Below are positions 1 through 62,787 of a stretch of DNA of 62,787 bases, piece by piece (the stretch's first letter is position 1; each line of letters begins with the position of its first letter). Source of the stretch: Marivita sp. (GTDB lineage: Bacteria; Pseudomonadota; Alphaproteobacteria; Rhodobacterales; Rhodobacteraceae); the NCBI RefSeq assembly GCF_022763305.1, contig NZ_JALEGT010000056.1, forward strand, positions 1 through 62,787, read 5' to 3'. A program made the position numbers and the translations under genes. The notes under the pieces were generated by a model, which was not told the origin of the DNA, made no database searches, and saw only the letters and a list, made by a program, of their open reading frames with translations.

Positions 1-1
1 C

Positions 2-274
2 TACTGCTACGTGACGCTGATGAACGGGATCGAGCCCAGCGACGAGCTGATGAAAGAGCTGCGCACCTGGGTCCGCACCGAGATCGGCCCGATCGCCTCC
101 CCCGACCTCATCCAATGGGCCCCCGGCCTGCCGAAAACCCGCTCCGGCAAGATCATGCGCCGCATCCTGCGCAAGATCGCCGAAAACGACTACGGCGCCC
201 TCGGCGACACCTCAACACTCGCAGACCCCTCCGTCGTCGATGACCTCATCGAAAACCGGATGAACCGGGGGTGA
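2..274 (+). CDS. acs: Acetyl-CoA synthetase, C-terminal part (5' end outside window)
   Basis: Only the last 90 residues are present. Acs converts acetate, ATP and CoA to acetyl-CoA, AMP and PPi in the cytoplasm. The visible segment carries the C-terminal signature [15 protein letters not shown], whose SGK lysine is the conserved catalytic lysine that is reversibly acetylated in this family, followed by the usual short tail. The reading frame is open from base 2, so the start lies upstream. The stop TGA overlaps the ATG of adenylate kinase by one base (TGATG), which implies translational coupling. The acetate-type symporter downstream supports an acetate substrate over propionate, which cannot be excluded from this fragment. 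Confidence 0.93.
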
Positions 275-966
275 TGGCAATGGACGGAAGCACAACACCC
301 ACAACCGCCCCGGTTCTGATCCTGCTTGGCCCTCCGGGCGCCGGCAAGGGCACACAGGCCCGGATGCTGGAAGAGCAATTCGGACTGGTTCAACTGAGCA
401 CCGGCGATCTGCTGCGCGCCGCCGTGGCTGCGGGCACGGAGGCCGGAAAACAGGCCAAGGCGGTCATGGAAGCGGGCGATCTGGTGAGCGACGACATCGT
501 CATCGCCATCCTGCGCGACCGTCTGGCGGATGCCGACTGTGCCAAGGGCGTGATCCTCGACGGGTTCCCGCGCACCACCGTGCAGGCGCAGGCGCTGGAT
601 ACCCTGCTGGCCGAAAGTGGCCAGAAGATCGACGCGGCGGTAAGCCTTGATGTAGACGATGCCGCCATGGTCGACCGGATTTCCGGCCGTTTCACCTGCG
701 GCGGCTGCGGCGAAGGCTATCATGACAGCTTCAAGGCCCCGAAGACCGAAGGCACCTGCGACAAGTGCGGCGGGACGGAGTTCAAACGCCGCGCAGATGA
801 CAACGCGGAAACCGTCGCCGCCCGCCTTGATGCATATCATGCCCAAACCGCCCCATTGATCGCATTCTACGACGCACAGGGTGCGCTCGCCCGTGTGGAT
901 GCGATGGGAGCCATTGACGAGATCGCCACAACGCTTGGCGACATCGTTCGACGCGCCACCGCCTGA
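274..966 (+). CDS. adk: Adenylate kinase, zinc-type lid
   Basis: Catalyses ATP + AMP = 2 ADP. The P-loop GPPGAGKGTQ lies near residue 18, the AMP-site motif STGDLLR follows, then DGFPRT, and the lid holds four cysteines (CGGC and CDKC) that should bind zinc. At 230 aa it is slightly longer than the usual ~217 because of an N-terminal extension. The ATG at 274 was chosen because it overlaps the acs stop; GTG 271 and ATG 280 are in-frame alternatives. Placement directly behind acs makes sense because Acs releases AMP. This may be a second adk if the genome also has the usual one next to secY, which cannot be checked here. Confidence 0.93.
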   Translation: MAMDGSTTPTTAPVLILLGPPGAGKGTQARMLEEQFGLVQLSTGDLLRAAVAAGTEAGKQAKAVMEAGDLVSDDIVIAILRDRLADADCAKGVILDGFPRTTVQAQALDTLLAESGQKIDAAVSLDVDDAAMVDRISGRFTCGGCGEGYHDSFKAPKTEGTCDKCGGTEFKRRADDNAETVAARLDAYHAQTAPLIAFYDAQGALARVDAMGAIDEIATTLGDIVRRATA

Positions 967-1058
967 GCGGTAGCCAACCGCGGCCTCTGAGCTGCGTCAC
1001 ACAGGATACGTTCCCCGCCCTGCGGGGCGCGTGCAACGAGGGAAGAGGAGGATCCGCA

Positions 1059-1346
1059 GTGACGGACCATACATCACAATCAGCGCAGGCTGCCCAAAAG
1101 TCCGACGCGGGCTATTGGTCGGCGAACGTGCGTATCATTCTGGTGAGCCTGGTGATCTGGGCCATCTGTTCATTCGGGTTCGGCATCCTGCTGCGCCCGA
1201 TGCTTTCGGGCATTTCCGTCGGAGGCACCGATCTGGGCTTCTGGTTCGCCCAGCAGGGGTCGATCCTCGTCTTCCTGGCGCTGATCTTTTTCTACGCCTG
1301 GCGGATGAACAAGCTCGATAAAGAATACGGCGTGGACGAGGAATAA
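1059..1346 (+). CDS. DUF4212 small subunit of sodium:solute symporter
   Basis: A 95-aa protein with two predicted membrane helices (about residues 25-48 and 62-83) and charged ends. It matches the DUF4212 family, whose members sit just upstream of SSS-family symporters and are thought to be accessory subunits. The start is GTG at 1059, preceded by a strong GAAGAGGAGG ribosome site. Only 5 bases separate it from the symporter gene. The partner and order match the acetate permease loci of many proteobacteria, so a role in acetate or short-chain carboxylate uptake is inferred. Confidence 0.88.
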   Translation: MTDHTSQSAQAAQKSDAGYWSANVRIILVSLVIWAICSFGFGILLRPMLSGISVGGTDLGFWFAQQGSILVFLALIFFYAWRMNKLDKEYGVDEE

Positions 1347-1351
1347 GGGTC

Positions 1352-3136
1352 ATGGATCAGTTTACCATCAACCTGCTCTTTGTGGGCGCGTCCTTTGCGC
1401 TTTACATCGGCATCGCGATCTGGGCCCGTGCAGGCTCCACGTCGGAATTCTACGCCGCCGGTCGCGGCGTTCACCCGGTCACCAACGGGATGGCAACAGC
1501 CGCCGACTGGATGTCGGCTGCCTCCTTCATCTCGATGGCGGGCCTCATCGCGTTCACCGGGTACGACAACTCGACCTTCCTGATGGGCTGGACGGGCGGT
1601 TACGTGCTTCTGGCACTGCTGCTGGCGCCGTACCTGCGGAAGTTCGGCAAGTTCACCGTGTCGGAATTCATCGGGGACCGCTTCTACAGCCCGACCGCGC
1701 GCCTTGTGGCCGTGATCTGTCTGATCATCGCGTCCGTGACCTACGTGATCGGCCAGATGACCGGTGTGGGCGTGGCCTTCGGCCGCTTCCTCGAAGTCAG
1801 CTCCACGACCGGTCTTCTGATCGGTGCCGTGATCGTGTTCGCCTATGCCGTGTTCGGCGGCATGAAGGGCGTGACCTACACGCAGGTGGCACAATACGTC
1901 GTGCTGATCACCGCCTACACCATCCCGGCGGTCTTCATCTCGCTGCAGCTGACCGGCAACCCGATCCCGGGTCTGGGTCTTTTCGGCGACCACACGGCCA
2001 GCGGCGAGCCGCTGCTTGTCACGCTTGATGCGCTGCTGCGTGATCTGGGCTTCAACGAGTACACGACGCATAACGGCGACACGTTCAACATGGTGCTCTT
2101 CACCCTGTCGCTGATGATCGGGACGGCAGGTCTGCCGCACGTGATCATGCGGTTCTTCACCGTTCCGAAAGTGTCGGACGCACGCTGGTCCGCAGGCTGG
2201 GCGCTTGTCTTCATCGCCCTGCTCTACCTGACGGCCCCGGCCGTGGGTGCGATGGCGCGCCTCAACATCACCGACATGTTCTGGCCGAACGGTGCGAACA
2301 GCGAGCCGGTGAGCCTCGAGCAGATCGAATCCGATCCGCGCTACGACTGGATGGCGACCTGGCAGAAGACCGGCCTTCTGGGCTGGGAGGACAAGAACGG
2401 GGATGGGCGGATCGCCTATTTCAACGACAAGAACCCGGAGGCTGTTGCCAAGGCACAGGCCGCTGGCTGGGGTGACGCGAACGAGCTGACCAAGTTCAAC
2501 AACGACATCCTTGTTCTGGCCAACCCGGAAATCGCCAACCTGCCCAGCTGGGTGATCGGTCTGGTGGCTGCCGGTGGTCTTGCCGCTGCGCTGTCCACTG
2601 CTGCCGGTCTGCTTCTCGCCATCTCCTCGGCGGTGAGCCACGACCTTCTGAAAGGCCAATTGACCCCGAACATGTCCGAAAAGAACGAGCTTCTGTCGGC
2701 ACGGATCGCCATGGCGGTGTCGATTGCGGTCGCGACCTATCTGGGCCTCAACCCTCCGGGCTTTGCGGCGCAGACGGTGGCTCTAGCCTTCGGTCTGGCG
2801 GCGGCGTCGATCTTCCCGGCACTCATGATGGGCATCTTCACCAAGGTGAACAACAAGGGTGCGGTTGCGGGCATGCTGGCCGGTCTGATCACCACGCTGG
2901 TCTACATCTTCCTGCACAAGGGCTGGCTGTTCATTCCGGACACCAACAGCTTCACCGATGCCGACCCGCTTCTGGGCACCATCAAGTCGACCTCCTTCGG
3001 GGCGGTGGGTGCGATGATCAACTTCGCGGTGGCCTTCACCGTGTCGAAGATGACCGCACCGATCCCGCGCGAGATCGAAGAGCTGGTTGAAAGCGTCCGC
3101 ATCCCCCGTGGTGCCGGCGCGGCTCAGGACCACTAA
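1352..3136 (+). CDS. Sodium:solute symporter family protein, probable acetate permease
   Basis: A 594-aa polytopic membrane protein of the SSS (SLC5-like) family, ActP/VC2705-type. The N-terminus shows the hallmark AxxxxEFYAAGR segment and the MATAADWMSAASF helix common to acetate and monocarboxylate symporters. A large hydrophilic loop at about residues 325-385 (with DKNGDGRI, resembling an EF-hand-type acidic loop) is typical of the VC2705 subfamily and not of the shorter E. coli ActP. It follows DUF4212 and acs-adk, so Na+-coupled acetate uptake feeding Acs is the likely job. A Rho-independent terminator follows at 3180-3215. Confidence 0.9.
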   Translation: MDQFTINLLFVGASFALYIGIAIWARAGSTSEFYAAGRGVHPVTNGMATAADWMSAASFISMAGLIAFTGYDNSTFLMGWTGGYVLLALLLAPYLRKFGKFTVSEFIGDRFYSPTARLVAVICLIIASVTYVIGQMTGVGVAFGRFLEVSSTTGLLIGAVIVFAYAVFGGMKGVTYTQVAQYVVLITAYTIPAVFISLQLTGNPIPGLGLFGDHTASGEPLLVTLDALLRDLGFNEYTTHNGDTFNMVLFTLSLMIGTAGLPHVIMRFFTVPKVSDARWSAGWALVFIALLYLTAPAVGAMARLNITDMFWPNGANSEPVSLEQIESDPRYDWMATWQKTGLLGWEDKNGDGRIAYFNDKNPEAVAKAQAAGWGDANELTKFNNDILVLANPEIANLPSWVIGLVAAGGLAAALSTAAGLLLAISSAVSHDLLKGQLTPNMSEKNELLSARIAMAVSIAVATYLGLNPPGFAAQTVALAFGLAAASIFPALMMGIFTKVNNKGAVAGMLAGLITTLVYIFLHKGWLFIPDTNSFTDADPLLGTIKSTSFGAVGAMINFAVAFTVSKMTAPIPREIEELVESVRIPRGAGAAQDH

Positions 3137-3179
3137 GCCAACAGGAGGCGTCGCTGCGGCGGCGCCACCCTGACACAGG

Positions 3180-3215
3180 GGTCCCGCGCCGGTCATCCGG
3201 GGCGGGACCTTTTTT
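3180..3215 (+). terminator. Rho-independent terminator after the symporter
   Basis: Perfect 8-bp stem GGTCCCGC (3180-3187) and GCGGGACC (3202-3209) with a 14-base loop, followed by six T (3210-3215). It separates the symporter from the DUF294 gene, though readthrough may still couple the two since the next ATG is only 23 bases away. Confidence 0.85.
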
Positions 3216-3237
3216 CTTGGACTCTAAGGCCGTTCTC

Positions 3238-5061
3238 ATGACCCCTGACACCCAGTCGATTGCCCGGTTCCTGTCGGCGCTGCATCCCTATGACGCCATG
3301 GAGCCCGAAGCGTTGCACGCCCTGATCGCATCTTTCGAGATCCGGCAGATCGCGGCCGGTGGCGAGATCTATGCGCTGAACGCGCCGCTGGACGGTCTGT
3401 TCGTGGTCTATGTCGGCGATGTCGAGATCCGCGACGAACATGGCGTACCGATTTCATTACTGGGTCCGCGCAATTCCTTCGGAGAACGCGGGCTGCTGCG
3501 CGACGGCGCCAGCCTGACTTCGGCACAGGCGATCACCGATGCCACGCTGCTCGTTCTGCCCGCCTCACGGTTTCACGCGGCGATGAACGGCAATGTGGCC
3601 TTCCGGCGGTTTTTCGACCGGAGCCGGAACGACCGGCCCAACAAGGCGAGCCTTGCCACGACACGGGTCGAAGCTCTGATGGCGACGACGCCGCTGACCT
3701 GTCCGCCCGAGACCGATGTCCAGTCTGCCGCGCGCAAGATGCGCGATGCGCGCGTGTCCTCGATCTGCGTGGCGCGGGACGGTCACCTCGAGGGCATCGC
3801 AACGATCCGCGACCTGTCGGGCAAGGTGGTGGGCGACGGCCTGCCCTTCGATACACCGATTTCAGCCATCATGACCGCCGATCCCGTCACCCTGCCGCCG
3901 TCCGCCATCGGGTCGGACGTGCTGCACATGATGATGGAACGACGGATCGGGCATATCCCCGTCACGCAGGCGGGCAAGCTCGTGGGGATCGTGACCCAGA
4001 CCGATCTCACGAGGTTTCAGGCGGTCAGCTCTGCCGAACTGGTCGCCGAGATCGCGCAGTCCGGCAGCGCCGAGCAGATGGCGCAGGTCACACGCCGCAT
4101 TCCGCAACTGCTGGCGCAGCTTGTCGCGGGCGGCAATCGGCACGAGGTCGTCACCCGTCTGATCACCGATGTGGCCGACACCGCAACTCGCCGTTTGCTT
4201 GCACTGGCCGAAGCCAAGCTAGGCCCGGCCCCCGTGCCCTATCTGTGGCTGGCCTGCGGATCGCAGGGACGGCAGGAGCAGACCGGCGTCAGCGATCAGG
4301 ACAATTGCCTGTTCCTTGATGACCGCGTGACCGAGGCCGACATGCCCTACTTCGAGGCACTGGCGCAGTTTGTCTGCGACGGGCTGAACACCTGCGGCTA
4401 TGTCTACTGCCCGGGAGACATGATGGCGACCAACCCGCGTTGGCGGCAGCCCGTGCGCGTCTGGCGCGACTATTTCACGGGCTGGATCAACAAGCCCAAT
4501 CCCGAGGCCCAGATGCTGGCCAGCGTCATGTTCGACCTGCGCCCCATCGGCGGGACGAAACGTCTGTTCGAGGATTTGCAGACAGAGACCCTGCGCAAAG
4601 CTGCGGCCAATTCGATCTTCGTCGCCCACATGGTGTCGAATTCGCTCAAGCACACGCCGCCTCTGGGTCTCTTGCGCGGGTTCGCCACGATCCGGTCGGG
4701 CGAACACAAGAACATGATCGACCTCAAGCACAACGGTGTGGTGCCGGTGGTGGACCTTGGCCGCGTTTACGCACTGCAGGGCAAGCTGACCGCCGTCAAC
4801 ACCGCCGCGCGGATCGAAGCGGCCATCGCGGCGGGCGTGCTGAGCACGTCCGGCGGACAGGATCTGCGCGATGCCTATGACCTGATCGCGGAAACGCGGC
4901 TGGAGCATCAGGCCGCACAGGTTCGCGCTGGCATCGTGCCGGACAATTTCCTAAGTCCGACGGACCTGTCGGATTTTGAGCGAAGTCATCTGCGGGATGC
5001 TTTCGTGGTGATAAAGTCGCTGCAATCGGCAGTCGGACACGGGCGCGGCATGTTGAGCTGA
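3238..5061 (+). CDS. cNMP-binding/CBS/DUF294 putative nucleotidyltransferase
   Basis: A 607-aa cytoplasmic protein. Order of domains: cyclic-nucleotide-binding-like fold (residues ~15-130), paired CBS domains (~145-275, ligand-sensing), DUF294 nucleotidyltransferase-like domain (~290-450) and a DUF294 C-terminal helical domain. The GlnD-type active-site pattern GSQGRQEQTGVSDQD is intact (GS...D.D). Families with this architecture occur next to SSS acetate symporters. By analogy with GlnD it may nucleotidylylate a protein in response to adenylate ligands; that is inference. ATG 3238 was chosen over the in-frame TTG 3217 because the TTG lies just behind the terminator T-run. Confidence 0.87.
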   Translation: MTPDTQSIARFLSALHPYDAMEPEALHALIASFEIRQIAAGGEIYALNAPLDGLFVVYVGDVEIRDEHGVPISLLGPRNSFGERGLLRDGASLTSAQAITDATLLVLPASRFHAAMNGNVAFRRFFDRSRNDRPNKASLATTRVEALMATTPLTCPPETDVQSAARKMRDARVSSICVARDGHLEGIATIRDLSGKVVGDGLPFDTPISAIMTADPVTLPPSAIGSDVLHMMMERRIGHIPVTQAGKLVGIVTQTDLTRFQAVSSAELVAEIAQSGSAEQMAQVTRRIPQLLAQLVAGGNRHEVVTRLITDVADTATRRLLALAEAKLGPAPVPYLWLACGSQGRQEQTGVSDQDNCLFLDDRVTEADMPYFEALAQFVCDGLNTCGYVYCPGDMMATNPRWRQPVRVWRDYFTGWINKPNPEAQMLASVMFDLRPIGGTKRLFEDLQTETLRKAAANSIFVAHMVSNSLKHTPPLGLLRGFATIRSGEHKNMIDLKHNGVVPVVDLGRVYALQGKLTAVNTAARIEAAIAAGVLSTSGGQDLRDAYDLIAETRLEHQAAQVRAGIVPDNFLSPTDLSDFERSHLRDAFVVIKSLQSAVGHGRGMLS

Positions 5062-5086
5062 CGCGCATCGTTTGGGAGGACGAGGC

Positions 5087-5587
5087 ATGTTTCTGGAACT
5101 GATCGCGGTCATCATCGCGGGCATCGCGGGCGCAGGTGCCATGATGCTGGTCGCACGAATGGCCGGTGGGCGCGTCCCCAAATGGCTGGTCCCGGTGGCC
5201 GCCGGCGCGGCAATGCTCGCCACCACGATCAGCAGTGAATACAGCTGGTTTTCCCGCACGTCAGGTGCCCTGCCCGAGGGTCTCGAAGTGGTCGAAACGG
5301 TCGAGAACACGGCCTTCTACCGCCCCTGGACATATCTTGTCCCCTATACCGAGCGGTTCATGGCGCTGGATACGGGCAACATCCGCACCAACAGTGAAAA
5401 CGCGGCGCTGCACATGGCCGATGTCTATTTCTTCCGCCGCTGGGGCACGGTGCAATCCGTCGAGCTTATGGTGAATTGCGAGACCGCACAGAGAGCCGAT
5501 CCCGCGTTGGGTGACGGAAGCGATCCGGTCTGGCGGGACACACCCGCCGACGATCCCATCGTCAGCGCCGTTTGCAACAGGGGATGA
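5087..5587 (+). CDS. Membrane-anchored protein of unknown function
   Basis: A 166-aa protein with two hydrophobic helices at the N-terminus (about residues 2-25 and 34-50), then a soluble domain of about 115 residues. I recognise no catalytic motif. Two cysteines near the end (VNCE and VCNRG) might form a disulfide if the domain is periplasmic. ATG 5087 is preceded by GGGAGGACGAGG, a good ribosome site. It sits between the DUF294 protein and the PAS-exonuclease (4-base gap), so it is probably one operon with them and may be a partner of that signalling pair. Confidence 0.75.
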   Translation: MFLELIAVIIAGIAGAGAMMLVARMAGGRVPKWLVPVAAGAAMLATTISSEYSWFSRTSGALPEGLEVVETVENTAFYRPWTYLVPYTERFMALDTGNIRTNSENAALHMADVYFFRRWGTVQSVELMVNCETAQRADPALGDGSDPVWRDTPADDPIVSAVCNRG

Positions 5588-5591
5588 AGCG

Positions 5592-7010
5592 ATGCTGTCG
5601 AGCCTCAGCCTGCGCCTGCGTATCTTTCTGTTCTTCTGTCTTCTGGGCCTCGGCGGGTTGGCGTCGGTCGGCGTTGCACTCTGGTTCGGCCATGCCCGCG
5701 CGCTGGACACCACCGTCGCCAATGGTTTCACCTTTGCGGCGATCCTTGCAGCCTTCCTGATCCTTGGACTGACCGTCGGCATATGGCTGCTTTTTGACGA
5801 GAACGTCGCCAAGCCCATCGAGCGGCTGGCGGCGCAGATGCGCAGCCGGGCCCATGCCGGTGTCGATGGTGCGCTCGACATGGCTGCAGCGCGATACCTG
5901 GGCGATCTCGCCCCCGCCGCTTCGGCCGTGACCAAACAGCTGAACGACACCGCCCTGATGACGGCACAGGCGATTGCCAAGGAGACCGCGCGCCTGACCG
6001 AAGAAAAGGCCCGCCTGACCGCCCTGCTGACCGAGATCCCCGTGGCGACGATCCTTGTCGGACCCAGCGGTCAGATCGTGCTGTACGATGGGCAGGCCGC
6101 CGAAGTGTTGGCGCAGCTGGGTGTGCCGCGACTGAACGCGCCGATCCGGGAATATTTCGACGCCAAGACCTTGGGCGCGGCCGTCACCCAGTTGGCCCGC
6201 ACCGGCATGGACGTGCGGTTCACGGCGCATTCGCCGGACGGCACGCAAAGCTTTGACACGCGGCTGAAGCCGATGGACGGCGGCGGCTACCTGATGGTGA
6301 TCGACAGCCAGACGCTCGACATCGCGCCGGATGCGGCCCGCCCGCTTGTCTATGATTTCGACCTGCTGGACCAGCGGCGTGGCGCGGCCGAGATGGACAT
6401 TCTCGACACACCGCTGCGCGCCTTGTGTTTCTCGGTCTTCGACACCGAAACAACCGGTCTCCTGCCGCATAAGGACGACGTGGTGCAACTCGGCGCGGTG
6501 CGGGTCCTGAACGGGCGCATCATCGAGGGTGAAACCATCAACCAGCTTGTCGATCCGGGCCGCCCGATCCCACCTGCCTCGACCAAGGTGCACAAGGTGA
6601 CGGACGCGATGGTGCGCGGGCAACCCGACATCCATACGGTCGCCAAACGCTTTCACGATTTTTCCCGCGACGCGGTGATCGTCGCGCACAACGCACCCTT
6701 CGACATGGCATTCCTGCACCGTCAGGCCAAGACAACCGGCGTCACCTGGGACCACCCGATCCTCGACACCGTGCTTCTGTCCGCCGTCCTGTTCGGCGCC
6801 AGCGAGGCGCACACGCTGGATGCGCTGTGTGAACGGCTGAGCGTCACGATCCCGACAGAGCTTCGTCACACGGCCTTGGGTGATGCCCGTGCCACGGCAG
6901 AGGTGCTGGTGAAGATGCTGCCGATGCTCGAGGCGCGGGGTCTGATCACGTTTGGTCAGGTGATCGAGGAGACGCGCCGCCACGGCCGCCTCCTCGAAGA
7001 TCTCAACTGA
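5592..7010 (+). CDS. Membrane-anchored PAS-domain 3'-5' exonuclease (DnaQ-like)
   Basis: A 472-aa protein: two membrane helices (residues ~10-35 and ~47-68), a HAMP-like linker, a PAS-like segment (~160-240), then a DEDDh exonuclease domain (~300-465). The catalytic set is visible: FDTETTG, AHNAPFDMAFL and HTALGDARAT. The exonuclease part resembles the epsilon subunit of DNA polymerase III, but the membrane and PAS modules are foreign to replication proofreading. Its 3' end overlaps the converging tctA gene by 8 bases. A nuclease under sensory control in an acetate-uptake operon is odd; its substrate is unknown. Confidence 0.88.
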   Translation: MLSSLSLRLRIFLFFCLLGLGGLASVGVALWFGHARALDTTVANGFTFAAILAAFLILGLTVGIWLLFDENVAKPIERLAAQMRSRAHAGVDGALDMAAARYLGDLAPAASAVTKQLNDTALMTAQAIAKETARLTEEKARLTALLTEIPVATILVGPSGQIVLYDGQAAEVLAQLGVPRLNAPIREYFDAKTLGAAVTQLARTGMDVRFTAHSPDGTQSFDTRLKPMDGGGYLMVIDSQTLDIAPDAARPLVYDFDLLDQRRGAAEMDILDTPLRALCFSVFDTETTGLLPHKDDVVQLGAVRVLNGRIIEGETINQLVDPGRPIPPASTKVHKVTDAMVRGQPDIHTVAKRFHDFSRDAVIVAHNAPFDMAFLHRQAKTTGVTWDHPILDTVLLSAVLFGASEAHTLDALCERLSVTIPTELRHTALGDARATAEVLVKMLPMLEARGLITFGQVIEETRRHGRLLEDLN

Positions 7011-8493
7011 GCGGAACCGTCTTGCGCAGAGTGCTGCGGGTGATCGCGAAGACCGTGATGGCTGTCAGCGCCCAGAAGAACCACGTGATCGGCCCGCGGA
7101 ACAGGATGCTCGGGTCACTGCCGGACATCAGCATTGACTGACGGAAATTGTCCTCGAGCAGCGGGCCGAGGATGAAGGCGATCAGGAACGGCGCAGCGGG
7201 GATGCGATTGCGCATCATGATGTAGCCGACCCAGCCCATGACGAACATCACACCGACATCGAAGATGTTGTTGTTCACCGCGAACACCCCGTAGATGCAC
7301 AGCACCAGAACACCCGGCATCAGGATGCGCTTGGGCACGTCCGCGACAAACCGGAAGCCACGAATGGCGACCGATCCCACGACCAGCAGGAACACCGAAC
7401 TGACGATCAGGCCGATGAAGAGGCCATAGATGATGTCGACATTCAGGATGAACATCATCGGCCCCGGCTGAAGCCCGTGCACCATGAAGGCCCCGATGAT
7501 GATCGCGGTGATCACGTCACCCGGCACACCCAACGCAAGAAGCGGGATCAGGGTTGCGCCCGCCACACCGTTGTTGCCAGCCTCGGACGCGGCCACGCCT
7601 TCGATCTCGCCCTTGCCGAAATTGGCCTTGTTCTTCGAGGTGCGCCGCGCTTCGGAATAGCTCAAGAAAGCAGAAGGCGCAGCACCGATACCGGGGATGG
7701 AGCCAAGGAACACGCCGATCAGGCTGCCCCGGATGATGCTCTTGAAGCTCTTGGCATAGTCCGCAAAGGTACAGCGCGATTTCCCCAAGGCACGGGTGCG
7801 CCCCAGATGCGCCACCGGGTTCCACGCCATCGCAATGATCTCGGGGATCGCGAAAAGGCCGATCAGAACGGCGATGAAGTTGAGACCGCCCATCATGTTG
7901 GGATCGCCAAAGGTGAAACGGTTGGTGCCGTAGACGAGATCAAGCCCGATGGTCGCCAGCAGCAGGCCGGCCAGCGCTGACAGCGCCCCGCGCAGCAGGC
8001 TTTCGCCCGATACACCGGCGATGATGGTCAGGGAGAACAGGATCAGCGCAAAGAACTCTGGCGGCCCGAAATTGAGCGCAAAGGACGCCAGCCATCCGGC
8101 GAAGAGAATGAGCGCAAGGTTCGACACCGCGTCCGCCGTACAGGACGCATAAAGCGCCATACCCAGCGCCCTGCCCGCCTCGCCCCGTTCTGCCATCGGA
8201 TGCCCGTCAAGGATCGTGGCGGACGAGGCTGGCGTGCCAGGTGTCTTGATCAGGATCGCCGGGATCGACCCGCCGAAGATCCCGCCCTTGTAGACCCCGA
8301 GCAGCAGCAGGATCGCGTTGATCGGTGTCATCGCAAATGTGAAGGGCAGCGTCAGCGCCACTGCCATCGTCGCTGACAGGCCGGGAATGGCCCCGGCCAC
8401 CACACCGACCACAAGCCCGATGAAGAGCATCAGGAAGGCTTCGACATTACCAACCAGCGAAAGGCCGGCGGCCAGACTGTCCATCAGGCTCAT
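7003..8493 (-). CDS. tctA: Tripartite tricarboxylate transporter, large membrane subunit TctA
   Basis: A 496-aa, highly hydrophobic protein of the TctA family, the main channel of secondary TTT importers for tri-, di- or aromatic carboxylates. The family signature GAIPGLSATMAVALTLPFTF appears near residue 30 and a second inverted-repeat signature SIPGIGAAPSAFLSY near residue 320. The start at 8493 (MSLMDSL) was chosen because its ATG overlaps the tctB stop (ATGA). It is the last gene of tctCBA, divergent from lysR. The substrate cannot be read from the sequence; neighbours suggest an unusual dicarboxylate. Confidence 0.93.
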   Translation of the reverse strand: MSLMDSLAAGLSLVGNVEAFLMLFIGLVVGVVAGAIPGLSATMAVALTLPFTFAMTPINAILLLLGVYKGGIFGGSIPAILIKTPGTPASSATILDGHPMAERGEAGRALGMALYASCTADAVSNLALILFAGWLASFALNFGPPEFFALILFSLTIIAGVSGESLLRGALSALAGLLLATIGLDLVYGTNRFTFGDPNMMGGLNFIAVLIGLFAIPEIIAMAWNPVAHLGRTRALGKSRCTFADYAKSFKSIIRGSLIGVFLGSIPGIGAAPSAFLSYSEARRTSKNKANFGKGEIEGVAASEAGNNGVAGATLIPLLALGVPGDVITAIIIGAFMVHGLQPGPMMFILNVDIIYGLFIGLIVSSVFLLVVGSVAIRGFRFVADVPKRILMPGVLVLCIYGVFAVNNNIFDVGVMFVMGWVGYIMMRNRIPAAPFLIAFILGPLLEDNFRQSMLMSGSDPSILFRGPITWFFWALTAITVFAITRSTLRKTVPLS

Positions 8494-8987
8494 GGCAACC
8501 TCACGAAATCGCCCTGCGGGACCGCCACACCGGCGACATGCGCAAAGAACGCGTAAAGCAAGAGCGGCACGACCACGGCACAGACCAGTGCCGCTTTCGG
8601 GTGCCGCGTGCGAAAGAGAAAGGCGCAGGCCGCGAAGGCCAACATCGTTGTCCACACCATGCCAAGCCGCGGCAGCGCCACCATCGTGATCATCATGATC
8701 ACCGCCAGCGCCCCCAGCCGCATCCACGGCGCAGAGCCTTCGGGATGGACATCCTCTTCATCCTCGAACGGCGCGTCCGAGGCTGCGGTCATCGCGTTGA
8801 AGATCAGGCTCAGCCCGACGATGCCGGTCAGACCGGCAAGCACGAAGGGCCAGAATTTCGGGGACAGGATGATATTGCCGACATTGGACGGCGCAAACAC
8901 GAAGCTGGGAATGGCGTAGAGCACCAGGAACAGCGCAAACAGGGACGCAACGATCCCGAGACGCAGGTGCAGGGATTTCTGGGACAT
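8490..8987 (-). CDS. tctB: Tripartite tricarboxylate transporter, small membrane subunit TctB
   Basis: A 165-aa protein with four predicted helices and a charged central loop (about residues 70-88, EDEEDVHPEG). Length, topology and position between tctC and tctA fit TctB, a poorly conserved family recognised mainly by context. It is coupled to tctA through ATGA. A strong hairpin in the 77-base gap upstream (9012-9039) may lower its transcript level relative to tctC. Confidence 0.88.
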   Translation of the reverse strand: MSQKSLHLRLGIVASLFALFLVLYAIPSFVFAPSNVGNIILSPKFWPFVLAGLTGIVGLSLIFNAMTAASDAPFEDEEDVHPEGSAPWMRLGALAVIMMITMVALPRLGMVWTTMLAFAACAFLFRTRHPKAALVCAVVVPLLLYAFFAHVAGVAVPQGDFVRLP

Positions 8988-9011
8988 GGGCAGGTGGGCT
9001 CCGAAGGTGGC

Positions 9012-9039
9012 AACGCCGAGACCAGAAGGCCTCGGCGTT
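9012..9039 (-). terminator. Intercistronic hairpin between tctC and tctB
   Basis: Perfect 9-bp inverted repeat AACGCCGAG (9012-9020) and CTCGGCGTT (9031-9039) with a 10-base loop. On the minus strand no T-run follows, so this looks like an mRNA-stabilising or partial-termination element and not a full terminator. It lies right behind the binding-protein gene. Confidence 0.6.
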
Positions 9040-9064
9040 TTCGTTGGACGGTCAGGGTCGGGGA

Positions 9065-10042
9065 TCAGCCTTCGATCCGCATCCCCAGCTCATCCACCAG
9101 TGCGCGGAACACCGAATACTGATTGTTGATGAACGCGATCGCCTCGTCCGGGCTCATCACGTCGATCACCGATCCCATCGACGACATGGTTTCCGCGAAT
9201 TTCGCGTCCTGTGCGGCCTCGGTGATCCAGTCGCCCCACTTGGCGCTCACATCATCCGGCAGACCTGCGGGTCCGGCAATGCCGGTCCAACCGACCAGAG
9301 CGTTCAGGCGTGGCTTGCCCAGCTCGTTGGCGGTGGGGGCATCAAAGCCGACGACGGGCTCTTCGGTGGTGACCATCAGCGCCTTGAGCTGGTTGTTCGC
9401 GACAAAGTTCGCCAGCGCCGATGTGTTGGTGCAGATGAAGGTCGCGGTGCCGTTCAGAACTGCCGTGGCCGCAGCGCCCCCACCCTGCTGGGGAATATGC
9501 GTGGCTTCGGTCAGCGGGTTTTCGACGCCGAATTCCTTGAGCACCATGGCTCCGGCAAGATGCAGCAGCGATCCGACACCGGACGAGCTGTAGCTGACGC
9601 CACCCTCGGCCACCTTGGCAACCAGATCATCCATCGACTCGATGCCGCTGTCGGGACGGACGGCGCAGGCTACCGGGTTGATCTCGTAGACCGTCACGAA
9701 CCGGAAATCATCCAGCGTGTAGGGCAAAGTCGCTTTCATCGCCGGGTTCACGGAATGCGACCCGACACGCGCAAAGAGCATCGTGTAGCCATCCGGCTTC
9801 GCGTTCTGCACCGCAACCGATCCGGTCGCGCCACCCGCGCCGGTGACGTTTGCCATGATGAGCGGTGTGCCCGCCGCGGTACCCAGCGCCTCTGCAATGG
9901 TGCGGGCGGAAATGTCGGTCGCGCCGCCGGCACCGTAGGGGATGATCATGTTGATCGGGCGCTCCGGATATTCCGCCATCGCCGCACCAGCAACCAGGCC
10001 CACCCCGAGCGCGATCACAGAACCAAGTGTCCGTAGTTTCAT
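9065..10042 (-). CDS. tctC: TctC/Bug-family periplasmic binding protein
   Basis: A 325-aa secreted protein. Residues 1-23 form a Sec signal ending AMAEYPERP, and the mature start YPERPINMIIPYGAGGATDISAR is the standard Bug/TctC ligand-site opening. These proteins bind carboxylates through two water-mediated contacts and deliver them to TctAB. It is the first gene of the operon, transcribed away from lysR across a 125-base divergent promoter region. A lysine-rich or sulfonate-specific signature is not evident by eye, so the ligand remains open. Confidence 0.93.
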   Translation of the reverse strand: MKLRTLGSVIALGVGLVAGAAMAEYPERPINMIIPYGAGGATDISARTIAEALGTAAGTPLIMANVTGAGGATGSVAVQNAKPDGYTMLFARVGSHSVNPAMKATLPYTLDDFRFVTVYEINPVACAVRPDSGIESMDDLVAKVAEGGVSYSSSGVGSLLHLAGAMVLKEFGVENPLTEATHIPQQGGGAAATAVLNGTATFICTNTSALANFVANNQLKALMVTTEEPVVGFDAPTANELGKPRLNALVGWTGIAGPAGLPDDVSAKWGDWITEAAQDAKFAETMSSMGSVIDVMSPDEAIAFINNQYSVFRALVDELGMRIEG

Positions 10043-10167
10043 AGTCTCCTCCCAAATTGAATTTCGACCCTGTTGCGGGCTCTTGACTTACGTTAACCTT
10101 AAGTAGAGCTTTGACGAAGAAATAAAAAATTACAAGTTCTGTAAGCAGAAACTTCAGAAACGGCAAA
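10043..10167. promoter_or_regulatory. Divergent tctC-lysR promoter region with LysR-type site
   Basis: The 125-base gap is AT-richer than its surroundings. It contains an imperfect palindrome ACTTA (10086-10090) and TAAGT (10100-10104) centred on GTTAAC, fitting the T-N11-A rule for LysR binding, and a second dyad TTCTG (10137-10141)/CAGAA (10146-10150) just upstream of lysR. Control of both genes by the LysR protein is inferred. Confidence 0.5.
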
Positions 10168-11073
10168 ATGTCCATCAGATTGCTCAAAACTCTGGTCGCG
10201 GTGGCCGATCACAAGACATTCAGCGCAGCCGCGGATGCGGTGTTCATCACCCATGCCGCCGTCAGCCAGCAGATGCGCACGCTGGAAGCCGATCTTGGAA
10301 TCGCTCTCTTCGACCGCAGCCACCGCACGCCGGAACTGACCCCGCTGGGACGCGCCGTCGTCGCCCGGGCCCGGAAGCTGGTGTTGGACTACGACAACCT
10401 CGTGCCTTCGGTGCTGGGGGACGATGGCCTGACCGGCGAGGTGATGCTGGGCGCCGTGCCCACCACTCTGATCGGCCTTGCGCCGCTGTCCATGTCTATC
10501 CTGCGCGCACGGTTCCCGGACCTTCGGGTGCGGATCACCCCGGCCCTTACTGCGGCCCTGCTGTCGGGGCTGGACCGCGGGCATTACGACGTGGCCATCG
10601 TGACCAAACCGGTGCTGATGCCGTTGGGCCTGGTGTTTCTCGAGATCGCGGAAGAACCGCTGCATCTCATCACCGGTTCAGAGATCACCGAAACAAACCC
10701 TGTCAAGATCCTGCAAACGCAGCCTTTCATCCGCTTCAACCGCGACGCGGTCGTCGGCACGCTGATCGAGACATGGCTGCAGGAAAACAGCATTCGCGTG
10801 AGCGAGGCGATGGAGCTTGAAAACCTCGAGGCGATCTCGAGCATGGTGCATGCCAATCTCGGTGTGTCCATCGTTCCCAGACCTTGCGTGAGCAGCGCCT
10901 ATGCCATTCCGCTCAACACGGTTGGTCTGGGCGACAAAGCCCCGTCCCGCGTCCTCGGGCTCGCCTATCGCAAGGAACACCCCAAGCAGCGCGTTATTGA
11001 GGAAATTCACGCAGCCCTTCTGCGCGCGGTGGACGAACACGCCCCCGGACGGCCGATGGACGGTGCCGCATGA
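10168..11073 (+). CDS. LysR-family transcriptional regulator
   Basis: A 301-aa protein with the LysR winged helix-turn-helix at residues 1-60 (SIRLLKTLVAVADHKTFSAA, then AAVSQQMRTLEADLGIALFDR) and a type 2 periplasmic-fold effector domain after about residue 90. It is divergent from tctCBA and its stop overlaps the start of the TSUP gene (ATGA), so it probably controls the transporter and perhaps the converging enzyme operon. The inducer is unknown; by the usual LysR logic it would be the transported acid or a metabolite of it. Confidence 0.92.
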   Translation: MSIRLLKTLVAVADHKTFSAAADAVFITHAAVSQQMRTLEADLGIALFDRSHRTPELTPLGRAVVARARKLVLDYDNLVPSVLGDDGLTGEVMLGAVPTTLIGLAPLSMSILRARFPDLRVRITPALTAALLSGLDRGHYDVAIVTKPVLMPLGLVFLEIAEEPLHLITGSEITETNPVKILQTQPFIRFNRDAVVGTLIETWLQENSIRVSEAMELENLEAISSMVHANLGVSIVPRPCVSSAYAIPLNTVGLGDKAPSRVLGLAYRKEHPKQRVIEEIHAALLRAVDEHAPGRPMDGAA

Positions 11074-11813
11074 CGATCGAAGCGATCCTCTTCATCACGC
11101 TGGGAGCCATCGCCGGCGGTTTCGTCAACGGGCTGGCAGGCACGGGCACGGCGCTTTTTGCGCTGGGGTTCTTTCTGGTGGCGGTCGAACCGGTGAGCGC
11201 GGTCGCCGTCGTGTCGCTGATGTCGGTGGTCACCGGCCTGCAGGGACTCTGGGTCGTGCGCGAGGCGCTGACCAAGAACGTGCCGCGCCTCATGCGCTTC
11301 ATCATTCCAGGCCTCTTGGGCGTGCCTGTGGGCATCTCCCTGCTCAGCTTCATCGACGCGGATACGCTCAAGCTGATTATCGGCGTGCTTCTCTTGATTT
11401 ATGGCGGCTTCTTCAGTTTCCGCGCGAACCTTCCCAAGTTCGAACGACGCACACCCGCGCTCGATTCGATGATCGGACTCAGCGGCGGCGTGCTGGGCGG
11501 AATGGCATCACTTTCGGGCGCGCTTCCGGTGATCTGGTGTTCCATGCGGCCCTGGCCCAAGGCAGAGACCCGCGCGGTGCTGCAACCCTTCAACGTGAGC
11601 GTTCTGTTCACCACGACCGTCATGCTGTGGTGGCGCGGCGCGTACACCTCGTCCACGCTCACCGCCTTTCTGATCGCGCTCCCGACATCGCTGCTCGCGG
11701 CACAGATCGGGATTGCGGTTTTCAAACGCATCTCGGACAACATCTTCAGACGGCTGCTGATCGGGCTGTCCCTGCTCCTGGGGCTGGGTATTCTGATTCG
11801 AGCCCTTGTCTGA
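11070..11813 (+). CDS. TSUP/TauE-SafE family membrane exporter
   Basis: A 247-aa membrane protein with about eight helices and the TSUP opening GAIAGGFVNGLAGTGTALFAL followed by a second inverted copy near residue 133 (GLSGGVLGGMASLSGALPV). Members include the sulfite or sulfoacetate exporters TauE/SafE and related organosulfur or sulfide transporters, though many have other or unknown substrates. Start ATG overlaps the lysR stop. With a sulfite-oxidase-family enzyme in the converging operon, export of sulfite is an attractive but unproven role. Confidence 0.85.
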   Translation: MTIEAILFITLGAIAGGFVNGLAGTGTALFALGFFLVAVEPVSAVAVVSLMSVVTGLQGLWVVREALTKNVPRLMRFIIPGLLGVPVGISLLSFIDADTLKLIIGVLLLIYGGFFSFRANLPKFERRTPALDSMIGLSGGVLGGMASLSGALPVIWCSMRPWPKAETRAVLQPFNVSVLFTTTVMLWWRGAYTSSTLTAFLIALPTSLLAAQIGIAVFKRISDNIFRRLLIGLSLLLGLGILIRALV

Positions 11814-11841
11814 CCCTAGACCCTGGCCCGGAGGACCGCAT

Positions 11842-12459
11842 ATGCTCACACTCTACTACGCCAAAGGCTCATCCGCCCTTGCCCCGCATATCCTGCTGGA
11901 AGAGGTTGGCGCAGCCTATGCCGTCCACGAGGTGCCGATTGCCAAGGGCGCGCACACCGAACCCGAGTATCTCGAGATCAATCCCAAGGCGCGCGTGCCC
12001 GCACTGATGACCCCGAACGGCGTGATCACCGAAAACCCGGCCATCCTGACCTATCTCGCGGCCACCCATCCGCAGGCGCGCATGCTGCCCGAAACCCCGT
12101 TCGAACGGGCCGAGGCGGACGCGCTCTGCGCCTATCTTTGCGCCACCGCGCATGTGGCCTTTGCCCACCTTCTGCGCGGCGCCCGCTGGGCCGACAGCGC
12201 CGAGGCACTGGAGGCGATGAAGGCCAAGGTCGCCGACAATCTGCGCGACTGTGCGAAAGTGATCGAATCCCATCACCTCAAGGGGCCGTGGGCAATGGGG
12301 GACCGCTACACGTTCTGTGACGCCTACCTGTTCCTGATGCCGCGCTGGATGGACAAGGCCGGGGTCGACCTGTCCGACTATCCCAAGCTGGCCGCCCATC
12401 ACGACGCGATGCTGCACCGCCCGGCAACTCTGGCCGTAATGGCGGTACACGGGATCTAG
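11842..12459 (+). CDS. Glutathione S-transferase family protein
   Basis: A 205-aa protein with an N-terminal thioredoxin-like fold (MLTLYYAKGSSALAPHILLE) containing the cis-proline segment KARVPALMTPNG and ENPAILTYL, which bind glutathione, and an all-helical C-terminal domain with FCDAYLF. Serine (GSS) occupies the position of the catalytic residue. The ATG at 11842 follows CCCGGAGGACC, a good ribosome site 28 bases after the TSUP gene. It ends one base before the converging ThDP gene. Function is probably conjugation or maintenance chemistry; the substrate is unknown. Confidence 0.85.
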   Translation: MLTLYYAKGSSALAPHILLEEVGAAYAVHEVPIAKGAHTEPEYLEINPKARVPALMTPNGVITENPAILTYLAATHPQARMLPETPFERAEADALCAYLCATAHVAFAHLLRGARWADSAEALEAMKAKVADNLRDCAKVIESHHLKGPWAMGDRYTFCDAYLFLMPRWMDKAGVDLSDYPKLAAHHDAMLHRPATLAVMAVHGI

Positions 12460-12460
12460 A

Positions 12461-14026
12461 TCAGGTCACTTTCGGTGCGGGAAGCCCGTCGATCAGGACA
12501 TTGACGCAGGCGGGTTTGCCCGACGCGATGGCCGCACGCAGTGCCTCGGGCAGATCGGCCAGATCGGTCACATAGGCCCCGAACCCGCCCAGCGCGGTCA
12601 CCACCTCGTCATAGCGCGCGCCGCTCAGGTCGCAGGCATGCACCCGGTCGCTGCCGAATTCGCGCAGCTGGATCTGGTGCTCGGCGTTCCACCTCAGGTC
12701 GTTGCCGATCACCGCAACGAAGGGCAGGTTTTCCCGCACTGCCGTTTCGAACTCGGGCAGATGGAATCCCGCAGTGCCATCGCCCATGAGTGCCACCACC
12801 GTCGCCTCCGGGTCCGCCGCGCGGGCCGCCATCGCATAGCAGATGCCGCCCCCAATGGCCCCCGACACCCCGTTGATGATCCGGCGCGGGGCCGACACGC
12901 TGGCCTGCGCCCATTGCCCGAATTCGCCGCCATCGCAGACGAGAACCGGGTTCGGCGCATCTTGAAGCACCGCATCAACTGCCGCACACAAGGTGTTGGA
13001 ATTGAGGGCATCCCCTGCCCCGGCATCGCTGCGCCGCGCACAGGCGGCACGTACCCGGCCCAACCAGTCGTCGTCCCGATCCGGTGCCGCCCCAAAGGCC
13101 AAGCCGCGCGCCACATCCACCGGATCAGCCTCGATGCTGCGGGTCAGACGTTCGGCACAATTGCGCCGCGCACGCGACAGCTCGTCGGGGTCGGCATGGA
13201 CCACCGCCCAGCCTGCCTTGGGAGCCGCCGCGCCGAATTGCAGCGTGAAATCGAGCGGCTTGCCAAGAAGCAACACACGATCCGCCTCGGCAAACACCTC
13301 GGCCACAGCGCCCAGCGACGGATCGTTCAGCCCGCGCGGGCTTTCCATCACCACCACGGGCGCCCCGGTCGCCTGCTCCAGACGCTCCGCCAGCCCCGGC
13401 TGCCGGGTAGCGTTCAGCGCCGGACCAAGGACGATCATCGGGCGCTTTGCCGCGTCGAGCCAATCGCGCAGCGCGGATGTGTTGGCGGGCGCGACCCGTT
13501 CCGACTGTGGCATCTCCGCCATCTCTGCCGCCGCCAGCACCACGTCCGCAGGCAAGGACACATGCACCGGGCCGGGCCGCCCCTGCAGCGACACGCGCAC
13601 CGCCTTGTCGATCACCGAAGCCAGATCGGCAGCCCGCGTCACTCGCACCGACCATTTGGTCAGCGATTGGGTCAGCGCGACCTGATCCATCTCCTGAAAC
13701 GCGCCCTGCTTGTCCTTGCCAACCGGGCTGTCCCCGCTCAGCAACAGCACCGGCGTGTCCGACGCCCGCGCGGTCAGAAGCGGCCCCAGAGCATTGCCCA
13801 GCCCCGCCCCGGCGGTCACCAGCGCAACCCCCAACCCGCGCGAAAGTTGCGCATAGCCTTCGGCCATGTAGACCGCCGCCGCCTCGTGGCGCGTGTGGTA
13901 CAGCCGCACCCCTGCCTCGAGGCTCGCATCGAAGAGCGGCATGATCTGGTTGCCCGACAGCGCGAAGATGTCCCTGACCCCATGCGCCGCAAGGGTCTGC
14001 ATCACCACATCCGCACCGCGCGTCAT
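12461..14026 (-). CDS. Thiamine-diphosphate-dependent enzyme, acetolactate-synthase-like
   Basis: A 521-aa three-domain ThDP enzyme. The pyrimidine domain has the catalytic glutamate in TRHEAAAVYMAEGYA (about residue 48), the central domain follows (~180-320), and the diphosphate domain has the GDGTAGFH...GNDLRWN motif near residue 420 that binds Mg2+. The family covers acetolactate synthase, benzoylformate and oxalyl-CoA decarboxylases, Xsc-type and carboligase enzymes. The sequence does not settle which. As last gene of the fumarate-reductase/fumarase/sulfite-oxidase operon (ATGA overlap upstream), decarboxylation or carboligation of a 2-oxo acid made by that pathway is inferred. It is not a biosynthetic IlvB by context. 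Confidence 0.85.
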   Translation of the reverse strand: MTRGADVVMQTLAAHGVRDIFALSGNQIMPLFDASLEAGVRLYHTRHEAAAVYMAEGYAQLSRGLGVALVTAGAGLGNALGPLLTARASDTPVLLLSGDSPVGKDKQGAFQEMDQVALTQSLTKWSVRVTRAADLASVIDKAVRVSLQGRPGPVHVSLPADVVLAAAEMAEMPQSERVAPANTSALRDWLDAAKRPMIVLGPALNATRQPGLAERLEQATGAPVVVMESPRGLNDPSLGAVAEVFAEADRVLLLGKPLDFTLQFGAAAPKAGWAVVHADPDELSRARRNCAERLTRSIEADPVDVARGLAFGAAPDRDDDWLGRVRAACARRSDAGAGDALNSNTLCAAVDAVLQDAPNPVLVCDGGEFGQWAQASVSAPRRIINGVSGAIGGGICYAMAARAADPEATVVALMGDGTAGFHLPEFETAVRENLPFVAVIGNDLRWNAEHQIQLREFGSDRVHACDLSGARYDEVVTALGGFGAYVTDLADLPEALRAAIASGKPACVNVLIDGLPAPKVT

Positions 14027-15129
14027 ATACCGGCCTCGGCCACGTGCACGCGCACGCGGTGGACGGAATTGTTGGCAAATCCCGCCATGTCGAACGGGGC
14101 CTCCAAGGGTTGCGTATTCCCGTTGGCATCGGTGGCGCGGCAGGCCAGGTCATAGACACCCGGCGTTGCGTCCCAGTCGATGCGCCATCCGGTCCAGGCA
14201 TAGGTGTCGGGCCGTCCGGTCAACTCGGCGTTCTGCCATGTGTCACCCAACAGAACCTCCACCCGCGTGATCGGCACACCCCCACCAGACCAAGCGCGTC
14301 CTTCCAGCGTCACGCGTCCGGCCTGCAGCCAGCGCTGCCGCGTCACCCAATCGGGCACGCCCGGGGGTTTCATCAGCGATTTAACCCGGATCGTCGTGAC
14401 CGGCGTGCCGGGATCAGTCTCGTCCTTGCGCAGCCGGTAGGTCTGCACCTGCTGGAACCCTTGGTAGCGCTCGGTCAGCGCCTCAATCGTCGTCAGCCAT
14501 TTGACCGACGCCATTCCGTACCAGCCCGGCACGATGATCCGCAAAGGTGCACCATGTTGCGGCAGAAGTGGCTGGCCGTTCATGCCCCAGACCAGCATCA
14601 CATCCAGATCGGCGATCTGGTCGGGCGTCAGACTGCGGCCGAAGTAATGCGGCTGGCCCTTGTCGAACCCGAAATCCGCCCCCAGGAAGGCGAAGTCCTG
14701 CACGCCACTCTGTGGCCTCGCACGCTCCAGCAGAGGCGCAAGCGGTGTGCCGGTCCATTCCGACGTGCCCACCGCCTCGTACATCCAGGGCATCGAGAAA
14801 CAGCGCGGGCTGACCCCGGCGCGACCGTTGCCCGCACATTCCAATGTTACCGGCATGGTCTTTTCCGGCAGCGCCCGGATGTCGTCCATCGTCAGCGCAT
14901 AGGGCGCATCGAACGCGCCTTCGAAGGTCAGCACATGCTCGGCATCTGAAAGGACCGGCACATCGAAATGGTTGAGCAGGTAGTGTGTGCCCGTGGGCGT
15001 GATCTCCAGCCCCAAAGTCTCCAGCAACGCGCCAGAGTTGCGGTTCGCCAGCGCCACTTCCTCGCGCGAGAACACGCCTTCAGTCACCTCCGGGCGCTTG
15101 GCTCCCGGCGCAAATGGGTTCTGGATCAT
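14023..15129 (-). CDS. Sulfite-oxidase-family molybdopterin protein, cytoplasmic
   Basis: A 368-aa protein with the oxidoreductase molybdopterin-binding domain (residues ~45-230) and the Mo-cofactor dimerisation domain (~250-365). The molybdenum-ligand cysteine lies in VTLECAGNGRAG, matching the ECAGNRR-type motif of sulfite oxidases. There is no heme domain and no Tat or Sec signal, so it should be cytoplasmic, unlike periplasmic SorA or SoxC. It overlaps its neighbours by ATGA at both ends. Oxidation of sulfite, or of another oxyanion, is the family role; linkage to a TauE-like exporter in the same locus supports sulfite chemistry. Confidence 0.82.
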   Translation of the reverse strand: MIQNPFAPGAKRPEVTEGVFSREEVALANRNSGALLETLGLEITPTGTHYLLNHFDVPVLSDAEHVLTFEGAFDAPYALTMDDIRALPEKTMPVTLECAGNGRAGVSPRCFSMPWMYEAVGTSEWTGTPLAPLLERARPQSGVQDFAFLGADFGFDKGQPHYFGRSLTPDQIADLDVMLVWGMNGQPLLPQHGAPLRIIVPGWYGMASVKWLTTIEALTERYQGFQQVQTYRLRKDETDPGTPVTTIRVKSLMKPPGVPDWVTRQRWLQAGRVTLEGRAWSGGGVPITRVEVLLGDTWQNAELTGRPDTYAWTGWRIDWDATPGVYDLACRATDANGNTQPLEAPFDMAGFANNSVHRVRVHVAEAGI

Positions 15130-15791
15130 ATCACCTCGTCCGACCGGTCGTCGCTTTCGCCATAGCGCTTGAGCACGGCGGGCTTCGTGCCTTCATACAC
15201 CCGCTCGATATTCTGCGCGATCTTGGCATTCTCCCGCTCGAACAGGCAATCGCCATTCAGATCCGAGGCCACGATGAATGGCCCCATCTTGTTGCACCTG
15301 ATGACCCACATGGCCTGCGCAAGGCCCAGTTCCTCGTTCCAGTGCACCGCCTCGACGTTCTCCACCCCGCGCCCCAGAAGCGCGCCGGTGCCATAGCCCA
15401 CGGTCGACAGGTACACCGCGCCGTTGGGCACGAAGTAGGACTTGTAGTCCTTCGACGACATACCGCCCTTTCCGATGATGAGCTTCGCGCCGGTCTTCTC
15501 CATCCATTCCGGCAACCACTTGGCAAAGCGGAAGGACGCTGTGGCGGTCACGGCCCCCATGTCGAAACTGCCATCCGCGTTGATCCGCGCCGCCGGAGAG
15601 CAATGGAAGTTCGCCGCACTTTCGGACGGCAACTCCATGGGAATGTTGGCTTTATCCTCGAGCGCGCGCATGTAGACACCCTCGCGGGCGGTATACATCA
15701 GCCCGTCCAGATAGACGATGTCGCCCAAGCGAAGTTCGGCAATCGCCTCGGGCGTGGGTGTGGTAGAGAGGCGTATCTCGCGCGGTTTCAT
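15126..15791 (-). CDS. Class I fumarase/tartrate dehydratase-type beta subunit
   Basis: A 221-aa protein equal to the C-terminal domain of iron-sulfur fumarases and TtdB. Recognisable elements are RLGDIVYLDGLMYTAREG, the active-site loop IIGKGGMS and the family end motif EAVHWNEELGLAQAMWVI. It would pair with the alpha subunit at 16933-17889 to form a [4Fe-4S] hydro-lyase. A CoA-transferase gene sits between the two subunits, all joined by ATGA overlaps. The substrate could be fumarate/malate, mesaconate, tartrate or another 2-substituted succinate. Confidence 0.88.
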   Translation of the reverse strand: MKPREIRLSTTPTPEAIAELRLGDIVYLDGLMYTAREGVYMRALEDKANIPMELPSESAANFHCSPAARINADGSFDMGAVTATASFRFAKWLPEWMEKTGAKLIIGKGGMSSKDYKSYFVPNGAVYLSTVGYGTGALLGRGVENVEAVHWNEELGLAQAMWVIRCNKMGPFIVASDLNGDCLFERENAKIAQNIERVYEGTKPAVLKRYGESDDRSDEVI

Positions 15792-16936
15792 GACGTGACC
15801 TTTTCAATCGAATTGGCAACAATGTCAGCCGTGTGCTGGCCGAGCGTCGGCACCGGCTCGAGGTGGACCGGCGCCCAAGGCGCATCGAACGGCAGGCTGG
15901 GGGCACAGACAGTCATGTCAAGCTGCGGCACCTCCAGCGGCAACCATGCGCGGCTGGTCTTCATCTGCGGATGATCCAGCGCCTCGGCCAAAGTCCGCAC
16001 CCTGGCCGCAGGCACGTTGGCGGCGGACAGCCTGTCCTCCCAAATCTGCGCGTCTAGCGTGAGGAAGATGGCCCGCAGCGCCTCGGCGATCCCCGTGTCG
16101 TCCGTGTTCTCGGCCAGATCGGGCCGATCCACCGCCGCACAAAGGCGCTTGGCCTGCGCGGGCGTATTGGCCGTGATGACCAGCGATCCCTCAGCGGTGT
16201 CGAAGCGTCCGGAAAACGGCGTGTCGGCAAAGGCGCGGTTGCCTTCAAGACCGCGCAACTGGCCGGTTGTTTCGTGATGGATCGCATAGGCCCCCATAAA
16301 GGTGGTCATGGCGTCCAGCATCGACACGGACAGGCGCTGCGCCTCGCCCGGTTTGCGCGCCTTTTGCAGCAAGGCGCCGAGCAAAGTCGCCACCAAGGCC
16401 TGACCCGCGACATAGTCCACGATGGGCAGACCCACCCGCATTGGCCCGCTGCCGGACTCTCCGGTCATGGCCATCAAGCCGCTGATGCCCTGCAGGATGT
16501 GATCGTATGCGGGGCGGTCGGACAGCGGCCCTTCGGCACCATAGCCATTGAGGCTGGCATAGATGATGTCGGGACGGACCTTTCGAACAGCGTCGAACCC
16601 GACGCCCAGCCGGTCGACCACACCGGGACGGAAGTTTTCGACCATCACATCGGCCGTCTTGGCCAGTTCCAGAAGCTGGCCGCGTTGGTCGGGGTCTTTC
16701 AGATCAAGAACGATGGACCGTTTCCCGCTGTTCTGGCTCAGGAAGGACGCGCCCAGCCCCGCGTCCTTCATCGCCTGCGTCCCCCCGTGGCGGCGGACGA
16801 AATCGTCGCTGTTCGGGCGTTCGACCCGGATCACATCGGCTCCCATCAGGGCCAGTTGCCCCGTCGCATATGGCCCGGCCAGAACATGGGTCAGGTCGAG
16901 GATGCGCACACCGGTCAGGGGACCGTCGGCATTCAT
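15788..16936 (-). CDS. CaiB/BaiF family (class III) CoA-transferase
   Basis: A 382-aa protein that begins LTGVRILDLTHVLAGPYATG, the CoA-binding start of class III transferases. The catalytic aspartate is in the PAYDHILQGISGLM segment near residue 153. These enzymes move CoA between carboxylic acids, as in formyl-CoA:oxalate, succinyl-CoA:mesaconate or itaconate systems. The ATG at 16936 was chosen because it overlaps the upstream alpha-subunit stop. Its insertion between two subunits of one hydro-lyase suggests that activation of the same acid, or its product, belongs to the pathway. Confidence 0.9.
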   Translation of the reverse strand: MNADGPLTGVRILDLTHVLAGPYATGQLALMGADVIRVERPNSDDFVRRHGGTQAMKDAGLGASFLSQNSGKRSIVLDLKDPDQRGQLLELAKTADVMVENFRPGVVDRLGVGFDAVRKVRPDIIYASLNGYGAEGPLSDRPAYDHILQGISGLMAMTGESGSGPMRVGLPIVDYVAGQALVATLLGALLQKARKPGEAQRLSVSMLDAMTTFMGAYAIHHETTGQLRGLEGNRAFADTPFSGRFDTAEGSLVITANTPAQAKRLCAAVDRPDLAENTDDTGIAEALRAIFLTLDAQIWEDRLSAANVPAARVRTLAEALDHPQMKTSRAWLPLEVPQLDMTVCAPSLPFDAPWAPVHLEPVPTLGQHTADIVANSIEKVTS

Positions 16937-17889
16937 TCCGCCGCCTCGCGGATCGGTTCCCACTCGACGGTCTCGCGGCGCTGGTAGGGTGTGAACCAGT
17001 CCGGATCAGTCCGATGCTCGACCCGGCCGTCGGGGTAGATCCGAGCCACGGCCCGGCGTGAGGACAGGCAGAAGGCATGCACCGACATCGGCATCCCGCC
17101 GGTGTGGCAGTAGCCCACCTCGATATTGCAATCGATCACCATGTTCTTGCCGACAAAGCCCATCGCGCCCATGCCGATGGAGTTGCCCAATTCCTTGAAC
17201 TCCTCCTCCATCTCGGCGATGCGTGGATCGGAATTTCGGCTGCCAACAGTGCGCAGAACAGACGCGCGTTTGCCCAAAGTCATGCAGATGTCCTTCGATC
17301 CACCCAGCCCGATCCCGATGATCGCCGGCTGGCAGGCCAGACCCCGCTTGCCAAAGGCCATCAGACTGTCGAGGTAGAAGCGCTTGATCCCCTGAATGCC
17401 ATCGGACGGGAACAGCATCCGGTAATCGGTTCCGAACAACCCGCCCTTGTGAACGGTGATCAGGTCGATCCACTCGCCCTCGGGCTCGAACCCGTATTCG
17501 ATCTCGGGCGCGCCGATGCCCACATTGTTGTTGTGATCCGTCCGCCAGAGCGGATGCACCCGGTTCGGCCGCAGCGGCACACCATTGGTGGCACTGGCCG
17601 TGGCGCGGCGCAACGCGGTTTCCAGCGCGCACATGCCGCCTTCGACCTTGGCGTCATTGCCCAGTTTCACGAACCAGCGCGGCACGCCGGTGTCGCCACA
17701 CATCGCGCGGCGGTCTTCCTTGGCGGCCTCGTAATTGTCGAGCATCGCCTTGAGAACAAAGGACGACAGGTCGCCGTCTTCGGTCTCTGCCGCCTTCTTG
17801 AGACCGTCGAGGTAATCCTCGGGGATCTCGATGGCCGCCTTGTCCATCAGGGTTTCGGCGGTTTTCTGGATCAGGTCGATCGGGATCAT
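16933..17889 (-). CDS. Class I fumarase/tartrate dehydratase-type alpha subunit
   Basis: A 318-aa protein homologous to the N-terminal part of iron-sulfur fumarases and to TtdA. Three cysteines expected to hold the [4Fe-4S] cluster are visible: MCGDTGVPRWF, ACQPAIIGIGLGGS and CNIEVGYCHTGG. HNNNVGIGAPEIEY and the GIGLGGSKD stretch match the substrate region. ATG 17889 (MIPIDLI) follows GCGAGGCACAGC on the minus strand. Hydration or elimination on a fumarate-like substrate is expected; the split alpha/beta arrangement resembles tartrate or mesaconate dehydratases more than housekeeping fumarase. Confidence 0.9.
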   Translation of the reverse strand: MIPIDLIQKTAETLMDKAAIEIPEDYLDGLKKAAETEDGDLSSFVLKAMLDNYEAAKEDRRAMCGDTGVPRWFVKLGNDAKVEGGMCALETALRRATASATNGVPLRPNRVHPLWRTDHNNNVGIGAPEIEYGFEPEGEWIDLITVHKGGLFGTDYRMLFPSDGIQGIKRFYLDSLMAFGKRGLACQPAIIGIGLGGSKDICMTLGKRASVLRTVGSRNSDPRIAEMEEEFKELGNSIGMGAMGFVGKNMVIDCNIEVGYCHTGGMPMSVHAFCLSSRRAVARIYPDGRVEHRTDPDWFTPYQRRETVEWEPIREAAE

Positions 17890-18071
17890 GCTGTGCCTCG
17901 CTTGTGAGCGTTGCTTCGTCCGGCGCAAGCCGGACAGCCCCCGACCGCCCCGTTTTGCCAGAGGCAAACTTCCAGTTTGACGGGCGGGGACTTCACCCCC
18001 ACCCGCGGTCGCGCGCTGTCCGGCACCAAATGTTGCTTTGGGCTGTCCATATATTTCATGGCAGGTTCCAT
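17886..18071 (-). CDS. Possible small ORF (61 aa) coupled on both sides
   Basis: An open frame fills the gap between the flavoprotein and fumarase-alpha genes. Its ATG overlaps the upstream stop by one base (TGATG) and its TGA overlaps the downstream ATG (ATGA), the same couplings used throughout this operon. The 61-aa product has three cysteines (VCLWQNGAVGGCPAC), a basic C-terminus and no recognisable domain or signal. A GTCCGGC/GCCGGAC hairpin (17918-17935) lies inside it, so the region might instead be an untranslated processing spacer. I recognise no homologue; it is listed because the overlaps are exact. Confidence 0.42.
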   Translation of the reverse strand: MEPAMKYMDSPKQHLVPDSARPRVGVKSPPVKLEVCLWQNGAVGGCPACAGRSNAHKRGTA

Positions 18072-19834
18072 CACTGCGCCGCCACCAGTGTCTCTGGCTC
18101 CCCCTCGGGCAGCACGGTCTCCCCCGGGCGCACGATGGTGAACTGCACGTCCTCGCGCCCCACCTCGACCGCGCCATCCACCTGCCGCGCGACGGTGAAA
18201 TAGCTGTCCTCCATGGCGCCCGGATCGGGGAAATCCTCGCGGTAATGCGCCCCGCGCGAGTTCTCCCGCGCCAGTGCCGCCTTGGTGATCACCTCGGAAA
18301 TATCGCAGAGCGACCGCAGGTTCAGCCAGTCGTGCCATGTGAGATTGAACGCGAGATACTCCGACGCCACACCCACATCCATCAGCGCGTTCGAGATCTC
18401 GGCAATCCGCCCCAAGCCGCGCGTCAGCCCGGCCTCGGTGCGCATCACGCCAACCTCGTCCCACATCGCCTCCTGCAACGCTTTGCGCAACGGCAGCACC
18501 AGCTCGGGCTTGCGCGTCAGAGGATGACAGGCGCGCAGCAGCTCGGACTCCAGAACGCTCTCGTCCGGATCACGCAGCGCGCCCATGCCGCGAATGTCCG
18601 CGCCCATCACATCACCCGCGATGCCGCCATAGACGGTGGAGTTGGCCACGCCATTGCCGCCCAACCGGTTTGACCCGTGCGCGCCGCCAGCGTCCTCCCC
18701 GGCCACGTACAACCCTTCCATCGCCGTGCGCGTGTCCACATCGACCACGACGCCGCCCATGAAGTAATGCGCCGTCGGCACCACCTCGACCTTGCCACCC
18801 GCCAGATCGAAGCCGCAATCGGCGCAGCGCTTGACCATGCCCTTGAACTTTTCCCGCACGAAATCCGGCCCGAGATGGGACATGGAGATGAACACGCCCT
18901 CCTGCTCAGGATTGTTGTTCTTGCGCATCTCGGCATAGATGCCCCGGCTGACCACGTCACGGGTTGCCCGTTCGCCCTTGGCGTCATAATCGAACATGAA
19001 GCGCTGCCCCGCGTGGTTCACCAACTGCCCGCCGGCCCCGCGCAGACCTTCCTCCAGCACCGTCCCGGTCATCCGCGTGTGATCGCCCGCCAAGAGCCCG
19101 GTCGGATGGAACTGCACCATCTCCATATCGCGCAGCGGCAAACCGACACGCAGCGCCATGGCGAGGCCGTCCATCGTCTTGTCGCCCGAGGGCGTGTGGT
19201 ACTTGTACATGGTCGGGCCACCGCCCGTCGCCATCAGCACCGTCTTGGCGCGCACGAAGCGAAACCGTCCGGTGCGCATGTCGATCATCAGCACACCGGC
19301 AAGGGCCGATCCGTCCTTCGTCGGGATCAGGCCAATCGCGCGGTGCTCCTGCAACTTCTCGACGGGGCGCGACAGCACCTGCTCCATCAATCGGTTGATG
19401 ATCTCGATTCCCGTCAGGTCGCCCTTGTGAACGGTGCGGTCCGCCGTCTGCCCGGCAAAGGCCTTCTGATGCAGCGACCCGTCCGCGTTGCGATCGAAGA
19501 AACAGCCGATCTCGTTCTCCAGCTCGCGGATGCGCACCACCGCCTGTTCGCAAAGCCGCCACGCCATGTCCTGATTGGGCAGCCATTTGCCGCCCTCGAT
19601 CGTGTCCATGAAATGCCGTTCGACCGAGTCACCATTGCCCAGCGCCACGTTATACCCGCCCTGCACCATCCGCGTGCAGCCGCATTTGCCGATCAGCCCC
19701 TTGACCGCGATGGTCACCTTGGTGCCCTCGGGCGCGCTCTGCATCGCGTGGAGGGCGGCGAACATGCCCGCTCCGCCCGTGCCGAGGATCAGGATGTCGG
19801 TGTCGTGCCGGTCGATGTCTTTTGTCGTGAACAT
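18071..19834 (-). CDS. Fumarate reductase/succinate dehydrogenase-type flavoprotein
   Basis: A 587-aa FAD protein. The dinucleotide fold starts ILILGTGGAGMFAAL. Residues that bind the dicarboxylate are present: QFHPTG, EEGLRGAGG, PTAHYFMGG and GSNRLGGNGVANS with the catalytic arginines. At the site where SdhA/FrdA carry the histidine that covalently holds FAD (RSHT), this protein has CGCT, so the flavin is probably non-covalent. The C-terminal domain is shorter and divergent from SdhA. It forms one operon with membrane and iron-sulfur subunits (19836-21225). Direction of catalysis and exact substrate are uncertain. Confidence 0.88.
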   Translation of the reverse strand: MFTTKDIDRHDTDILILGTGGAGMFAALHAMQSAPEGTKVTIAVKGLIGKCGCTRMVQGGYNVALGNGDSVERHFMDTIEGGKWLPNQDMAWRLCEQAVVRIRELENEIGCFFDRNADGSLHQKAFAGQTADRTVHKGDLTGIEIINRLMEQVLSRPVEKLQEHRAIGLIPTKDGSALAGVLMIDMRTGRFRFVRAKTVLMATGGGPTMYKYHTPSGDKTMDGLAMALRVGLPLRDMEMVQFHPTGLLAGDHTRMTGTVLEEGLRGAGGQLVNHAGQRFMFDYDAKGERATRDVVSRGIYAEMRKNNNPEQEGVFISMSHLGPDFVREKFKGMVKRCADCGFDLAGGKVEVVPTAHYFMGGVVVDVDTRTAMEGLYVAGEDAGGAHGSNRLGGNGVANSTVYGGIAGDVMGADIRGMGALRDPDESVLESELLRACHPLTRKPELVLPLRKALQEAMWDEVGVMRTEAGLTRGLGRIAEISNALMDVGVASEYLAFNLTWHDWLNLRSLCDISEVITKAALARENSRGAHYREDFPDPGAMEDSYFTVARQVDGAVEVGREDVQFTIVRPGETVLPEGEPETLVAAQ

Positions 19835-19835
19835 G

Positions 19836-20174
19836 TCAGATCGCCTGCAAGAGGAAGGTTGTGGAGACAAGGAACGACCCGGCCACCGCCGCCGCCGCCC
19901 ATGTCTTTTGCGGGGCCGACCACGGCAGCCACTCCAGCGCGATCAGGCGCAGACCGCCGAAGAAATGCACCGCCAGAAGGAAGACCAGACCGAACTCGGC
20001 CAGTTTGACCAACGGCATCTCGGTCAGCGTCAGAAACGCGTCCAGCTTGGCCGCGTCGTTCAGCGCATAGGACAGCACCCAGAAATGCAGTGGCAGGAAG
20101 AGCGCAAGGCCAAGGCCCGACAGACGGTGCAGCAGGTAGGCCAGCCAGAGCGGATGAGCGCGCGCGACCTTCAT
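19836..20174 (-). CDS. Membrane anchor subunit of the fumarate reductase-type complex (SdhC-like)
   Basis: A 112-aa protein with three membrane helices. It begins with the SdhC pattern HRLSGLGLALFLPLHFW, containing the serine/arginine quinone-site pair and candidate heme-ligand histidines, and has a second histidine in LAVHFFGG. It would anchor the flavoprotein and iron-sulfur subunits and pass electrons to or from quinone. ATG 20174 overlaps the preceding anchor gene's stop; one base separates it from the flavoprotein gene. Confidence 0.83.
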   Translation of the reverse strand: MKVARAHPLWLAYLLHRLSGLGLALFLPLHFWVLSYALNDAAKLDAFLTLTEMPLVKLAEFGLVFLLAVHFFGGLRLIALEWLPWSAPQKTWAAAAVAGSFLVSTTFLLQAI

Positions 20175-20500
20175 GCCGTCACCGCCCAGACCGCCTGCGC
20201 GCCCAGCGCCAGCAGGCCCAGCCCGATCACAGCCGACACCGCATCCCGTGCGCCGCCGCGCAGACCCGCCCATTCGCCAAGAATGGTGCGCAGTCCGATG
20301 GTTGCGTGGATCGACACGGCCACCACGAAGAGGCCGTAGAAGGCGAACCAGAAGGCCGAGCCTTGTGTGCGGCCAAGGATCTCTGCCGCGGACAGCCCGC
20401 CCTGAATCGCGTAGATCATCACACCGATATGCACGATCACGAACGGCGCCATCACCAGCGCCGACAGGCGTTGCGCCATGTAGAGGTGAAACTCGCTCAT
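20171..20500 (-). CDS. Second membrane anchor subunit of the fumarate reductase-type complex
   Basis: A 109-aa protein with three helices, opening MSEFHLYMAQRLSALVMAPFVIVH, which mirrors the QR-S motif of succinate dehydrogenase anchors, with histidines in VIVHIG and SIHATIG that could ligate heme b. The ATG at 20500 overlaps the iron-sulfur subunit stop (ATGA). With the neighbouring 112-aa protein it gives the usual two-anchor quinone-reactive module. Confidence 0.82.
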   Translation of the reverse strand: MSEFHLYMAQRLSALVMAPFVIVHIGVMIYAIQGGLSAAEILGRTQGSAFWFAFYGLFVVAVSIHATIGLRTILGEWAGLRGGARDAVSAVIGLGLLALGAQAVWAVTA

Positions 20501-21225
20501 TTCCGCCCCCCGAAAAACCGTTTGGCCGTTGCGCGCTTCAACCCCGCAATCGCCGAGAGCGGGTCCAGCTCGTTCGGGCAATAGGCGGTGCACGATCCCA
20601 TCGAATGGCAGGAGTGACAGCCGCCCTTGCCGGACACTGCATCAAGGATCGCATCGCGGTCCGCATCCTTGGCGTCGTTGTAGAGCGTCCACGCCCGTTG
20701 CAGCGCGGCGGGGCCAAGGTAATCGGGATTGCCCGCAACCGTGTCGCAGGCGGAGTAGCAGACCGAGCAGTTGATGCACTCGATCCCGGCATTCGCCGCC
20801 TGCCGCTCCTCCGCCTGCGGGTTCACGGGCGCGATCTCCTCCTCTCGCGTCCGTGTCGGGTGGTGCCGCCCCTCGGCGGCCACCCATTTGTCGAAGAACG
20901 GATCCATGTCAGCGGCCAGATCCTTGATCACCGGCAGGTTGCGCAGCGGGCCGACCTCGATGGCGTTGCCGTCGAGAACCTTGCTCACATGGGTGCGGCA
21001 GGTCCAACGCGGCACGCCGTTGACCATCATCGCACAGCTTCCGCACATGCCGACCCGGCAGGCAAACCGGTAAGTCAGGGTCGGATCGGCGTTCTGCTGA
21101 ATCCACGACACGACATCCAAAACCGTCTGGTTGTCATAGGCCGGCACCTCGAAGGTCTGAGGGCGCAGCGGCGCATCCGGCCCGCCGCGCTGCACCGTCA
21201 CAGTCAAGTGGTCTTGCCCTGGCAC
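20497..21225 (-). CDS. Iron-sulfur subunit of the fumarate reductase-type complex
   Basis: A 242-aa SdhB/FrdB-like protein. The [2Fe-2S] domain has CRVGMCGSCAMMVNG and a fourth cysteine in WTCRTHV; the C-terminal ferredoxin domain has CINCSVCYSAC and CHSCHSMGSCTAYCPN for the remaining clusters. In the first of these motifs the usual proline after the last cysteine is aspartate (SACD). The start is GTG at 21225 with only a weak GGCGGG upstream, so a later start is possible. It is the first gene of a ten-gene minus-strand operon that ends with the ThDP enzyme. Confidence 0.88.
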   Translation of the reverse strand: MPGQDHLTVTVQRGGPDAPLRPQTFEVPAYDNQTVLDVVSWIQQNADPTLTYRFACRVGMCGSCAMMVNGVPRWTCRTHVSKVLDGNAIEVGPLRNLPVIKDLAADMDPFFDKWVAAEGRHHPTRTREEEIAPVNPQAEERQAANAGIECINCSVCYSACDTVAGNPDYLGPAALQRAWTLYNDAKDADRDAILDAVSGKGGCHSCHSMGSCTAYCPNELDPLSAIAGLKRATAKRFFGGRK

Positions 21226-21381
21226 CTGAGAGCCCGCCTTTCGTCATTCCCGTTGATTGGGGGATAGGATAACGGTCAGCTCCGGTAACGAAAAGGCAAA
21301 TAATTTAACTGTATCTGTAAGTCATGCTTTCAATTCATGCATGACGTGATCTTTTACCAACCGGTAAAAAGTCGCCCTGTC
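21226..21381. promoter_or_regulatory. Promoter region of the reductase/fumarase operon with two dyads
   Basis: A 156-base AT-rich gap between the end of the IorB gene and the iron-sulfur subunit start. It holds the inverted repeats TTTTACC (21352-21358)/GGTAAAA (21363-21369) and TCATGC (21322-21327)/GCATGA (21339-21344). The first may end the iorB transcript or act as an operator; the second looks like a regulator site. No convincing -35/-10 pair is claimed. Confidence 0.4.
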
Positions 21382-23628
21382 TCAGACGAAGTTCACCATC
21401 TTGTTGAACGGCATCTCGCGCAACCGCGTGCCTGTCACCGCCCAGATTGCCCCCGCCAAGGCCGGGGCAGCAGGCGGCACGGGTGGCTCGCCGATCCCAA
21501 GCACCCGGTCGCCGTTTTCCAGACCGCGCACAAAGATGCTGGGACACTGGTGCAGCCGCATACCGGGATTCAGGTCGAAATTCGACTGTTCAGCCACACC
21601 CCCCGCATAGGTAATCTCGGAATTCATGGCGTGACCAAGCCCGTAGATCACGCCACCCTGGACGAGGTTCTCGAAATTCACCGGATCGACGACGCGGCCC
21701 ACTTCGGCGGCAACCCACACATTGTCGATGCGAAGGCCCGCGTCCGTGTCAGTCACCTCGATCACCTGCGCACAATGGACGCCAAACGACTTGGTCAGCG
21801 CCACACCGCGTCCGGTCTTTGAGCCATTGGCCATGCCACCAATGCCGGACCAGCCCGACATCTCGGCGACTGCCTCCAATGCCTGCCGCGCCAGTGGATC
21901 GCTGCAGAGGCGCAGTCGTTCCTCCAGCGGATCGGCCCCTGCCGCCTCGATCAACTCGTCGAGGGCGGCGTTGTAGAAAAATCCGTTGGATGACGCGCCG
22001 ACCGACCGCCAAGAACTGATCGGTGCCAGCGGTTGCGCACGGTAGCCGGTGACGCGCTGGTGCGGGATGGCAAAAGGCTGCTCCCACGCGCCTGCCACGA
22101 TCTGGCTGTCCGGGCCGGGGGCGGACTGGTTCTGACGGGAAAGCTGCGAGGCCATGACCGAGGGCATGGCGATCCCGAGATCCAGCGCCTCGACCTGACC
22201 GTTCGCGACCTTGCCCCGCATCCGTGCCATGGCGATCTGGCGGGGGAAGTCGTGGAGCATGTCCTCTTCGCGCGAGAGGGTCAGCTTGACCGGCGTGCCC
22301 TTCATCTGCATCGCGATCTCGGTCGCCTGTTTGACCACCTCGTCTTCCAGCCGATGCCCGAAACTGCCGCCCATCATCAGGACATGCACGGTCACGTTGT
22401 CCGCCGCGATGCCAGTGATCCGGCTGACATTGGCCTGAATGAAGCGCGGGATCTGCGTGCCTGTCCAAACCTCGGCGCGGTCGTCGTCGACGCGGACGAT
22501 GGCGTTGACCGGCTCCAATGGCGCATGGGCCAGATAGGGCGCGCGGTACTCGGCGATAAGGACCTCGCCATCGCTGAGGGCGGTGTCCACATCACCGTCG
22601 TTGCGTTTCTGGCTATCCTGCGCGTCGGGCGTGAACGCGGCTTCGAGTGCGGACCAATGCTTGGCTTGCTCGAGTGGGAAGCGCGGGTCTTCCCACGTGA
22701 CATTGATCGCCTGCGCCGCTCTGAACGCGCGCCAAGTGTTGTCGGCGACAATCCCAAGGCCGCCGGTGATCGGCACCACGGCCTCGACGCCCCGCATGGC
22801 AAGCGCATCGGTCGCGTCATAATCCGCCATCCCGCCGCCCTGCGCGGGGTTCATCAGAACAGTGGCGTGCACCATGCCGTCGACCGATGCATCGATGCCA
22901 TAGTCCTGCGTCCCCGTGCTTTTCGCCAGCATGTCGATCCGCTGCATCGGCTTGCCGATATAGCGCCATTCCGACGGGTCGCGAAGGGGGACGTCCTGCA
23001 CGACCTCTGCCCCGGCCAGATCGGCGGCGAGGCTGGTGTAGGGGATTTTTTGACCATCTGGTAAAATCACGGCCCCGGACGCGGTGGTGAGGTCCGAGAC
23101 CGCGACGCCTTCCCGCTCGGCCACCAGCGCCTTGATCGTCTCGCGCGCCGACGCGCCCGCCAGACGAAGTTTTTCGAACTGGTCCGGCACGGTGGTCGAG
23201 CCGCCGGTGATCTGGAGGCCGATCACCTTCATGACAGAGTTCACCGCCCCTTCGGCCATGTCCTGCATCATGCCAGCGGCGGGCACCATGAACTCGGCCG
23301 CTTCGGCCGCCAGAGCGGTGTTCCAGTAGGCCGGGCTGGGCGGGCCGGGATCGGCCTTGATCTGGTCGAGATCGACATCCAGTTCCTCGGCAATGAGCGC
23401 GGCCTGAACATGGTAGACCCCCTGCCCCGAATCCGCGCGGGGGGTGATGAGGGTGATGCCATCTGCGTTGATCTTGACATAGGGCGTCAGCACCGCCTCA
23501 CCCGCCCCGGCCGTCAGCGGGTTCTCATGCGGTTTGCGCACGGTGTAGACGCCGAAAGCGACACCGCCGACGACGGCAGCAGAGCCAATGAGAAACGTGC
23601 GGCGGGCAATGGTTTTCAGACGTCCCAT
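21382..23628 (-). CDS. IorB-type molybdopterin-binding subunit, Tat-exported
   Basis: A 748-aa xanthine-dehydrogenase-family protein of the isoquinoline 1-oxidoreductase beta (IorB) or aldehyde-dehydrogenase branch. Residues 1-30 are a twin-arginine signal (IARRTFLIGSAAVVGG), so it acts in the periplasm. Two aldehyde-oxidase-type Mo-binding repeats are visible, with ADSGQGVYHVQAALIAEELD, GGSFGHRLEDEVVKQA and the near C-terminal GIGEPPVPPAAPALAGAI loop around the catalytic glutamate. It pairs with the 2Fe-2S protein just upstream (2-base gap). Electrons would normally go to a cytochrome c, but none is encoded here. Substrate unknown. Confidence 0.88.
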   Translation of the reverse strand: MGRLKTIARRTFLIGSAAVVGGVAFGVYTVRKPHENPLTAGAGEAVLTPYVKINADGITLITPRADSGQGVYHVQAALIAEELDVDLDQIKADPGPPSPAYWNTALAAEAAEFMVPAAGMMQDMAEGAVNSVMKVIGLQITGGSTTVPDQFEKLRLAGASARETIKALVAEREGVAVSDLTTASGAVILPDGQKIPYTSLAADLAGAEVVQDVPLRDPSEWRYIGKPMQRIDMLAKSTGTQDYGIDASVDGMVHATVLMNPAQGGGMADYDATDALAMRGVEAVVPITGGLGIVADNTWRAFRAAQAINVTWEDPRFPLEQAKHWSALEAAFTPDAQDSQKRNDGDVDTALSDGEVLIAEYRAPYLAHAPLEPVNAIVRVDDDRAEVWTGTQIPRFIQANVSRITGIAADNVTVHVLMMGGSFGHRLEDEVVKQATEIAMQMKGTPVKLTLSREEDMLHDFPRQIAMARMRGKVANGQVEALDLGIAMPSVMASQLSRQNQSAPGPDSQIVAGAWEQPFAIPHQRVTGYRAQPLAPISSWRSVGASSNGFFYNAALDELIEAAGADPLEERLRLCSDPLARQALEAVAEMSGWSGIGGMANGSKTGRGVALTKSFGVHCAQVIEVTDTDAGLRIDNVWVAAEVGRVVDPVNFENLVQGGVIYGLGHAMNSEITYAGGVAEQSNFDLNPGMRLHQCPSIFVRGLENGDRVLGIGEPPVPPAAPALAGAIWAVTGTRLREMPFNKMVNFV

Positions 23629-23630
23629 GA

Positions 23631-24092
23631 TCAGCCCTCCTGCATCAGGTTTGCCGCACGTTTCACGGCAGCCCGGATGCGGGGATAGGTGCCGCAGCGG
23701 CAGAGATTGCCGGACATGGCGTCGTCGATTTCCTGATCCGTGGGCTCCGGGTTTTCCAAAAGCAGCGAGGCCGCCTGCATCATCTGGCCGGACTGGCAAT
23801 ACCCGCATTGGGCCACCTGTTCCGTGAGCCATGCCGCCTGCACCGCGTGCAGCAGGTCTGGGGTGCCGAGGCCTTCGATGGTGGTGATCTCGGCACCGAC
23901 CGCGTCGATGGCCCAGGTCTGGCAGGAGCGGACGGCAACACCGTCGAGATGCACCGTGCAGGCCCCGCATTGCGCGATGCCGCAGCCGAACTTTGTCCCG
24001 GTCAGGCCCAGCTCATCGCGAAGCACCCAGAGAAGCGGCATGTCGTCTTCGACATCGACCTCGTGCAGGGTTCCGTTGATCCTGAGTTGCAT
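23631..24092 (-). CDS. IorA-type (2Fe-2S)-binding subunit
   Basis: A 153-aa protein with the two clusters of molybdenum hydroxylase small subunits: the plant-type motif [16 protein letters not shown] with a fourth cysteine in RSCQTW, and the C-terminal motif [10 protein letters not shown]...GNLCRCGTY. It transfers electrons from the IorB molybdenum centre. It has no signal of its own and would be carried out through the Tat system bound to IorB, as is known for this family. First gene of a two-gene operon. Confidence 0.92.
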
Positions 24093-24289
24093 CGCGGTGC
24101 GCTCCCTCTGACGGTGCTGGTGCCCATGACATAGGTCGTCCGGGACAGCGTTGGGAGGGATGACTTAAGGGAAAGGCCACGCTCCCCTGATTTGGGATCG
24201 GAGCGGCGGGGCCGCTCCGACAGGTGGGGGGACGCTGTCCCCCCACACCCCCCTGAAGTATTTGAAAACCGAAGAAGGGGGGCGGTGGT
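24093..24289. repeat. Tandem hairpins and conserved extragenic element between helicase and iorA
   Basis: Two strong hairpins stand side by side: TCGGAGCGGC (24198-24207)/GCCGCTCCGA (24211-24220) and GTGGGGGGAC (24224-24233)/GTCCCCCCAC (24237-24246). They are followed by CCCCCCTGAAGTATTTGAAA (24248-24267), which resembles an extragenic C-rich/AGTATTT element I associate with Rhodobacteraceae genomes. It lies at the 3' end of the helicase transcript and probably terminates or stabilises it. No gene is seen in this gap. Confidence 0.55.
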
Positions 24290-25561
24290 TCAGGCGGCTT
24301 TGCGCGACCGGTTGCGGCGGCGGCGGTTGCCGTTGGGTTTGGCGGCGGCATTGCCTGCCGGGCGGTTTTGGCCCTGACCCTTGCTGCGACCCTGACCGCG
24401 CTGTTGCGGCTGGCGGGCGACCGGGTCTTTGGGAGCGGTGCCGCTGGCCACGGGGATCTCGATCTTCATCAGCTTCTCGATCTGGCGCAGCAGGTCGGCC
24501 TCGTCCGGGGCGCAGAAGGCAATCGCCTCGCCTTCGCGGCCGGCGCGGGCGGTGCGGCCGATGCGGTGCACATAGCTGTCGGGCACTTGGGGCAGGTCGT
24601 GGTTGATGACATAGGCCACGCCCGGAATGTCGATGCCGCGTGCGGCGACATCGGTGGCGACCAGCACCGTGATCTCACCGTCGCGGAATGCCTTGATGGC
24701 GCGGTCGCGTTGGCCCTGGCTCTTGTTGCCGTGGATCGAGGCGGCGTTGAACCCGTCGGCCACGAGGCCCTTCATCAGCTTTTCCGCGCCGTGTTTGGTG
24801 CGGGCAAAAACCAGCGTCAGGGCGTCGGGATCGGCGCTCAGGATCTCGCGCAGCTTGGCGGCTTTCTCGGCCTTGCCGCCGAGATGGTGAACCGACTGGG
24901 TGATCTTGTCGGCGGCCTTTCCCGGAGGCGAGACCTGCACCTTGGCCGGGTTGGTGAGATAGGCGCGGCTGAGCTCTTCCATCGGTTTCGGCATGGTGGC
25001 CGAAAAGAGCATGGTCTGGCGCGGTGTGCCGAGCTTGGGCGCGATGCGGCGCAGCGCGTGGATGAACCCCATGTCGAGCATCTGGTCGGCCTCGTCGAGG
25101 ACAAGGTGTTTGACGGTGCGCAGATCGACCGCCTTGCGGTCCATCAGATCGATCAGCCGGCCCGGCGTGGCGACGAGGATGTCGGTGCCCTTGAGGAGCT
25201 GATGGATCTGCTTGTTGATCGACTGGCCGCCGACGACGGTGGTCACGCGCAGCTTGGTCCTGGCCGTGAGCATGCGCAGGTTGTCGGCGATCTGGTTCAC
25301 CAGTTCGCGGGTCGGCGCGAGGATCAGCGATTTCGCGGTCCGCGCGGCGGGGCGTTCGGGCGCGTCGAGCAGGTGGCTGACGAGCGGGATGCCGAAGGCC
25401 AGCGTCTTGCCGGTGCCGGTCTGTGCGAGGCCCAGAACGTCCTGCCCTTCAAGGGCGAGCGGAATGGCCTTGGTCTGGATCGGGGTCGGTGTGGTGAGGC
25501 CCGCATCCTTGAGGGCGGTCATGAGGTCGGGCTTGAGGCCCAGTGTGTCAAAAGTCGACAA
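24290..25561 (-). CDS. DEAD-box RNA helicase (RhlE-like)
   Basis: A 423-aa ATP-dependent RNA helicase. All core motifs are present in order: Q motif with TPIQ, AQTGTGKT, PTRELVNQ, TPGRLID, DEAD, SAT, then the second RecA domain with IHGNKSQGQRD, ATDVAARGID and HRIGRTARAG. The last 45 residues are rich in Arg, Gln, Gly and Asn and should bind RNA. The start appears to be TTG at 25561, placed 8 bases after AAGG in a strong GGAGGTAAAGG site; no ATG gives a better fit. A long 5' leader precedes it. Role is ribosome assembly or RNA decay, often cold-responsive in this family. Confidence 0.92.
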   Translation of the reverse strand: MSTFDTLGLKPDLMTALKDAGLTTPTPIQTKAIPLALEGQDVLGLAQTGTGKTLAFGIPLVSHLLDAPERPAARTAKSLILAPTRELVNQIADNLRMLTARTKLRVTTVVGGQSINKQIHQLLKGTDILVATPGRLIDLMDRKAVDLRTVKHLVLDEADQMLDMGFIHALRRIAPKLGTPRQTMLFSATMPKPMEELSRAYLTNPAKVQVSPPGKAADKITQSVHHLGGKAEKAAKLREILSADPDALTLVFARTKHGAEKLMKGLVADGFNAASIHGNKSQGQRDRAIKAFRDGEITVLVATDVAARGIDIPGVAYVINHDLPQVPDSYVHRIGRTARAGREGEAIAFCAPDEADLLRQIEKLMKIEIPVASGTAPKDPVARQPQQRGQGRSKGQGQNRPAGNAAAKPNGNRRRRNRSRKAA

Positions 25562-25811
25562 TGTCTATCCTTTACCTCCGCATACGGGGAGGCCCGCACA
25601 CGGATGGGGTTGTGCCGCAGGATCGCGGCGAGCGAGGGTGCGCAGGACCTTAAGACACAGCGGGTGCATCCCGGTCTGACTGGACCTGCGTCAGGAACCC
25701 TGCGTGATGGGGAACTGAAATCTTTATCGCCGATGCGCCCTGATGACGGGCGCGGCAAGCTCACGCGGCTGCGCGGCGATGAGGGGCACATGGGGCCTGA
25801 GGCCCGATAAG
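25562..25811 (-). promoter_or_regulatory. Long leader region of the DEAD-box helicase
   Basis: A 250-base gap with no convincing gene. It contains the hairpin GCGCCC/GGGCGC around 25736-25754 and the ribosome site GGAGGTAAAGG at 25567-25577 (minus strand). Long structured leaders are known for cold-induced RNA helicase mRNAs; whether that applies here is inference. Confidence 0.35.
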
Positions 25812-26204
25812 TCAACCGATAAAGCGGTGGAGCACGTAGGCGGCGGCAACAATGTGGATCAAGGTGATCCCGACCGAAAGGCCATGCAGCCTCCCGAAGC
25901 GGCGTTTGTTGCCGGCATCGGTGGCAGCGTTGATCGCGGGCATCAGGATCTGCCGGGTGGGAATGGTGGTCAGGGCAATGCCCGCCATGATCGCAGCGGA
26001 CAGCGGATCGGTGGGGATCAGGAAGGCGGCGGAGAGGGCCGCACCTGCGATCACGAAGAGGTAGAAATGCGGAAAGGCGCGGCGGATCGTCGGTCCTGCG
26101 GTCTCGGCGGGAAGGGCTGTGAAGAGGAAAGCCGCAAAGCCGAAGGAATAGAGCACCATGCCGCCGAAGAGGAGTGCGGTCGAGAGCAAGGCAAGGGTTG
26201 TCAT
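25812..26204 (-). CDS. DUF4149 (TMEM205-like) membrane protein
   Basis: A 130-aa protein with four predicted helices. It shows the DUF4149 pattern of conserved polar residues within helices, FPHFYLFVIAG in helix two and FGRLHGLSVGITLIHIVAA in helix four. Function of the family is not established. The start ATG lies one base after the stop of the methyltransferase gene, so it is the last gene of the minus-strand operon that begins with the FAD oxidoreductase at 28659. Confidence 0.78.
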   Translation of the reverse strand: MTTLALLSTALLFGGMVLYSFGFAAFLFTALPAETAGPTIRRAFPHFYLFVIAGAALSAAFLIPTDPLSAAIMAGIALTTIPTRQILMPAINAATDAGNKRRFGRLHGLSVGITLIHIVAAAYVLHRFIG

Positions 26205-26205
26205 G

Positions 26206-26928
26206 TCAGGCTCCTGTCTGGTCGGACTTTCGGGCGGTGCCCATGTAGATGATCATGGTGCCGGGCACGCGGCCGAAGGTGAAATCGCCCTTTGCTGTGA
26301 TGCCGCGCGGGCCGAGGCCGACCATCTTGCCGGTGGTGAACCCGGCCTTGTCGAGTTCGGTGCGCAGTTCTGTGGGTTTGATGAACATCTTGGGGTCGTG
26401 TGTGCCCTTGGGCAACAGCTTCAGAACGTCCTCGGCGATAGTGATGGTGGCCAGACGGGCGATGGGGTTTCGGTTGATCGTGTCGAAGAGGAACAATCCA
26501 CCGGGACGCAGCACGCGGGCGGTTTCGGAGATCACCTTGGGCAGGCTCTGGACGTGTTCCAGAACGTCGACGCAGACGACGGCGTCGAAGCTGGCATCGG
26601 CATAGGGAAGCTCTTCACCCACGCCAACGTCATAGCGGATCGCCCTGCCCTGCGCTTCGGCGTGGGCGCGCGCGGCGGCGATGGCCTCGGACGCGGGGTC
26701 GATTCCGGTGACGCGGGCACCGCGGTCGTCGATGGCCTCGGCCATGAAGCCGCCTGCGCAGCCGAGGTCGAGCACATCCTTGCCCTGCCAGTCGATATAT
26801 GTGTCGAACCAGCCCAGCCGCCCCGGCACCATGTTCTTGAGCGTGCGCACCCAGCGGATGTCGTCGGACCACCATTGCGCGGCGACATCGTCGTAGATCT
26901 CAAGGTTGTTGCGCGCGGTTTGCGGCAT
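26206..26928 (-). CDS. UbiG-like SAM-dependent methyltransferase
   Basis: A 240-aa class I methyltransferase. Motif I is VLDLGCAGGFMAEA (about residue 55), the acidic end of strand two is VTGIDPA, and motif II/III appear as FDAVVCVDVLEHV and RVLRPGGLFLFDTINRN, the last being typical of UbiG 3-O-methyltransferases of ubiquinone synthesis. The N-terminus differs from standard UbiG (ARNNLEIYDDVAAQWWSDD), so another substrate is possible. ATG 26928 gives a 29-base overlap with the upstream membrane protein gene; an upstream start at 26964 is less likely. Confidence 0.83.
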   Translation of the reverse strand: MPQTARNNLEIYDDVAAQWWSDDIRWVRTLKNMVPGRLGWFDTYIDWQGKDVLDLGCAGGFMAEAIDDRGARVTGIDPASEAIAAARAHAEAQGRAIRYDVGVGEELPYADASFDAVVCVDVLEHVQSLPKVISETARVLRPGGLFLFDTINRNPIARLATITIAEDVLKLLPKGTHDPKMFIKPTELRTELDKAGFTTGKMVGLGPRGITAKGDFTFGRVPGTMIIYMGTARKSDQTGA

Positions 26929-27739
26929 CTTCCGGCTCCTTGGTGGTGAGTTTGGGCAGGACATAGGGCACGTTTGCCCGATAGCGATGGAAGGCGGCGC
27001 CGTAGCGCTGTTCGAAGCGTTTTTCCTTCAGGCGCGGGGCAAACAGGCAATAGGCGGTGTAGCTGAGCGCAAGGGCCAGTTGATCGGGCGTCCAGACGGG
27101 AACAGCCCAGAGAGTGAGCGCGAAAGCGAGGTAGATCGGCTGGCGGATGTGGCGGAAGAGGCCCTGCGTCGGCATGTCGGGAAAGACCGGTTTGATCTTT
27201 GCGAGCAGCGACATCCAGCCCAGCGCGCCGGATTGCACCTCGGCCCCGGCGTCGAAACTGGCTTTCAGCAGCAAAAGCCATGTGGCGGCGTAGGCGATCG
27301 AGATCAGCGCAAAGGCAGGACCATCGGCGCGGTACCAGATGATGCCGCTGGGCGTCCAGAGAAGGAACAGCGCGCTCAGTTGCAGCGAGGCGATGATCGC
27401 GTAGGTGGTGGTGGCGAGCGTGCCGCCATGTGGGCCGGGGATCAGGTGTGCCACGATCTTTGTCCCCCGTTTGGACAGCAAGAACGAATGGACCAGCGGG
27501 AATTGCAGGATCAGCGCGGCATTGGCGAGGATCGCCCAGGGCCACGGAACGGTGCCGAAGCTTTCGCTCATGCCGAAGAACATGGCCCCCATCATCGACA
27601 ACACGGCAATGGCAAAGATCAGGTGACACAGCGCGCCCATGGTCAACGACAGGGCGATGCGCCCCTTGCCCGGAGGCGGGGTCAGTGCGGCGCGGATCAG
27701 GGTGATCAGCCGTTGGATGCGCGGGTCATTCAGGGTCAT
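26900..27739 (-). CDS. Isoprenylcysteine methyltransferase-like integral membrane protein
   Basis: A 279-aa protein with about six membrane helices. The C-terminal region carries LFRHIRQPIYLAFALTLWAVP and EKRFEQRYGAAFHRYRANVPY, the PEMT/ICMT-type signature (H-x-R-x-P, E...YG..Y..Y) that binds SAM in membrane methyltransferases and NnrU-like proteins. The bacterial substrate is unknown. ATG 27739 overlaps the stop of the oxidoreductase gene upstream. Confidence 0.75.
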   Translation of the reverse strand: MTLNDPRIQRLITLIRAALTPPPGKGRIALSLTMGALCHLIFAIAVLSMMGAMFFGMSESFGTVPWPWAILANAALILQFPLVHSFLLSKRGTKIVAHLIPGPHGGTLATTTYAIIASLQLSALFLLWTPSGIIWYRADGPAFALISIAYAATWLLLLKASFDAGAEVQSGALGWMSLLAKIKPVFPDMPTQGLFRHIRQPIYLAFALTLWAVPVWTPDQLALALSYTAYCLFAPRLKEKRFEQRYGAAFHRYRANVPYVLPKLTTKEPEDAANRAQQP

Positions 27740-28659
27740 GCACTGTGCAGGATGTCGTCCGCGATGGCGGTGCCGCTCAGCCAGGCGTGCTCGATCCGGG
27801 GGCCGAGGCACCAGTCGCCGCCGGCATAGAGCGTTCCGTCGGGGGATGTGACAAAGGGCTGACCCAGCGGGTCTGTCACCAACGCATAGCGCCAGCGATG
27901 GGCGGTGGCGTAGGCCACGTCGGTGGCATCCAGCCCGTGATGGGTCAGGAAGAGGTCGAGCATCCGCGCGGCGATCTCGTCCTTCGACAGTTCGAGATGC
28001 GTGACGCTCCACTCCGGCGTGGCCTGGGCAACCCAGCATGTCTGGGACGGGCGGCCCGGTTTCGAGCCGTCATGGGCGATCCAGGCCAGCGCGTCGGTGG
28101 GGTTGGTCTGCGTTCTGGGGGCGTCGATCCTGCGGTGAAGCGCGACCATCAGGGTCAGCGAAGGGGCATAGACGACCTTGTCGACCGTCTCCGTCAGCGC
28201 GTCGCCCACCAGTCGCATCGCCTGCGGGGCAGGCACGGTGCAGATGACCTGCGAGAACGTGCCCAGCGGTCGGTCGGAGGTCAGCCGCCAGCCGTCCGCG
28301 TCCCGGGTCACCGATGTGATCTCGGCACCCTGATGCAGGGTTAGACCATTCGCGAGAAACTTTGCCAGCGCCGTCATGCCGGGGGTGCCGACCGGATGTG
28401 TCCTGCCCTGTCCGTCCTGCCAGTCGGCCACGGCCCCGGCACGGCGCGCCGCCTCGACCATCGCTAGGAACTCCGCGCTTTCGCCGCTGATCACTTGTGC
28501 GCCGTGGTCGAACTGAAACCCGCCCTCGGCGCGTCGGGTGGCCATCCGGCCACCGATCCCGCGCCCCTTGTCGAACAATGTGACGCCGCGCCCGGCCGCC
28601 GCCAGCCGCGCCGCGCAGGCCAGCCCGCTCATGCCGGAGCCGATGATGGCGATGGTCAT
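27736..28659 (-). CDS. FAD-dependent oxidoreductase, renalase-like
   Basis: A 307-aa flavoprotein with an N-terminal FAD motif IAIIGSGMSGLACAARLAAAG and the second glycine motif GRGIGGRMATRR, then FDHGAQ, a pattern shared with renalase-like NAD(P)/FAD amine oxidase-fold proteins. The C-terminus ends LYAGGDWCLGPRIEHAWLSG, the third FAD contact. It is the first gene of the run 28659-25812. The substrate is unknown; bacterial renalases oxidise misreduced nicotinamides, which is a possible but untested role. Confidence 0.8.
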   Translation of the reverse strand: MTIAIIGSGMSGLACAARLAAAGRGVTLFDKGRGIGGRMATRRAEGGFQFDHGAQVISGESAEFLAMVEAARRAGAVADWQDGQGRTHPVGTPGMTALAKFLANGLTLHQGAEITSVTRDADGWRLTSDRPLGTFSQVICTVPAPQAMRLVGDALTETVDKVVYAPSLTLMVALHRRIDAPRTQTNPTDALAWIAHDGSKPGRPSQTCWVAQATPEWSVTHLELSKDEIAARMLDLFLTHHGLDATDVAYATAHRWRYALVTDPLGQPFVTSPDGTLYAGGDWCLGPRIEHAWLSGTAIADDILHSA

Positions 28660-28707
28660 TCTGCTCTGCCTCGTCCTTCTGGTTCTGTGCGGGCATAACT
28701 AAAACGA

Positions 28708-28735
28708 ACAGCGCGCCCGTCGAGGGGCGCGCTGT
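28708..28735 (-). terminator. Terminator after the DUF4214 gene
   Basis: Perfect 11-bp stem ACAGCGCGCCC (28708-28718)/GGGCGCGCTGT (28725-28735) with a 6-base loop, followed on the minus strand by TTCGTTTTAG. Well placed 21 bases after the stop of the DUF4214 gene. Confidence 0.8.
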
Positions 28736-28756
28736 CGCAGGTTTCGGGAGTTCGGA

Positions 28757-30607
28757 TCAGAAACCGATGGGATCCGGGACGATGCCCACCAACTGGATCA
28801 GGAAATCGCCGCCATCCACCGCGAGGGCGTCGTTATAAGCGGCATCGGCTGCCAGAAAGGCCTCGGCGATGGAACCCTGGTCGCCCCGCTGGAAAAGCTG
28901 CATGACGGCATCGGCATCGGTCACATCGGACAGGCCACGGATCACCGCGAAGTAGGTACCGATATCGGTTTTTTCGGACAGGTATTCGCGATCGCCTTGC
29001 TGCAATGCGATATCCTCTGCAGAGGAACCTTCAGGCAGATCTACCTTGGCTCCACGCAGTGCCTCGAGGATGAACTGATCCCGTGTGACATTGCCGCTGT
29101 CCAGCGCACCGGCCCAGAAATCCAAACCTCCCTGATCCGGGGTGCGGCCCAGAACGTTGCCGTAGACCTGAGTCACGAATTCCAAAGTGCTGAGGGTGTC
29201 CGGATAGGTGTCGCGGGTTTCGTCCTGATCGAGGAACAACGTCGCAATCGATTCCAGAGAGAAGCCGTTGGCAAAGGCTGAACCCCAGAAATTGAGACCC
29301 TCGGCGTCCGGGGCGCGGTTGAAATAGGCAATGTAGAGCTCGACAAAGCTTGCGATGTCTTCGGCACTCAGCGACGCGATGCCGACCTGATTGGCAAGGT
29401 TGAATGCCGCGTTGTCTCCGAAGGACAGGGTTTCGATCTCCGTCAGTTGATCCGTCCCTTCCGCTCCGGACCGGTCGATCACCGTCACGCCATCGCGTTC
29501 GATCTGGATCGTGTAGCGCGCCTGCGGGCCGGAATAGACCGCCGTGTCGCCATCGCCGTCGCCACCGAACAGCGTGTCGTCATCCGCGCCACCGGTGAAG
29601 CGGTCATTGCCGCCAAAGCCGAAGAGGATGTCCTGCCCCAAGCCCCCGTCAAAGGTATTGTCGAGATCGTTGAGGTAGAACCAGTCACCTTCCGCCGAAC
29701 CGTCGACCGTGCCGTCCAGATTGACGACGAAGGTCGGATCGGAGTTGCGGGACCCGAAGATCAACTGGCTGAGCGCCCCGGCCACACCCGGAAGGGCCCC
29801 AGTGATGGCGTTCACGACTGCCTCGAACTGGGCTTCCGCCAACGAGTCGAATGTGCGGAGGTCAAGATCGTCGGACGTGGTCAGCGTTGCACCAAGCCCC
29901 TGCAGGACCTCGAAGGCCCCGGCGGACGCACTTTGCGCCGCCGCTTCGGCTGCCGCGATCTGCGCTGCGGTGATCCCGCTGCCGAAAAGCTCGTTGATCA
30001 GCGCGGTCTGCGAGTTGAAATACGTCAGCATCGCCTGGCTGGCCGCTTCACCCACCAGAGCCCAGAGTTCACCCAACGTGCCACCGGTGAAGGCGTTGCC
30101 GGGCGCGAACCAGCTGCCGGTGTCTGGGTCGATCGTGAACGTGGGTGAGGTAAATAGGCCGTTGAAGCCGGACCAATCGAAGGCGGCCAGATTGGCTTCG
30201 GCATCGTCGAAGGCCTGACGAATCTCGTCCTCGATCGTGCCACCTGTGCCGTCGAGGCCTTGCACGTTGATCAGCAGCGTCTCACGCGGCACGCCGGAGA
30301 GAGCGGCGCGCGCCTCGTCGAAGGCGGCCGTCAGCAAGCTGAAGTCACCTGCGGCCCAGGATTGCAGGAAAGCCAACGCCTCCGGCTCCAACCCGGGCTG
30401 CGATGTGATCACGCTGAGCTGAGCGGCAATGATCGGCTGAAACTCACGCAGTGTGTTTTCTGCCAGCACAAGCAGGTCGAGGTATTCGCCAACTGTGAGT
30501 TCCAACAGGCCTTCTTCGGTGGTTGGCGCGGATATCCCGCCGAAACCGGCAATCGGTCCCAGAGATGCAAGCGTATCGATAAGGCTCTGTTCAAATTCGT
30601 TTTCCAT
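28757..30607 (-). CDS. DUF4214 and RTX-repeat protein, likely type I secreted
   Basis: A 616-aa acidic protein. Residues ~1-310 are Ala/Leu-rich and helical with no known domain; ~320-365 hold glycine/aspartate nonapeptide repeats (GGNDRFTGGADDDTLFGGDG) that bind calcium; ~370-410 form a short beta region (IETLSFGDNAAF); ~425-540 contain two DUF4214 units (VELYIAYFNRAPDAEGLNFW and VYGNVLGRTPDQGGLDFW). There is no N-terminal signal, which with RTX repeats points to type I secretion, though no exporter genes are nearby. ATG 30607 (MENEFEQ) is the best start. Role in surface layer or adhesion is inferred. Confidence 0.83.
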   Translation of the reverse strand: MENEFEQSLIDTLASLGPIAGFGGISAPTTEEGLLELTVGEYLDLLVLAENTLREFQPIIAAQLSVITSQPGLEPEALAFLQSWAAGDFSLLTAAFDEARAALSGVPRETLLINVQGLDGTGGTIEDEIRQAFDDAEANLAAFDWSGFNGLFTSPTFTIDPDTGSWFAPGNAFTGGTLGELWALVGEAASQAMLTYFNSQTALINELFGSGITAAQIAAAEAAAQSASAGAFEVLQGLGATLTTSDDLDLRTFDSLAEAQFEAVVNAITGALPGVAGALSQLIFGSRNSDPTFVVNLDGTVDGSAEGDWFYLNDLDNTFDGGLGQDILFGFGGNDRFTGGADDDTLFGGDGDGDTAVYSGPQARYTIQIERDGVTVIDRSGAEGTDQLTEIETLSFGDNAAFNLANQVGIASLSAEDIASFVELYIAYFNRAPDAEGLNFWGSAFANGFSLESIATLFLDQDETRDTYPDTLSTLEFVTQVYGNVLGRTPDQGGLDFWAGALDSGNVTRDQFILEALRGAKVDLPEGSSAEDIALQQGDREYLSEKTDIGTYFAVIRGLSDVTDADAVMQLFQRGDQGSIAEAFLAADAAYNDALAVDGGDFLIQLVGIVPDPIGF

Positions 30608-30888
30608 AAAGTCTTCAAGGGCTCCAAGGTGTTGAGATGTGGCAAACCATCCAAGATTCGCGGCGCAAGTCAATCGGCGCCCTCGGTCAGGTAGTGAAAT
30701 CCTTACCCTTGCGTCAGCTTTATCGGAACATCGGTATAAGTTACCGGACTTGGTCGATGACCGGCTCCGACTTCGCATGCGCAACGCAGAACACTCGGGA
30801 CTTCTCCGAGGATTTCGAACATAAATTCCGCCATGCCTCATTGGCCTGAGGCGGAACCATGCCTAGGTCACGATCATCGGAGGCTCAC
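30608..30888. promoter_or_regulatory. Divergent promoter region, DUF4214 gene and luciferase-like gene
   Basis: A 281-base gap without a credible gene. It holds an imperfect hairpin with outer arms TTCCGCC (30826-30832) and GGCGGAA (30850-30856), and the ribosome site ATCGGAGG at 30875-30882 for the plus-strand gene. No clear promoter boxes are claimed. Confidence 0.4.
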
Positions 30889-31896
30889 ATGCGAAACTTC
30901 TCACTTCTCGATCTGTCGCCCATCCCCGAAGGCAAAACCGCGGCAGACGCTCTGTCGGCGACGGTCGATCTTGCACGGGCGGCCGAGCGGGTCGGCTATC
31001 ACCGCTACTGGCTGGCGGAGCATCACAACATGCCCGGGATCGCCAGTGCGGCAACGGCTTTGGTGATCGGGCATGTGGCGGCCGCCACGTCGCGCATCCG
31101 TGTCGGTGCCGGGGGCATCATGCTGCCCAACCATGCACCGCTTGTGATTGCCGAACAGTTCGGAACGCTTGCCACGCTCTATCCGGGCCGGATCGACCTG
31201 GGTCTGGGCCGTGCACCGGGCAGCGACATGGCCACCGCCCGGGCGCTTCGCCGGCACATGGCACCGGAAGACAGCTTCCCGCAGGATGTGCAGGAATTGA
31301 TCGGATATTTCGACGATGCGGCCGAGGACACCCCGGTGCGCGCCATTCCCGGCAGCGGCACCCATGTTCCTGTCTGGATCCTGGGCTCCAGCCTCTATGG
31401 CGCGCAGCTGGCAGCCTGGCTCGGCTTGCCCTACGCATTCGCGTCGCATTTCGCGCCCGCCGCACTGGAACAGGCACTGTCGATCTACCGCAGCACGTTC
31501 CAGCCGTCCGAACGGCTTGCCAAACCGCATGTCATGATGGCGGCCGGGGTCTGCGCGGCCCCGACCGACGACGAAGCGACGTTCCTGCGGTCCTCGCAGA
31601 TCCTCGCGTTCGCCCGGTTGCGCACCGGCAGGCCCGGCAAGCTGCCCCACCCGACCAGCGATCCGGGCTCCGGGTTCTCGGCGCCGGTCATGGCGCAGGT
31701 GCAGCAGGCCCTGTCCTGTTCGGCAACCGGATCGCCTTTATCGGTGCGTGCCCAATTGCGGGCGCTCGTGAACACCTTCAAGCCGGACGAGATGATCGTC
31801 ACCGGCATGATCCACGATCACAGCGCCCGCGTGCGGTCCTTCGAAATCGCGGCTGAGGTTCTGAGCGAGCTTGCTGAGGACCGGATGGTGGCGTGA
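30889..31896 (+). CDS. LLM-class flavin-dependent oxidoreductase
   Basis: A 335-aa bacterial-luciferase-like monooxygenase of the MsnO8 type. Visible family features are [20 protein letters not shown] near residue 45, [15 protein letters not shown] and [17 protein letters not shown], which line the TIM-barrel flavin site, and [15 protein letters not shown]. It would use reduced FMN and oxygen on an unknown substrate. ATG 30889 follows ATCGGAGG. The gene stands alone, facing away from the DUF4214 gene and ending 30 bases from the converging DUF1028 gene. Confidence 0.88.
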
Positions 31897-31926
31897 CGCA
31901 CGGCGCGGGATCGTGGAAATCAGAGG

Positions 31927-32676
31927 TCAGAGGGGCGTGCCGAAACTCCGGCTCTCGCGACCTTCCGCCTTGCGGCGATCATCAGCCTCGCGGATTTCCT
32001 GATCAATGCTGCCGCGCTCCAGCCAGCCATGCGGATTCTGCAACGTTGGCAGCGCCTTGGCGACGATGGTGAACCGCTCATGGGCGACGTCGTAGAGCCG
32101 GCGCAGCTCGGCCAGCGGATCGGGATGGTCGTCGGCGCGTAGGTCGAGCCAAGGGTAGGGCTGGTCCCGGTGCACGATCAGCGCCGCCGATTGTGTGCCG
32201 CGCTTGTCGCCGCCCGCCGCTTCCCCGGCCTCCATCGCGGTCATCAACCGTTCGGCGAGCGGCAGGTCCGCGCGGTCGAGATAGCAGGCCAGAGTGTCTC
32301 CGATCACCGCCTCCCCCGCTAGCATGTTGCCCGCGACGGACACGCCCTTGGCAGCTTTGTGCCCACACCAATCGACGCAGATCGCGCCCGTATGTGCAGC
32401 GGTGCGCCCCTGCACGTCGACCATGTGAAGCTGCCGGTTGGCCTGCCCCTTGTCCGCCGCCACCAACCCGGCCACCACGTCTTCGGGCGCATATCCGGCG
32501 GCAAGACGCTCTGCGGCGTCGATCCCCCACAATGGGCTGACGAAGGCCTGCGTCGCCACCGCGCCGCGCCCGACACGGATATGGGGCACCAGCATCCCCA
32601 CAGCGAAAAAGCGGCTTGCGACGGCGACGCCCAGTTCGCCGGTTTTCTCGTCATGGGCGCAGATCGAATAGGTCAT
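31927..32676 (-). CDS. DUF1028 family protein
   Basis: A 249-aa cytoplasmic protein of the DUF1028 family, which has an Ntn-hydrolase-like fold. It begins MTYSICAHDEKTGELGVAVAS and contains GRGAVATQAFVSP, VDVQGRTAAHTG and CVDWCGHKAAKGVSVAGNML, all characteristic. GAGAGGGGAT precedes the ATG. It lies 12 bases after gamma-glutamyltransferase in a dipeptide ABC operon, a pairing seen in other proteobacteria, and may be an amidohydrolase acting on peptides or their products. The enzymatic activity is not established. Confidence 0.85.
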   Translation of the reverse strand: MTYSICAHDEKTGELGVAVASRFFAVGMLVPHIRVGRGAVATQAFVSPLWGIDAAERLAAGYAPEDVVAGLVAADKGQANRQLHMVDVQGRTAAHTGAICVDWCGHKAAKGVSVAGNMLAGEAVIGDTLACYLDRADLPLAERLMTAMEAGEAAGGDKRGTQSAALIVHRDQPYPWLDLRADDHPDPLAELRRLYDVAHERFTIVAKALPTLQNPHGWLERGSIDQEIREADDRRKAEGRESRSFGTPL

Positions 32677-32688
32677 GTGTATCCCCTC

Positions 32689-34482
32689 TCAGCGGCCGAC
32701 AGCGTAGGCCTGCATCAGGCGCGGCGTGGCTGCTGCCTTGAGCATCCCGTCCGGTGTGCGGCAGGCGGCGGTCAGACGTCCCACAGTCCATGGCTCCGCA
32801 ACCTCTAGATCATGGCCCCGCGCGCGCAGATCGGCGATCACCGCCTTGCCAAAGGCGGGCTCGACCATCAGGTGACCGGGCCGCACCGGGCGCGGATCGA
32901 ACGAGCCCTGGAAATGCGCGGTGTTGAAAAGCGGCGCGTCGATGGATTCCTGCAGATTCATGCCGGAATGCACCAGCCGCAGGAACAGCATGAGCTGCCA
33001 TTGGTCCTGCTGGTCGCCACCGGGCGTGCCAAACGCATGGCGCGTGCCATCGGGGGCCTGCGCCATCGACGGTGACAGTGTCGTGCGCGGGCGGCGTCCG
33101 GGGGCTAGCGAAGTGGGTAGCCCCTCCTGCAGCCAGAACATCTGCGCACGCGAATTGAGCGGCATGCCAAGCCCGGGCACCACGGGCGAGCTTTGCAGCC
33201 AGCCGCCCGATGGGGTGGCCGAGACCGAATTGCCCCACTGGTCGATCACGTCGATATGCACCGTGTCGCCACGCTTTTCGGAAAGGTGCGCCATGGTCGG
33301 CTCGCCTGCGCCGACGCCGCCGCCGGAGGCTTCCTCGCTGGCTTTGGCGCGGGCGATGGCGGCGTCCGCCTGATGGGCGAAGCCGTCGATCCGGCCCGGT
33401 CGCTGGTCGAGCGAGGCGTTCGGCCCCAGAAGCCCGCGACGCCCGTCCGCATAGTCCCGCGACAAAAGCGTATCGGTCGGTACATCCCTGTACAAAGGAT
33501 CTCCGTAATAGGCCTCGCGGTCGGCAAAGGCGAGTTTCATGGCCTCGGTCACGGTGTGCACAAAATCCGCCCCGCGGCTGTCCATCCCCGCTATGCCCGA
33601 CCCGTCGAGGAGGCGCAGCGCCTGCAAGAGGCTCGGCCCCTGACTCCACATGCCGGCCTTCCAGACGGTCCAGCCTTCGTAATCGACCGAGAGCGGCGTT
33701 TCCCACGTCTCTGTCCAACCCGCCATATCCTGACCGGTCAACACGCCTTTGTGGCGTGCGCCCGACGCATCCATGACGCAGGCGCCCCGCATCCATGTGT
33801 CGATGGCTTCGGCGATGAACCCTTCGTAGAACGCATGGCGCGCGGCGTCGATCTGCGCCTCGCGGCCCGAGACGGATTCCGCCTCTGACAACACGCGCTC
33901 CCAAGTGTCGGCCAGTTCGGGATTGCGCATCAGCGACCACGCCTCGGGTGCGCTGCCCCCCGGCATCCAAGTGGCGGCAGAGGTCGGCCATTCGTCGCGG
34001 AAGAAATCCGACAGCCCGTCGATGGTCGCGGCCACGCGCGGCAGAACCGGGTGGCCGTGCCGCGCGTAGTAGATCGCAGGTTCCAGGATCGCCCGCAGCG
34101 GCAGCTTGCCGTGTTCGCGCAAGAGAGCCATCCAAGCCCCGAACGCGCCGGGGATCACCGTCGCCAAGAGACCCGACCCCGGCACGGTGTCCAGCCCTTC
34201 GGCCCGGTAATGCGCGATGGTGGCCCCCGCCGGGGCCGTCCCCTGCCCACAGAGCACCTGCGGCGCGTCATCTCCTGCCCCGCGCCACAGAAGCGGCATG
34301 TCGCCCAAGGGACCGTTCAGATGCGGCTCGACCACATGCAGGACAAAGCCCGTCGCAGCTGCCGCATCGGCGGCACTGCCCCCCGCTTCGAGGATCTTCA
34401 TACCCACGGCGGACGCGATCCAATGCGTCGAGGTGACGACGCCGAAGGTGCCCTTGATCTCGGGTCTGGTGGTAAACTGCAT
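32689..34482 (-). CDS. Gamma-glutamyltransferase family protein without signal peptide
   Basis: A 597-aa Ntn hydrolase made as one chain that cleaves itself before a threonine; here the nucleophile is expected in KRGDTVHIDVIDQWGNSVSAT (threonine of GDTVH, about residue 404). HVVEPHLNGPLG and the C-terminal GGDQQDQW segment fit the family. The enzyme hydrolyses or transfers gamma-glutamyl groups from glutathione and related peptides. Unlike periplasmic E. coli GGT it starts directly with MQFTTRPEIKG and has no signal, so it should act on imported peptides in the cytoplasm. It follows the permease dppC by 15 bases. Confidence 0.9.
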   Translation of the reverse strand: MQFTTRPEIKGTFGVVTSTHWIASAVGMKILEAGGSAADAAAATGFVLHVVEPHLNGPLGDMPLLWRGAGDDAPQVLCGQGTAPAGATIAHYRAEGLDTVPGSGLLATVIPGAFGAWMALLREHGKLPLRAILEPAIYYARHGHPVLPRVAATIDGLSDFFRDEWPTSAATWMPGGSAPEAWSLMRNPELADTWERVLSEAESVSGREAQIDAARHAFYEGFIAEAIDTWMRGACVMDASGARHKGVLTGQDMAGWTETWETPLSVDYEGWTVWKAGMWSQGPSLLQALRLLDGSGIAGMDSRGADFVHTVTEAMKLAFADREAYYGDPLYRDVPTDTLLSRDYADGRRGLLGPNASLDQRPGRIDGFAHQADAAIARAKASEEASGGGVGAGEPTMAHLSEKRGDTVHIDVIDQWGNSVSATPSGGWLQSSPVVPGLGMPLNSRAQMFWLQEGLPTSLAPGRRPRTTLSPSMAQAPDGTRHAFGTPGGDQQDQWQLMLFLRLVHSGMNLQESIDAPLFNTAHFQGSFDPRPVRPGHLMVEPAFGKAVIADLRARGHDLEVAEPWTVGRLTAACRTPDGMLKAAATPRLMQAYAVGR

Positions 34483-34497
34483 GTCCGTCCCTTTGTC

Positions 34498-35379
34498 TTA
34501 TGTATCACGCGGGTCGAGCGCGTCGCGCAGCCCGTCACCCAGAAGGTTGAAGCCAAGCACCACGAGAAAGATCGCGATGCCCGGGTAAAGCGCCATCCAC
34601 GGCGCCTGTTCAAGGAAGTTCTTAGCGATGTTCAGCATCGCACCCCAGCTTGGCGCGGGCGGTTGCTGACCAAGGCCAAGGAAACTGAGCGACGCCTCGG
34701 CAATGATCGCCGTGGCGATGGTCAGCGTCGATTGCACGATGATCGGCGGCAGGATGTTGGGCAGGATGTAGCGCCCGATCAGACCCAGATGGCCAATGCC
34801 CACGGCACGCGCGCTCTCCACGTAGTCCTCGGTCATGACGCTCAGCGTCTGCGCGCGGGACAGCCGGATGAAGATCGGCATGGCGGAAAGACCAATCGCG
34901 ATCATTGCATTCTGCAAGGACGGGCCAAGAAAGGCCGCCAGCGCGATGGCAAGGATCAGGAACGGGGCCGCCAACAGCGCCTCGGTAAAGCGCGAGATCA
35001 CCGCATCGGTCCAACCGCGCAGGTAGCCCGACAACATGCCCAGCGGCACCCCCAAAAGCACCGCAATGCCCACCGAGACCACCCCTGCCAGCAACGACGC
35101 CTGCGCCCCCCAGATCATGCGGGAGAGCACGTCGCGCCCGATCTCGTCCGTGCCGAACGGATGCGCGGCCGAGGGCGCCTTACGCACCGCCGCCCAATCG
35201 GTTTCCGCAGGGCCGGGTACGGGCAGCAGGGGCGCGAGCAAAGCCACGACGACGAAGAACGTCACAATCGCACCCCCCAGCAGCGCCGACGGATTGCGGC
35301 GGAACTTCTCCCACGCGCGGTTGCGGCGGCGGGGTGGCAGCGGGTCGGCTGCGACCTGCGGATCGACGACAGCGGTCAT
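34498..35379 (-). CDS. Dipeptide/oligopeptide-type ABC permease (DppC-like)
   Basis: A 293-aa membrane protein with an N-terminal OppC segment (RNRAWEKFRRNPSALLGGAIV), the HPFGTDEIGRDVLSRMIWGA motif common to DppC, and about six helices with the EAA loop EDYVESARAVGIGHLGLIGRYILP. ATG 35379 overlaps the dppB-like stop. It forms the translocation pore with the next gene. Confidence 0.92.
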   Translation of the reverse strand: MTAVVDPQVAADPLPPRRRNRAWEKFRRNPSALLGGAIVTFFVVVALLAPLLPVPGPAETDWAAVRKAPSAAHPFGTDEIGRDVLSRMIWGAQASLLAGVVSVGIAVLLGVPLGMLSGYLRGWTDAVISRFTEALLAAPFLILAIALAAFLGPSLQNAMIAIGLSAMPIFIRLSRAQTLSVMTEDYVESARAVGIGHLGLIGRYILPNILPPIIVQSTLTIATAIIAEASLSFLGLGQQPPAPSWGAMLNIAKNFLEQAPWMALYPGIAIFLVVLGFNLLGDGLRDALDPRDT

Positions 35380-36320
35380 TGGTCGGACATCCTCGGGTTC
35401 AGGACGCGATAGGCCGCGTCGGCCAGAATGTTCATGGCGATGAAAGCGATGCCGGTACAAAGGACGATCCCCTGCACCACCGCGTAGTCGCGGTTGAAGA
35501 CGGCATCCACCACCAGTTTGCCGAAGCCCGGAATGGTGAAGATCTGCTCGGTCAGCACCGCACCGGCCAGCAACTCACCGAAGAGGAGCGTAATGACGGT
35601 CACCACAGGCACCAGCGCGTTGCGCAGCGCGTGTTTCACCAGCACCACGCGTTCCCGCAGGCCCTTGGCCCGCGCGGTGCGGACATAGTCGGATTTGAGA
35701 ACCGACAGCATGGCCGACCGCGTGTGGCGCATCAAAGTGGCAGCGAGGGCGGTGCCCAGCACGAAAGCGGGCATCAGCATCACCTTGATCGACTGCACCG
35801 GGTCTTCGGAGAGCGGCATGTAACCTGAGGCGGGCAGCCAGCCGAGTTTGACCGACACGAGCAGGATCAGCATGATCCCCAGCCAGAAATTCGGCACCGA
35901 CAGGCCCGACAGCGCCACGATATTGGCCAGCCAGTCGATCCACGTGCCTTTCTTGTAGGCCGACAGAACCCCCGCCGGAATCCCGATCAGGATCGCGATG
36001 ATCAGCGCCATGACAGCCAACTGGATCGTCACCGGCAGCTTTTCCCCGATCAGTTCAAGAACCGGCTGCTGGGTGCGCAATGAAATCCCCAGATCGCCCT
36101 GCAGCGCCGCCCCGGCCCAAGCCAGATACTGAACCGGAATGGGATCGTTCATGCGGTATTTCTCGCGCAGCGCCTCGATCACGGCAGGGTCGCGTTCCTC
36201 GCCCGCCATCACGAGGATCGGGTCGCCCGGCAGCAGGTGCTGCAGCGCGAAGACAAAGATCGAGATGAGGATGACGGTCGGGATCGCGATGAGGATCCGG
36301 CGTCCGATAAAAGCGAGCAT
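35376..36320 (-). CDS. Dipeptide/oligopeptide-type ABC permease (DppB-like)
   Basis: A 314-aa membrane protein that starts MLAFIGRRILIAIPTVILIS and contains HLLPGDPILVM, the DppB/OppB periplasmic signature, plus the EAA loop SDYVRTARAKGLRERVVLVKHALRNA. It pairs with the DppC-like permease through an ATGA overlap. A strong intercistronic hairpin separates it from the binding-protein gene upstream. Confidence 0.92.
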   Translation of the reverse strand: MLAFIGRRILIAIPTVILISIFVFALQHLLPGDPILVMAGEERDPAVIEALREKYRMNDPIPVQYLAWAGAALQGDLGISLRTQQPVLELIGEKLPVTIQLAVMALIIAILIGIPAGVLSAYKKGTWIDWLANIVALSGLSVPNFWLGIMLILLVSVKLGWLPASGYMPLSEDPVQSIKVMLMPAFVLGTALAATLMRHTRSAMLSVLKSDYVRTARAKGLRERVVLVKHALRNALVPVVTVITLLFGELLAGAVLTEQIFTIPGFGKLVVDAVFNRDYAVVQGIVLCTGIAFIAMNILADAAYRVLNPRMSDQ

Positions 36321-36348
36321 GTCGGCCCCTGCTGCGTCAAGGAATTGT

Positions 36349-36375
36349 GCCGCCCCGGAACCTGTCCGGAGCGGC
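36349..36375 (-). terminator. Intercistronic hairpin after the peptide-binding protein gene
   Basis: Ten-bp stem GCCGCCCCGG (36349-36358)/CCGGAGCGGC (36366-36375) with one G-U pair and a 7-base loop, in the 63-base gap. No T-run follows on the minus strand, so partial termination or mRNA protection is more likely than a full stop. Confidence 0.55.
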
Positions 36376-36383
36376 AGGTTGGT

Positions 36384-37895
36384 TTACTCGGTCATCGAAA
36401 CGCCATGCAGGCGGATCATGCCGTCCGGATAGGGCACAAAGCCCGACACGTTGTTGTCCAGCGCCCAGATCCACACCTGGTGGTAGAGGTAGACGATGGG
36501 GCTGTCCTCCTGCAGGATCGCCAGCGCCGCGTCATACTTCGCCTTGCGGTCGGCGGTGTCGTTGGACAGGCGTGCCTCGTTCAGCAGCGTGTCGACCTCG
36601 GGGTTCGAATACTTGGAGTCGTTGATCCCGCCGCCGGTGGTCATGAACTGGTGGATGTTGCCATCCGGATCGACCCGGCCCGACCAGCCGACCTGGCTTG
36701 CCGTGTAGTCACCCGCCGACTGATCCGCGAGCAGTGTCGCGAATTCCTTGGCGGTCAGGCTGATATTGATGCCCGCTTCTGCGGCCATCGCCTGAACCAC
36801 CTGCATGACCTGCGTCTGCACCGGGTTGTTGGCGACCTGCACCTCGACATCCACGCCACCTTCAAGACCGGCCTCGGCCAGCAGCGCCTTTGCCGCGTCG
36901 ACATCGCGCTGGGGCACCGGGAAGGCGCTGTTGAACCACGGGGAATCCGGCGGATAGGGCTGGTTGCCAGCGGCGAACGCGCCTTCGAACACCACCTGGT
37001 TCAGCGCTTCACGGTCGATCGACAGCGACAGCGCCCGACGCACGCGGCTGTCGGTGCCGATGGGCGTGTTCGCCCGGTCGCCATTGCCCACGTTGATCGT
37101 GATGCCCTGATAGCCGAGCGAGGTGGCTTTCTCCATCGTCAGCCCGTCATCGGACATGACGGACGGCACATCCGTCGCCGCCAGACGCTCGAGCATATCA
37201 AGATCACCGGCCCGCAGGTTGGCCAGACGCACCGTGGTGTCGGGGATCGGCAGGAAGGTCACGCTGTCGAAATTGATCTCGTCCGCGCGGTAATAATCGG
37301 CGAACTTCTCGAGCACGATGCGGTCCTGCTGGATGCGCTCCTTGAAGGTGAAGGGCCCGGCGCAGACCGGGTTGAGGCCGAACTCCTCGCCCGCTTCCTC
37401 GGCCGCCTTGGGCGACAGCATCATGCCTGCCCGGTCAGCGAATTGCGCAATGAGCGTGGCATCCGGCGCGGCAAGGGTGATCTTGATCGTGGTGTCGTCC
37501 ACGACCTCCCAGCTTTCGACCGAGGAGACCTCGGATTTGCGGCGGCTCAGTTCGAAATTCTTGGAGCGGTTGAGGTTGAAGGCCACCGCCTCAGCGTTGA
37601 ACGGCTCTCCATCATGGAACACCACGTCGTCGCGCAGCGTCATGGTCAGCTCTGTGCCGTCCGCGTTCCACTCCCAGCCGGTTGCCAGCATCGGGATGAT
37701 TTCCAGTTGCGGCGTGATGTCCACGAGCTTGTCGCAGAGCGAGGCATAGACGATCCGCCCCACGAAGGTGCGCGACTGATCGGGGTCAAGAACGTCGGGG
37801 TCTTCCTGACGCCCGATGCGCAGGTCCTGCGCGTGGACCAGACCACTTGTGGCGGCAAGCAGCGCCGCTAGGCCCAGTGTTTTCCAAGTTTGCAT
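36384..37895 (-). CDS. Family 5 extracellular solute-binding protein (peptide type)
   Basis: A 503-aa secreted protein. A Sec signal covers residues 1-22 (ending GLVHAQDLRIG). The family-5 layout is clear: LTMTLRDDVVFHDGEPFNAEAV near residue 80, DRVRRALSLSIDREALNQVVF near 280 and a C-terminal YLYHQVWIWALDNNVSGF. Such proteins bind di- or oligopeptides, glutathione (GsiB) or related ligands. With a gamma-glutamyltransferase in the operon, gamma-glutamyl peptides or glutathione are the favoured ligands. Confidence 0.92.
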   Translation of the reverse strand: MQTWKTLGLAALLAATSGLVHAQDLRIGRQEDPDVLDPDQSRTFVGRIVYASLCDKLVDITPQLEIIPMLATGWEWNADGTELTMTLRDDVVFHDGEPFNAEAVAFNLNRSKNFELSRRKSEVSSVESWEVVDDTTIKITLAAPDATLIAQFADRAGMMLSPKAAEEAGEEFGLNPVCAGPFTFKERIQQDRIVLEKFADYYRADEINFDSVTFLPIPDTTVRLANLRAGDLDMLERLAATDVPSVMSDDGLTMEKATSLGYQGITINVGNGDRANTPIGTDSRVRRALSLSIDREALNQVVFEGAFAAGNQPYPPDSPWFNSAFPVPQRDVDAAKALLAEAGLEGGVDVEVQVANNPVQTQVMQVVQAMAAEAGINISLTAKEFATLLADQSAGDYTASQVGWSGRVDPDGNIHQFMTTGGGINDSKYSNPEVDTLLNEARLSNDTADRKAKYDAALAILQEDSPIVYLYHQVWIWALDNNVSGFVPYPDGMIRLHGVSMTE

Positions 37896-37946
37896 GGGAT
37901 CACTCCTCTGTCGGTTGGCTTTTGGTTATATCGTATGTCGTCGTGG

Positions 37947-39023
37947 TCATCCTTTGGCCGCATCCTCCATGGCCGCGCGCGCCGCGCTGTAGCGGGCGAA
38001 CCGCGCTTCAGCGGCGGCCGCCCGTGGTTTTTCGGTGGACTCGATCCCCTGCAGCGACAGGGTTTCGGCGAAATGGCAGGCGACGCCGTGATGTGTGGCG
38101 GTGTCCCGCAACGCGGGGCGTTCCGTGCGGCACCGGTCCTGCGCATGCGGACAGCGGGTGTGGAACTTGCAGCCGGGCGGCGGCGCGATGGGGTTGGGTG
38201 GGTCGCCCTCCAGCGTCGTCCGCAAGCGCCGCGCGCCGGTGGAGGGGATCGGGATCGCCGACAACAGCGCCTCGGTATAGGGGTGCTTGGGCTCTGCGAA
38301 CAGCTCTGCCGCCGGGGCCAGTTCGACGATCTCGCCCAGATACATCACCGCCACCCGGTCCGCGATGTGGCGGATCACGGCAAGGTCATGCGCGATGATG
38401 ATCAGGGTCAGCCCGAATTCGGCCTTGAGGTCCTCGAGGATGTTGATCACCTGCGCCTGGATCGACACGTCGAGCGCCGACACAGGCTCATCCCCGATCA
38501 CGATCTTCGGCCCGGTTGCGAGCGCGCGGGCAATGCCGATGCGCTGGCGCTGCCCGCCCGAGAATTCGTGCGGATAGCGGTCAGCATGTTCGGGGCGCAA
38601 ACCGACCTTGCGCAAGAGATCGGCCACCTTGGCGCGCTGTTCCGCGGCGGTGCCGATGCCGTGAATGCGCAGCGGCTCGCCGATCAGCGCCCCCACCGTC
38701 ATCCGCGGATTGAGCGAGGAGAACGGGTCCTGAAAGATGAACTGCATGTGCTGGCGCAGCGCCCGCAATTCGGCGGCACTCAGCGCCGAGATGTCCCGCC
38801 CATCATAGGTCACGCTGCCCTCGGACGGCGCGATCAGATGCGACAAGAGCCGCGCCAGCGTGGACTTGCCACAGCCGGATTCCCCCACGATGGCAAAGGT
38901 CTCACCCTCTTCGATGTCGAGATCGACGCCGTTGACCGCCTGCACAACCGTTGGCGCGCCAAAGAGCGGCTTCTTCGTCACGAAACGACGGGTCAGCCCG
39001 CGCGCTGTCAGGATCGCGCTCAT
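37947..39023 (-). CDS. Oligopeptide-type ABC ATP-binding protein (DppF-like)
   Basis: A 358-aa ATPase with Walker [11 protein letters not shown]-loop [11 protein letters not shown], signature [15 protein letters not shown], Walker [13 protein letters not shown], then the OppF C-terminal region with [18 protein letters not shown], a cysteine cluster seen in peptide importer ATPases that can bind an iron-sulfur cluster. An extra Ala-rich tail of about 40 residues follows. Its ATG overlaps the stop of the DppD-like gene. Confidence 0.92.
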
Positions 39024-40024
39024 GCCGACACCTGCGCGGGCACAGGGTCTGCCGCCTCGAGCGGCGCATGCCAGCAGGCCACGCGATGCCCGCCGCCCAG
39101 ATCCGTCAGCGGCGGGGCCTTGGCGCAGGCCTCGGTAGCAAATGGACAGCGCGCGGCAAAGCGACAGCCAACCGGCATGTCCAGCGCACCGGGGACTGTT
39201 CCGGGAATGGTGACCAACCGCTCGGCCCGTCCGGTCAGCGACGGCATGGAGGACATCAGGCCCAACGTATAAGGATGCTGCGGATCATCGAAGACCTGCG
39301 CGGTGCTTCCCGCTTCGACGATGCGCCCGGCATACATCACCGCGACGGCATCGGCCATTTCTGCCACCACACCCAGATCATGGGTGATCATGATCATCGC
39401 CGCCCCGGTCTCCTGCCCGAGATTGCGCATCAGGTCGAGGATCTGCGCCTGGATCGTCACGTCGAGCGCGGTGGTCGGTTCATCCGCGACCAGCAGCGCC
39501 GGGTCATTGGCCAGCGCCATCGCGATCATCACGCGCTGCCGCATGCCGCCCGACAGCTGGTGCGGATACTCGTCCAGCCGTTTCGCCGCCGCCGGGATGC
39601 GCACCCGTTCCAGCATCTCCAGCGCCCGCGCACGCCCCTCTTCGCGCGACACGCCGCGATGTTCGCAGACCGCCTCGGCGATCTGGTCACCGATCCGCAG
39701 CGCCGGGTTGAGCGAGGTCATCGGTTCCTGAAAGATCATCGCGATGCGGTCGCCCCGCAGGGCGCGCAACGTCTCGCTTGGGGCCGATAACAGGTCGGCC
39801 GCCTGAAACCGTGCCGTGCCGCCCTCGATTTTAAGCGGTGTGCCCTCCAGCAGCCCCATCAGCGCCAGCGCGGTCAGGCTCTTGCCACAGCCGGATTCAC
39901 CCACGATGCACAGGGTCTCGCCAGGGTTCAGCGCAAAGCTCACCCCATCGACCAGCGGTTGCGGCGCATTGCCGACGCGGATCGTCAGCCCGTCCACCTG
40001 CAAGAGCGGCCCCTGCCCGGTCAC
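39020..40024 (-). CDS. Oligopeptide-type ABC ATP-binding protein (DppD-like)
   Basis: A 334-aa ATPase with Walker [11 protein letters not shown]-loop [18 protein letters not shown], signature [15 protein letters not shown], Walker [13 protein letters not shown] and the C-terminal [18 protein letters not shown] cysteine motif. It works as heterodimer with the DppF-like protein. Its start overlaps the stop of the GntR regulator gene, which therefore heads the operon. Confidence 0.92.
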
Positions 40025-40734
40025 GTCCGCCCCTCCATCGACTTGCGCAGGTTGTCGAACAGGGTCTCGAGATGCTCGCGCATCGCGCCCGCAGCTGCAG
40101 TTCCATCGCGCGCATCAATCGCGTCGATGATCTTCTGGTGCTGGGCATCGTAGAACGCCCGGGTTTCCGGCGTGCGGGCGCGGTGGCGCTTTTCCTGCCA
40201 GTCGTCCCCCATGCGCACTTCGTCGATCAGCGTGAAGGCCGTCAGCATCAGCCGGTTGCCTGCGATCCGCGCGATGGCGCGGTGCAGCGCTCCGTCCCAA
40301 AGTTCGGCGGAGTCGGAGTCGTCCGCGTCATGTGTCCGTTCGGCAAGCTTGCGCAGCCGGGCAACATCATCTGCGGTGGCGCGGCGCGCGCACAGGTCCG
40401 CCAGCGCCGGTTCGATGCACAACCGAGCCTCCATTGCAGACAGCGGGTCGACATCGGATGCGATCTGCGCGGCCAGTTCCTCGGTCGGATCGGGCGGTTG
40501 GCCAGCAAATGTCCCCTTGCCCTGCCTCCGCCAGATCAGACCCTCCGCCTCGAGCGTGTCGAGCGCCCGGCGCACAGAGGCACGCCCTGCCTCAAGCTCG
40601 GCGGCGAGGTGACGCTCCGTCGGCAACCGTCCGTCCGAGGGAAGACGCCCCTCGCTGACGATCTGCCGGATTGCCTGAAGCACACGGCTGGCTTCGGACG
40701 TTTCCTGCAGGTCTTTTGGACGATTGTGCAGCAT
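40021..40734 (-). CDS. GntR/FadR-family transcriptional regulator
   Basis: A 237-aa regulator. The GntR winged helix is at residues ~12-75 (GRLPTERHLAAELEAGRASVRRALDTLEAEGLIWRRQGKGTF contains the HTH) and an all-helical FCD ligand domain at ~95-225, with metal-ligand-type histidines in HRAIARIAGN and REHLETLF. ATG 40734 is preceded by a G-rich stretch; an in-frame upstream start is possible but would add unrelated residues over the operator-like palindromes. First gene of the peptide operon, so autoregulation is likely. Confidence 0.88.
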   Translation of the reverse strand: MLHNRPKDLQETSEASRVLQAIRQIVSEGRLPSDGRLPTERHLAAELEAGRASVRRALDTLEAEGLIWRRQGKGTFAGQPPDPTEELAAQIASDVDPLSAMEARLCIEPALADLCARRATADDVARLRKLAERTHDADDSDSAELWDGALHRAIARIAGNRLMLTAFTLIDEVRMGDDWQEKRHRARTPETRAFYDAQHQKIIDAIDARDGTAAAGAMREHLETLFDNLRKSMEGRT

Positions 40735-40755
40735 CCCACCCCCGGAGGAATTATA

Positions 40756-40784
40756 GATTGGATGTAACCAATCGTTTATTGGTT
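40756..40784. promoter_or_regulatory. Overlapping palindromes upstream of the GntR gene
   Basis: Three ATTGG/CCAAT half-sites in alternating orientation form two overlapping dyads: GATTGGATGTAACCAATC (40756-40773) and AACCAATCGTTTATTGGTT (40766-40784). They lie just upstream of the chosen start. This is the geometry of a GntR-family operator; binding is inferred. Confidence 0.6.
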
Positions 40785-40845
40785 TTGTGTACCTGTCAAT
40801 CCTCGACCTCACTTTTCGATGATCAACGTCCCGGCTACTGCTCAA

Positions 40846-41058
40846 AAAAACATCCAGAGACCCCGCAAGCCCATGTGATTACTGCAGAAATCCTGTGCCC
40901 AAATATACAGCCGATCCCCAAGCCAAGATGACCGCCCGGGAGCCGAGGTAACTGACGGTTGTGCACTTGCCGCGAGGATCGCCTCAGTCTGTAACCGAAC
41001 TGCAAAGGCTCCCGCGTGCCGCGGGGTGAAGGATCAGGCCAAGGGTTCCGTCCGCGAC
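40846..41058. other. Intergenic gap with no recognised gene
   Basis: About 210 bases between the GntR promoter region and the end of the second tctA gene. I see no ORF, terminator with T-run, or RNA gene here. Confidence 0.5.
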
Positions 41059-42558
41059 TCAGGCAGAGCGAGACCACGGCATGTAACGGCGCGGGATCGC
41101 CGTGGCGACGAGCAAGAGCCCCGCAACGCCCAAGAGCGCGGCACTGCCCGGACGTTCGAGGAAGACCATCGGGTCACCGCGCGACAGAAGCATCGCGCGG
41201 CGGAAGAATTCTTCCATCATCGGCCCAAGAACGAACCCTATGAGAAGCGGCGCAGGTTCGAACCGGAAGAGACGCAGCACATAGCCCAGCACGCCGAAAG
41301 CAAGCGTCATCCAGATGTCGAATATCGAGTTGTCGATGCTGTAGACCCCAACGCAGATCAGCACCACGACGGTCGGGTAGAGGAAATAGTGCGGCACCCT
41401 CAGCAAGCGGACCCAAAGACCGATCAGCGGGATGTTGAGCACGAGCAGGAACAGGTTGCCGAACAGAAAGCTGACGATCAGGCCCCAGAAGAGCTCCGGG
41501 TGTTCGGAAATGAGACGCGGTCCGGGTGTGATGCCGTGGATCATCAAGGCCCCCAGCATGAGCGCCATCGTCGTCGATCCGGGAATCCCCAGCGTCAGCG
41601 TCGGGATGAACGCGGTCTGCGCAGCGGCGTTGTTGGCGGATTCCGGGACGACCACACCTTCGATCTGTCCCGTTCCGAACTTGTCTCCCCGGGGCGAGAT
41701 CCGTTTCTCCAGGGCGTAGCCAACGAAGGACGCCACCGTCTGCCCGGTGCCCGGCAACGTGCCGAAGAACGACCCGACGCTTGATCCACGCAGGGCGGGA
41801 CCGATGCTGCGGAGCCATTCCGACCGCGTCGGGAAGAAATTGCTCATGGAGATGCGCTCGGTCGCGTAGGACCGGGTCGCGCCGCGTGCGGAGACCATGA
41901 CTTCGGATATCCCGAAGAGGCCCATGGCCACCACGACAAGACTGACCCCGTCGCGCAACTCCGGCATGCCCACGACAAATCGCGTTTCGCCGGAATTGAT
42001 GTCGACACCGACAGTGCCCAGCAGGATGCCCAGACACACCATCATCACACCGCGCATTGCACCGGACGTGCTGACGACGGACGCGGCGACCAGTCCGAGG
42101 ACCATGACGGCAAAATACTCGGCTGGTCCAAAGAGCAGCGCGAATTCCGCCAGCGCTGGCGACAGGAGGACCATCACGACGACGCCGAAAATGGCTCCGA
42201 AGAACGATGCAATCGCGGTCGAGAAGAGCGCGACCCCTGCCCGTCCGTCCCGCGCCATCGGGTAGCCGTCAAGGCAGGTCACCGAAGCTGACGGCGTGCC
42301 GGGAATGTTCAGAAGGATCGACGCGATCGAACCGCCGTATTCCGCGCCGTAGTAGACGCCCGCCAGCATCACGAGAGCGGTTTCGGGCGGCAGGTAGAAC
42401 GACACCGGCAACAGCATCGCAACCGCCGCCAGGGGACCAACCCCCGGCAGCACGCCGATGAACGTGCCCAGAAAAACGCCGACGAAACAGTAGGTCAGGT
42501 TGTAGACCGTGGCCGCCGTCGCAAAGCCAAGAGCGAGGTTGGACAACAGTTCCATCAC
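41059..42558 (-). CDS. tctA: Tripartite tricarboxylate transporter, TctA (second copy)
   Basis: A 499-aa TctA-family membrane protein with the signatures GVLPGVGPLAAVAMLLPVSF near residue 38 and GTLPGTGQTVASFVGYALEK near residue 265. It is clearly diverged from the first copy at 7003-8493, so the two importers probably have different substrates. ATG overlaps the tctB stop. Last gene of a four-gene operon. Confidence 0.92.
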   Translation of the reverse strand: MMELLSNLALGFATAATVYNLTYCFVGVFLGTFIGVLPGVGPLAAVAMLLPVSFYLPPETALVMLAGVYYGAEYGGSIASILLNIPGTPSASVTCLDGYPMARDGRAGVALFSTAIASFFGAIFGVVVMVLLSPALAEFALLFGPAEYFAVMVLGLVAASVVSTSGAMRGVMMVCLGILLGTVGVDINSGETRFVVGMPELRDGVSLVVVAMGLFGISEVMVSARGATRSYATERISMSNFFPTRSEWLRSIGPALRGSSVGSFFGTLPGTGQTVASFVGYALEKRISPRGDKFGTGQIEGVVVPESANNAAAQTAFIPTLTLGIPGSTTMALMLGALMIHGITPGPRLISEHPELFWGLIVSFLFGNLFLLVLNIPLIGLWVRLLRVPHYFLYPTVVVLICVGVYSIDNSIFDIWMTLAFGVLGYVLRLFRFEPAPLLIGFVLGPMMEEFFRRAMLLSRGDPMVFLERPGSAALLGVAGLLLVATAIPRRYMPWSRSA

Positions 42559-43001
42559 AGCCCCCGGATCGTGGGCAGCGGGATGCCCAGACCCTTGACA
42601 AAGACCAGCCAGACCGCGCCTGCGACACAGAATGCCAGAACGACCCGACCCGGCCAGCGGAACTGAGGCACAGCCGACGCGGTCGTCAGCACCGACACGA
42701 TGACGGCGGGCAGGACACCCAGCAGCGGCGTCAGAAAGGCAAAGGCTGCGACGCCCCCGGCCACCGCGAAGACGGAAATCGGGTCTGGCCGGTCCCAGCC
42801 CATGGGATAGCGGAGATTGCGGACCAGCGTGATCAGCGCCAACACCGACAGCAACGCTCCGACGATCGCAGGAAACGCGCCCGGCCCCATCCTCCGCGCC
42901 GAGCCAAGCTCGAGCGTTGTGACCGAGCCGAAGACAAACCCGAGGCCCACCAGCAGCATGAGCGCCGGTCCGATCTGAGAGATCAGGCGGTCGCGATGCA
43001 T
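42555..43001 (-). CDS. tctB: Tripartite tricarboxylate transporter, TctB (second copy)
   Basis: A 148-aa protein with four helices, fitting the small membrane subunit by length and position. Its start lies inside the end of the BMP-family gene (19-base overlap), coupling the two. The first helix follows a short basic N-terminus MHRDRLISQIG. Confidence 0.85.
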   Translation of the reverse strand: MHRDRLISQIGPALMLLVGLGFVFGSVTTLELGSARRMGPGAFPAIVGALLSVLALITLVRNLRYPMGWDRPDPISVFAVAGGVAAFAFLTPLLGVLPAVIVSVLTTASAVPQFRWPGRVVLAFCVAGAVWLVFVKGLGIPLPTIRGL

Positions 43002-43915
43002 GGTCCGGTCGCCGGTTGGAACTCTGGTCCTTTATAGTCGTCCGGGATGTCGATCTGTCTATTGCGGATCAGCATCGCAATCTGATCGATCCGCGCCTTC
43101 ACATCCGCCGGAACCTCTGCGCCCATGGCCAAGTGACCATATTCGCCATCTGCAAGGCCAAGCTCGACCACCTGTGGCGGGACATGTCCGGCGACCATGT
43201 CCTTGATCGCCTGTTCGACACCCAGGTCGATCCGCGCCATTGCAGAGGCGACGAACACGTCCGGGTCCCGCGCCACCCAGTCAAGCGCGTTGCCCACCTG
43301 AAGTGCGCCACCGGCCCGGCAGGCTTCAATCGCCCCCGAGCGCGCCGCGTTCAACATGGTGAACATCACATCCACCCCGGCCTCGATTTCCGCCTCGGCC
43401 CATGCACGGGACACCGCATTGTCATCCTGCGTGCCACAGAATCCGGTGAGCAGAGTGATCTCCGGGTCAATGTAGGAGACACCCGCCGCAAAGGCCGCGC
43501 GCCCCTTCAAACCAGGGCGCACCCTGTGTCCGGACAGATGCCCCACGATGCGGGTTTTCGTGATCAGCGCTGCCAAGGCGCCGGCCAGAAAGGCGGTCTC
43601 CTCTTGCAGAACATCATAGCTCGCAAGGTTCGGACCTGTCTGGTGCCCCTGAACGATGGCAAAACGCTTGTCCGGGTGCATCGCCGCAATTTCCGGCGTC
43701 GCGACATTGCCTTGCCCACCGATGAAGACGAGCCCATCACACCTGTCGATCACCTGACCCAGTCGAGTGCGGATCACGTCTTCCTTGTAGGGCACACCGT
43801 CGATCACGCTGATCTCGGCCAGCCCGGCATCCCTCGCCCGCAAGGCCCCATCGAGCGCACTGGCATTGAAGCCGTCATCGTGAACTTCGCCCACAAAGAA
43901 GACAGTGATCCGCAT
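42983..43915 (-). CDS. BMP/PnrA-family protein without signal peptide
   Basis: A 310-aa protein of the basic-membrane-protein (BMP) family, normally lipoprotein binding subunits of nucleoside ABC importers. Matching segments: FFVGEVHDDGFNASAL, CDGLVFIGGQGN, DVLQEETAFLAGALAALIT, GRAAFAAGVSYIDPEI and VDVMFTMLNAARSGAIEA. The start MRITVFFVGEV, preceded by GAGGAAAGCAGA, leaves no room for a signal or lipobox, so it is predicted cytoplasmic, perhaps a ligand sensor or enzyme. It sits between tctC and tctB, an unusual place, and no ABC partner is encoded. Confidence 0.83.
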   Translation of the reverse strand: MRITVFFVGEVHDDGFNASALDGALRARDAGLAEISVIDGVPYKEDVIRTRLGQVIDRCDGLVFIGGQGNVATPEIAAMHPDKRFAIVQGHQTGPNLASYDVLQEETAFLAGALAALITKTRIVGHLSGHRVRPGLKGRAAFAAGVSYIDPEITLLTGFCGTQDDNAVSRAWAEAEIEAGVDVMFTMLNAARSGAIEACRAGGALQVGNALDWVARDPDVFVASAMARIDLGVEQAIKDMVAGHVPPQVVELGLADGEYGHLAMGAEVPADVKARIDQIAMLIRNRQIDIPDDYKGPEFQPATGPCIATA

Positions 43916-43925
43916 TCTGCTTTCC

Positions 43926-44900
43926 TCAGTTCGAAATCGCTGTGACCAGCGGCTTCCAGGCTTCGAATTGCTCTGCGACAAAGCTCTCGAACTCGGCGCT
44001 TGTCTTCGGTTCTCGCACCAATCCCCATGTGTCGAACTGCGCCAGCACATCCGCATCGGACATCGCGTTTTGCAGCGCCGCATCAAGCGTCGCCTTGATC
44101 TCGTCCGGCACACCGGCCGGCGCGCTCACACCCAGCCAGTTCTCGGCCACGATGTCATAACCAAGCTCTGTAAAGGTCGGCGTGTCCGGCAATGTCGGCA
44201 GCCGCGACGTCGAAGAGACGGCGAGTGGAATGGCCGTACCATCCTGAACCGCCGGCAGGTTCTGAGGCACGGCGTCGAAGATCACCGGAACAACACCCGC
44301 AAGGAAATCGAGCCGCATCGGGCCAGAGCCTTTGTAAGGGATGTGAAACAGACCGGCTTCGGTTTCGCGATTGAACTGCTCCGCAATGATGTGCCCCCAG
44401 GAGCCGACACCAGAGCTTCCGTAGTCGATGCTGCCCGGATCGGCCTTGGCCTTGTCAAGGAATGTGGCAAAATCGGTTGTCTCAAGGCTGGGCGCCGCGA
44501 ACAGCCCAAGATGAACCGTGCCGACATAGGTGATGTGATCGAAATCCGCGACCGGGTCATAAGGCGTGTCCGGGAACTGGGTGGGTGCCACGCTGAACGG
44601 CGTCAGGTTCGACAACATGAAGGTATACCCATCCGGCTCCGCCTCTTGCAGCGCGCCCGCGGCCACCGTGCCCGCCGCTCCGGGTTTGTTTTCAACGACA
44701 AATTGTTGACCCAGATCGGCGGACAGTTTTTCAGCAAGAAGACGTGCCACGAGGTCGCTGGATCCACCCGGCGGAAAGGACACGAGAATCCGAACGGGTT
44801 TTTCCGGCCAAGCCGCCTGTGCTGCAGGTGCCGTGCCGAGCGTTGCCACGGCCGATACGGAGGCCAGCAACGTGAAGAAATGTCGTCTGGTGGTCATCAT
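43926..44900 (-). CDS. tctC: TctC/Bug-family periplasmic binding protein (second copy)
   Basis: A 324-aa secreted protein. The start MMTTRRHFFTLLASVSAVATL carries an arginine pair and a hydrophobic stretch ending AAQAAWPEKP, so export may be Tat or Sec. The mature start WPEKPVRILVSFPPGGSSDL is the Bug ligand-site signature. Two ATGs (44900, 44897) follow GGAAGACG. First gene of the operon, divergent from the RpiR regulator. Confidence 0.92.
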   Translation of the reverse strand: MMTTRRHFFTLLASVSAVATLGTAPAAQAAWPEKPVRILVSFPPGGSSDLVARLLAEKLSADLGQQFVVENKPGAAGTVAAGALQEAEPDGYTFMLSNLTPFSVAPTQFPDTPYDPVADFDHITYVGTVHLGLFAAPSLETTDFATFLDKAKADPGSIDYGSSGVGSWGHIIAEQFNRETEAGLFHIPYKGSGPMRLDFLAGVVPVIFDAVPQNLPAVQDGTAIPLAVSSTSRLPTLPDTPTFTELGYDIVAENWLGVSAPAGVPDEIKATLDAALQNAMSDADVLAQFDTWGLVREPKTSAEFESFVAEQFEAWKPLVTAISN

Positions 44901-45183
44901 CGTCTTCCTTCCATGAGGCATCAAAAAAGCGTCACACCCATCCTGCATCCGACTGCGGATCATGGAACCATGGTTTCCAAAATAGACAAAACAGAAATCA
45001 TGGTTTCGATCACAAATTCAGCAACTGGGTGAAGACCTGCACAGAATTCACACCCGAAAAGTTCTGAAACTCGGGTTCCCAGCGCAGATTTTCGATTGGA
45101 ATGCGCGAATCGTGCTGGATTTTGACCCGGATCACCCGGGCATCTGCAGTTGCCACTCCGTCGATTATCAGCAAACTGACGCC
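44901..45183. promoter_or_regulatory. Divergent tctC-rpiR region with two matching palindromes
   Basis: A 283-base gap. Two near-identical dyads, GGAACCATGGTTTCC (44964-44978) and GAAATCATGGTTTC (44994-45007), share GAAANCATGGTTTC and are centred 30 bp apart, about three helical turns, so a dimeric regulator could bind both on one face. They are candidate operators for the RpiR protein. Confidence 0.6.
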
Positions 45184-46044
45184 ATGAAATCTCAGTTACA
45201 GAACGACGCGCCGCCGCGCTTTCTTGATCGCATCCGGACCGCGCTGGCAGAATTGCAACCGGCCGAACGACGTCTGGGGACTTTCCTTCTGGACTTTCCC
45301 GGCGACATGGCAAGCTATGACGCGCAGGAACTGGCGCGGCTGTCCGATGTCTCCAAGGCCACCGTGTCGCGGTTCATCCGCAAGATCGGCTACGACAGCT
45401 ATGACGCCGCGCGCCGCGCTGTGCGGGATGAAGCCAGCTCCGGCTCGCGGCTCTATATCGGCCACGGCGAACCCGGCGCCATCGAGGACGTTCTGGGCTT
45501 TGGCATGCGAGAGGAGATGGACAACCTCGCCTGGACCTTCCAACGGATCGCGCCCGATGACCTCGACAGGCTGGCTGAACGGATCCTCGATTCCCGGAAA
45601 GTCTGGATCGTCGGCCATCGCATCAGCCACTCGTTTGCAACCTATCTGCGCTGGCAATTGGTCAAGGTGGTTCCAGACGCTGCCGTCCTCCCCAAAGACG
45701 GCGAATCCATGGGCGAGCATCTTGCGGCGATGTCCCCCGATGATCTCGTTCTCGTCGTGGCCCTGCGCCGCCGGATGAGCGGCCTCGAGGCGCTCCTGCG
45801 CGAAATCGCGACCATCGGATCGGCGCGGGCGGTGATCTCGGATGACAGTATGGCGTTTGATCCCGGCCTCGATTGGCACTTCCGCTGCCGGATCAGCACC
45901 GCAACCCCACAGTTCAACCACGCCGCCGTGCTGGCCCTGTGCCATCAGATCGTGGTCCGCACGACCCTGAAGTCGGGAGCCGAAGGCCGCAAGCGCCTTC
46001 GACGCGTTGACGAACTGAACGAACGCTTGGGCGAATACGACTGA
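45184..46044 (+). CDS. MurR/RpiR-family transcriptional regulator
   Basis: A 286-aa regulator with an N-terminal HTH_6 domain (residues ~10-85, including ELARLSDVSKATVSRFIRKIGYDSYDAAR) and a C-terminal SIS sugar-isomerase-type domain (~125-260, IVGHRISHSFATYLRWQLV). SIS domains usually sense phosphosugars or related acids. ATG 45184 lacks a strong ribosome site; a start further upstream at 45112 is possible but adds sequence unlike the family. Divergent from the second tct operon, which it probably controls. Confidence 0.9.
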   Translation: MKSQLQNDAPPRFLDRIRTALAELQPAERRLGTFLLDFPGDMASYDAQELARLSDVSKATVSRFIRKIGYDSYDAARRAVRDEASSGSRLYIGHGEPGAIEDVLGFGMREEMDNLAWTFQRIAPDDLDRLAERILDSRKVWIVGHRISHSFATYLRWQLVKVVPDAAVLPKDGESMGEHLAAMSPDDLVLVVALRRRMSGLEALLREIATIGSARAVISDDSMAFDPGLDWHFRCRISTATPQFNHAAVLALCHQIVVRTTLKSGAEGRKRLRRVDELNERLGEYD

Positions 46045-46547
46045 CTGTGGATGGCGGCCTTCAAGGTGTCGCTGGGAGAACGTGCGCACCTGACTCGTCC
46101 TTGTATGGTGTGACATCTTCATTCGGACTCTGATCCGGCCAAGGCTCCTTACCGTTGCGTGTCATTTGAAGTTTGTCGCGGGTACCGAAGACCAACATCT
46201 CGAAGCGCTCGGGCATAAATGCCGTCGACCAGCGATCACATCTTTAAGCCCAGCATCGCGCATCAGTCATGTTCGACACCATCGGTTCCTGTTCGGACTC
46301 TGGCATCTTATGCCTTTCGGGCATGACAAGTCTGCAAGTTAGCCGTATTCGTGTTAAGTGAACGTTGCTACGTGAAATTTGGCTCGTCGCACATTCCAGA
46401 GGTGGTCGGCTCGAGCGATTGAGGATGCGTCAGTGTTTCTGATGTCGCAGGATGATCCGGAGCCGCCGGCGTGCTTTTGGAGCAGGAACGGACAAATGAA
46501 AAAACTGATCCCTGAGGAGAGGGTCAGGTTCGCAAGGGAGAGAGACA
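46045..46547. other. Gene-poor gap with degenerate sequence and a direct repeat
   Basis: About 500 bases between the RpiR gene and the NitT/TauT operon. The 11-base word TTCGGACTCTG occurs twice in direct orientation (46122-46132 and 46292-46302). A minus-strand frame at 46061-46216 looks protein-like (see separate entry). The last 25 bases contain the ribosome site AAGGGAGAGAG for the next gene. No promoter boxes or RNA gene are claimed. Confidence 0.45.
46061..46216 (-). pseudogene. Possible gene remnant, C-terminal end of an unknown protein
   Basis: A 51-codon frame reading MPERFEMLVFGTRDK at its start and GAHVLPATP at its end has mixed, protein-like composition rich in charged and aromatic residues. 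An in-frame TAA lies 27 bases upstream of its ATG and there is no ribosome site, so it looks like the 3' remnant of a decayed gene and not an intact one. Converges on the RpiR gene with 16 bases between. I do not recognise the family; it could be chance. Confidence 0.25.
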
Positions 46548-47582
46548 ATGTTGAAGACACTCAAGAGCTATGCGCGCAGCGGCGCATTGGTTCTCGCCGG
46601 GCTCGCGGCGGGGGCCGCGGAGGCGCAGGACACGGCGATGGCGCCGCTTGATCCGCCGCAGGACGTCAAGGTCGCCTATGTGCCGATCATGAAATTCGCC
46701 ACAATGTACGTGGCGGAACACCGTGGCCTGTTCGACAAACACGGCTTGAACGTCGATCTGGAGCGGGTGAAGTCCGGCACCGAGGCGATTGCCTTTCTGA
46801 CACAGGGAACAGTCGATGTCGGTGGGATCGCCATCGTTACGTCGCTCTGGTCCGGCTGGAACAAAGGCCTCGACATTCGCATCATCGCCCCCGGTGCCTT
46901 GGAACCAATGGAAGACAGCCCGACCAAGCTCTTGGTGCGCAAGGCGCTGGCGGAGGATGGCACGGTCACGTCCGTTGCCGATCTGAATGGTCGCCGCGTT
47001 GCCGTGGCCGGCGGCCCGGGGTCAGGTGGCGAATACCTGCTGGCCAAGGCGCTGGAGCGCGGCAGGCTGACCATTCGCGATATCGAGCCGATGAACGTCG
47101 CCAACCCCGATATGCCCCTGTCTTTCGAGAACGGCGCGGTCGATGCGGCCATCGCGGGTTCGCCTTTTGCCGATCAGATTCTTGCGGCGGGCAATGCCGG
47201 AGTGCTTGAAACGGACTTGACCCCGGGTCTGATGACCGTGGCTTTTGTCGGTTCGGGCAAATTGGTGAATGACCGTCCGGAAGTGGCCGAACGCTTTGTT
47301 CTGGCGCTGACCGAGGCCGCCGCGCTGATGCAAGGCGAGGATTACCTCGCGCCCGAGAACATCGAAGCGTACATGACCTACACCAACTCGACCGAAGAGG
47401 CACTTCGGGCTGGTCGCCCGGTCATTTACGACCCTGAAATGAAGATCCCGGTGGCCGGTCTGGCCGATATCGAAAAGACCCACCGCGAAAACGGCCGGAC
47501 GGAATATACCGACCCGCTCGATCTGTCGAACGTCATCGACGAGCGGTTTACCGAAGCGGCCCGCAAGGCTTTGGGCAAGTAA
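46548..47582 (+). CDS. NitT/TauT-type ABC substrate-binding protein
   Basis: A 344-aa secreted protein. Signal peptide of about 26 residues (LVLAGLAAGAAEAQD). The mature part begins VKVAYVPIMKFATMYVAEHRGLFDKHGL, the NMT1/SsuA-like start, with VKSGTEAIAFLTQGTVDVGG. Such proteins bind sulfonates, nitrate, thiamine precursors, aromatic acids or other anions; ligand not readable here. A ribosome site AAGGGAGAGAG precedes ATG 46548. First gene of an ABC operon that also includes a LysR regulator and an oxidoreductase. Confidence 0.9.
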   Translation: MLKTLKSYARSGALVLAGLAAGAAEAQDTAMAPLDPPQDVKVAYVPIMKFATMYVAEHRGLFDKHGLNVDLERVKSGTEAIAFLTQGTVDVGGIAIVTSLWSGWNKGLDIRIIAPGALEPMEDSPTKLLVRKALAEDGTVTSVADLNGRRVAVAGGPGSGGEYLLAKALERGRLTIRDIEPMNVANPDMPLSFENGAVDAAIAGSPFADQILAAGNAGVLETDLTPGLMTVAFVGSGKLVNDRPEVAERFVLALTEAAALMQGEDYLAPENIEAYMTYTNSTEEALRAGRPVIYDPEMKIPVAGLADIEKTHRENGRTEYTDPLDLSNVIDERFTEAARKALGK

Positions 47583-47590
47583 GCCCATCA

Positions 47591-47616
47591 GGGGCGCTGC
47601 AACGCGCCCCTTCTTT
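47591..47616 (+). terminator. Hairpin between binding-protein and ATPase genes
   Basis: Seven-bp stem GGGGCGC (47591-47597)/GCGCCCC (47604-47610), loop TGCAAC, then TTCTTT. A short T-rich tail makes partial termination plausible, which would favour binding-protein expression over the ATPase and permease. Confidence 0.6.
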
Positions 47617-47620
47617 CCCC

Positions 47621-48436
47621 ATGAACGATCAAGGTGACAGGGACGTGGCCTCATCGGACCCGAAGATTTGCGCGCGCAACGTGACCAAGGTCTACCAGAC
47701 GGCATCAGGCCAGATGACCGCGGTGGACGACTTCACGCTGAGCGTGGCGGACGGGGAATTTCTTGCCATTGTCGGGCCGTCCGGCTGCGGCAAGTCCACT
47801 TTCCTGAGGATGCTGGCGGGGCTCGAGGACGTCTCCAGCGGACAATTGACCATTCGTCCCGGGGCAGATCCCAGGAAACCCCTGAACTCCGTCGTCTTTC
47901 AGGAATATGCGATCTTCCCGTGGAAAACCGTGATCCAGAACGTGGCCTTTGGTCTGCAGATGCGCGGCGTGTCCGAACGTGAACGGCTCGACGTCGCCCG
48001 CGGCTGGTTGGATCGCGTCGGTCTTGCAAAATTCGCCGAGCATTACCCCCATCAGATTTCCGGGGGCATGAAGCAACGTGTGAGCATTATCCGCGCACTG
48101 GCCAACGACCCCGAGGTGCTGCTGATGGACGAACCTCTGGGTGCGCTCGATGCGCAGACCCGGGTCGTCCTGCAAGAGGAGCTTCTGCGCATCTGGGAAG
48201 AGACGCGGAAAACTGTGGTTTACATCACCCATAGCCTCGACGAAGCGGTTCTGCTCGGCGATCGTGTCGTGCTGATGAGCGCGCAGCCCGGGCGGATTTT
48301 GGACATCTACCAGATCGACCTGCCGCGCCCACGCAGCATTCACACGATGAACCAGCCCGCATTCGCCGAATACCGCGCCGCGATCTGGGATCGGCTCAGC
48401 GCCGAGGTGACCCGCGCCATGGAGATGCAGCAATGA
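47621..48436 (+). CDS. NitT/TauT-type ABC ATP-binding protein
   Basis: A 271-aa ATPase of the SsuB/TauB group: Walker A GPSGCGKST, Q-loop VFQEYAIFPWKTV, signature ISGGMKQRVSIIRAL, Walker B VLLMDEPLGALD and H-loop THSLDEAVLLGDRV. The ATG lies directly after the hairpin with weak ribosome-site complementarity, so translation may depend on RNA structure. Its stop overlaps the permease start (ATGA). Confidence 0.93.
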   Translation: MNDQGDRDVASSDPKICARNVTKVYQTASGQMTAVDDFTLSVADGEFLAIVGPSGCGKSTFLRMLAGLEDVSSGQLTIRPGADPRKPLNSVVFQEYAIFPWKTVIQNVAFGLQMRGVSERERLDVARGWLDRVGLAKFAEHYPHQISGGMKQRVSIIRALANDPEVLLMDEPLGALDAQTRVVLQEELLRIWEETRKTVVYITHSLDEAVLLGDRVVLMSAQPGRILDIYQIDLPRPRSIHTMNQPAFAEYRAAIWDRLSAEVTRAMEMQQ

Positions 48437-49461
48437 CCCCGCTTCAACAGGACCGTCGCGCAATCCTTGTCTTCCTTCTGGTCGCCGTTGCCTTGCATGT
48501 CGTGCTGATCCTGACAGGGCTCTGGCGCAGCTGGGCCTGGCCTGCCATCGGCTTCAGCTTTGTCCTTCTGATCCTGATCTCCGAGCGGATCGGACGCCAC
48601 GTCCCTGTGCGTGCACGCCAGACCTATGAGCGCACGCTGGCGCTGGGGTTTCCGGTGCTGCTTTTGTCTGTCTGGGAAATGGCGGGCGCGATGGAACTGA
48701 TCTCACCGATCTGGTTCCCGCCGCCTTCGGCTATCGGAACGGCGTTATGGGACGTCAGCGTCAACTACGACCGGTTCTCGGAAACGAGCCTGCTCGGGCG
48801 TCCATGGCTGATCCCGCAGGAATATGCCAACGGCGGATTTGCCGCTGTGGGGACGCTGCTGTCCGAAAGCCACCTTCTGGCAACGCTCGGCCGGGTGTTC
48901 GCCGGGTTCCTGCTGGGTGCGATCCCGGGCATCTTGCTGGGCGTTGTCATGGGTCTGAACCAGACCGTGCGGCTGATGCTGGATACGACGCTTGCCGCAA
49001 TCTACGTGCTGCCCAAGATCGCGATATTTCCAGTGGTCATGCTGATGTTCGCCGACCCGTTCGGTGAAGGCCCCAAGATTGTCGTCGTCGCTTTGTCGGT
49101 CTTCATCCTGATGACGATCAACACCATGACGGGTGTGCGCAACATCGACCCGGTCTACCTCATGGCCGGGCGCAACTACGGGGCAAGCCCGCTACAGATG
49201 CTGCGCCACGTGATCCTGCCCGGTGCCATGCCGGTGATCTTTGCCGGCCTGCGCATCGCGCTCGGGACGGCGATGATCGTCATCATCTCGGTCGAGTTCC
49301 TGCGCGCCAAACAGGGCGTTGGCTACATGACCTTCTACTACTGGGAGGTTCTTGTCCCCGAGAAGATGTATGCAGGCCTTGTTGTGGTGATGATCCTTGG
49401 CGTGACGCTGACGGGCCTTCTGCACTGGCTGCAACGGCGGTTGATGCCATGGAAGAAATGA
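48433..49461 (+). CDS. NitT/TauT-type ABC permease
   Basis: A 342-aa membrane protein. About 90 N-terminal residues add two helices in front of the usual SsuC-like core, which starts near WEMAGAMELISPIWFPPPSAIG. The EAA loop is DPVYLMAGRNYGASPLQMLRHVILPGAMP. The N-terminal extension is longer than in typical ~260-aa SsuC. It ends ATGA into the LysR gene. Confidence 0.9.
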   Translation: MTPLQQDRRAILVFLLVAVALHVVLILTGLWRSWAWPAIGFSFVLLILISERIGRHVPVRARQTYERTLALGFPVLLLSVWEMAGAMELISPIWFPPPSAIGTALWDVSVNYDRFSETSLLGRPWLIPQEYANGGFAAVGTLLSESHLLATLGRVFAGFLLGAIPGILLGVVMGLNQTVRLMLDTTLAAIYVLPKIAIFPVVMLMFADPFGEGPKIVVVALSVFILMTINTMTGVRNIDPVYLMAGRNYGASPLQMLRHVILPGAMPVIFAGLRIALGTAMIVIISVEFLRAKQGVGYMTFYYWEVLVPEKMYAGLVVVMILGVTLTGLLHWLQRRLMPWKK

Positions 49462-50414
49462 CCCCCGGTGGCCTCGGGCGGACCGAGACCTCGGGGCTGG
49501 TGTTCCGCCAATTGGAAATCTTCCACGCCATCATGTCGACCGGGTCCATCAATGCCGCCTCGCGCCTGCTGAACGTGTCCCAGCCCTCGCTGAGCCGCAG
49601 CCTCCAGCGGTTGGAGGATCAGCTTGGTCTGTCGCTGTTCCATCGCCATCGCAAACGCCTGCTGCCCAGCGAAGAAGCCAAACGCCTGTTCGACGAGGTC
49701 GATCCGATCATTACCCAGATGCGTGCGCTCACCGGGTCGCTGTCGCATGTGATCGAGGGCCAGACCAGTCTGTTTCGCTTTGCCCACACCCAGAGTGTCG
49801 GTCGACAGCTGGTGCCCCATGCCATTCGCGTCATGACGGCGCACCAACCCGAGTTGAAGGTCTTTCTGGATGCTCTGCCGCGCATGCAGCACGTCGATTA
49901 CCTGCTCAGCGGCAAGGGCGAATGCCTCGTGTCTCTGGCCACACTGGATCATCCGCTGCTGGTGAGCAGGTGCATTGCGCGCGCACCGTTGGTCGCTGCG
50001 ATGAGCGTGGATCACCCTCTGGCGGCGCACGATCTGTTGCGGCCCGAAGATCTTGCAGGGGTTGACGTGATCGGATTCGAACATGACGGGCCGCATTACG
50101 CCGCCACTGCGCAGTTTCTTGACGGCCACCCGCCCCCGCGCGTCGTTGCCTTCATTCGGTTTGCCGATGCCGGGATCGCGCTGGCCCGGCAGGGCGTGGG
50201 TGTTGCCTTGCTGGACGGCTTCACCACGGCGGGAGATCTGCCCGAAGGTCTGGTGCTTCGTGCCTTGCAAGACGCGCCATCCTTCACCGCGCGGCTGTAC
50301 TGGAACGGTGAGCGTCCCGGCTCGCGCTTTGTGCAGACCTTTGGCGATGCGCTGATCAACGCCGTCAGCTTGTACCCGGAATTGACCCTGGTCCCGGAGA
50401 GCTGCGATGACTGA
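49458..50414 (+). CDS. LysR-family transcriptional regulator
   Basis: A 318-aa regulator. The HTH is at residues ~15-75 (RQLEIFHAIMSTGSINAASR and SQPSLSRSLQRLEDQLGLSLF) followed by an effector domain. The ATG at 49458 gives the ATGA overlap with the permease; ATG 49449 is three codons earlier and equally possible. It is embedded in the operon it probably controls, between the transporter and the oxidoreductase, which overlaps its end by 8 bases. Confidence 0.9.
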   Translation: MTPGGLGRTETSGLVFRQLEIFHAIMSTGSINAASRLLNVSQPSLSRSLQRLEDQLGLSLFHRHRKRLLPSEEAKRLFDEVDPIITQMRALTGSLSHVIEGQTSLFRFAHTQSVGRQLVPHAIRVMTAHQPELKVFLDALPRMQHVDYLLSGKGECLVSLATLDHPLLVSRCIARAPLVAAMSVDHPLAAHDLLRPEDLAGVDVIGFEHDGPHYAATAQFLDGHPPPRVVAFIRFADAGIALARQGVGVALLDGFTTAGDLPEGLVLRALQDAPSFTARLYWNGERPGSRFVQTFGDALINAVSLYPELTLVPESCDD

Positions 50415-51654
50415 ACAGTATGACGTGATCGTCGCGGGCGGTGGCAGCGCCGGTGTGGCCGCTGCTGTCGGCGCAGCGCAGACCGGCGCGCACGTGATGC
50501 TGGTCGAGGGGCACGGGTTTCTTGGCGGCGCGGCGACGCTGTCTCAGGTGCTGGCCTGGTGCGGCTTCTTCCCTCAGCGTCCCGCCACGGTGCCGCAAGC
50601 GGTCGTTGCCGGGGTGGGACGGCAGGCGCTGACTCATCTTGACCGACTGGGGATCGACGTCGCGCCCTATTATTCCGGCACAGGAAACTGGAACATCCGT
50701 CTGAATCCCGAAGCGACCAAGATCGCGCTGGACCGCACCGTGGCCGACAGTGGCGCAGCACTGGCCTTGCACACACAGGTTGTCGGTGTTGTCCGTCACG
50801 GCGGCAGGATCGAGGCGCTCCGCTTGTCCGATCCACGCGGCCTGCGGGATGTCTCGGCCAACGCCTTCGTCGACGCGTCCGGCGATGCCGCATTGGCGGC
50901 TTTGGCGGGGGTGACGACCTGCGCCTTGCATGACGCGGGCCACGTGCAACCAGCCTCCTACCCGGTGCGGATCGGCGGCGTGACCGATGGCGCGACATTG
51001 GACAAGGCGGCCCGCGTGGCGGCGCTACAGGGGATCGAGCGCCGCTTTGGCCGGGCCACGATCCGGGCTGATGGCGGGTTTCTGACCACCTTGCCGGGCA
51101 GCACGGACCTCTGGTGGCTGTCGATCGACGTCGAGACCAACGGGCTGGATGGCAGCGACCTTGCGCAGGCCGAGCGTGATGGGCGCGAGGCGGCATGGAA
51201 TGGAGTTGCGGCCCTGCGCGCTGGATTACCGGGGTTCGAGCACGCCTATGTGCTGGCCACCGGACCAAAGATCGGCATACGCGAGACACGGCATGTGAGC
51301 ACACGTGCCCCCCTGACCGAGGTCACATTGGCCAACGCAAGGCGACCCGAAGACACCGTTGCGCTCGGGGCATGGCCGATGGAGATCCATCACGGTCCGG
51401 GCCGCACCGAATACCGGGAAATCGGTGGGGATGGTGTCTATGGCATCGGGCTTGGTGCGTTGCAGGTCGCGGGTCTCGCCAACCTTTGGCTTGCCGGGCG
51501 GACACTGGGCGCAGAACCTGCCGCCTATGCTTCTGCCCGCGTCATGGGCACGGCCTTTGCCACCGGGCATGCTGCGGGTGTGGCGGCAGCGCTCCATGCC
51601 GAAGATGCATCCCCGGTGCGCCGAGAATTGCTGCGGCAAGGGGCTTTGCTGTAG
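50407..51654 (+). CDS. FAD-dependent oxidoreductase (FAD_oxidored type)
   Basis: A 415-aa flavoprotein with N-terminal motif YDVIVAGGGSAGVAAAVGAAQTGA followed by VEGHGFLGGAATLSQV, the start typical of the PF12831-like group related to succinate dehydrogenase-fold flavoproteins and thiazole or phytoene oxidoreductases. The C-terminal FAD contact is NLWLAGRTLGAEPAAYASARVMG with an ATGHAAG end. It is the last gene of the NitT/TauT operon and probably oxidises the imported compound. Substrate unknown. Confidence 0.85.
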   Translation: MTEQYDVIVAGGGSAGVAAAVGAAQTGAHVMLVEGHGFLGGAATLSQVLAWCGFFPQRPATVPQAVVAGVGRQALTHLDRLGIDVAPYYSGTGNWNIRLNPEATKIALDRTVADSGAALALHTQVVGVVRHGGRIEALRLSDPRGLRDVSANAFVDASGDAALAALAGVTTCALHDAGHVQPASYPVRIGGVTDGATLDKAARVAALQGIERRFGRATIRADGGFLTTLPGSTDLWWLSIDVETNGLDGSDLAQAERDGREAAWNGVAALRAGLPGFEHAYVLATGPKIGIRETRHVSTRAPLTEVTLANARRPEDTVALGAWPMEIHHGPGRTEYREIGGDGVYGIGLGALQVAGLANLWLAGRTLGAEPAAYASARVMGTAFATGHAAGVAAALHAEDASPVRRELLRQGALL

Positions 51655-51858
51655 TTCGGCAGTTCCGCGGTGTGAACGTCAGCGCTGCGTATCTGTCGGC
51701 GGAACGATCTGATCTTCGGAGATGCGGGTTCTTTCCTGCGCCTGCCGTTGCACACCTTTGCCGAGAGACTATGATCGGTTCCAATTCGCTGCGCACCTGC
51801 TCCATCCGACCTCGGTTTTCCGGAACAGCGACGACGCCAACAGCAAGAAAGAACACCC

Positions 51859-52650
51859 ATGTCCTCCTTCGAGAACAGACAAGAATTCGCGATCGGTCTT
51901 TGCCATGATGCCGGGCAACTGGCCTTGTCGTATTTCAAGGATCGCACCCGCCTCGTCGTCGACAAGAAAGGCCGACAGGACTGGGTCAGCGAAGCGGACC
52001 GCAATGTCGAAACGTTCATCCGCGAACGTCTGCATCAGGCATGGCCCGACGACGGCGTTTATGGCGAAGAACATGAGCCCACCTTGGGAACAAGCGGGTT
52101 TGACTGGGTGATCGACCCCATCGACGGAACAACCAATTTCGTGAACGGCATTCCTGCCTGGACCATCGTACTGGCAGGTGTCGCCCAAGGGCGCACAGAG
52201 GTCGGTGTCATTCACGATCCGAATGTTCGCGAAACCTTCGCAGCTTTGCGTGGCGCCGGTGCCACCTTGAACGGTACGTCCATGCAGGTGGCAGGGGGTA
52301 CGCCGTTGAACAGTGGGACAGTCGCCGTCGGCTATTCGAACCGTGTCGAGGCAGCACATGTCATCCCGATGATTTCCGATCTGATCGACGCGGGCGCGAT
52401 GTATCACCGCAATGCAAGCGGTGCGCTGTCGATTGCCTATGTCGCGGCTGGGCGCCTTCTTGGTTATGTGGAAGAGCACATGAATGCCTGGGATTGTCTG
52501 GCCGGTCAGCTGATGGTCGAAGAGGCAGGCGGTCGGGTCGAACAGCAGGATGCGACTGGCATGATACGCGACGGCGGGCGCGTTGTCGTCGGAACACCGG
52601 ATGTGTTCGAAACCTTGGTCCGGTTCGCAGACCGCGCGTGGAACCGGTAA
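51859..52650 (+). CDS. Inositol monophosphatase family protein
   Basis: A 263-aa Mg2+-dependent phosphatase. All active-site motifs are intact: YGEEHEP (metal glutamate pair, residues ~70), DWVIDPIDGTTNFVNG (~88-103) and AWDCLAGQLMVEEAGG (~212). The family acts on inositol monophosphates, other polyol phosphates, histidinol phosphate or PAP. It is divergent in direction from, and ends 9 bases before, the converging histidine-phosphatase-family gene of the iron-type ABC operon, so a linked role in phosphate-ester use is inferred. A 204-base gap precedes it. Confidence 0.92.
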   Translation: MSSFENRQEFAIGLCHDAGQLALSYFKDRTRLVVDKKGRQDWVSEADRNVETFIRERLHQAWPDDGVYGEEHEPTLGTSGFDWVIDPIDGTTNFVNGIPAWTIVLAGVAQGRTEVGVIHDPNVRETFAALRGAGATLNGTSMQVAGGTPLNSGTVAVGYSNRVEAAHVIPMISDLIDAGAMYHRNASGALSIAYVAAGRLLGYVEEHMNAWDCLAGQLMVEEAGGRVEQQDATGMIRDGGRVVVGTPDVFETLVRFADRAWNR

Positions 52651-52659
52651 AGGCACAGG

Positions 52660-53226
52660 TCAGGACATCGGTATCCACCCGTGATCCGGACGCAGGGTCA
52701 TGAGGTCGGCACTCCAGTAGTGGCCCTGTCCGGGTTGATCATGCGCGCGGTCAATTGTCAGCCCCTGCAAATGGCAATAGAGCAGAGTGCCGACAGCCCC
52801 ATGCGTAACGACGGCAACATCTCCACTGACGTGATGTTCCGCGATGTCCCGCACCGCCTGCACGATCCGGGCTTGCGCGTCAAAGGCGGTTTCCCATCCA
52901 CGGAAACTTGCCCCGGGTTCGGCAAAAAACGCGTTTGCTGCGGCCTCGAAAAGAACGGGCGGGAGAAAACCGGTCGCACGTCGATCATTCTCGCACAGCC
53001 GATCATCAAAGCTGATGGGCAGATCACGTGGCCGCGTGATAATTCTGGCCGTTTCGCGCGCCTTGGTTTCAGTGCTGGACCAGACATGCGTGACATTGGC
53101 AATCCGGTCAGACATTGCAAAACGCTCGGCCTTTTGCCGACCAGACCCGCTTAATCGCCAGTCGGTTACGGGGATATCGGGATCAACGATAACCTCAGGA
53201 TGGGAAACGATCAGAACGCGCGGCAT
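52660..53226 (-). CDS. Histidine phosphatase superfamily protein with altered RHG motif
   Basis: A 188-aa phosphoglycerate-mutase-fold protein. The catalytic histidine is in VLIVSHPEV, where the usual LxRHGE is changed to VSHPEV: histidine kept, arginine and glycine lost. The second conserved elements are SSTETKARETARI and VAVVTHGAVGTLL with the second histidine, and CENDRR near residue 80. SHPEV-type members are common in alphaproteobacteria; phosphatase activity is plausible but the missing phosphate-pocket arginine leaves it open. Start directly abuts the ATPase stop, so it is the last gene of that operon. Confidence 0.82.
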   Translation of the reverse strand: MPRVLIVSHPEVIVDPDIPVTDWRLSGSGRQKAERFAMSDRIANVTHVWSSTETKARETARIITRPRDLPISFDDRLCENDRRATGFLPPVLFEAAANAFFAEPGASFRGWETAFDAQARIVQAVRDIAEHHVSGDVAVVTHGAVGTLLYCHLQGLTIDRAHDQPGQGHYWSADLMTLRPDHGWIPMS

Positions 53227-54288
53227 TCATTCGGGCAGCAGCACAGGGCCTTTGGCCGCGAACCCCATGCGCACTTCGGTTCCCGGGTCAAGTGGCGTGT
53301 CCACATTGTCGTGCACCGCGAAGACCTGCCCGAATTTGCCGGTCAGCGTATATTCCATGCGCACACCGACATAGGTTGCCTTGGCAACCGTCGCCGGCAC
53401 GCCATCATCGGCGCCGATCACCAGCCGTGAGGGACGAACGGCTATGGTTGCCGCACCCGGTGACAGGCCGCGCGCGGGCAGACTGTGGCGATAGCCCTCG
53501 ATCTCGACGGTGGCCATCTCGCCATCGACCGAAACGATCTCGCAGGACAGCAGGTTCGCCTCACCGATGAAGTCCGCGACGAACCTGTCGTTCGGGGCAT
53601 CGTAAAGCTGGCGCGGAGTGCCCATCTGGGCGATGGCCGCGTTGCGCATGACGACGATCTCATCCGATACGGCCAGCGCCTCTTCCTGATCGTGGGTGAC
53701 GTAGACAACTGTCAGGCCAAGGTCTTTCTGAATCGCTCGGATGTCTTCGCGCACCTGTCTGCGCAGCTTGGCGTCGAGGTTGGACAACGGTTCGTCGAAC
53801 AAGAGCACCTGCGGTTCCAGAACCAGCGCGCGGGCCACGGCAACACGCTGCTGCTGGCCGCCGGAAAGCTCGGACGGCAGGCGGGCATCGAACCCCTTGA
53901 GCCCCACCAGCTCAAGCCCCGCGAGCGCACGGCTGCGGGCCTCGTCTTTGGCGAAACCCGAGAAGGTCAGCCCGTACATGACGTTCTCCAACACCGTCAT
54001 GTGCGGAAAAAGCGCGTAGGACTGAAACACCATCGACACATCCCGGTCCGTCGCCGGTAACTTGGTCACATCACGGTCGCCGATCATGATCCGGCCGGAT
54101 GTCGCCATCTCAAGCCCGGCGATCATGCGCAGCGTCGTGGTTTTGCCACACCCCGACGGGCCCAAGAGCGTCACCAGCTTTCCGGCGTCGACATGGAGGT
54201 CGATGTTGTCGACGGCCCGCACATCTTTGCCGAAGACTTTCGAGACGCCTTCAAAGCGGACCGGTGCGGCCTTGGATTGGATGGTCAT
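53227..54288 (-). CDS. Iron/AEP-type ABC ATP-binding protein (FbpC/PotA-like)
   Basis: A 353-aa ATPase with Walker A GPSGCGKTT, Q-loop VFQSYALFPHMTV, signature LSGGQQQRVAVARAL, Walker B VLLFDEPLSNLD and a C-terminal TOBE domain (residues ~270-345). This class serves importers of Fe3+, putrescine, hexose phosphates (AfuC) and 2-aminoethylphosphonate (PhnT). The substrate cannot be told from the ATPase. It lies 11 bases after the permease gene. Confidence 0.92.
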   Translation of the reverse strand: MTIQSKAAPVRFEGVSKVFGKDVRAVDNIDLHVDAGKLVTLLGPSGCGKTTTLRMIAGLEMATSGRIMIGDRDVTKLPATDRDVSMVFQSYALFPHMTVLENVMYGLTFSGFAKDEARSRALAGLELVGLKGFDARLPSELSGGQQQRVAVARALVLEPQVLLFDEPLSNLDAKLRRQVREDIRAIQKDLGLTVVYVTHDQEEALAVSDEIVVMRNAAIAQMGTPRQLYDAPNDRFVADFIGEANLLSCEIVSVDGEMATVEIEGYRHSLPARGLSPGAATIAVRPSRLVIGADDGVPATVAKATYVGVRMEYTLTGKFGQVFAVHDNVDTPLDPGTEVRMGFAAKGPVLLPE

Positions 54289-54299
54289 CTCAGCAACTC

Positions 54300-56516
54300 C
54301 TAGACATTGGTCCGCGACTGGGTCATCCGCCGCCCGATCTGGGTGCGCCCGACAATCAGCTGCATGGCGCCCACAACGGCCAGCATCACGAAGATCAGCG
54401 TGGTGGAATAGGCAATGGCGAGGCCGTAGTCGTTGTTCTCGACCCGTCCGATGATATAGCTGGTCGCCATGTCATATTCGGCAGAAACAAGGAAGATCAC
54501 CGCCGAAATCGCGGTCATCGCCCGGACGAAGCTGTAGACCAGCGCGGCAAGGATGGCGGGCCGCAGGAGCGGCAGGATGATCCGCCGGAAGGTCTGCCAC
54601 GAGTTTGCCCCCAAAGTGAGCGAGGACTCGTCAAGGCTTCGATCCAGCTGCGACATGGATGCGATCCCCGCTCGCACGCCCACCGGCATGTTGCGGAAGA
54701 TGAAGCTGATCACGAGGATCACGCCGGTTCCAGTGATCTCGATTGGTGGGACGTTGAAAGCGAGGATGTAGCTCACGCCAATCACGGTGCCGGGGATGGC
54801 AAAGGACAGCATTGTCCCGAATTCGAACGCGTTTTTGCCAGCAAAGCTTTGACGCGTCAGCAGATAGGCCGTCACAAGACCCACCGCCGCCGTCAGCGGG
54901 GCCGCAATCGCGGCGATGGTGATGGTGGTCCAGAAGCTGTCCCACGCAGCGCCGGTCCAGCGGATGCCTTCCTCTTCGAACCGGACGGAGAACGCGGTGA
55001 CGTAGTGCTTGAAGGTGAGTGAGTTGTTGACGCCCCACAACTCGACCACGCTGCCATAGACGATCATCGCATAAACCGCAGCGGTGAACAGCGCCCAACC
55101 AAGGGCGACGATCATGACCGGGATGGCCAGCCCCTTCGGCATCAAGGGATGCACACCGGAATCCCCCTTGCCGGTGACCGTGGTATAGCTTTTCTTCCCG
55201 AGCCACATCCGCTGGGCGTAGAAGGCCGAGAGAGTGAAAAACAGCAGAACGATCGCCAGAACGGCGGCGCGGCCCTGATCGTACTGCGCGCCGACGATGG
55301 CGAAGAAGATCTCGGTCGAGAGCACGTCGAAATTGCCGCCCAGAACCAGAGGATTTCCGAAATCGGCCATGCTTTCGATGAAGCCCAGCAGGAACGCATT
55401 GGCGAGACCGGGTCGCATCAGCGGCAAGGAGACCGTCCTGAAAGTCTGCCACCGGTTCGCCCGCAAGGTCTGCGCCGCCTCCTCCATCGACGGGGATACC
55501 CCTTCGACCACGCCGATCAGCACTAGAAACGCGATAGGGGTAAAGGCAAGGGTCTGCGCGATCAGCACGCCGGGCATGCCGTAGAGCCATCGTGTGGGTT
55601 GCAGACCAAAGAGGTCCGCGACGAACTGGGTCACGGTGCCAGACAGGCCGAACAGCAGGATCAGTGCGAGGCCAATGACAAAGGGCGGCGTGATGATGGG
55701 CAGAACCGTCAACGCGCGCAGAGCGCGCTTGTAGCGAAAGCCCGAGCGGGTCACGACGAGGGCAAACGCCAGACCGAGCGCGGTCGTGATGAACCCAACC
55801 ATGATGGCAAGAAAAAGCGAATTCCATGCCGCGCCACAGCGTGCGCCCCACAGGCACCCCAGTCCCCAAAGGCGGTCGTCAAAGAACTTGGCAAAGAACA
55901 CCGAAATGGAATAGGCGCCGTCCTCGGTGACGAAGGCGGCAAAGAGCATTTTCGCGATGGGAAAGAACACGAAGGCGGTGACGATTGTGATCACGCCACC
56001 AATTGCGCTGACCACGAAGACGTCGCCATTGATCGCGCCGCGCGCGGCGATGCCCTGGGTCATCAGGAACAGAAAAGCGGTGGCGCAGATCATTGCGCCG
56101 TAGCCCATGCCGAACTGGCGCAGGCGGATGTCGCCAAAGACGGCAGCCAGCCAATCGTAGTTGAAGCCGCGAATGCCGATCGAGAATCCTTGCGCGATCA
56201 ACCAGCCGAAACCCAACGCCCCTGACAGGATCAGGACACGGGAATAGAGCGGATCAGACTTGACGCGGCCCAGCACCAGAAGCGGCAAGGCCAGCGGGAT
56301 GAGAAGTGGTGCCAGCCAAATCTTTTCGCCCTGCCCGATCAGAAACGCCGCAGGCGCGTAATCCTCGCCGAACGGATAGCCGTCAAGCAGCCAGTCGAAC
56401 GACCAAAGCCCCCCCTCCACCATGTACCACGGCAGAAGGCAGTAGCCGACCCACCCGGCGACGATCCAGAAGATCAATACCGGGTGGGAGGTCTTATCAG
56501 TCGTCGAGACGCGCAC
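54300..56516 (-). CDS. Fused iron/AEP-type ABC permease (FbpB-like)
   Basis: A 738-aa membrane protein with two permease units in one chain: the first EAA loop is EEAAQTLRANRWQTFRTVSLPLMRPG near residue 350 and the second DESSLTLGANSWQTFRRIILPLLRPA near residue 640, with at least a dozen helices. FbpB and AfuB permeases have this double form, whereas PhnU/PhnV are separate. The start is GTG at 56516, immediately after the binding-protein stop with no spacer. An extended N-terminal part of about 170 residues carries additional helices. Confidence 0.9.
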   Translation of the reverse strand: MRVSTTDKTSHPVLIFWIVAGWVGYCLLPWYMVEGGLWSFDWLLDGYPFGEDYAPAAFLIGQGEKIWLAPLLIPLALPLLVLGRVKSDPLYSRVLILSGALGFGWLIAQGFSIGIRGFNYDWLAAVFGDIRLRQFGMGYGAMICATAFLFLMTQGIAARGAINGDVFVVSAIGGVITIVTAFVFFPIAKMLFAAFVTEDGAYSISVFFAKFFDDRLWGLGCLWGARCGAAWNSLFLAIMVGFITTALGLAFALVVTRSGFRYKRALRALTVLPIITPPFVIGLALILLFGLSGTVTQFVADLFGLQPTRWLYGMPGVLIAQTLAFTPIAFLVLIGVVEGVSPSMEEAAQTLRANRWQTFRTVSLPLMRPGLANAFLLGFIESMADFGNPLVLGGNFDVLSTEIFFAIVGAQYDQGRAAVLAIVLLFFTLSAFYAQRMWLGKKSYTTVTGKGDSGVHPLMPKGLAIPVMIVALGWALFTAAVYAMIVYGSVVELWGVNNSLTFKHYVTAFSVRFEEEGIRWTGAAWDSFWTTITIAAIAAPLTAAVGLVTAYLLTRQSFAGKNAFEFGTMLSFAIPGTVIGVSYILAFNVPPIEITGTGVILVISFIFRNMPVGVRAGIASMSQLDRSLDESSLTLGANSWQTFRRIILPLLRPAILAALVYSFVRAMTAISAVIFLVSAEYDMATSYIIGRVENNDYGLAIAYSTTLIFVMLAVVGAMQLIVGRTQIGRRMTQSRTNV

Positions 56517-57542
56517 TTACTGCGGCAGGGTCGAGACGTCTTCGTCCCACTTCTGCAACAGACGCTTGCGCTCGTCAGACGATCCATACTTCTTGAAATC
56601 GTAGTCGATCAGCTTGATCGTCGACATGTCCGGCGCGCTGTCCGACGTCTGTGCGCCCTTGTTGGACGGAACCTGGAACGCGTTGACCTGAAGCGCGAGG
56701 TTTTGAGCCTCGGCGCTCAGCGCCCAGTCGTAGAACTTCTTGGCTTCGTCCTCGTTACGAGCGCCGTCGATGATCGACATGGAGCCGATCTCGTAGCCCG
56801 TACCCTCACAGGGGGCCACGACCTTGATCGGGAAACCCGCAACGGCCTGCGCTACGGCATCATGCATGAAGACAATGCCGATTGTGCTCTCACCGCGACC
56901 GGCCGCCTTGATCGGGGCTGACCCGGATTTGGTGTACTGGTTGATGTTGGCGTGCAGGCCCTTCATGAATTCGAAGCCGTCATCCTCACCGAAGATTTGC
57001 ACCATGGATGCTAGCGTGGTGTACGCGGTGCCGGACGAATTCGGGTTCGCCATCTGGACATGGCCCTTGTATTCGGGCTTCAGCAGGTCTTTCCAGCAGC
57101 TCGGCTCCGGCAGGTTGTTCGCGGCCAGAAGCTCGGTATTGTAACCATAGCCCAGCGCGCCGGAATAGATGCCGATGGTCCGGTTGCCTGCACTTTCGGC
57201 CTGCGAAATGGCCCAATCATGCAGCTGATCCCGCATCGGGGAGACGTATTCCATCGTCAAGCCTTCTTCCGCCGCTTGCAGGTGCGGGTCTCCGGTGCCG
57301 CCCCACCAGACGTCGCCTTTGGGGTTGGACGCTTCGGCACGGATTTGTGCAAAGGTCTCGCCCGAGGACTTGCGGGTCATATTCACGTCAATGCCGGTCG
57401 CGTCTTCAAAACCGCGCGCCATGAGCTGACACCATTCCTCCTGTGCAGAGCAATAGAGCGTGAGTTTCTCCGCTTGCGCTGCGGACATGGTCGCCGCAAG
57501 CGTGACCATCGCCCCGAGCGCCGTTGCCGTGATTTTCTTCAT
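56517..57542 (-). CDS. Iron/AfuA/AEP-type periplasmic binding protein
   Basis: A 341-aa secreted protein with a 23-residue Sec signal (AATMSAAQAEKLTLY). The family pattern WWGGTGDPHLQAAEEG and MANPNSSGTAYTTLAS is clear. The adjacent tyrosine pair that binds Fe3+ in FbpA is not obvious (the region reads GTGYEIGS), so iron is not the favoured ligand. AfuA, a hexose-phosphate binder, and aminoethylphosphonate binders belong to the same class. GGGAGGAACC precedes the ATG. Divergent from the DeoR gene. Confidence 0.88.
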   Translation of the reverse strand: MKKITATALGAMVTLAATMSAAQAEKLTLYCSAQEEWCQLMARGFEDATGIDVNMTRKSSGETFAQIRAEASNPKGDVWWGGTGDPHLQAAEEGLTMEYVSPMRDQLHDWAISQAESAGNRTIGIYSGALGYGYNTELLAANNLPEPSCWKDLLKPEYKGHVQMANPNSSGTAYTTLASMVQIFGEDDGFEFMKGLHANINQYTKSGSAPIKAAGRGESTIGIVFMHDAVAQAVAGFPIKVVAPCEGTGYEIGSMSIIDGARNEDEAKKFYDWALSAEAQNLALQVNAFQVPSNKGAQTSDSAPDMSTIKLIDYDFKKYGSSDERKRLLQKWDEDVSTLPQ

Positions 57543-58028
57543 TTTGGTTCCTCCCATTGAGTTCAGCTGTTCCGGGTTTCCCGGTTCTTTTTTGCTTGCC
57601 CGACTTTTGCGGATTTTCGCATGCCCTCGATCATTTCGAATGTTTCGTGCGTGTCACCATGTTCCCGAAGACGCTTCGAACGCCGTTTTTCGTCGATCGG
57701 GTCGGCCGCCTGCTGGTGCAGATATTGCTCCGCGAGCCAACCCTTTGAGCCTGACGGGGACCGGTGGCGCGAACGCCAGTTCCAACCCTGTTCGGATCAC
57801 CGGATTCGACCACAAAACAAGCAACGCCGCCGCGGCTGGATGTGCGGCAGCGATGATCATGCCTGTTTGTCCGAGACAGCGAAGTGCAGAAGCATAATTG
57901 TCGATGGACCTTTAAAATGGTGGTCTGTGGAAGATTTTGACCACTCCACCGAGGCCAATGCAACAAAAATAATTGCAAAATGCCGGAAAGACCACAAAAC
58001 TGGTCTGGAACTCGAGTCGGGGCGATGG
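57543..58028. promoter_or_regulatory. Divergent region with repeated GACCAC words
   Basis: A 486-base gap without a credible gene, although the deoR frame stays open leftwards by chance. The word GACCACAAAAC occurs twice in direct orientation (57808-57818, 57990-58000), and an inverted pair GTGGTC (57920-57925)/GACCAC (57939-57944) lies between. Such repeated words are what a DeoR-family operator region would look like; control of both flanking operons is inferred. Confidence 0.5.
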
Positions 58029-58844
58029 ATGTCGAACACGGAAACGCTGGACGTCAGTGCTGAAAAAAGCCGAGATCGGCTCAAGAAATCCGACCGTCGA
58101 CAGCAAATCCTGTTGGAGTTGAAGCTCCGACCGCATGTGCGGATCAGCGATCTGGCGCGCCGGTTCAACGTGTCTACCGAAACGGTGCGGCGTGACCTCG
58201 ATGCGCTCTCCTCTGACGGGTTGATCGCCCGGGCGCATGGCGGCGCATCGGCACCTGCGCAGGGGCATTATCCCGGCCTCGATGAACGCACCAACGCTCG
58301 GGTCGACGAACGCGAACGCATCGGATTCAGAGCGGCCGAACTGGTGAAGGACGGTGAAACCGTCATGATCGATTCCGGGTCGACCACAATCCAGTTGGCA
58401 CGCGCCCTCGCGTTTCGCGGCACGCATTGCACGGTGATCACGAATTCGATCCCGGTTGCGATGACGCTCGGCCATGGTGCGCCCGAAGTGCTGTTATGTC
58501 CCGGTGAATACCTTGCGGCGGAATCTGCCCTGATCGGGACCGAAACGCTGGAATTTCTCGCGCGGTTCAATGTGGATCGCTGCTTGATCGGTGCATCAGG
58601 CCTGTCGGCCGAAGGACCATCGGAAACGGTGCGCGGCTTTGCTGCGGTCAAGCGCATGATGCTGAGCCGCGCGACCAAACGGCATCTTCTGATCGACTCG
58701 AGCAAATTCGGTCAGAAGGGACTGGCCCATGTGGGCGACATGTCAGATCTGAACTCCATCGTTGTGGATGCAGCCCCCAAGGGCGGGCTTCGGGCAGCGC
58801 TGGATCAGGCAGATGTCGAGGTGATCGTCGCCCGGAACGCGTGA
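58029..58844 (+). CDS. DeoR/GlpR-family transcriptional regulator
   Basis: A 271-aa regulator. DeoR-type HTH at residues ~20-75 (SDRRQQILLELKLRPHVRIS and STETVRRDLDALSSDGLIARAHGGA), then the DeoRC sensor domain with VMIDSGSTTIQLARAL, VITNSIPVAMTLG and a C-terminal DSSKFGQKGLAHVG. These sensors bind phosphorylated sugars or polyols such as glycerol 3-phosphate. ATG 58029 was chosen to match family length; the frame is open further upstream. It lies 52 bases before phnD and divergent from the iron-type ABC operon, so it may control both. Confidence 0.9.
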   Translation: MSNTETLDVSAEKSRDRLKKSDRRQQILLELKLRPHVRISDLARRFNVSTETVRRDLDALSSDGLIARAHGGASAPAQGHYPGLDERTNARVDERERIGFRAAELVKDGETVMIDSGSTTIQLARALAFRGTHCTVITNSIPVAMTLGHGAPEVLLCPGEYLAAESALIGTETLEFLARFNVDRCLIGASGLSAEGPSETVRGFAAVKRMMLSRATKRHLLIDSSKFGQKGLAHVGDMSDLNSIVVDAAPKGGLRAALDQADVEVIVARNA

Positions 58845-58896
58845 GAGTCAGTGAAATTCAAAGCGGCGCAGAACGTCGCATCATAGGGAGGAAAAC

Positions 58897-59871
58897 ATGA
58901 AAGTGGATATCAAACTCTTGTTGAGCGCATCGGCCATTGCGTTGATGTCGTTCGGCACAACCGCGTCGGCCCAAGACTGTCCGCGTGGCGATTTGGACGA
59001 ACGCTTCTGCGACGTCGACGGCGATCTGCTGGCGGATACGCCGACCGATCCGGCTGACCTTGTCGACCCGGACACGCTCATCTTTGCCTATACCCCGGTC
59101 GAAGACCCGGCGGTCTACAAGGAAGCCTGGTCGGATTTCCTGACACATCTGGAGAATGAGACCGGCAAGTCAGTCGTCTTCTTCCCGGTTCAGAACAATG
59201 CTGCGCAGATCGAGGCGATGCGGTCGGGCCGTCTGCACATCGCGGGCTTCAACACCGGGTCCAACCCGCTTGCCGTGAACTGCGCAGGCTTCAACCCGTT
59301 CACGATCATGGCGTCTGAAGATGGCAATTTCGGTTACGAGATGGAGATCATCACCTATCCCGGCTCCGGCATCACATCGCCCGCCGACATCAAGGGCAAG
59401 CAGCTGGCGTTCACCTCACCCACATCCAACTCCGGCTTCAAGGCCCCTTCGGCAATCCTGAAGGCGGAATTCGGGCTCGAAGCGGAAAAGGATTTCGAAC
59501 CGGTTTTCTCGGGCAAGCATGACAACTCGATCCTCGGTGTTGCCAACAAGGACTACCCCGCCGCAGCGATTGCCAACTCGGTGATGAGCCGGATGATCGA
59601 ACGCGAGGTGATTTCGGCGGATCAGGTGACGTCGATCTACAAGTCGCAGACCTTCCCCACGACCGGGTTCGGCACGGCGCACAACCTGACACCCGAACTG
59701 AAAGAGAAGATCAAGAACGCGTTCTTCAATTTCGAATGGGAAGGCACCACGCTCAAGGCCGAGTTCGAGAAATCGAACGAAGGTCAGTTCCTGCCGATGA
59801 CCTACAAGGAATTCTGGGATGTGATCCGCAAGATCGATGCAGCCAACGGCGTTTCCTACGCTTGCGAATAA
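58897..59871 (+). CDS. phnD: Phosphonate-type ABC binding protein
   Basis: A 324-aa secreted protein with a signal of about 25 residues ending ASAQD. PhnD features include LIFAYTPVEDPAVYKEAW, QNNAAQIEAMRSGRLHIAGF and the phosphonate-pocket type segment SPTSNSGFKAPSAILK. Two cysteines just after the signal (DCPRG, RFCDVDGD) may form a disulfide. AGGGAGG precedes the ATG. Ligands of the family are phosphonates, phosphite or small phosphate esters; which one is open. Confidence 0.92.
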   Translation: MKVDIKLLLSASAIALMSFGTTASAQDCPRGDLDERFCDVDGDLLADTPTDPADLVDPDTLIFAYTPVEDPAVYKEAWSDFLTHLENETGKSVVFFPVQNNAAQIEAMRSGRLHIAGFNTGSNPLAVNCAGFNPFTIMASEDGNFGYEMEIITYPGSGITSPADIKGKQLAFTSPTSNSGFKAPSAILKAEFGLEAEKDFEPVFSGKHDNSILGVANKDYPAAAIANSVMSRMIEREVISADQVTSIYKSQTFPTTGFGTAHNLTPELKEKIKNAFFNFEWEGTTLKAEFEKSNEGQFLPMTYKEFWDVIRKIDAANGVSYACE

Positions 59872-59887
59872 ATCTCTGATCTTCCGA

Positions 59888-59914
59888 TTGGCAGGCCTGT
59901 CACAGGCCTGCCAA
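59888..59914 (+). terminator. Perfect hairpin between phnD and phnC
   Basis: Twelve-bp perfect stem TTGGCAGGCCTG (59888-59899)/CAGGCCTGCCAA (59903-59914) with a 3-base loop, 16 bases after the phnD stop. No T-run follows, so it likely stabilises the phnD mRNA end or attenuates downstream genes and does not end transcription completely. Confidence 0.65.
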
Positions 59915-59937
59915 GAACCCCGAACTAGGGTCGTTTC

Positions 59938-60732
59938 ATGCTGCGCCTTCAAAAGCTTACGAAAACATACAAGACCGGAGACCAAGCGCTCAAAGCGATT
60001 GATCTCGAGGTTCCAGCTGGTCAGGTTCTGGCCCTGATCGGGCCATCCGGCGCGGGCAAGTCGACGATGATCCGTTGCATCAACCGTCTGGTGGAACCCT
60101 CCGGCGGCGCGGTCCTGCTGGACGACACCGACCTGACAAAGCTTGGCTCCAGTGCCCTGCGCCGCGCCCGCCGCGAGATGGGGATGATCTTTCAAGAATA
60201 CGCCTTGGTCGAACGCCTGACCGTGATGGAGAACGTGCTCTCCGGTCGGTTGGGCTATGTCGGCTTCTGGCGCAGTTTCCTGCGGCGCTATCCGCAATCC
60301 GACGTGGACGAGGCATTTCGCCTTCTGGACCGTGTCGGGCTTTTGCATTTGGCAGACAAACGCGCCGACGAACTGTCGGGTGGTCAGCGTCAGCGCGTGG
60401 GCATTTGCCGGGCGTTGATCCAGAATCCGAAGCTTTTGCTGGTGGACGAACCAACGGCATCGCTCGATCCCAAGACCAGCCGCCAGATCATGCGCCTCAT
60501 CACCGAGCTGTGCCGCGAACGGGGGTTGGCGGCCATCATCAACATTCATGACGTGGCCCTCGCCCAAATGTTCGTCCCGCGCATCGTTGGCCTTCGCTTT
60601 GGCGAAATCGTGTTCGATGGCGCCCCCGCCGCGCTCACGCCAGAGAAACTGACCGAAATCTACGGTGAGGAAGACTGGGAAGCGACGATCGAAGCTGTTG
60701 AAGACGAAGACGATGTCGAGGCTGCGGAATGA
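59938..60732 (+). CDS. phnC: Phosphonate-type ABC ATP-binding protein
   Basis: A 264-aa ATPase with Walker [11 protein letters not shown]-loop [13 protein letters not shown], the PhnC-typical block [20 protein letters not shown], signature [15 protein letters not shown] and Walker [12 protein letters not shown]. An acidic tail ([10 protein letters not shown]) closes the protein. Its stop overlaps the first permease gene by ATGA. Confidence 0.93.
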
Positions 60733-61544
60733 GCCATCGTGAACTTGACGACATGCTGGGCACAAAATGGCGCAAGCCGCATTTTGTCACGAATCCCGCA
60801 TTGAGATGGAGCCTGATTGTGGGTTTCCTCGCATATTTGGTTGCCGCATTCATGACCATCGAAGTCGATTGGGGGCGGGTCTACGAAGGTCTGGACCGGG
60901 GGTGGCAGTTCATACTGGCCTTCACCAAACCCGACTTCGTCAGCCGCGCGGGAGACATCTGGGAAGGCCTGCTGGAAAGCATCGTGATGACCGTGGCCGC
61001 GTCCGTTGTCGGCATCCTGATTTCGATCCCGATCGGCTTGGGGGCCGCGCGCAACATCGCACCGCTGCCAGTCTATGTGGTTTGCCGTGGCATCGTTGCG
61101 ATCAGTCGCGCGTTGCAAGAGATCATTGTCGCGATCCTTCTTGTTGCGATTTTCGGCTTTGGCCCCTTGGCGGGGTTCCTGACACTGTCCTTTGCAACAA
61201 TCGGATTTCTGTCAAAGCTCTTGGCAGAAGACATTGAATCGATGGACAGGGTCCAGGCCGAGGCGATCAGGGCGTCGGGCGCAAGATGGATGCAGTGGAT
61301 CAATTACGGCGTACAGCCTCAGGTCATGCCGCGCCTTGTCGGACTGTCAATGTACCGGATCGACATCAATTTTCGCGAAAGCGCGATTCTGGGCCTGGTC
61401 GGGGCTGGCGGGATCGGTGCGACGCTCAACACGGCATTCGACCGCTACGAGTATGACACCGCAGCGGCCATTCTTATCCTGATCATCGGGATTGTCATGG
61501 CGTTGGAATATCTGTCCGGCATCATCCGCGCGAGGGTCCAGTAA
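60729..61544 (+). CDS. phnE: Phosphonate-type ABC permease, first copy
   Basis: A 271-aa membrane protein of the PhnE family with about six helices. The EAA-type loop is [29 protein letters not shown] and is followed by the family motif [25 protein letters not shown]. Coupled to phnC by ATGA and to the second permease by TAATG. Confidence 0.93.
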
Positions 61545-62359
61545 TGCCCGTGCTCGAAAAAGACGGCGCGCAGATCTGGCGTCGGCACACGCTGCCCCAG
61601 CGGCTGATCCGCTGGTTTGGCTGGCTCTTGGGGCTCATGGTCTTCGCCGTGTGTTGGCAAATCATCTCGGACTCCACCACATGGTTCTTCGTCTGGGATG
61701 CCCCGCGGATCGCCACCGACATCTGGACCCGCGCGACACCACCGCGCTGGGAATACATCACGCAGCTGGGCCGGCCAATCTGGGACACGCTGAACATCGC
61801 AACCTTGGGCACTTTGATCGCTCTCTTCCTCGCAGTGCCTGTCGCGTTCCTGGCGGCGCGCAACACGACACCATCGACCCTGTTCATCCGGCCCGTCGCG
61901 CTGCTGATCATCGTGTCGACCCGGTCGATCAATTCGCTGATCTGGGCGCTCTTGCTGATCGCGATCATTGGCCCCGGTGTGTTTGCGGGAGTGATCGCCA
62001 TTGCGATCCGGTCCATCGGGTTCTGCGCCAAATTGCTGTACGAGGCGATTGAAGAGATCGACCACGCCCAGGTCGGGGCGATCACGGCAACCGGCGCGTC
62101 GCGGTGGCAGGTGATGGCCTATGGTATCGTGCCGCAGATCATGCCCGCCTTTGCCGGGGTGGCCGTCTTCCGCTGGGATATCAACATCCGCGAGTCCACC
62201 GTCCTCGGGTTGGTCGGCGCTGGTGGAATTGGCTTGCAGCTGTCATCGTCACTGAATGTGTTGGCCTGGCCGCAGGTCAGTCTGATCCTGCTTGTGATCC
62301 TTGCCGCGGTCGTCATCAGCGAATGGGTATCGGCCAAGGTACGGGGGGCCATCATTTGA
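61544..62359 (+). CDS. phnE: Phosphonate-type ABC permease, second copy
   Basis: A 271-aa PhnE-family membrane protein of equal length to, but clearly diverged from, the first. It has the loop AQVGAITATGASRWQVMAYGIVPQIMP and [25 protein letters not shown]. Two PhnE proteins forming a heterodimeric pore are common in alphaproteobacterial Phn systems. Its stop overlaps the HAD gene start by one base. Confidence 0.93.
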   Translation: MPVLEKDGAQIWRRHTLPQRLIRWFGWLLGLMVFAVCWQIISDSTTWFFVWDAPRIATDIWTRATPPRWEYITQLGRPIWDTLNIATLGTLIALFLAVPVAFLAARNTTPSTLFIRPVALLIIVSTRSINSLIWALLLIAIIGPGVFAGVIAIAIRSIGFCAKLLYEAIEEIDHAQVGAITATGASRWQVMAYGIVPQIMPAFAGVAVFRWDINIRESTVLGLVGAGGIGLQLSSSLNVLAWPQVSLILLVILAAVVISEWVSAKVRGAII

Positions 62360-62787
62360 TGGCGCTGTCACCTGAAGCGGCGTTCGAAGCCTATGAAGCC
62401 GTCCGCCACCGCCTGCCAGCAGTGGCGTCAAATGACATCGCATATCGTCACGCCACCTCTCTTGCCGATATTGCCGATGAGTTCGATGTCTTCCTCCTCG
62501 ATGCGTTCGGCGTGCTGAATATCGGTGACGCTGCAATTCCGGGAACCCGGGAACGGATCGAAACCTTAAGGGCCGCGGGCAAGCGTGTGCTGGTGGTGTC
62601 GAATGCGGCAGGATTTCCGCATATGGCGCTGATGGAAAAGTACAACCGGCTTGGCTACGACTTCGACCCTGAAGATGTGATCACCAGCCGCGCCACCCTG
62701 CTGGCCGGTCTCAATGGTCGTCACGGTCTTCATTGGGGGCTGATGGCAACGCGCAGCACGGGGTTGCGCGACCTCGAGGATCTCAGA
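62359..62787 (+). CDS. HAD-superfamily class IIA protein (3' end outside window)
   Basis: The first 143 residues of a HAD class IIA (TIGR01459-like) protein. Motif I reads FLLDAFGVLNIG: the nucleophile aspartate is present but the second aspartate of DxDG is phenylalanine, as in other members of this branch. Motif II follows in VLVVSNAAGFP. The ATG overlaps the phnE stop (TGATG), so it is part of the phn operon. A phosphatase or phosphonatase-like role in handling the imported compound is plausible, but loss of the acid/base aspartate makes simple phosphatase action uncertain. Confidence 0.87.
   Translation, partial: MALSPEAAFEAYEAVRHRLPAVASNDIAYRHATSLADIADEFDVFLLDAFGVLNIGDAAIPGTRERIETLRAAGKRVLVVSNAAGFPHMALMEKYNRLGYDFDPEDVITSRATLLAGLNGRHGLHWGLMATRSTGLRDLEDLR

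Follow-up and report, generated by a model that had tools for sequence, protein, structure and literature searches.

A recurrent gene block with altered fumarate reductase- and fumarase-type enzymes in Marivita, a candidate catabolic module for 3-sulfopropanoate

Introduction

The sulfolactate pathway, which combines SuyAB with SlcC/ComC, is known from Roseovarius, Chromohalobacter and Paracoccus. Like the route proposed here it concerns a C3 sulfonate, sulfite release and TSUP/SuyZ-type export, and its genes are found next to type II and III relatives of the locus described below. In contrast to it, the operon studied here has no SuyAB, its genome has no true SuyB, and the route would start with enzymes resembling succinate dehydrogenase (SDH) and fumarase. 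3-Sulfopropanoate (3-sulfopropionate, 3-SP) is the sulfonate analogue of succinate.

Enterococcus gilvus produces 3-SP from sulfoquinovose/DHPS, and Cupriavidus does so from homotaurine; passages of PMC11489063 report 3-SP as a natural product. The same passages call a TauE protein of the E. gilvus HpfXYZ pathway a probable 3-SP exporter. This pathway involves the same C3 compound as our proposed substrate, but HpfXYZ makes 3-SP, whereas the pathway proposed here would consume it. Bacterial degradation of 3-SP is described in these passages as unreported apart from a thesis, in which Roseovarius nubinhibens converts 3-SP via sulfoacrylate to sulfolactate; the passage names no genes (PMC11489063). 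These are the first two steps that we predict below, except that the type of locus studied here probably avoids the SuyAB step. Genes for the proposed 3-SP route were not found described in the literature.

Results

The window, i.e. the whole analysed stretch of 62,787 nucleotides from Marivita sp. (NZ_JALEGT010000056.1), contains the following genes:

7003..8493, minus strand: tctA, large subunit of a TTT permease (PF01970, 478 bits; start refined)
8490..8987, minus strand: tctB, TTT small subunit (PF07331)
9065..10042, minus strand: tctC, solute-binding protein, predicted to bind a sulfonated acid (PF03401)
10168..11073, plus strand: LysR-type regulator (PF03466/PF00126; 4-bp overlap with the TSUP gene)
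11070..11813, plus strand: TSUP (TauE/SafE) anion exporter, putatively for sulfite (PF01925, 107 bits)
11842..12459, plus strand: GST-family protein, accessory (GST_N/GST_C; start at the first ATG)
12461..14026, minus strand: ThDP enzyme of the acetolactate synthase / 2-hydroxyacyl-CoA lyase / benzaldehyde lyase superfamily (Pfam TPP_enzyme N/M/C)
14023..15129, minus strand: sulfite-oxidase-family molybdoenzyme, SorA Arg55 replaced by Leu (PF00174/PF03404; SorA alignment)
15126..15791, minus strand: fumB, class I fumarase-type beta subunit of a variant family (PF05683; motifs REGxY and TATASFRF)
15788..16936, minus strand: caiB, class III CoA-transferase, accessory (PF02515; survey of this gene slot across loci)
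16933..17889, minus strand: fumA, class I fumarase-type alpha subunit of a variant family (PF05681; motif KGGLFGTD; type-specific charged residues)
18071..19834, minus strand: frdA, SDH/FRD-type flavoprotein, putative 3-SP dehydrogenase subunit (FAD_binding_2/Succ_DH_flav_C; E. coli SdhA alignment; signature)
19836..20174, minus strand: sdhC-type membrane anchor (PF01127)
20171..20500, minus strand: sdhD-type membrane anchor (PF01127)
20497..21225, minus strand: frdB, 2Fe-2S/4Fe-4S subunit (Fer2_3, Fer4_17; TIGR00384 above cut-off)

Pfam and NCBIfam searches assigned the TctA/TctB/TctC, LysR and TauE domains and, in the minus-strand run and the GST gene, an SdhB/FrdB-type Fe-S protein, two Sdh_cyt anchors, an FrdA-type flavoprotein, Fumerase alpha, Fumerase_C beta, CoA_transf_3, Oxidored_molyb plus Mo-co_dimer, a ThDP enzyme and GST, which confirms the gene families named in the first-pass annotation. 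The minus-strand run, which had been counted as a ten-gene operon, holds nine genes (frdB-sdhD-sdhC-frdA-fumA-caiB-fumB-SO-like-ThDP). Six of its eight junctions are 4-bp overlaps; the description of all genes as joined by overlaps fails at sdhC-frdA (1-bp gap) and frdA-fumA (181-bp gap).

At a threshold of E<=1e-40, FumB orthologues were found in 42 of 394 genomes of the family (a draw of nearly one genome per genus), 24 of 385 of the class and 10 of 398 of the phylum, the three draws overlapping. A core in the order frdB-sdhD-sdhC-frdA-fumA-fumB recurs in most loci, far above chance, and the block is also found on plasmids. Three loci have fumAB without adjoining frdA (L097, L098 and L100), the sequence of L104 ends ahead of the expected frdA position, and frdA and fumA lie 6.3 kb apart in L101 and 2.2 kb in L141. 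Of the 42 family loci, 5 carry CaiB and 7 carry GST; both genes are accessories outside the conserved core, and CoA transfer, previously suggested as a pathway step, is weakened as a core step. Outside the operon, the Marivita genome has separate SdhA-like and NadB-like matches and a FumC above cut-off; the operon is therefore not the housekeeping copy.

Judged by sequence, the core is a distinct enzyme family. Block FrdA shares with SDH/FRD the four-subunit architecture and, in 78 of 78 aligned proteins, E. coli SdhA residues H242, R286, H354 and R399, which we take to be catalytic. It differs in that the position of SdhA T254, presumably the Thr of the second-carboxylate pocket, is Glu in all 78, E260 is replaced by Ala, and a stretch, mostly T[RK]MTG, is inserted. 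The same Glu is present in FrdA homologues of M. radiotolerans, haloarchaea and RHA1. Among the best 25 of 30 NCBIfam models, window FrdA scores under every cut-off (NF004900, the best, 476 bits for a cut-off of 718; TIGR01812, 412 for 567). A Glu in this pocket is not an obvious sulfonate binder and counts against a sulfonate reading.

The fumarase-type subunits of the window type (type I) were compared with seven canonical-type (type II) proteins. Both retain C63, C185 and C273, presumably the Fe-S cysteines, and R106 and FumB R36, R88 and K108, presumably the substrate Arg/Lys residues; in these three Cys and core Arg/Lys, block FumAB resembles class I fumarase, tartrate dehydratase (TtdAB) and mesaconase. 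Unlike these, FumA carries KGGLFG[TS]D in place of the canonical KGGGSEN-type loop (82/82 aligned) and FumB carries REGxY in place of RDxAH (69/69). Additional R70, R109, H146 and D154 are conserved in type I and missing from the seven type II proteins.

In the family, 25 of 42 genomes have TSUP next to the core, where about 1.2 would be expected from 6.4 TSUP per genome, a chance figure that overstates independence because the TSUP-bearing loci are related. When TSUP, YeiH/SuyZ-like and SO-family genes are counted together, 28 of 42 family genomes have at least one close to the core (29 when searched more permissively), and on the FrdA tree this label requires 18 changes, at least 9 of them forced by well-supported branches. 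In Paracoccus and NT-25/NT-26 a YeiH-family exporter gene touches or overlaps fumB, and the block of M. nodulans and of MPC6 has genes for a sulfite-oxidase-family protein and a cytochrome c beside it. The block occurs without adjacent TSUP, YeiH or SO gene in 13 of 42 family loci and, in the class draw (L087-L109), in 18 of 23 loci; ten of these 18 end 5 kb or less from fumB on one side. Conservation of the reductase/fumarase block without the sulfite genes, which the first-pass annotation had named as a refutation of its reading, is thus seen in part of the loci; some of these may act on a different substrate or remove sulfite through genes at other sites.

TSUP proteins carry various anions. 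The window protein passes the Pfam TauE cut-off (107 bits versus 32.6) and may export sulfite. The SO-like enzyme retains the Mo-coordinating Cys of CxGN[GS]R and its Arg (C98, R103), and no signal peptide was found on it by eye. Against the NCBIfam SorA model it reaches 167 bits for a cut-off of 600. The position of SorA R55 (human R160), which we take to be the sulfite-binding Arg, is Leu in the window and in each of the 15 operon copies that were aligned, weakening its earlier reading as a sulfite oxidase. Arg stands in three rows of this alignment, which belong to the sulfite-oxidase-family proteins of M. nodulans and MPC6, and Leu is also found in a Deinococcus relative. The ThDP enzyme, encoded in 19 of 42 family loci, stays under the cut-off of each of the 25 NCBIfam models listed for it, among them the 2-hydroxyacyl-CoA lyase (229/600 bits) and oxalyl-CoA decarboxylase (191/557) equivalogs; its closest PDB relative is benzaldehyde lyase.

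Homologous FrdA proteins sit with genes of C3 sulfonate metabolism. In M. radiotolerans and two other alphaproteobacteria the neighbours are SuyA/SuyB-like, SlcC-like and ComC-like, names that we assign presumptively from architecture plus weak NCBIfam matches; in two haloarchaea they are SuyAB-like genes, TauE and an argininosuccinate-lyase-family protein. The partner of FrdA in these organisms is a different hydratase or lyase plus a SuyAB-like sulfolactate lyase, which points to the reaction 3-SP to 3-sulfoacrylate rather than to sulfosuccinate. The NT-25 locus encodes a 'sulfolactaldehyde 3-reductase' and gabD (succinate-semialdehyde-dehydrogenase type), and that of P. versutus encodes what we take to be HpsNOP-like (DHPS-type) proteins. 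These linkages, too, point to C3 sulfonates.

SuyB is adjacent to the block in none of 85 type I loci and in 6 of 10 type II/III loci. A true SuyB was not found in the window genome (best match 32% identical, versus 73-81% for clear orthologues elsewhere), and 30 of the remaining 41 type I family genomes lack one as well; SuyB is not rarer in block genomes (11/42) than in non-block ones (8/38). Of the 42 type I family genomes, 40 encode MmsA, the window's among them. In MPC6 an MmsA gene above cut-off begins at the stop of fumB; MmsA-like genes lie near the block in two further loci, with a fragment in a third.

Discussion

We consider the operon a candidate module for the breakdown of a short sulfonated carboxylate, with 3-SP as the likeliest substrate, an assignment to which we give an even chance. 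TctCBA would import 3-SP, and the membrane-bound FrdABCD-type complex would oxidize it to 3-sulfoacrylate, passing electrons to quinone. The variant [4Fe-4S] FumAB would then add water across the double bond. In type I the sulfonated carbon may be the site of this addition, and the product would then be 3-hydroxy-3-sulfopropanoate. As a bisulfite adduct of malonate semialdehyde, this compound would fall apart into malonate semialdehyde and sulfite. Sulfite would leave through TSUP, and malonate semialdehyde could become acetyl-CoA, e.g. through an MmsA whose gene lies at another site of the genome. What the sequences show directly is which genes are present, their conserved signatures and their linkage; the reactions, the substrate, the position of hydration and the export are deduced from these. 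Direct sulfite release is suggested by the distribution of SuyB adjacency between type I and type II/III loci and by the MmsA linkage.

Such C-S bond cleavage by a fumarase-like enzyme would be a new desulfonation chemistry in a 'sulfonate copy' of the Krebs segment succinate to fumarate to malate. We propose it tentatively, and jointly with the idea that one FrdA type serves three second-step solutions across bacteria and haloarchaea: variant FumAB; canonical-type FumAB plus SuyAB; and an argininosuccinate-lyase-family protein plus SuyAB.

A somewhat unlikely alternative keeps the substrate and lets FumAB hydrate C2. The resulting 3-sulfolactate would be desulfonated by enzymes elsewhere, either SuyAB where present, or a dehydrogenase and a decarboxylase (e.g. 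the operon's ThDP enzyme, given its presence in a good part of the family loci) plus Xsc. It agrees with the thesis route, which as cited in PMC11489063 ends in sulfolactate and not in malonate semialdehyde. Among the 42 type I family genomes (block genomes alone counted), 37 have an Xsc above cut-off, the window's being one of them, which fits a sequence sulfolactate, sulfopyruvate, sulfoacetaldehyde; and the block has SlcC/ComC-like neighbours in P. versutus and P. ferrooxidans and an SlcC-like one alone in L130. However, SuyB is neither adjacent in type I loci nor found in the window genome, a sulfolactate-dehydrogenase-type gene was not found in the window operon, and in several loci sulfite exporter genes directly adjoin fumB.

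Oxidation of a sulfonated acid, fumarase-type attack and release and export of sulfite had been anticipated in the first-pass annotation, and the sulfite genes by the core agree with this outline; its C4 substrate is not favoured. Conversion of sulfosuccinate via sulfofumarate to oxaloacetate and sulfite would suit the descent of both enzymes from C4-diacid enzymes and the polycarboxylate-type TctCBA transporter, and MR/MLE-family genes near 5 of 42 family loci could be racemases, better suited to a chiral substrate. We regard it as quite unlikely, as hydrated sulfofumarate would not feed the SuyAB-like enzymes linked to this FrdA type, its DHPS-type and succinate-semialdehyde-type neighbours point elsewhere, and MmsA beside fumB is unneeded for oxaloacetate. 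Improbable, finally, is a non-sulfonated C4/C5 acid (methylsuccinate/mesaconate, tartrate or similar) or a thioether acid, the sulfite genes serving neighbouring pathways: the class-draw loci without such genes, the CaiB-, CitE-, MaoC- and PrpD-like neighbours seen by eye in L091 and a homocysteine S-methyltransferase-like gene that five loci carry between fumA and fumB (PF02574 in L117) speak for it, but sulfite/sulfonate linkage is repeated and phylogenetically scattered (Rhodobacteraceae, Rhizobiaceae, Methylobacteriaceae, Pseudomonas, haloarchaea) and the KGGGSEN-type loop is lost in every FumA aligned.

In this marine bacterium, altered copies of two Krebs-cycle enzymes lie beside sulfite-handling genes. 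If the 3-SP reading is true, short signatures would allow the genes to be recognised in roughly one in ten of the sampled family genomes, on plasmids and in haloarchaea, and many genes annotated as 'fumarate reductase/fumarase' would be misnamed. A possible new way of breaking the C-S bond would be added as well.

Gene organization

In the region 7003–21225 the tctCBA genes lie on the minus strand and lysR, TSUP and GST genes on the plus strand; a minus-strand run of nine genes in the order frdB-sdhD-sdhC-frdA-fumA-caiB-fumB-SO-like-ThDP converges on the GST gene. The first-pass annotation had counted ten genes, all joined by overlaps, and was slightly off on both points: 4-bp overlaps are found at six of the eight junctions, and gaps of 181 bp and 1 bp lie between frdA and fumA and between sdhC and frdA, respectively. 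The following genes in and next to the region are referred to below:

11070..11813, plus strand, TauE/SafE-type protein (TSUP)
12461..14026, minus strand, ThDP enzyme
14023..15129, minus strand, sulfite-oxidase-family molybdenum enzyme (SO-like)
21382-24092, minus strand, directly upstream of frdB, xanthine-oxidase-family molybdenum enzyme of two subunits (MoCoBD_1/2 large chain; Fer2 and Fer2_2 small chain)

The xanthine-oxidase-family enzyme is kept upstream of frdB in most Marivita loci with sufficient flanking sequence; outside Marivita, relatives near the block were found at one of the loci checked (L106). Thirteen of the 17 assemblies of the genus, the window included, have a contig that ends, on the tct side, about 14–15 kb away from the SO-like gene. 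These recurring contig ends suggest that a repeat, possibly an rRNA operon, is conserved directly beyond the window start.

FrdA and FumAB of the block

Aligned with E. coli SdhA, whose numbering is used here, the block FrdA retains H242, R286, H354 and R399, carries Glu in place of T254 and Ala in place of E260, and contains an inserted stretch, mostly T[RK]MTG. All 78 aligned sequences have the Glu-Glu-Gly and the Ala. FumA has KGGLFG[TS]D in place of the KGGGSEN-type loop (82/82) and FumB has REGxY in place of RDxAH (69/69); Fe-S cysteines and core Arg and Lys residues are retained in this variant FumAB. The roles of the aligned FrdA, FumA and FumB residues are presumed. Judged from the alignments, the substrate pocket looks as if one carboxylate site were retained and the opposite end altered. 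A housekeeping copy of the TCA enzymes was rejected, since the genome encodes a separate SdhA-like protein and FumC, besides a NadB-like protein, and the pocket motifs differ.

Distribution of the core

The six-gene core frdB-sdhD-sdhC-frdA-fumA-fumB is much more widespread than the SO-like gene. Among 195 genomes searched, close copies of the latter (72–100% identity) were found in all 17 genomes of the genus, the window included, and further copies in three other genera at 63–69% identity. FumB was matched at E<=1e-40 in 42/394 genomes of the family, 24/385 of the class and 10/398 of the phylum, these draws being overlapping. The core is also found on plasmids of Sulfitobacter, Paracoccus, Pseudorhizobium, Methylobacterium, Cupriavidus and Pseudomonas. 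Its gene order is constant in most loci and the surrounding genes vary; exceptions are three loci with fumAB and no adjoining frdA (L097, L098, L100) and two in which frdA and fumA are separated (L101, L141). Three states are seen between fumA and fumB: caiB, as in the window, a methyltransferase-like gene, or no gene. In five loci (L021, L037, L116, L117, L124) the slot gene is homocysteine S-methyltransferase-like, with PF02574 in L117.

Sulfite genes next to the core

With few TSUP queries, 28 of the 42 family loci have a TSUP, YeiH or SO-family gene beside the core; wider queries, which add TSUP-like genes in L135 and in the class-draw loci L106 and L108, raise this to 29. None of the three adjoins the block in the other 13, and in Sulfitobacter S190 (FumA 91% identity) no sulfite gene was found within 13 kb. 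Because the 42 family genomes carry a mean of 6.4 TSUP genes, about 1.2 loci with TSUP beside the core would be expected by chance; 25 were found (binomial p about 7e-28, which overstates the significance because the loci are related). SO-family genes are present in 7, YeiH in 3, the ThDP gene in 19 and tctA in 16 of the 42.

In the class draw (L087–L109) sulfite genes adjoin the block in 5 of 23 loci and are not seen in 18, but for ten of these (L093–L096, L100–L104, L107) the absence is uncertain because the sequence on one side of fumB extends for less than 5 kb. Eighteen changes of the sulfite label are required on the FrdA tree, nine or more of them forced by well-supported branches, and the linkage has therefore been gained or lost many times. 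Distant copies are accompanied by different members of these families: those of Paracoccus and NT-25/26 have a YeiH-type exporter, NIPSNAP and TauE by the block, and those of M. nodulans and Pseudomonas MPC6 a sulfite-oxidase-family protein with cytochrome c, YeiH and TauE.

Other genes of the operon

Alignment to SorA placed a Leu at the position of Arg55 in the SO-like protein of the window and in all 15 operon copies aligned, and the C-terminal substrate-side Arg of SorA was not seen. For these reasons the protein is not classed as a sulfite oxidase, and the role previously given to it finds no support. That it could be a sulfinate oxidase is an idea only. The same Leu occurs in a 'sulfite oxidase' of Deinococcus deserti (L155:5854-7194), and proteins of the Leu type may therefore form a broader subfamily.

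The CoA-transferase step that had been assumed for the carbon product is likewise unsupported, as caiB is present in only 5 of the 42 family loci and the slot is otherwise methyltransferase-like or empty. An oxalate or 2-hydroxyacyl-CoA route via CaiB and the ThDP enzyme was dropped, since CaiB is rare and replaceable, the ThDP gene often occurs without caiB (and also without the SO-like gene), and its product is below the cut-offs of its best 25 NCBIfam models. GST and CaiB are accessories.

ThDP, LysR and TauE genes form a group in P. seriniphilus, joined by SO-like in genome G002, and may be a separate module. In G002 a second copy (L026:8402-12871) comprises SO-like, TSUP, LysR and ThDP genes without the SDH/fumarase core and adjoins arylsulfotransferase-family and sulfotransferase-family genes.

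Relatives with other second-step enzymes

FrdA searches recovered relatives combined with other hydratases. The two M. radiotolerans plasmids examined encode FrdA with the same signature, next to canonical-type FumAB, ThDP, TauE, a dicarboxylate symporter, SlcC-like and ComC-like dehydrogenases and two UxaA-type proteins in a SuyA/SuyB arrangement. Two alphaproteobacterial loci (L162, L165) contain FrdBDC with TauE-, FumAB-, SuyAB-, SlcC- and ComC-like matches. Two haloarchaea combine FrdAB, whose FrdA retains Glu-Glu-Gly, with an argininosuccinate-lyase-family protein, TauE and SuyAB-like genes, and one of them with an Ldh-family protein; the lyase reaches 260/575 bits against the sulfonate-pathway model XcbC and scores higher, over the cut-off, against argH. 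In Rhodococcus RHA1, FrdAB and canonical-type FumAB are accompanied by weak SuyA-like (33%) and SSADH-like (41%) matches, and the locus gave no SuyB match. The names SuyAB, SlcC, ComC and HpsNOP are presumed from architecture and homology; no NCBIfam SuyAB hit was obtained for the SuyAB-like proteins.

If the FrdA product, once hydrated, feeds a sulfolactate lyase, FrdA would convert 3-sulfopropanoate to 3-sulfoacrylate, and sulfosuccinate would be an unsuitable substrate. The sulfosuccinate-like C4 acid proposed in the first-pass annotation is thus unsupported. Genes upstream agree with 3-sulfopropanoate: the NT-25 locus has 'sulfolactaldehyde 3-reductase' and gabD (in NT-26 the SSADH is over its subfamily cut-off and the reductase narrowly below its own), and P. 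versutus and L147 carry HpsNOP-like genes. A CuyA-like PLP protein near the block (L116:2079-3131, 297/450 bits), with relatives in L135, L143 and L146, hints further at C3 sulfonates.

Two other kinds of neighbour were observed. Aconitase X and DUF126 genes, which might provide another desulfonating or dehydrating step, adjoin the block in L079, L090, L163 and L164; the last two have canonical-type FumAB and gave no SuyB match. In Sulfitobacter THAF37 the gene for a 3-sulfinopropanoyl-CoA desulfinase over the NCBIfam cut-off (L081:24742-25914) is separated from fumB by about 9 kb, and relatives (71% identity) are encoded near the block in L124 and L135.

Formation of 3-sulfopropionate has been reported (PMC11489063), and the same paper cites a thesis for a route in Roseovarius nubinhibens from 3-sulfopropionate via sulfoacrylate to sulfolactate; the portion of the paper available names no genes for it. 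Judged from titles, abstract openings and passages, the literature searched, with most subscription journals outside its scope, likewise names none for catabolism of 3-sulfopropanoate or sulfosuccinate, and by title the listed work on sulfosuccinate biodegradation deals mainly with dispersants and surfactants.

Proposed fate of the sulfonate

SuyB adjoins the block in 0 of 85 loci with variant FumAB (type I), compared with 4 of 8 with canonical-type FumAB and 2 of 2 haloarchaeal loci (Fisher p 2.4e-7). Without near-duplicates (L046/L087, L082/L150 and L083/L151 among the 85; also L153/L170) the counts are 0/82 versus 5/9 (p=2.7e-6). The window genome lacks a true SuyB, as do 30 of the remaining 41 type I family genomes. 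At the genome level SuyAB, taken as a test for sulfolactate, is not enriched (11/42 block genomes versus 8/38 family members outside the family-draw FumB matches, p=0.61); adjacency by type is informative, genome-level co-occurrence is not. In MPC6 a gene for MmsA (over cut-off) begins directly at the stop codon of fumB. MmsA-like matches were also obtained close to the block in Cupriavidus P-10 and L148, and a fragmentary one in M. nodulans. MmsA is encoded in 40 of the 42 type I family genomes.

A route from sulfolactate via sulfopyruvate to sulfoacetaldehyde and Xsc is possible; Xsc is present in 37 of the 42 type I family genomes, a count from block genomes only, with no control group. The simplest reading of the absence of SuyB and the linkage to MmsA would be direct release of sulfite: the variant FumAB would add water at the sulfonated carbon and itself set sulfite free, leaving malonate semialdehyde. 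The chemistry proposed at the outset is correct in kind. The module is real, widespread and sulfonate-linked, and from sequence its core is best read as a 3-sulfopropanoate dehydrogenase together with a sulfoacrylate hydratase.
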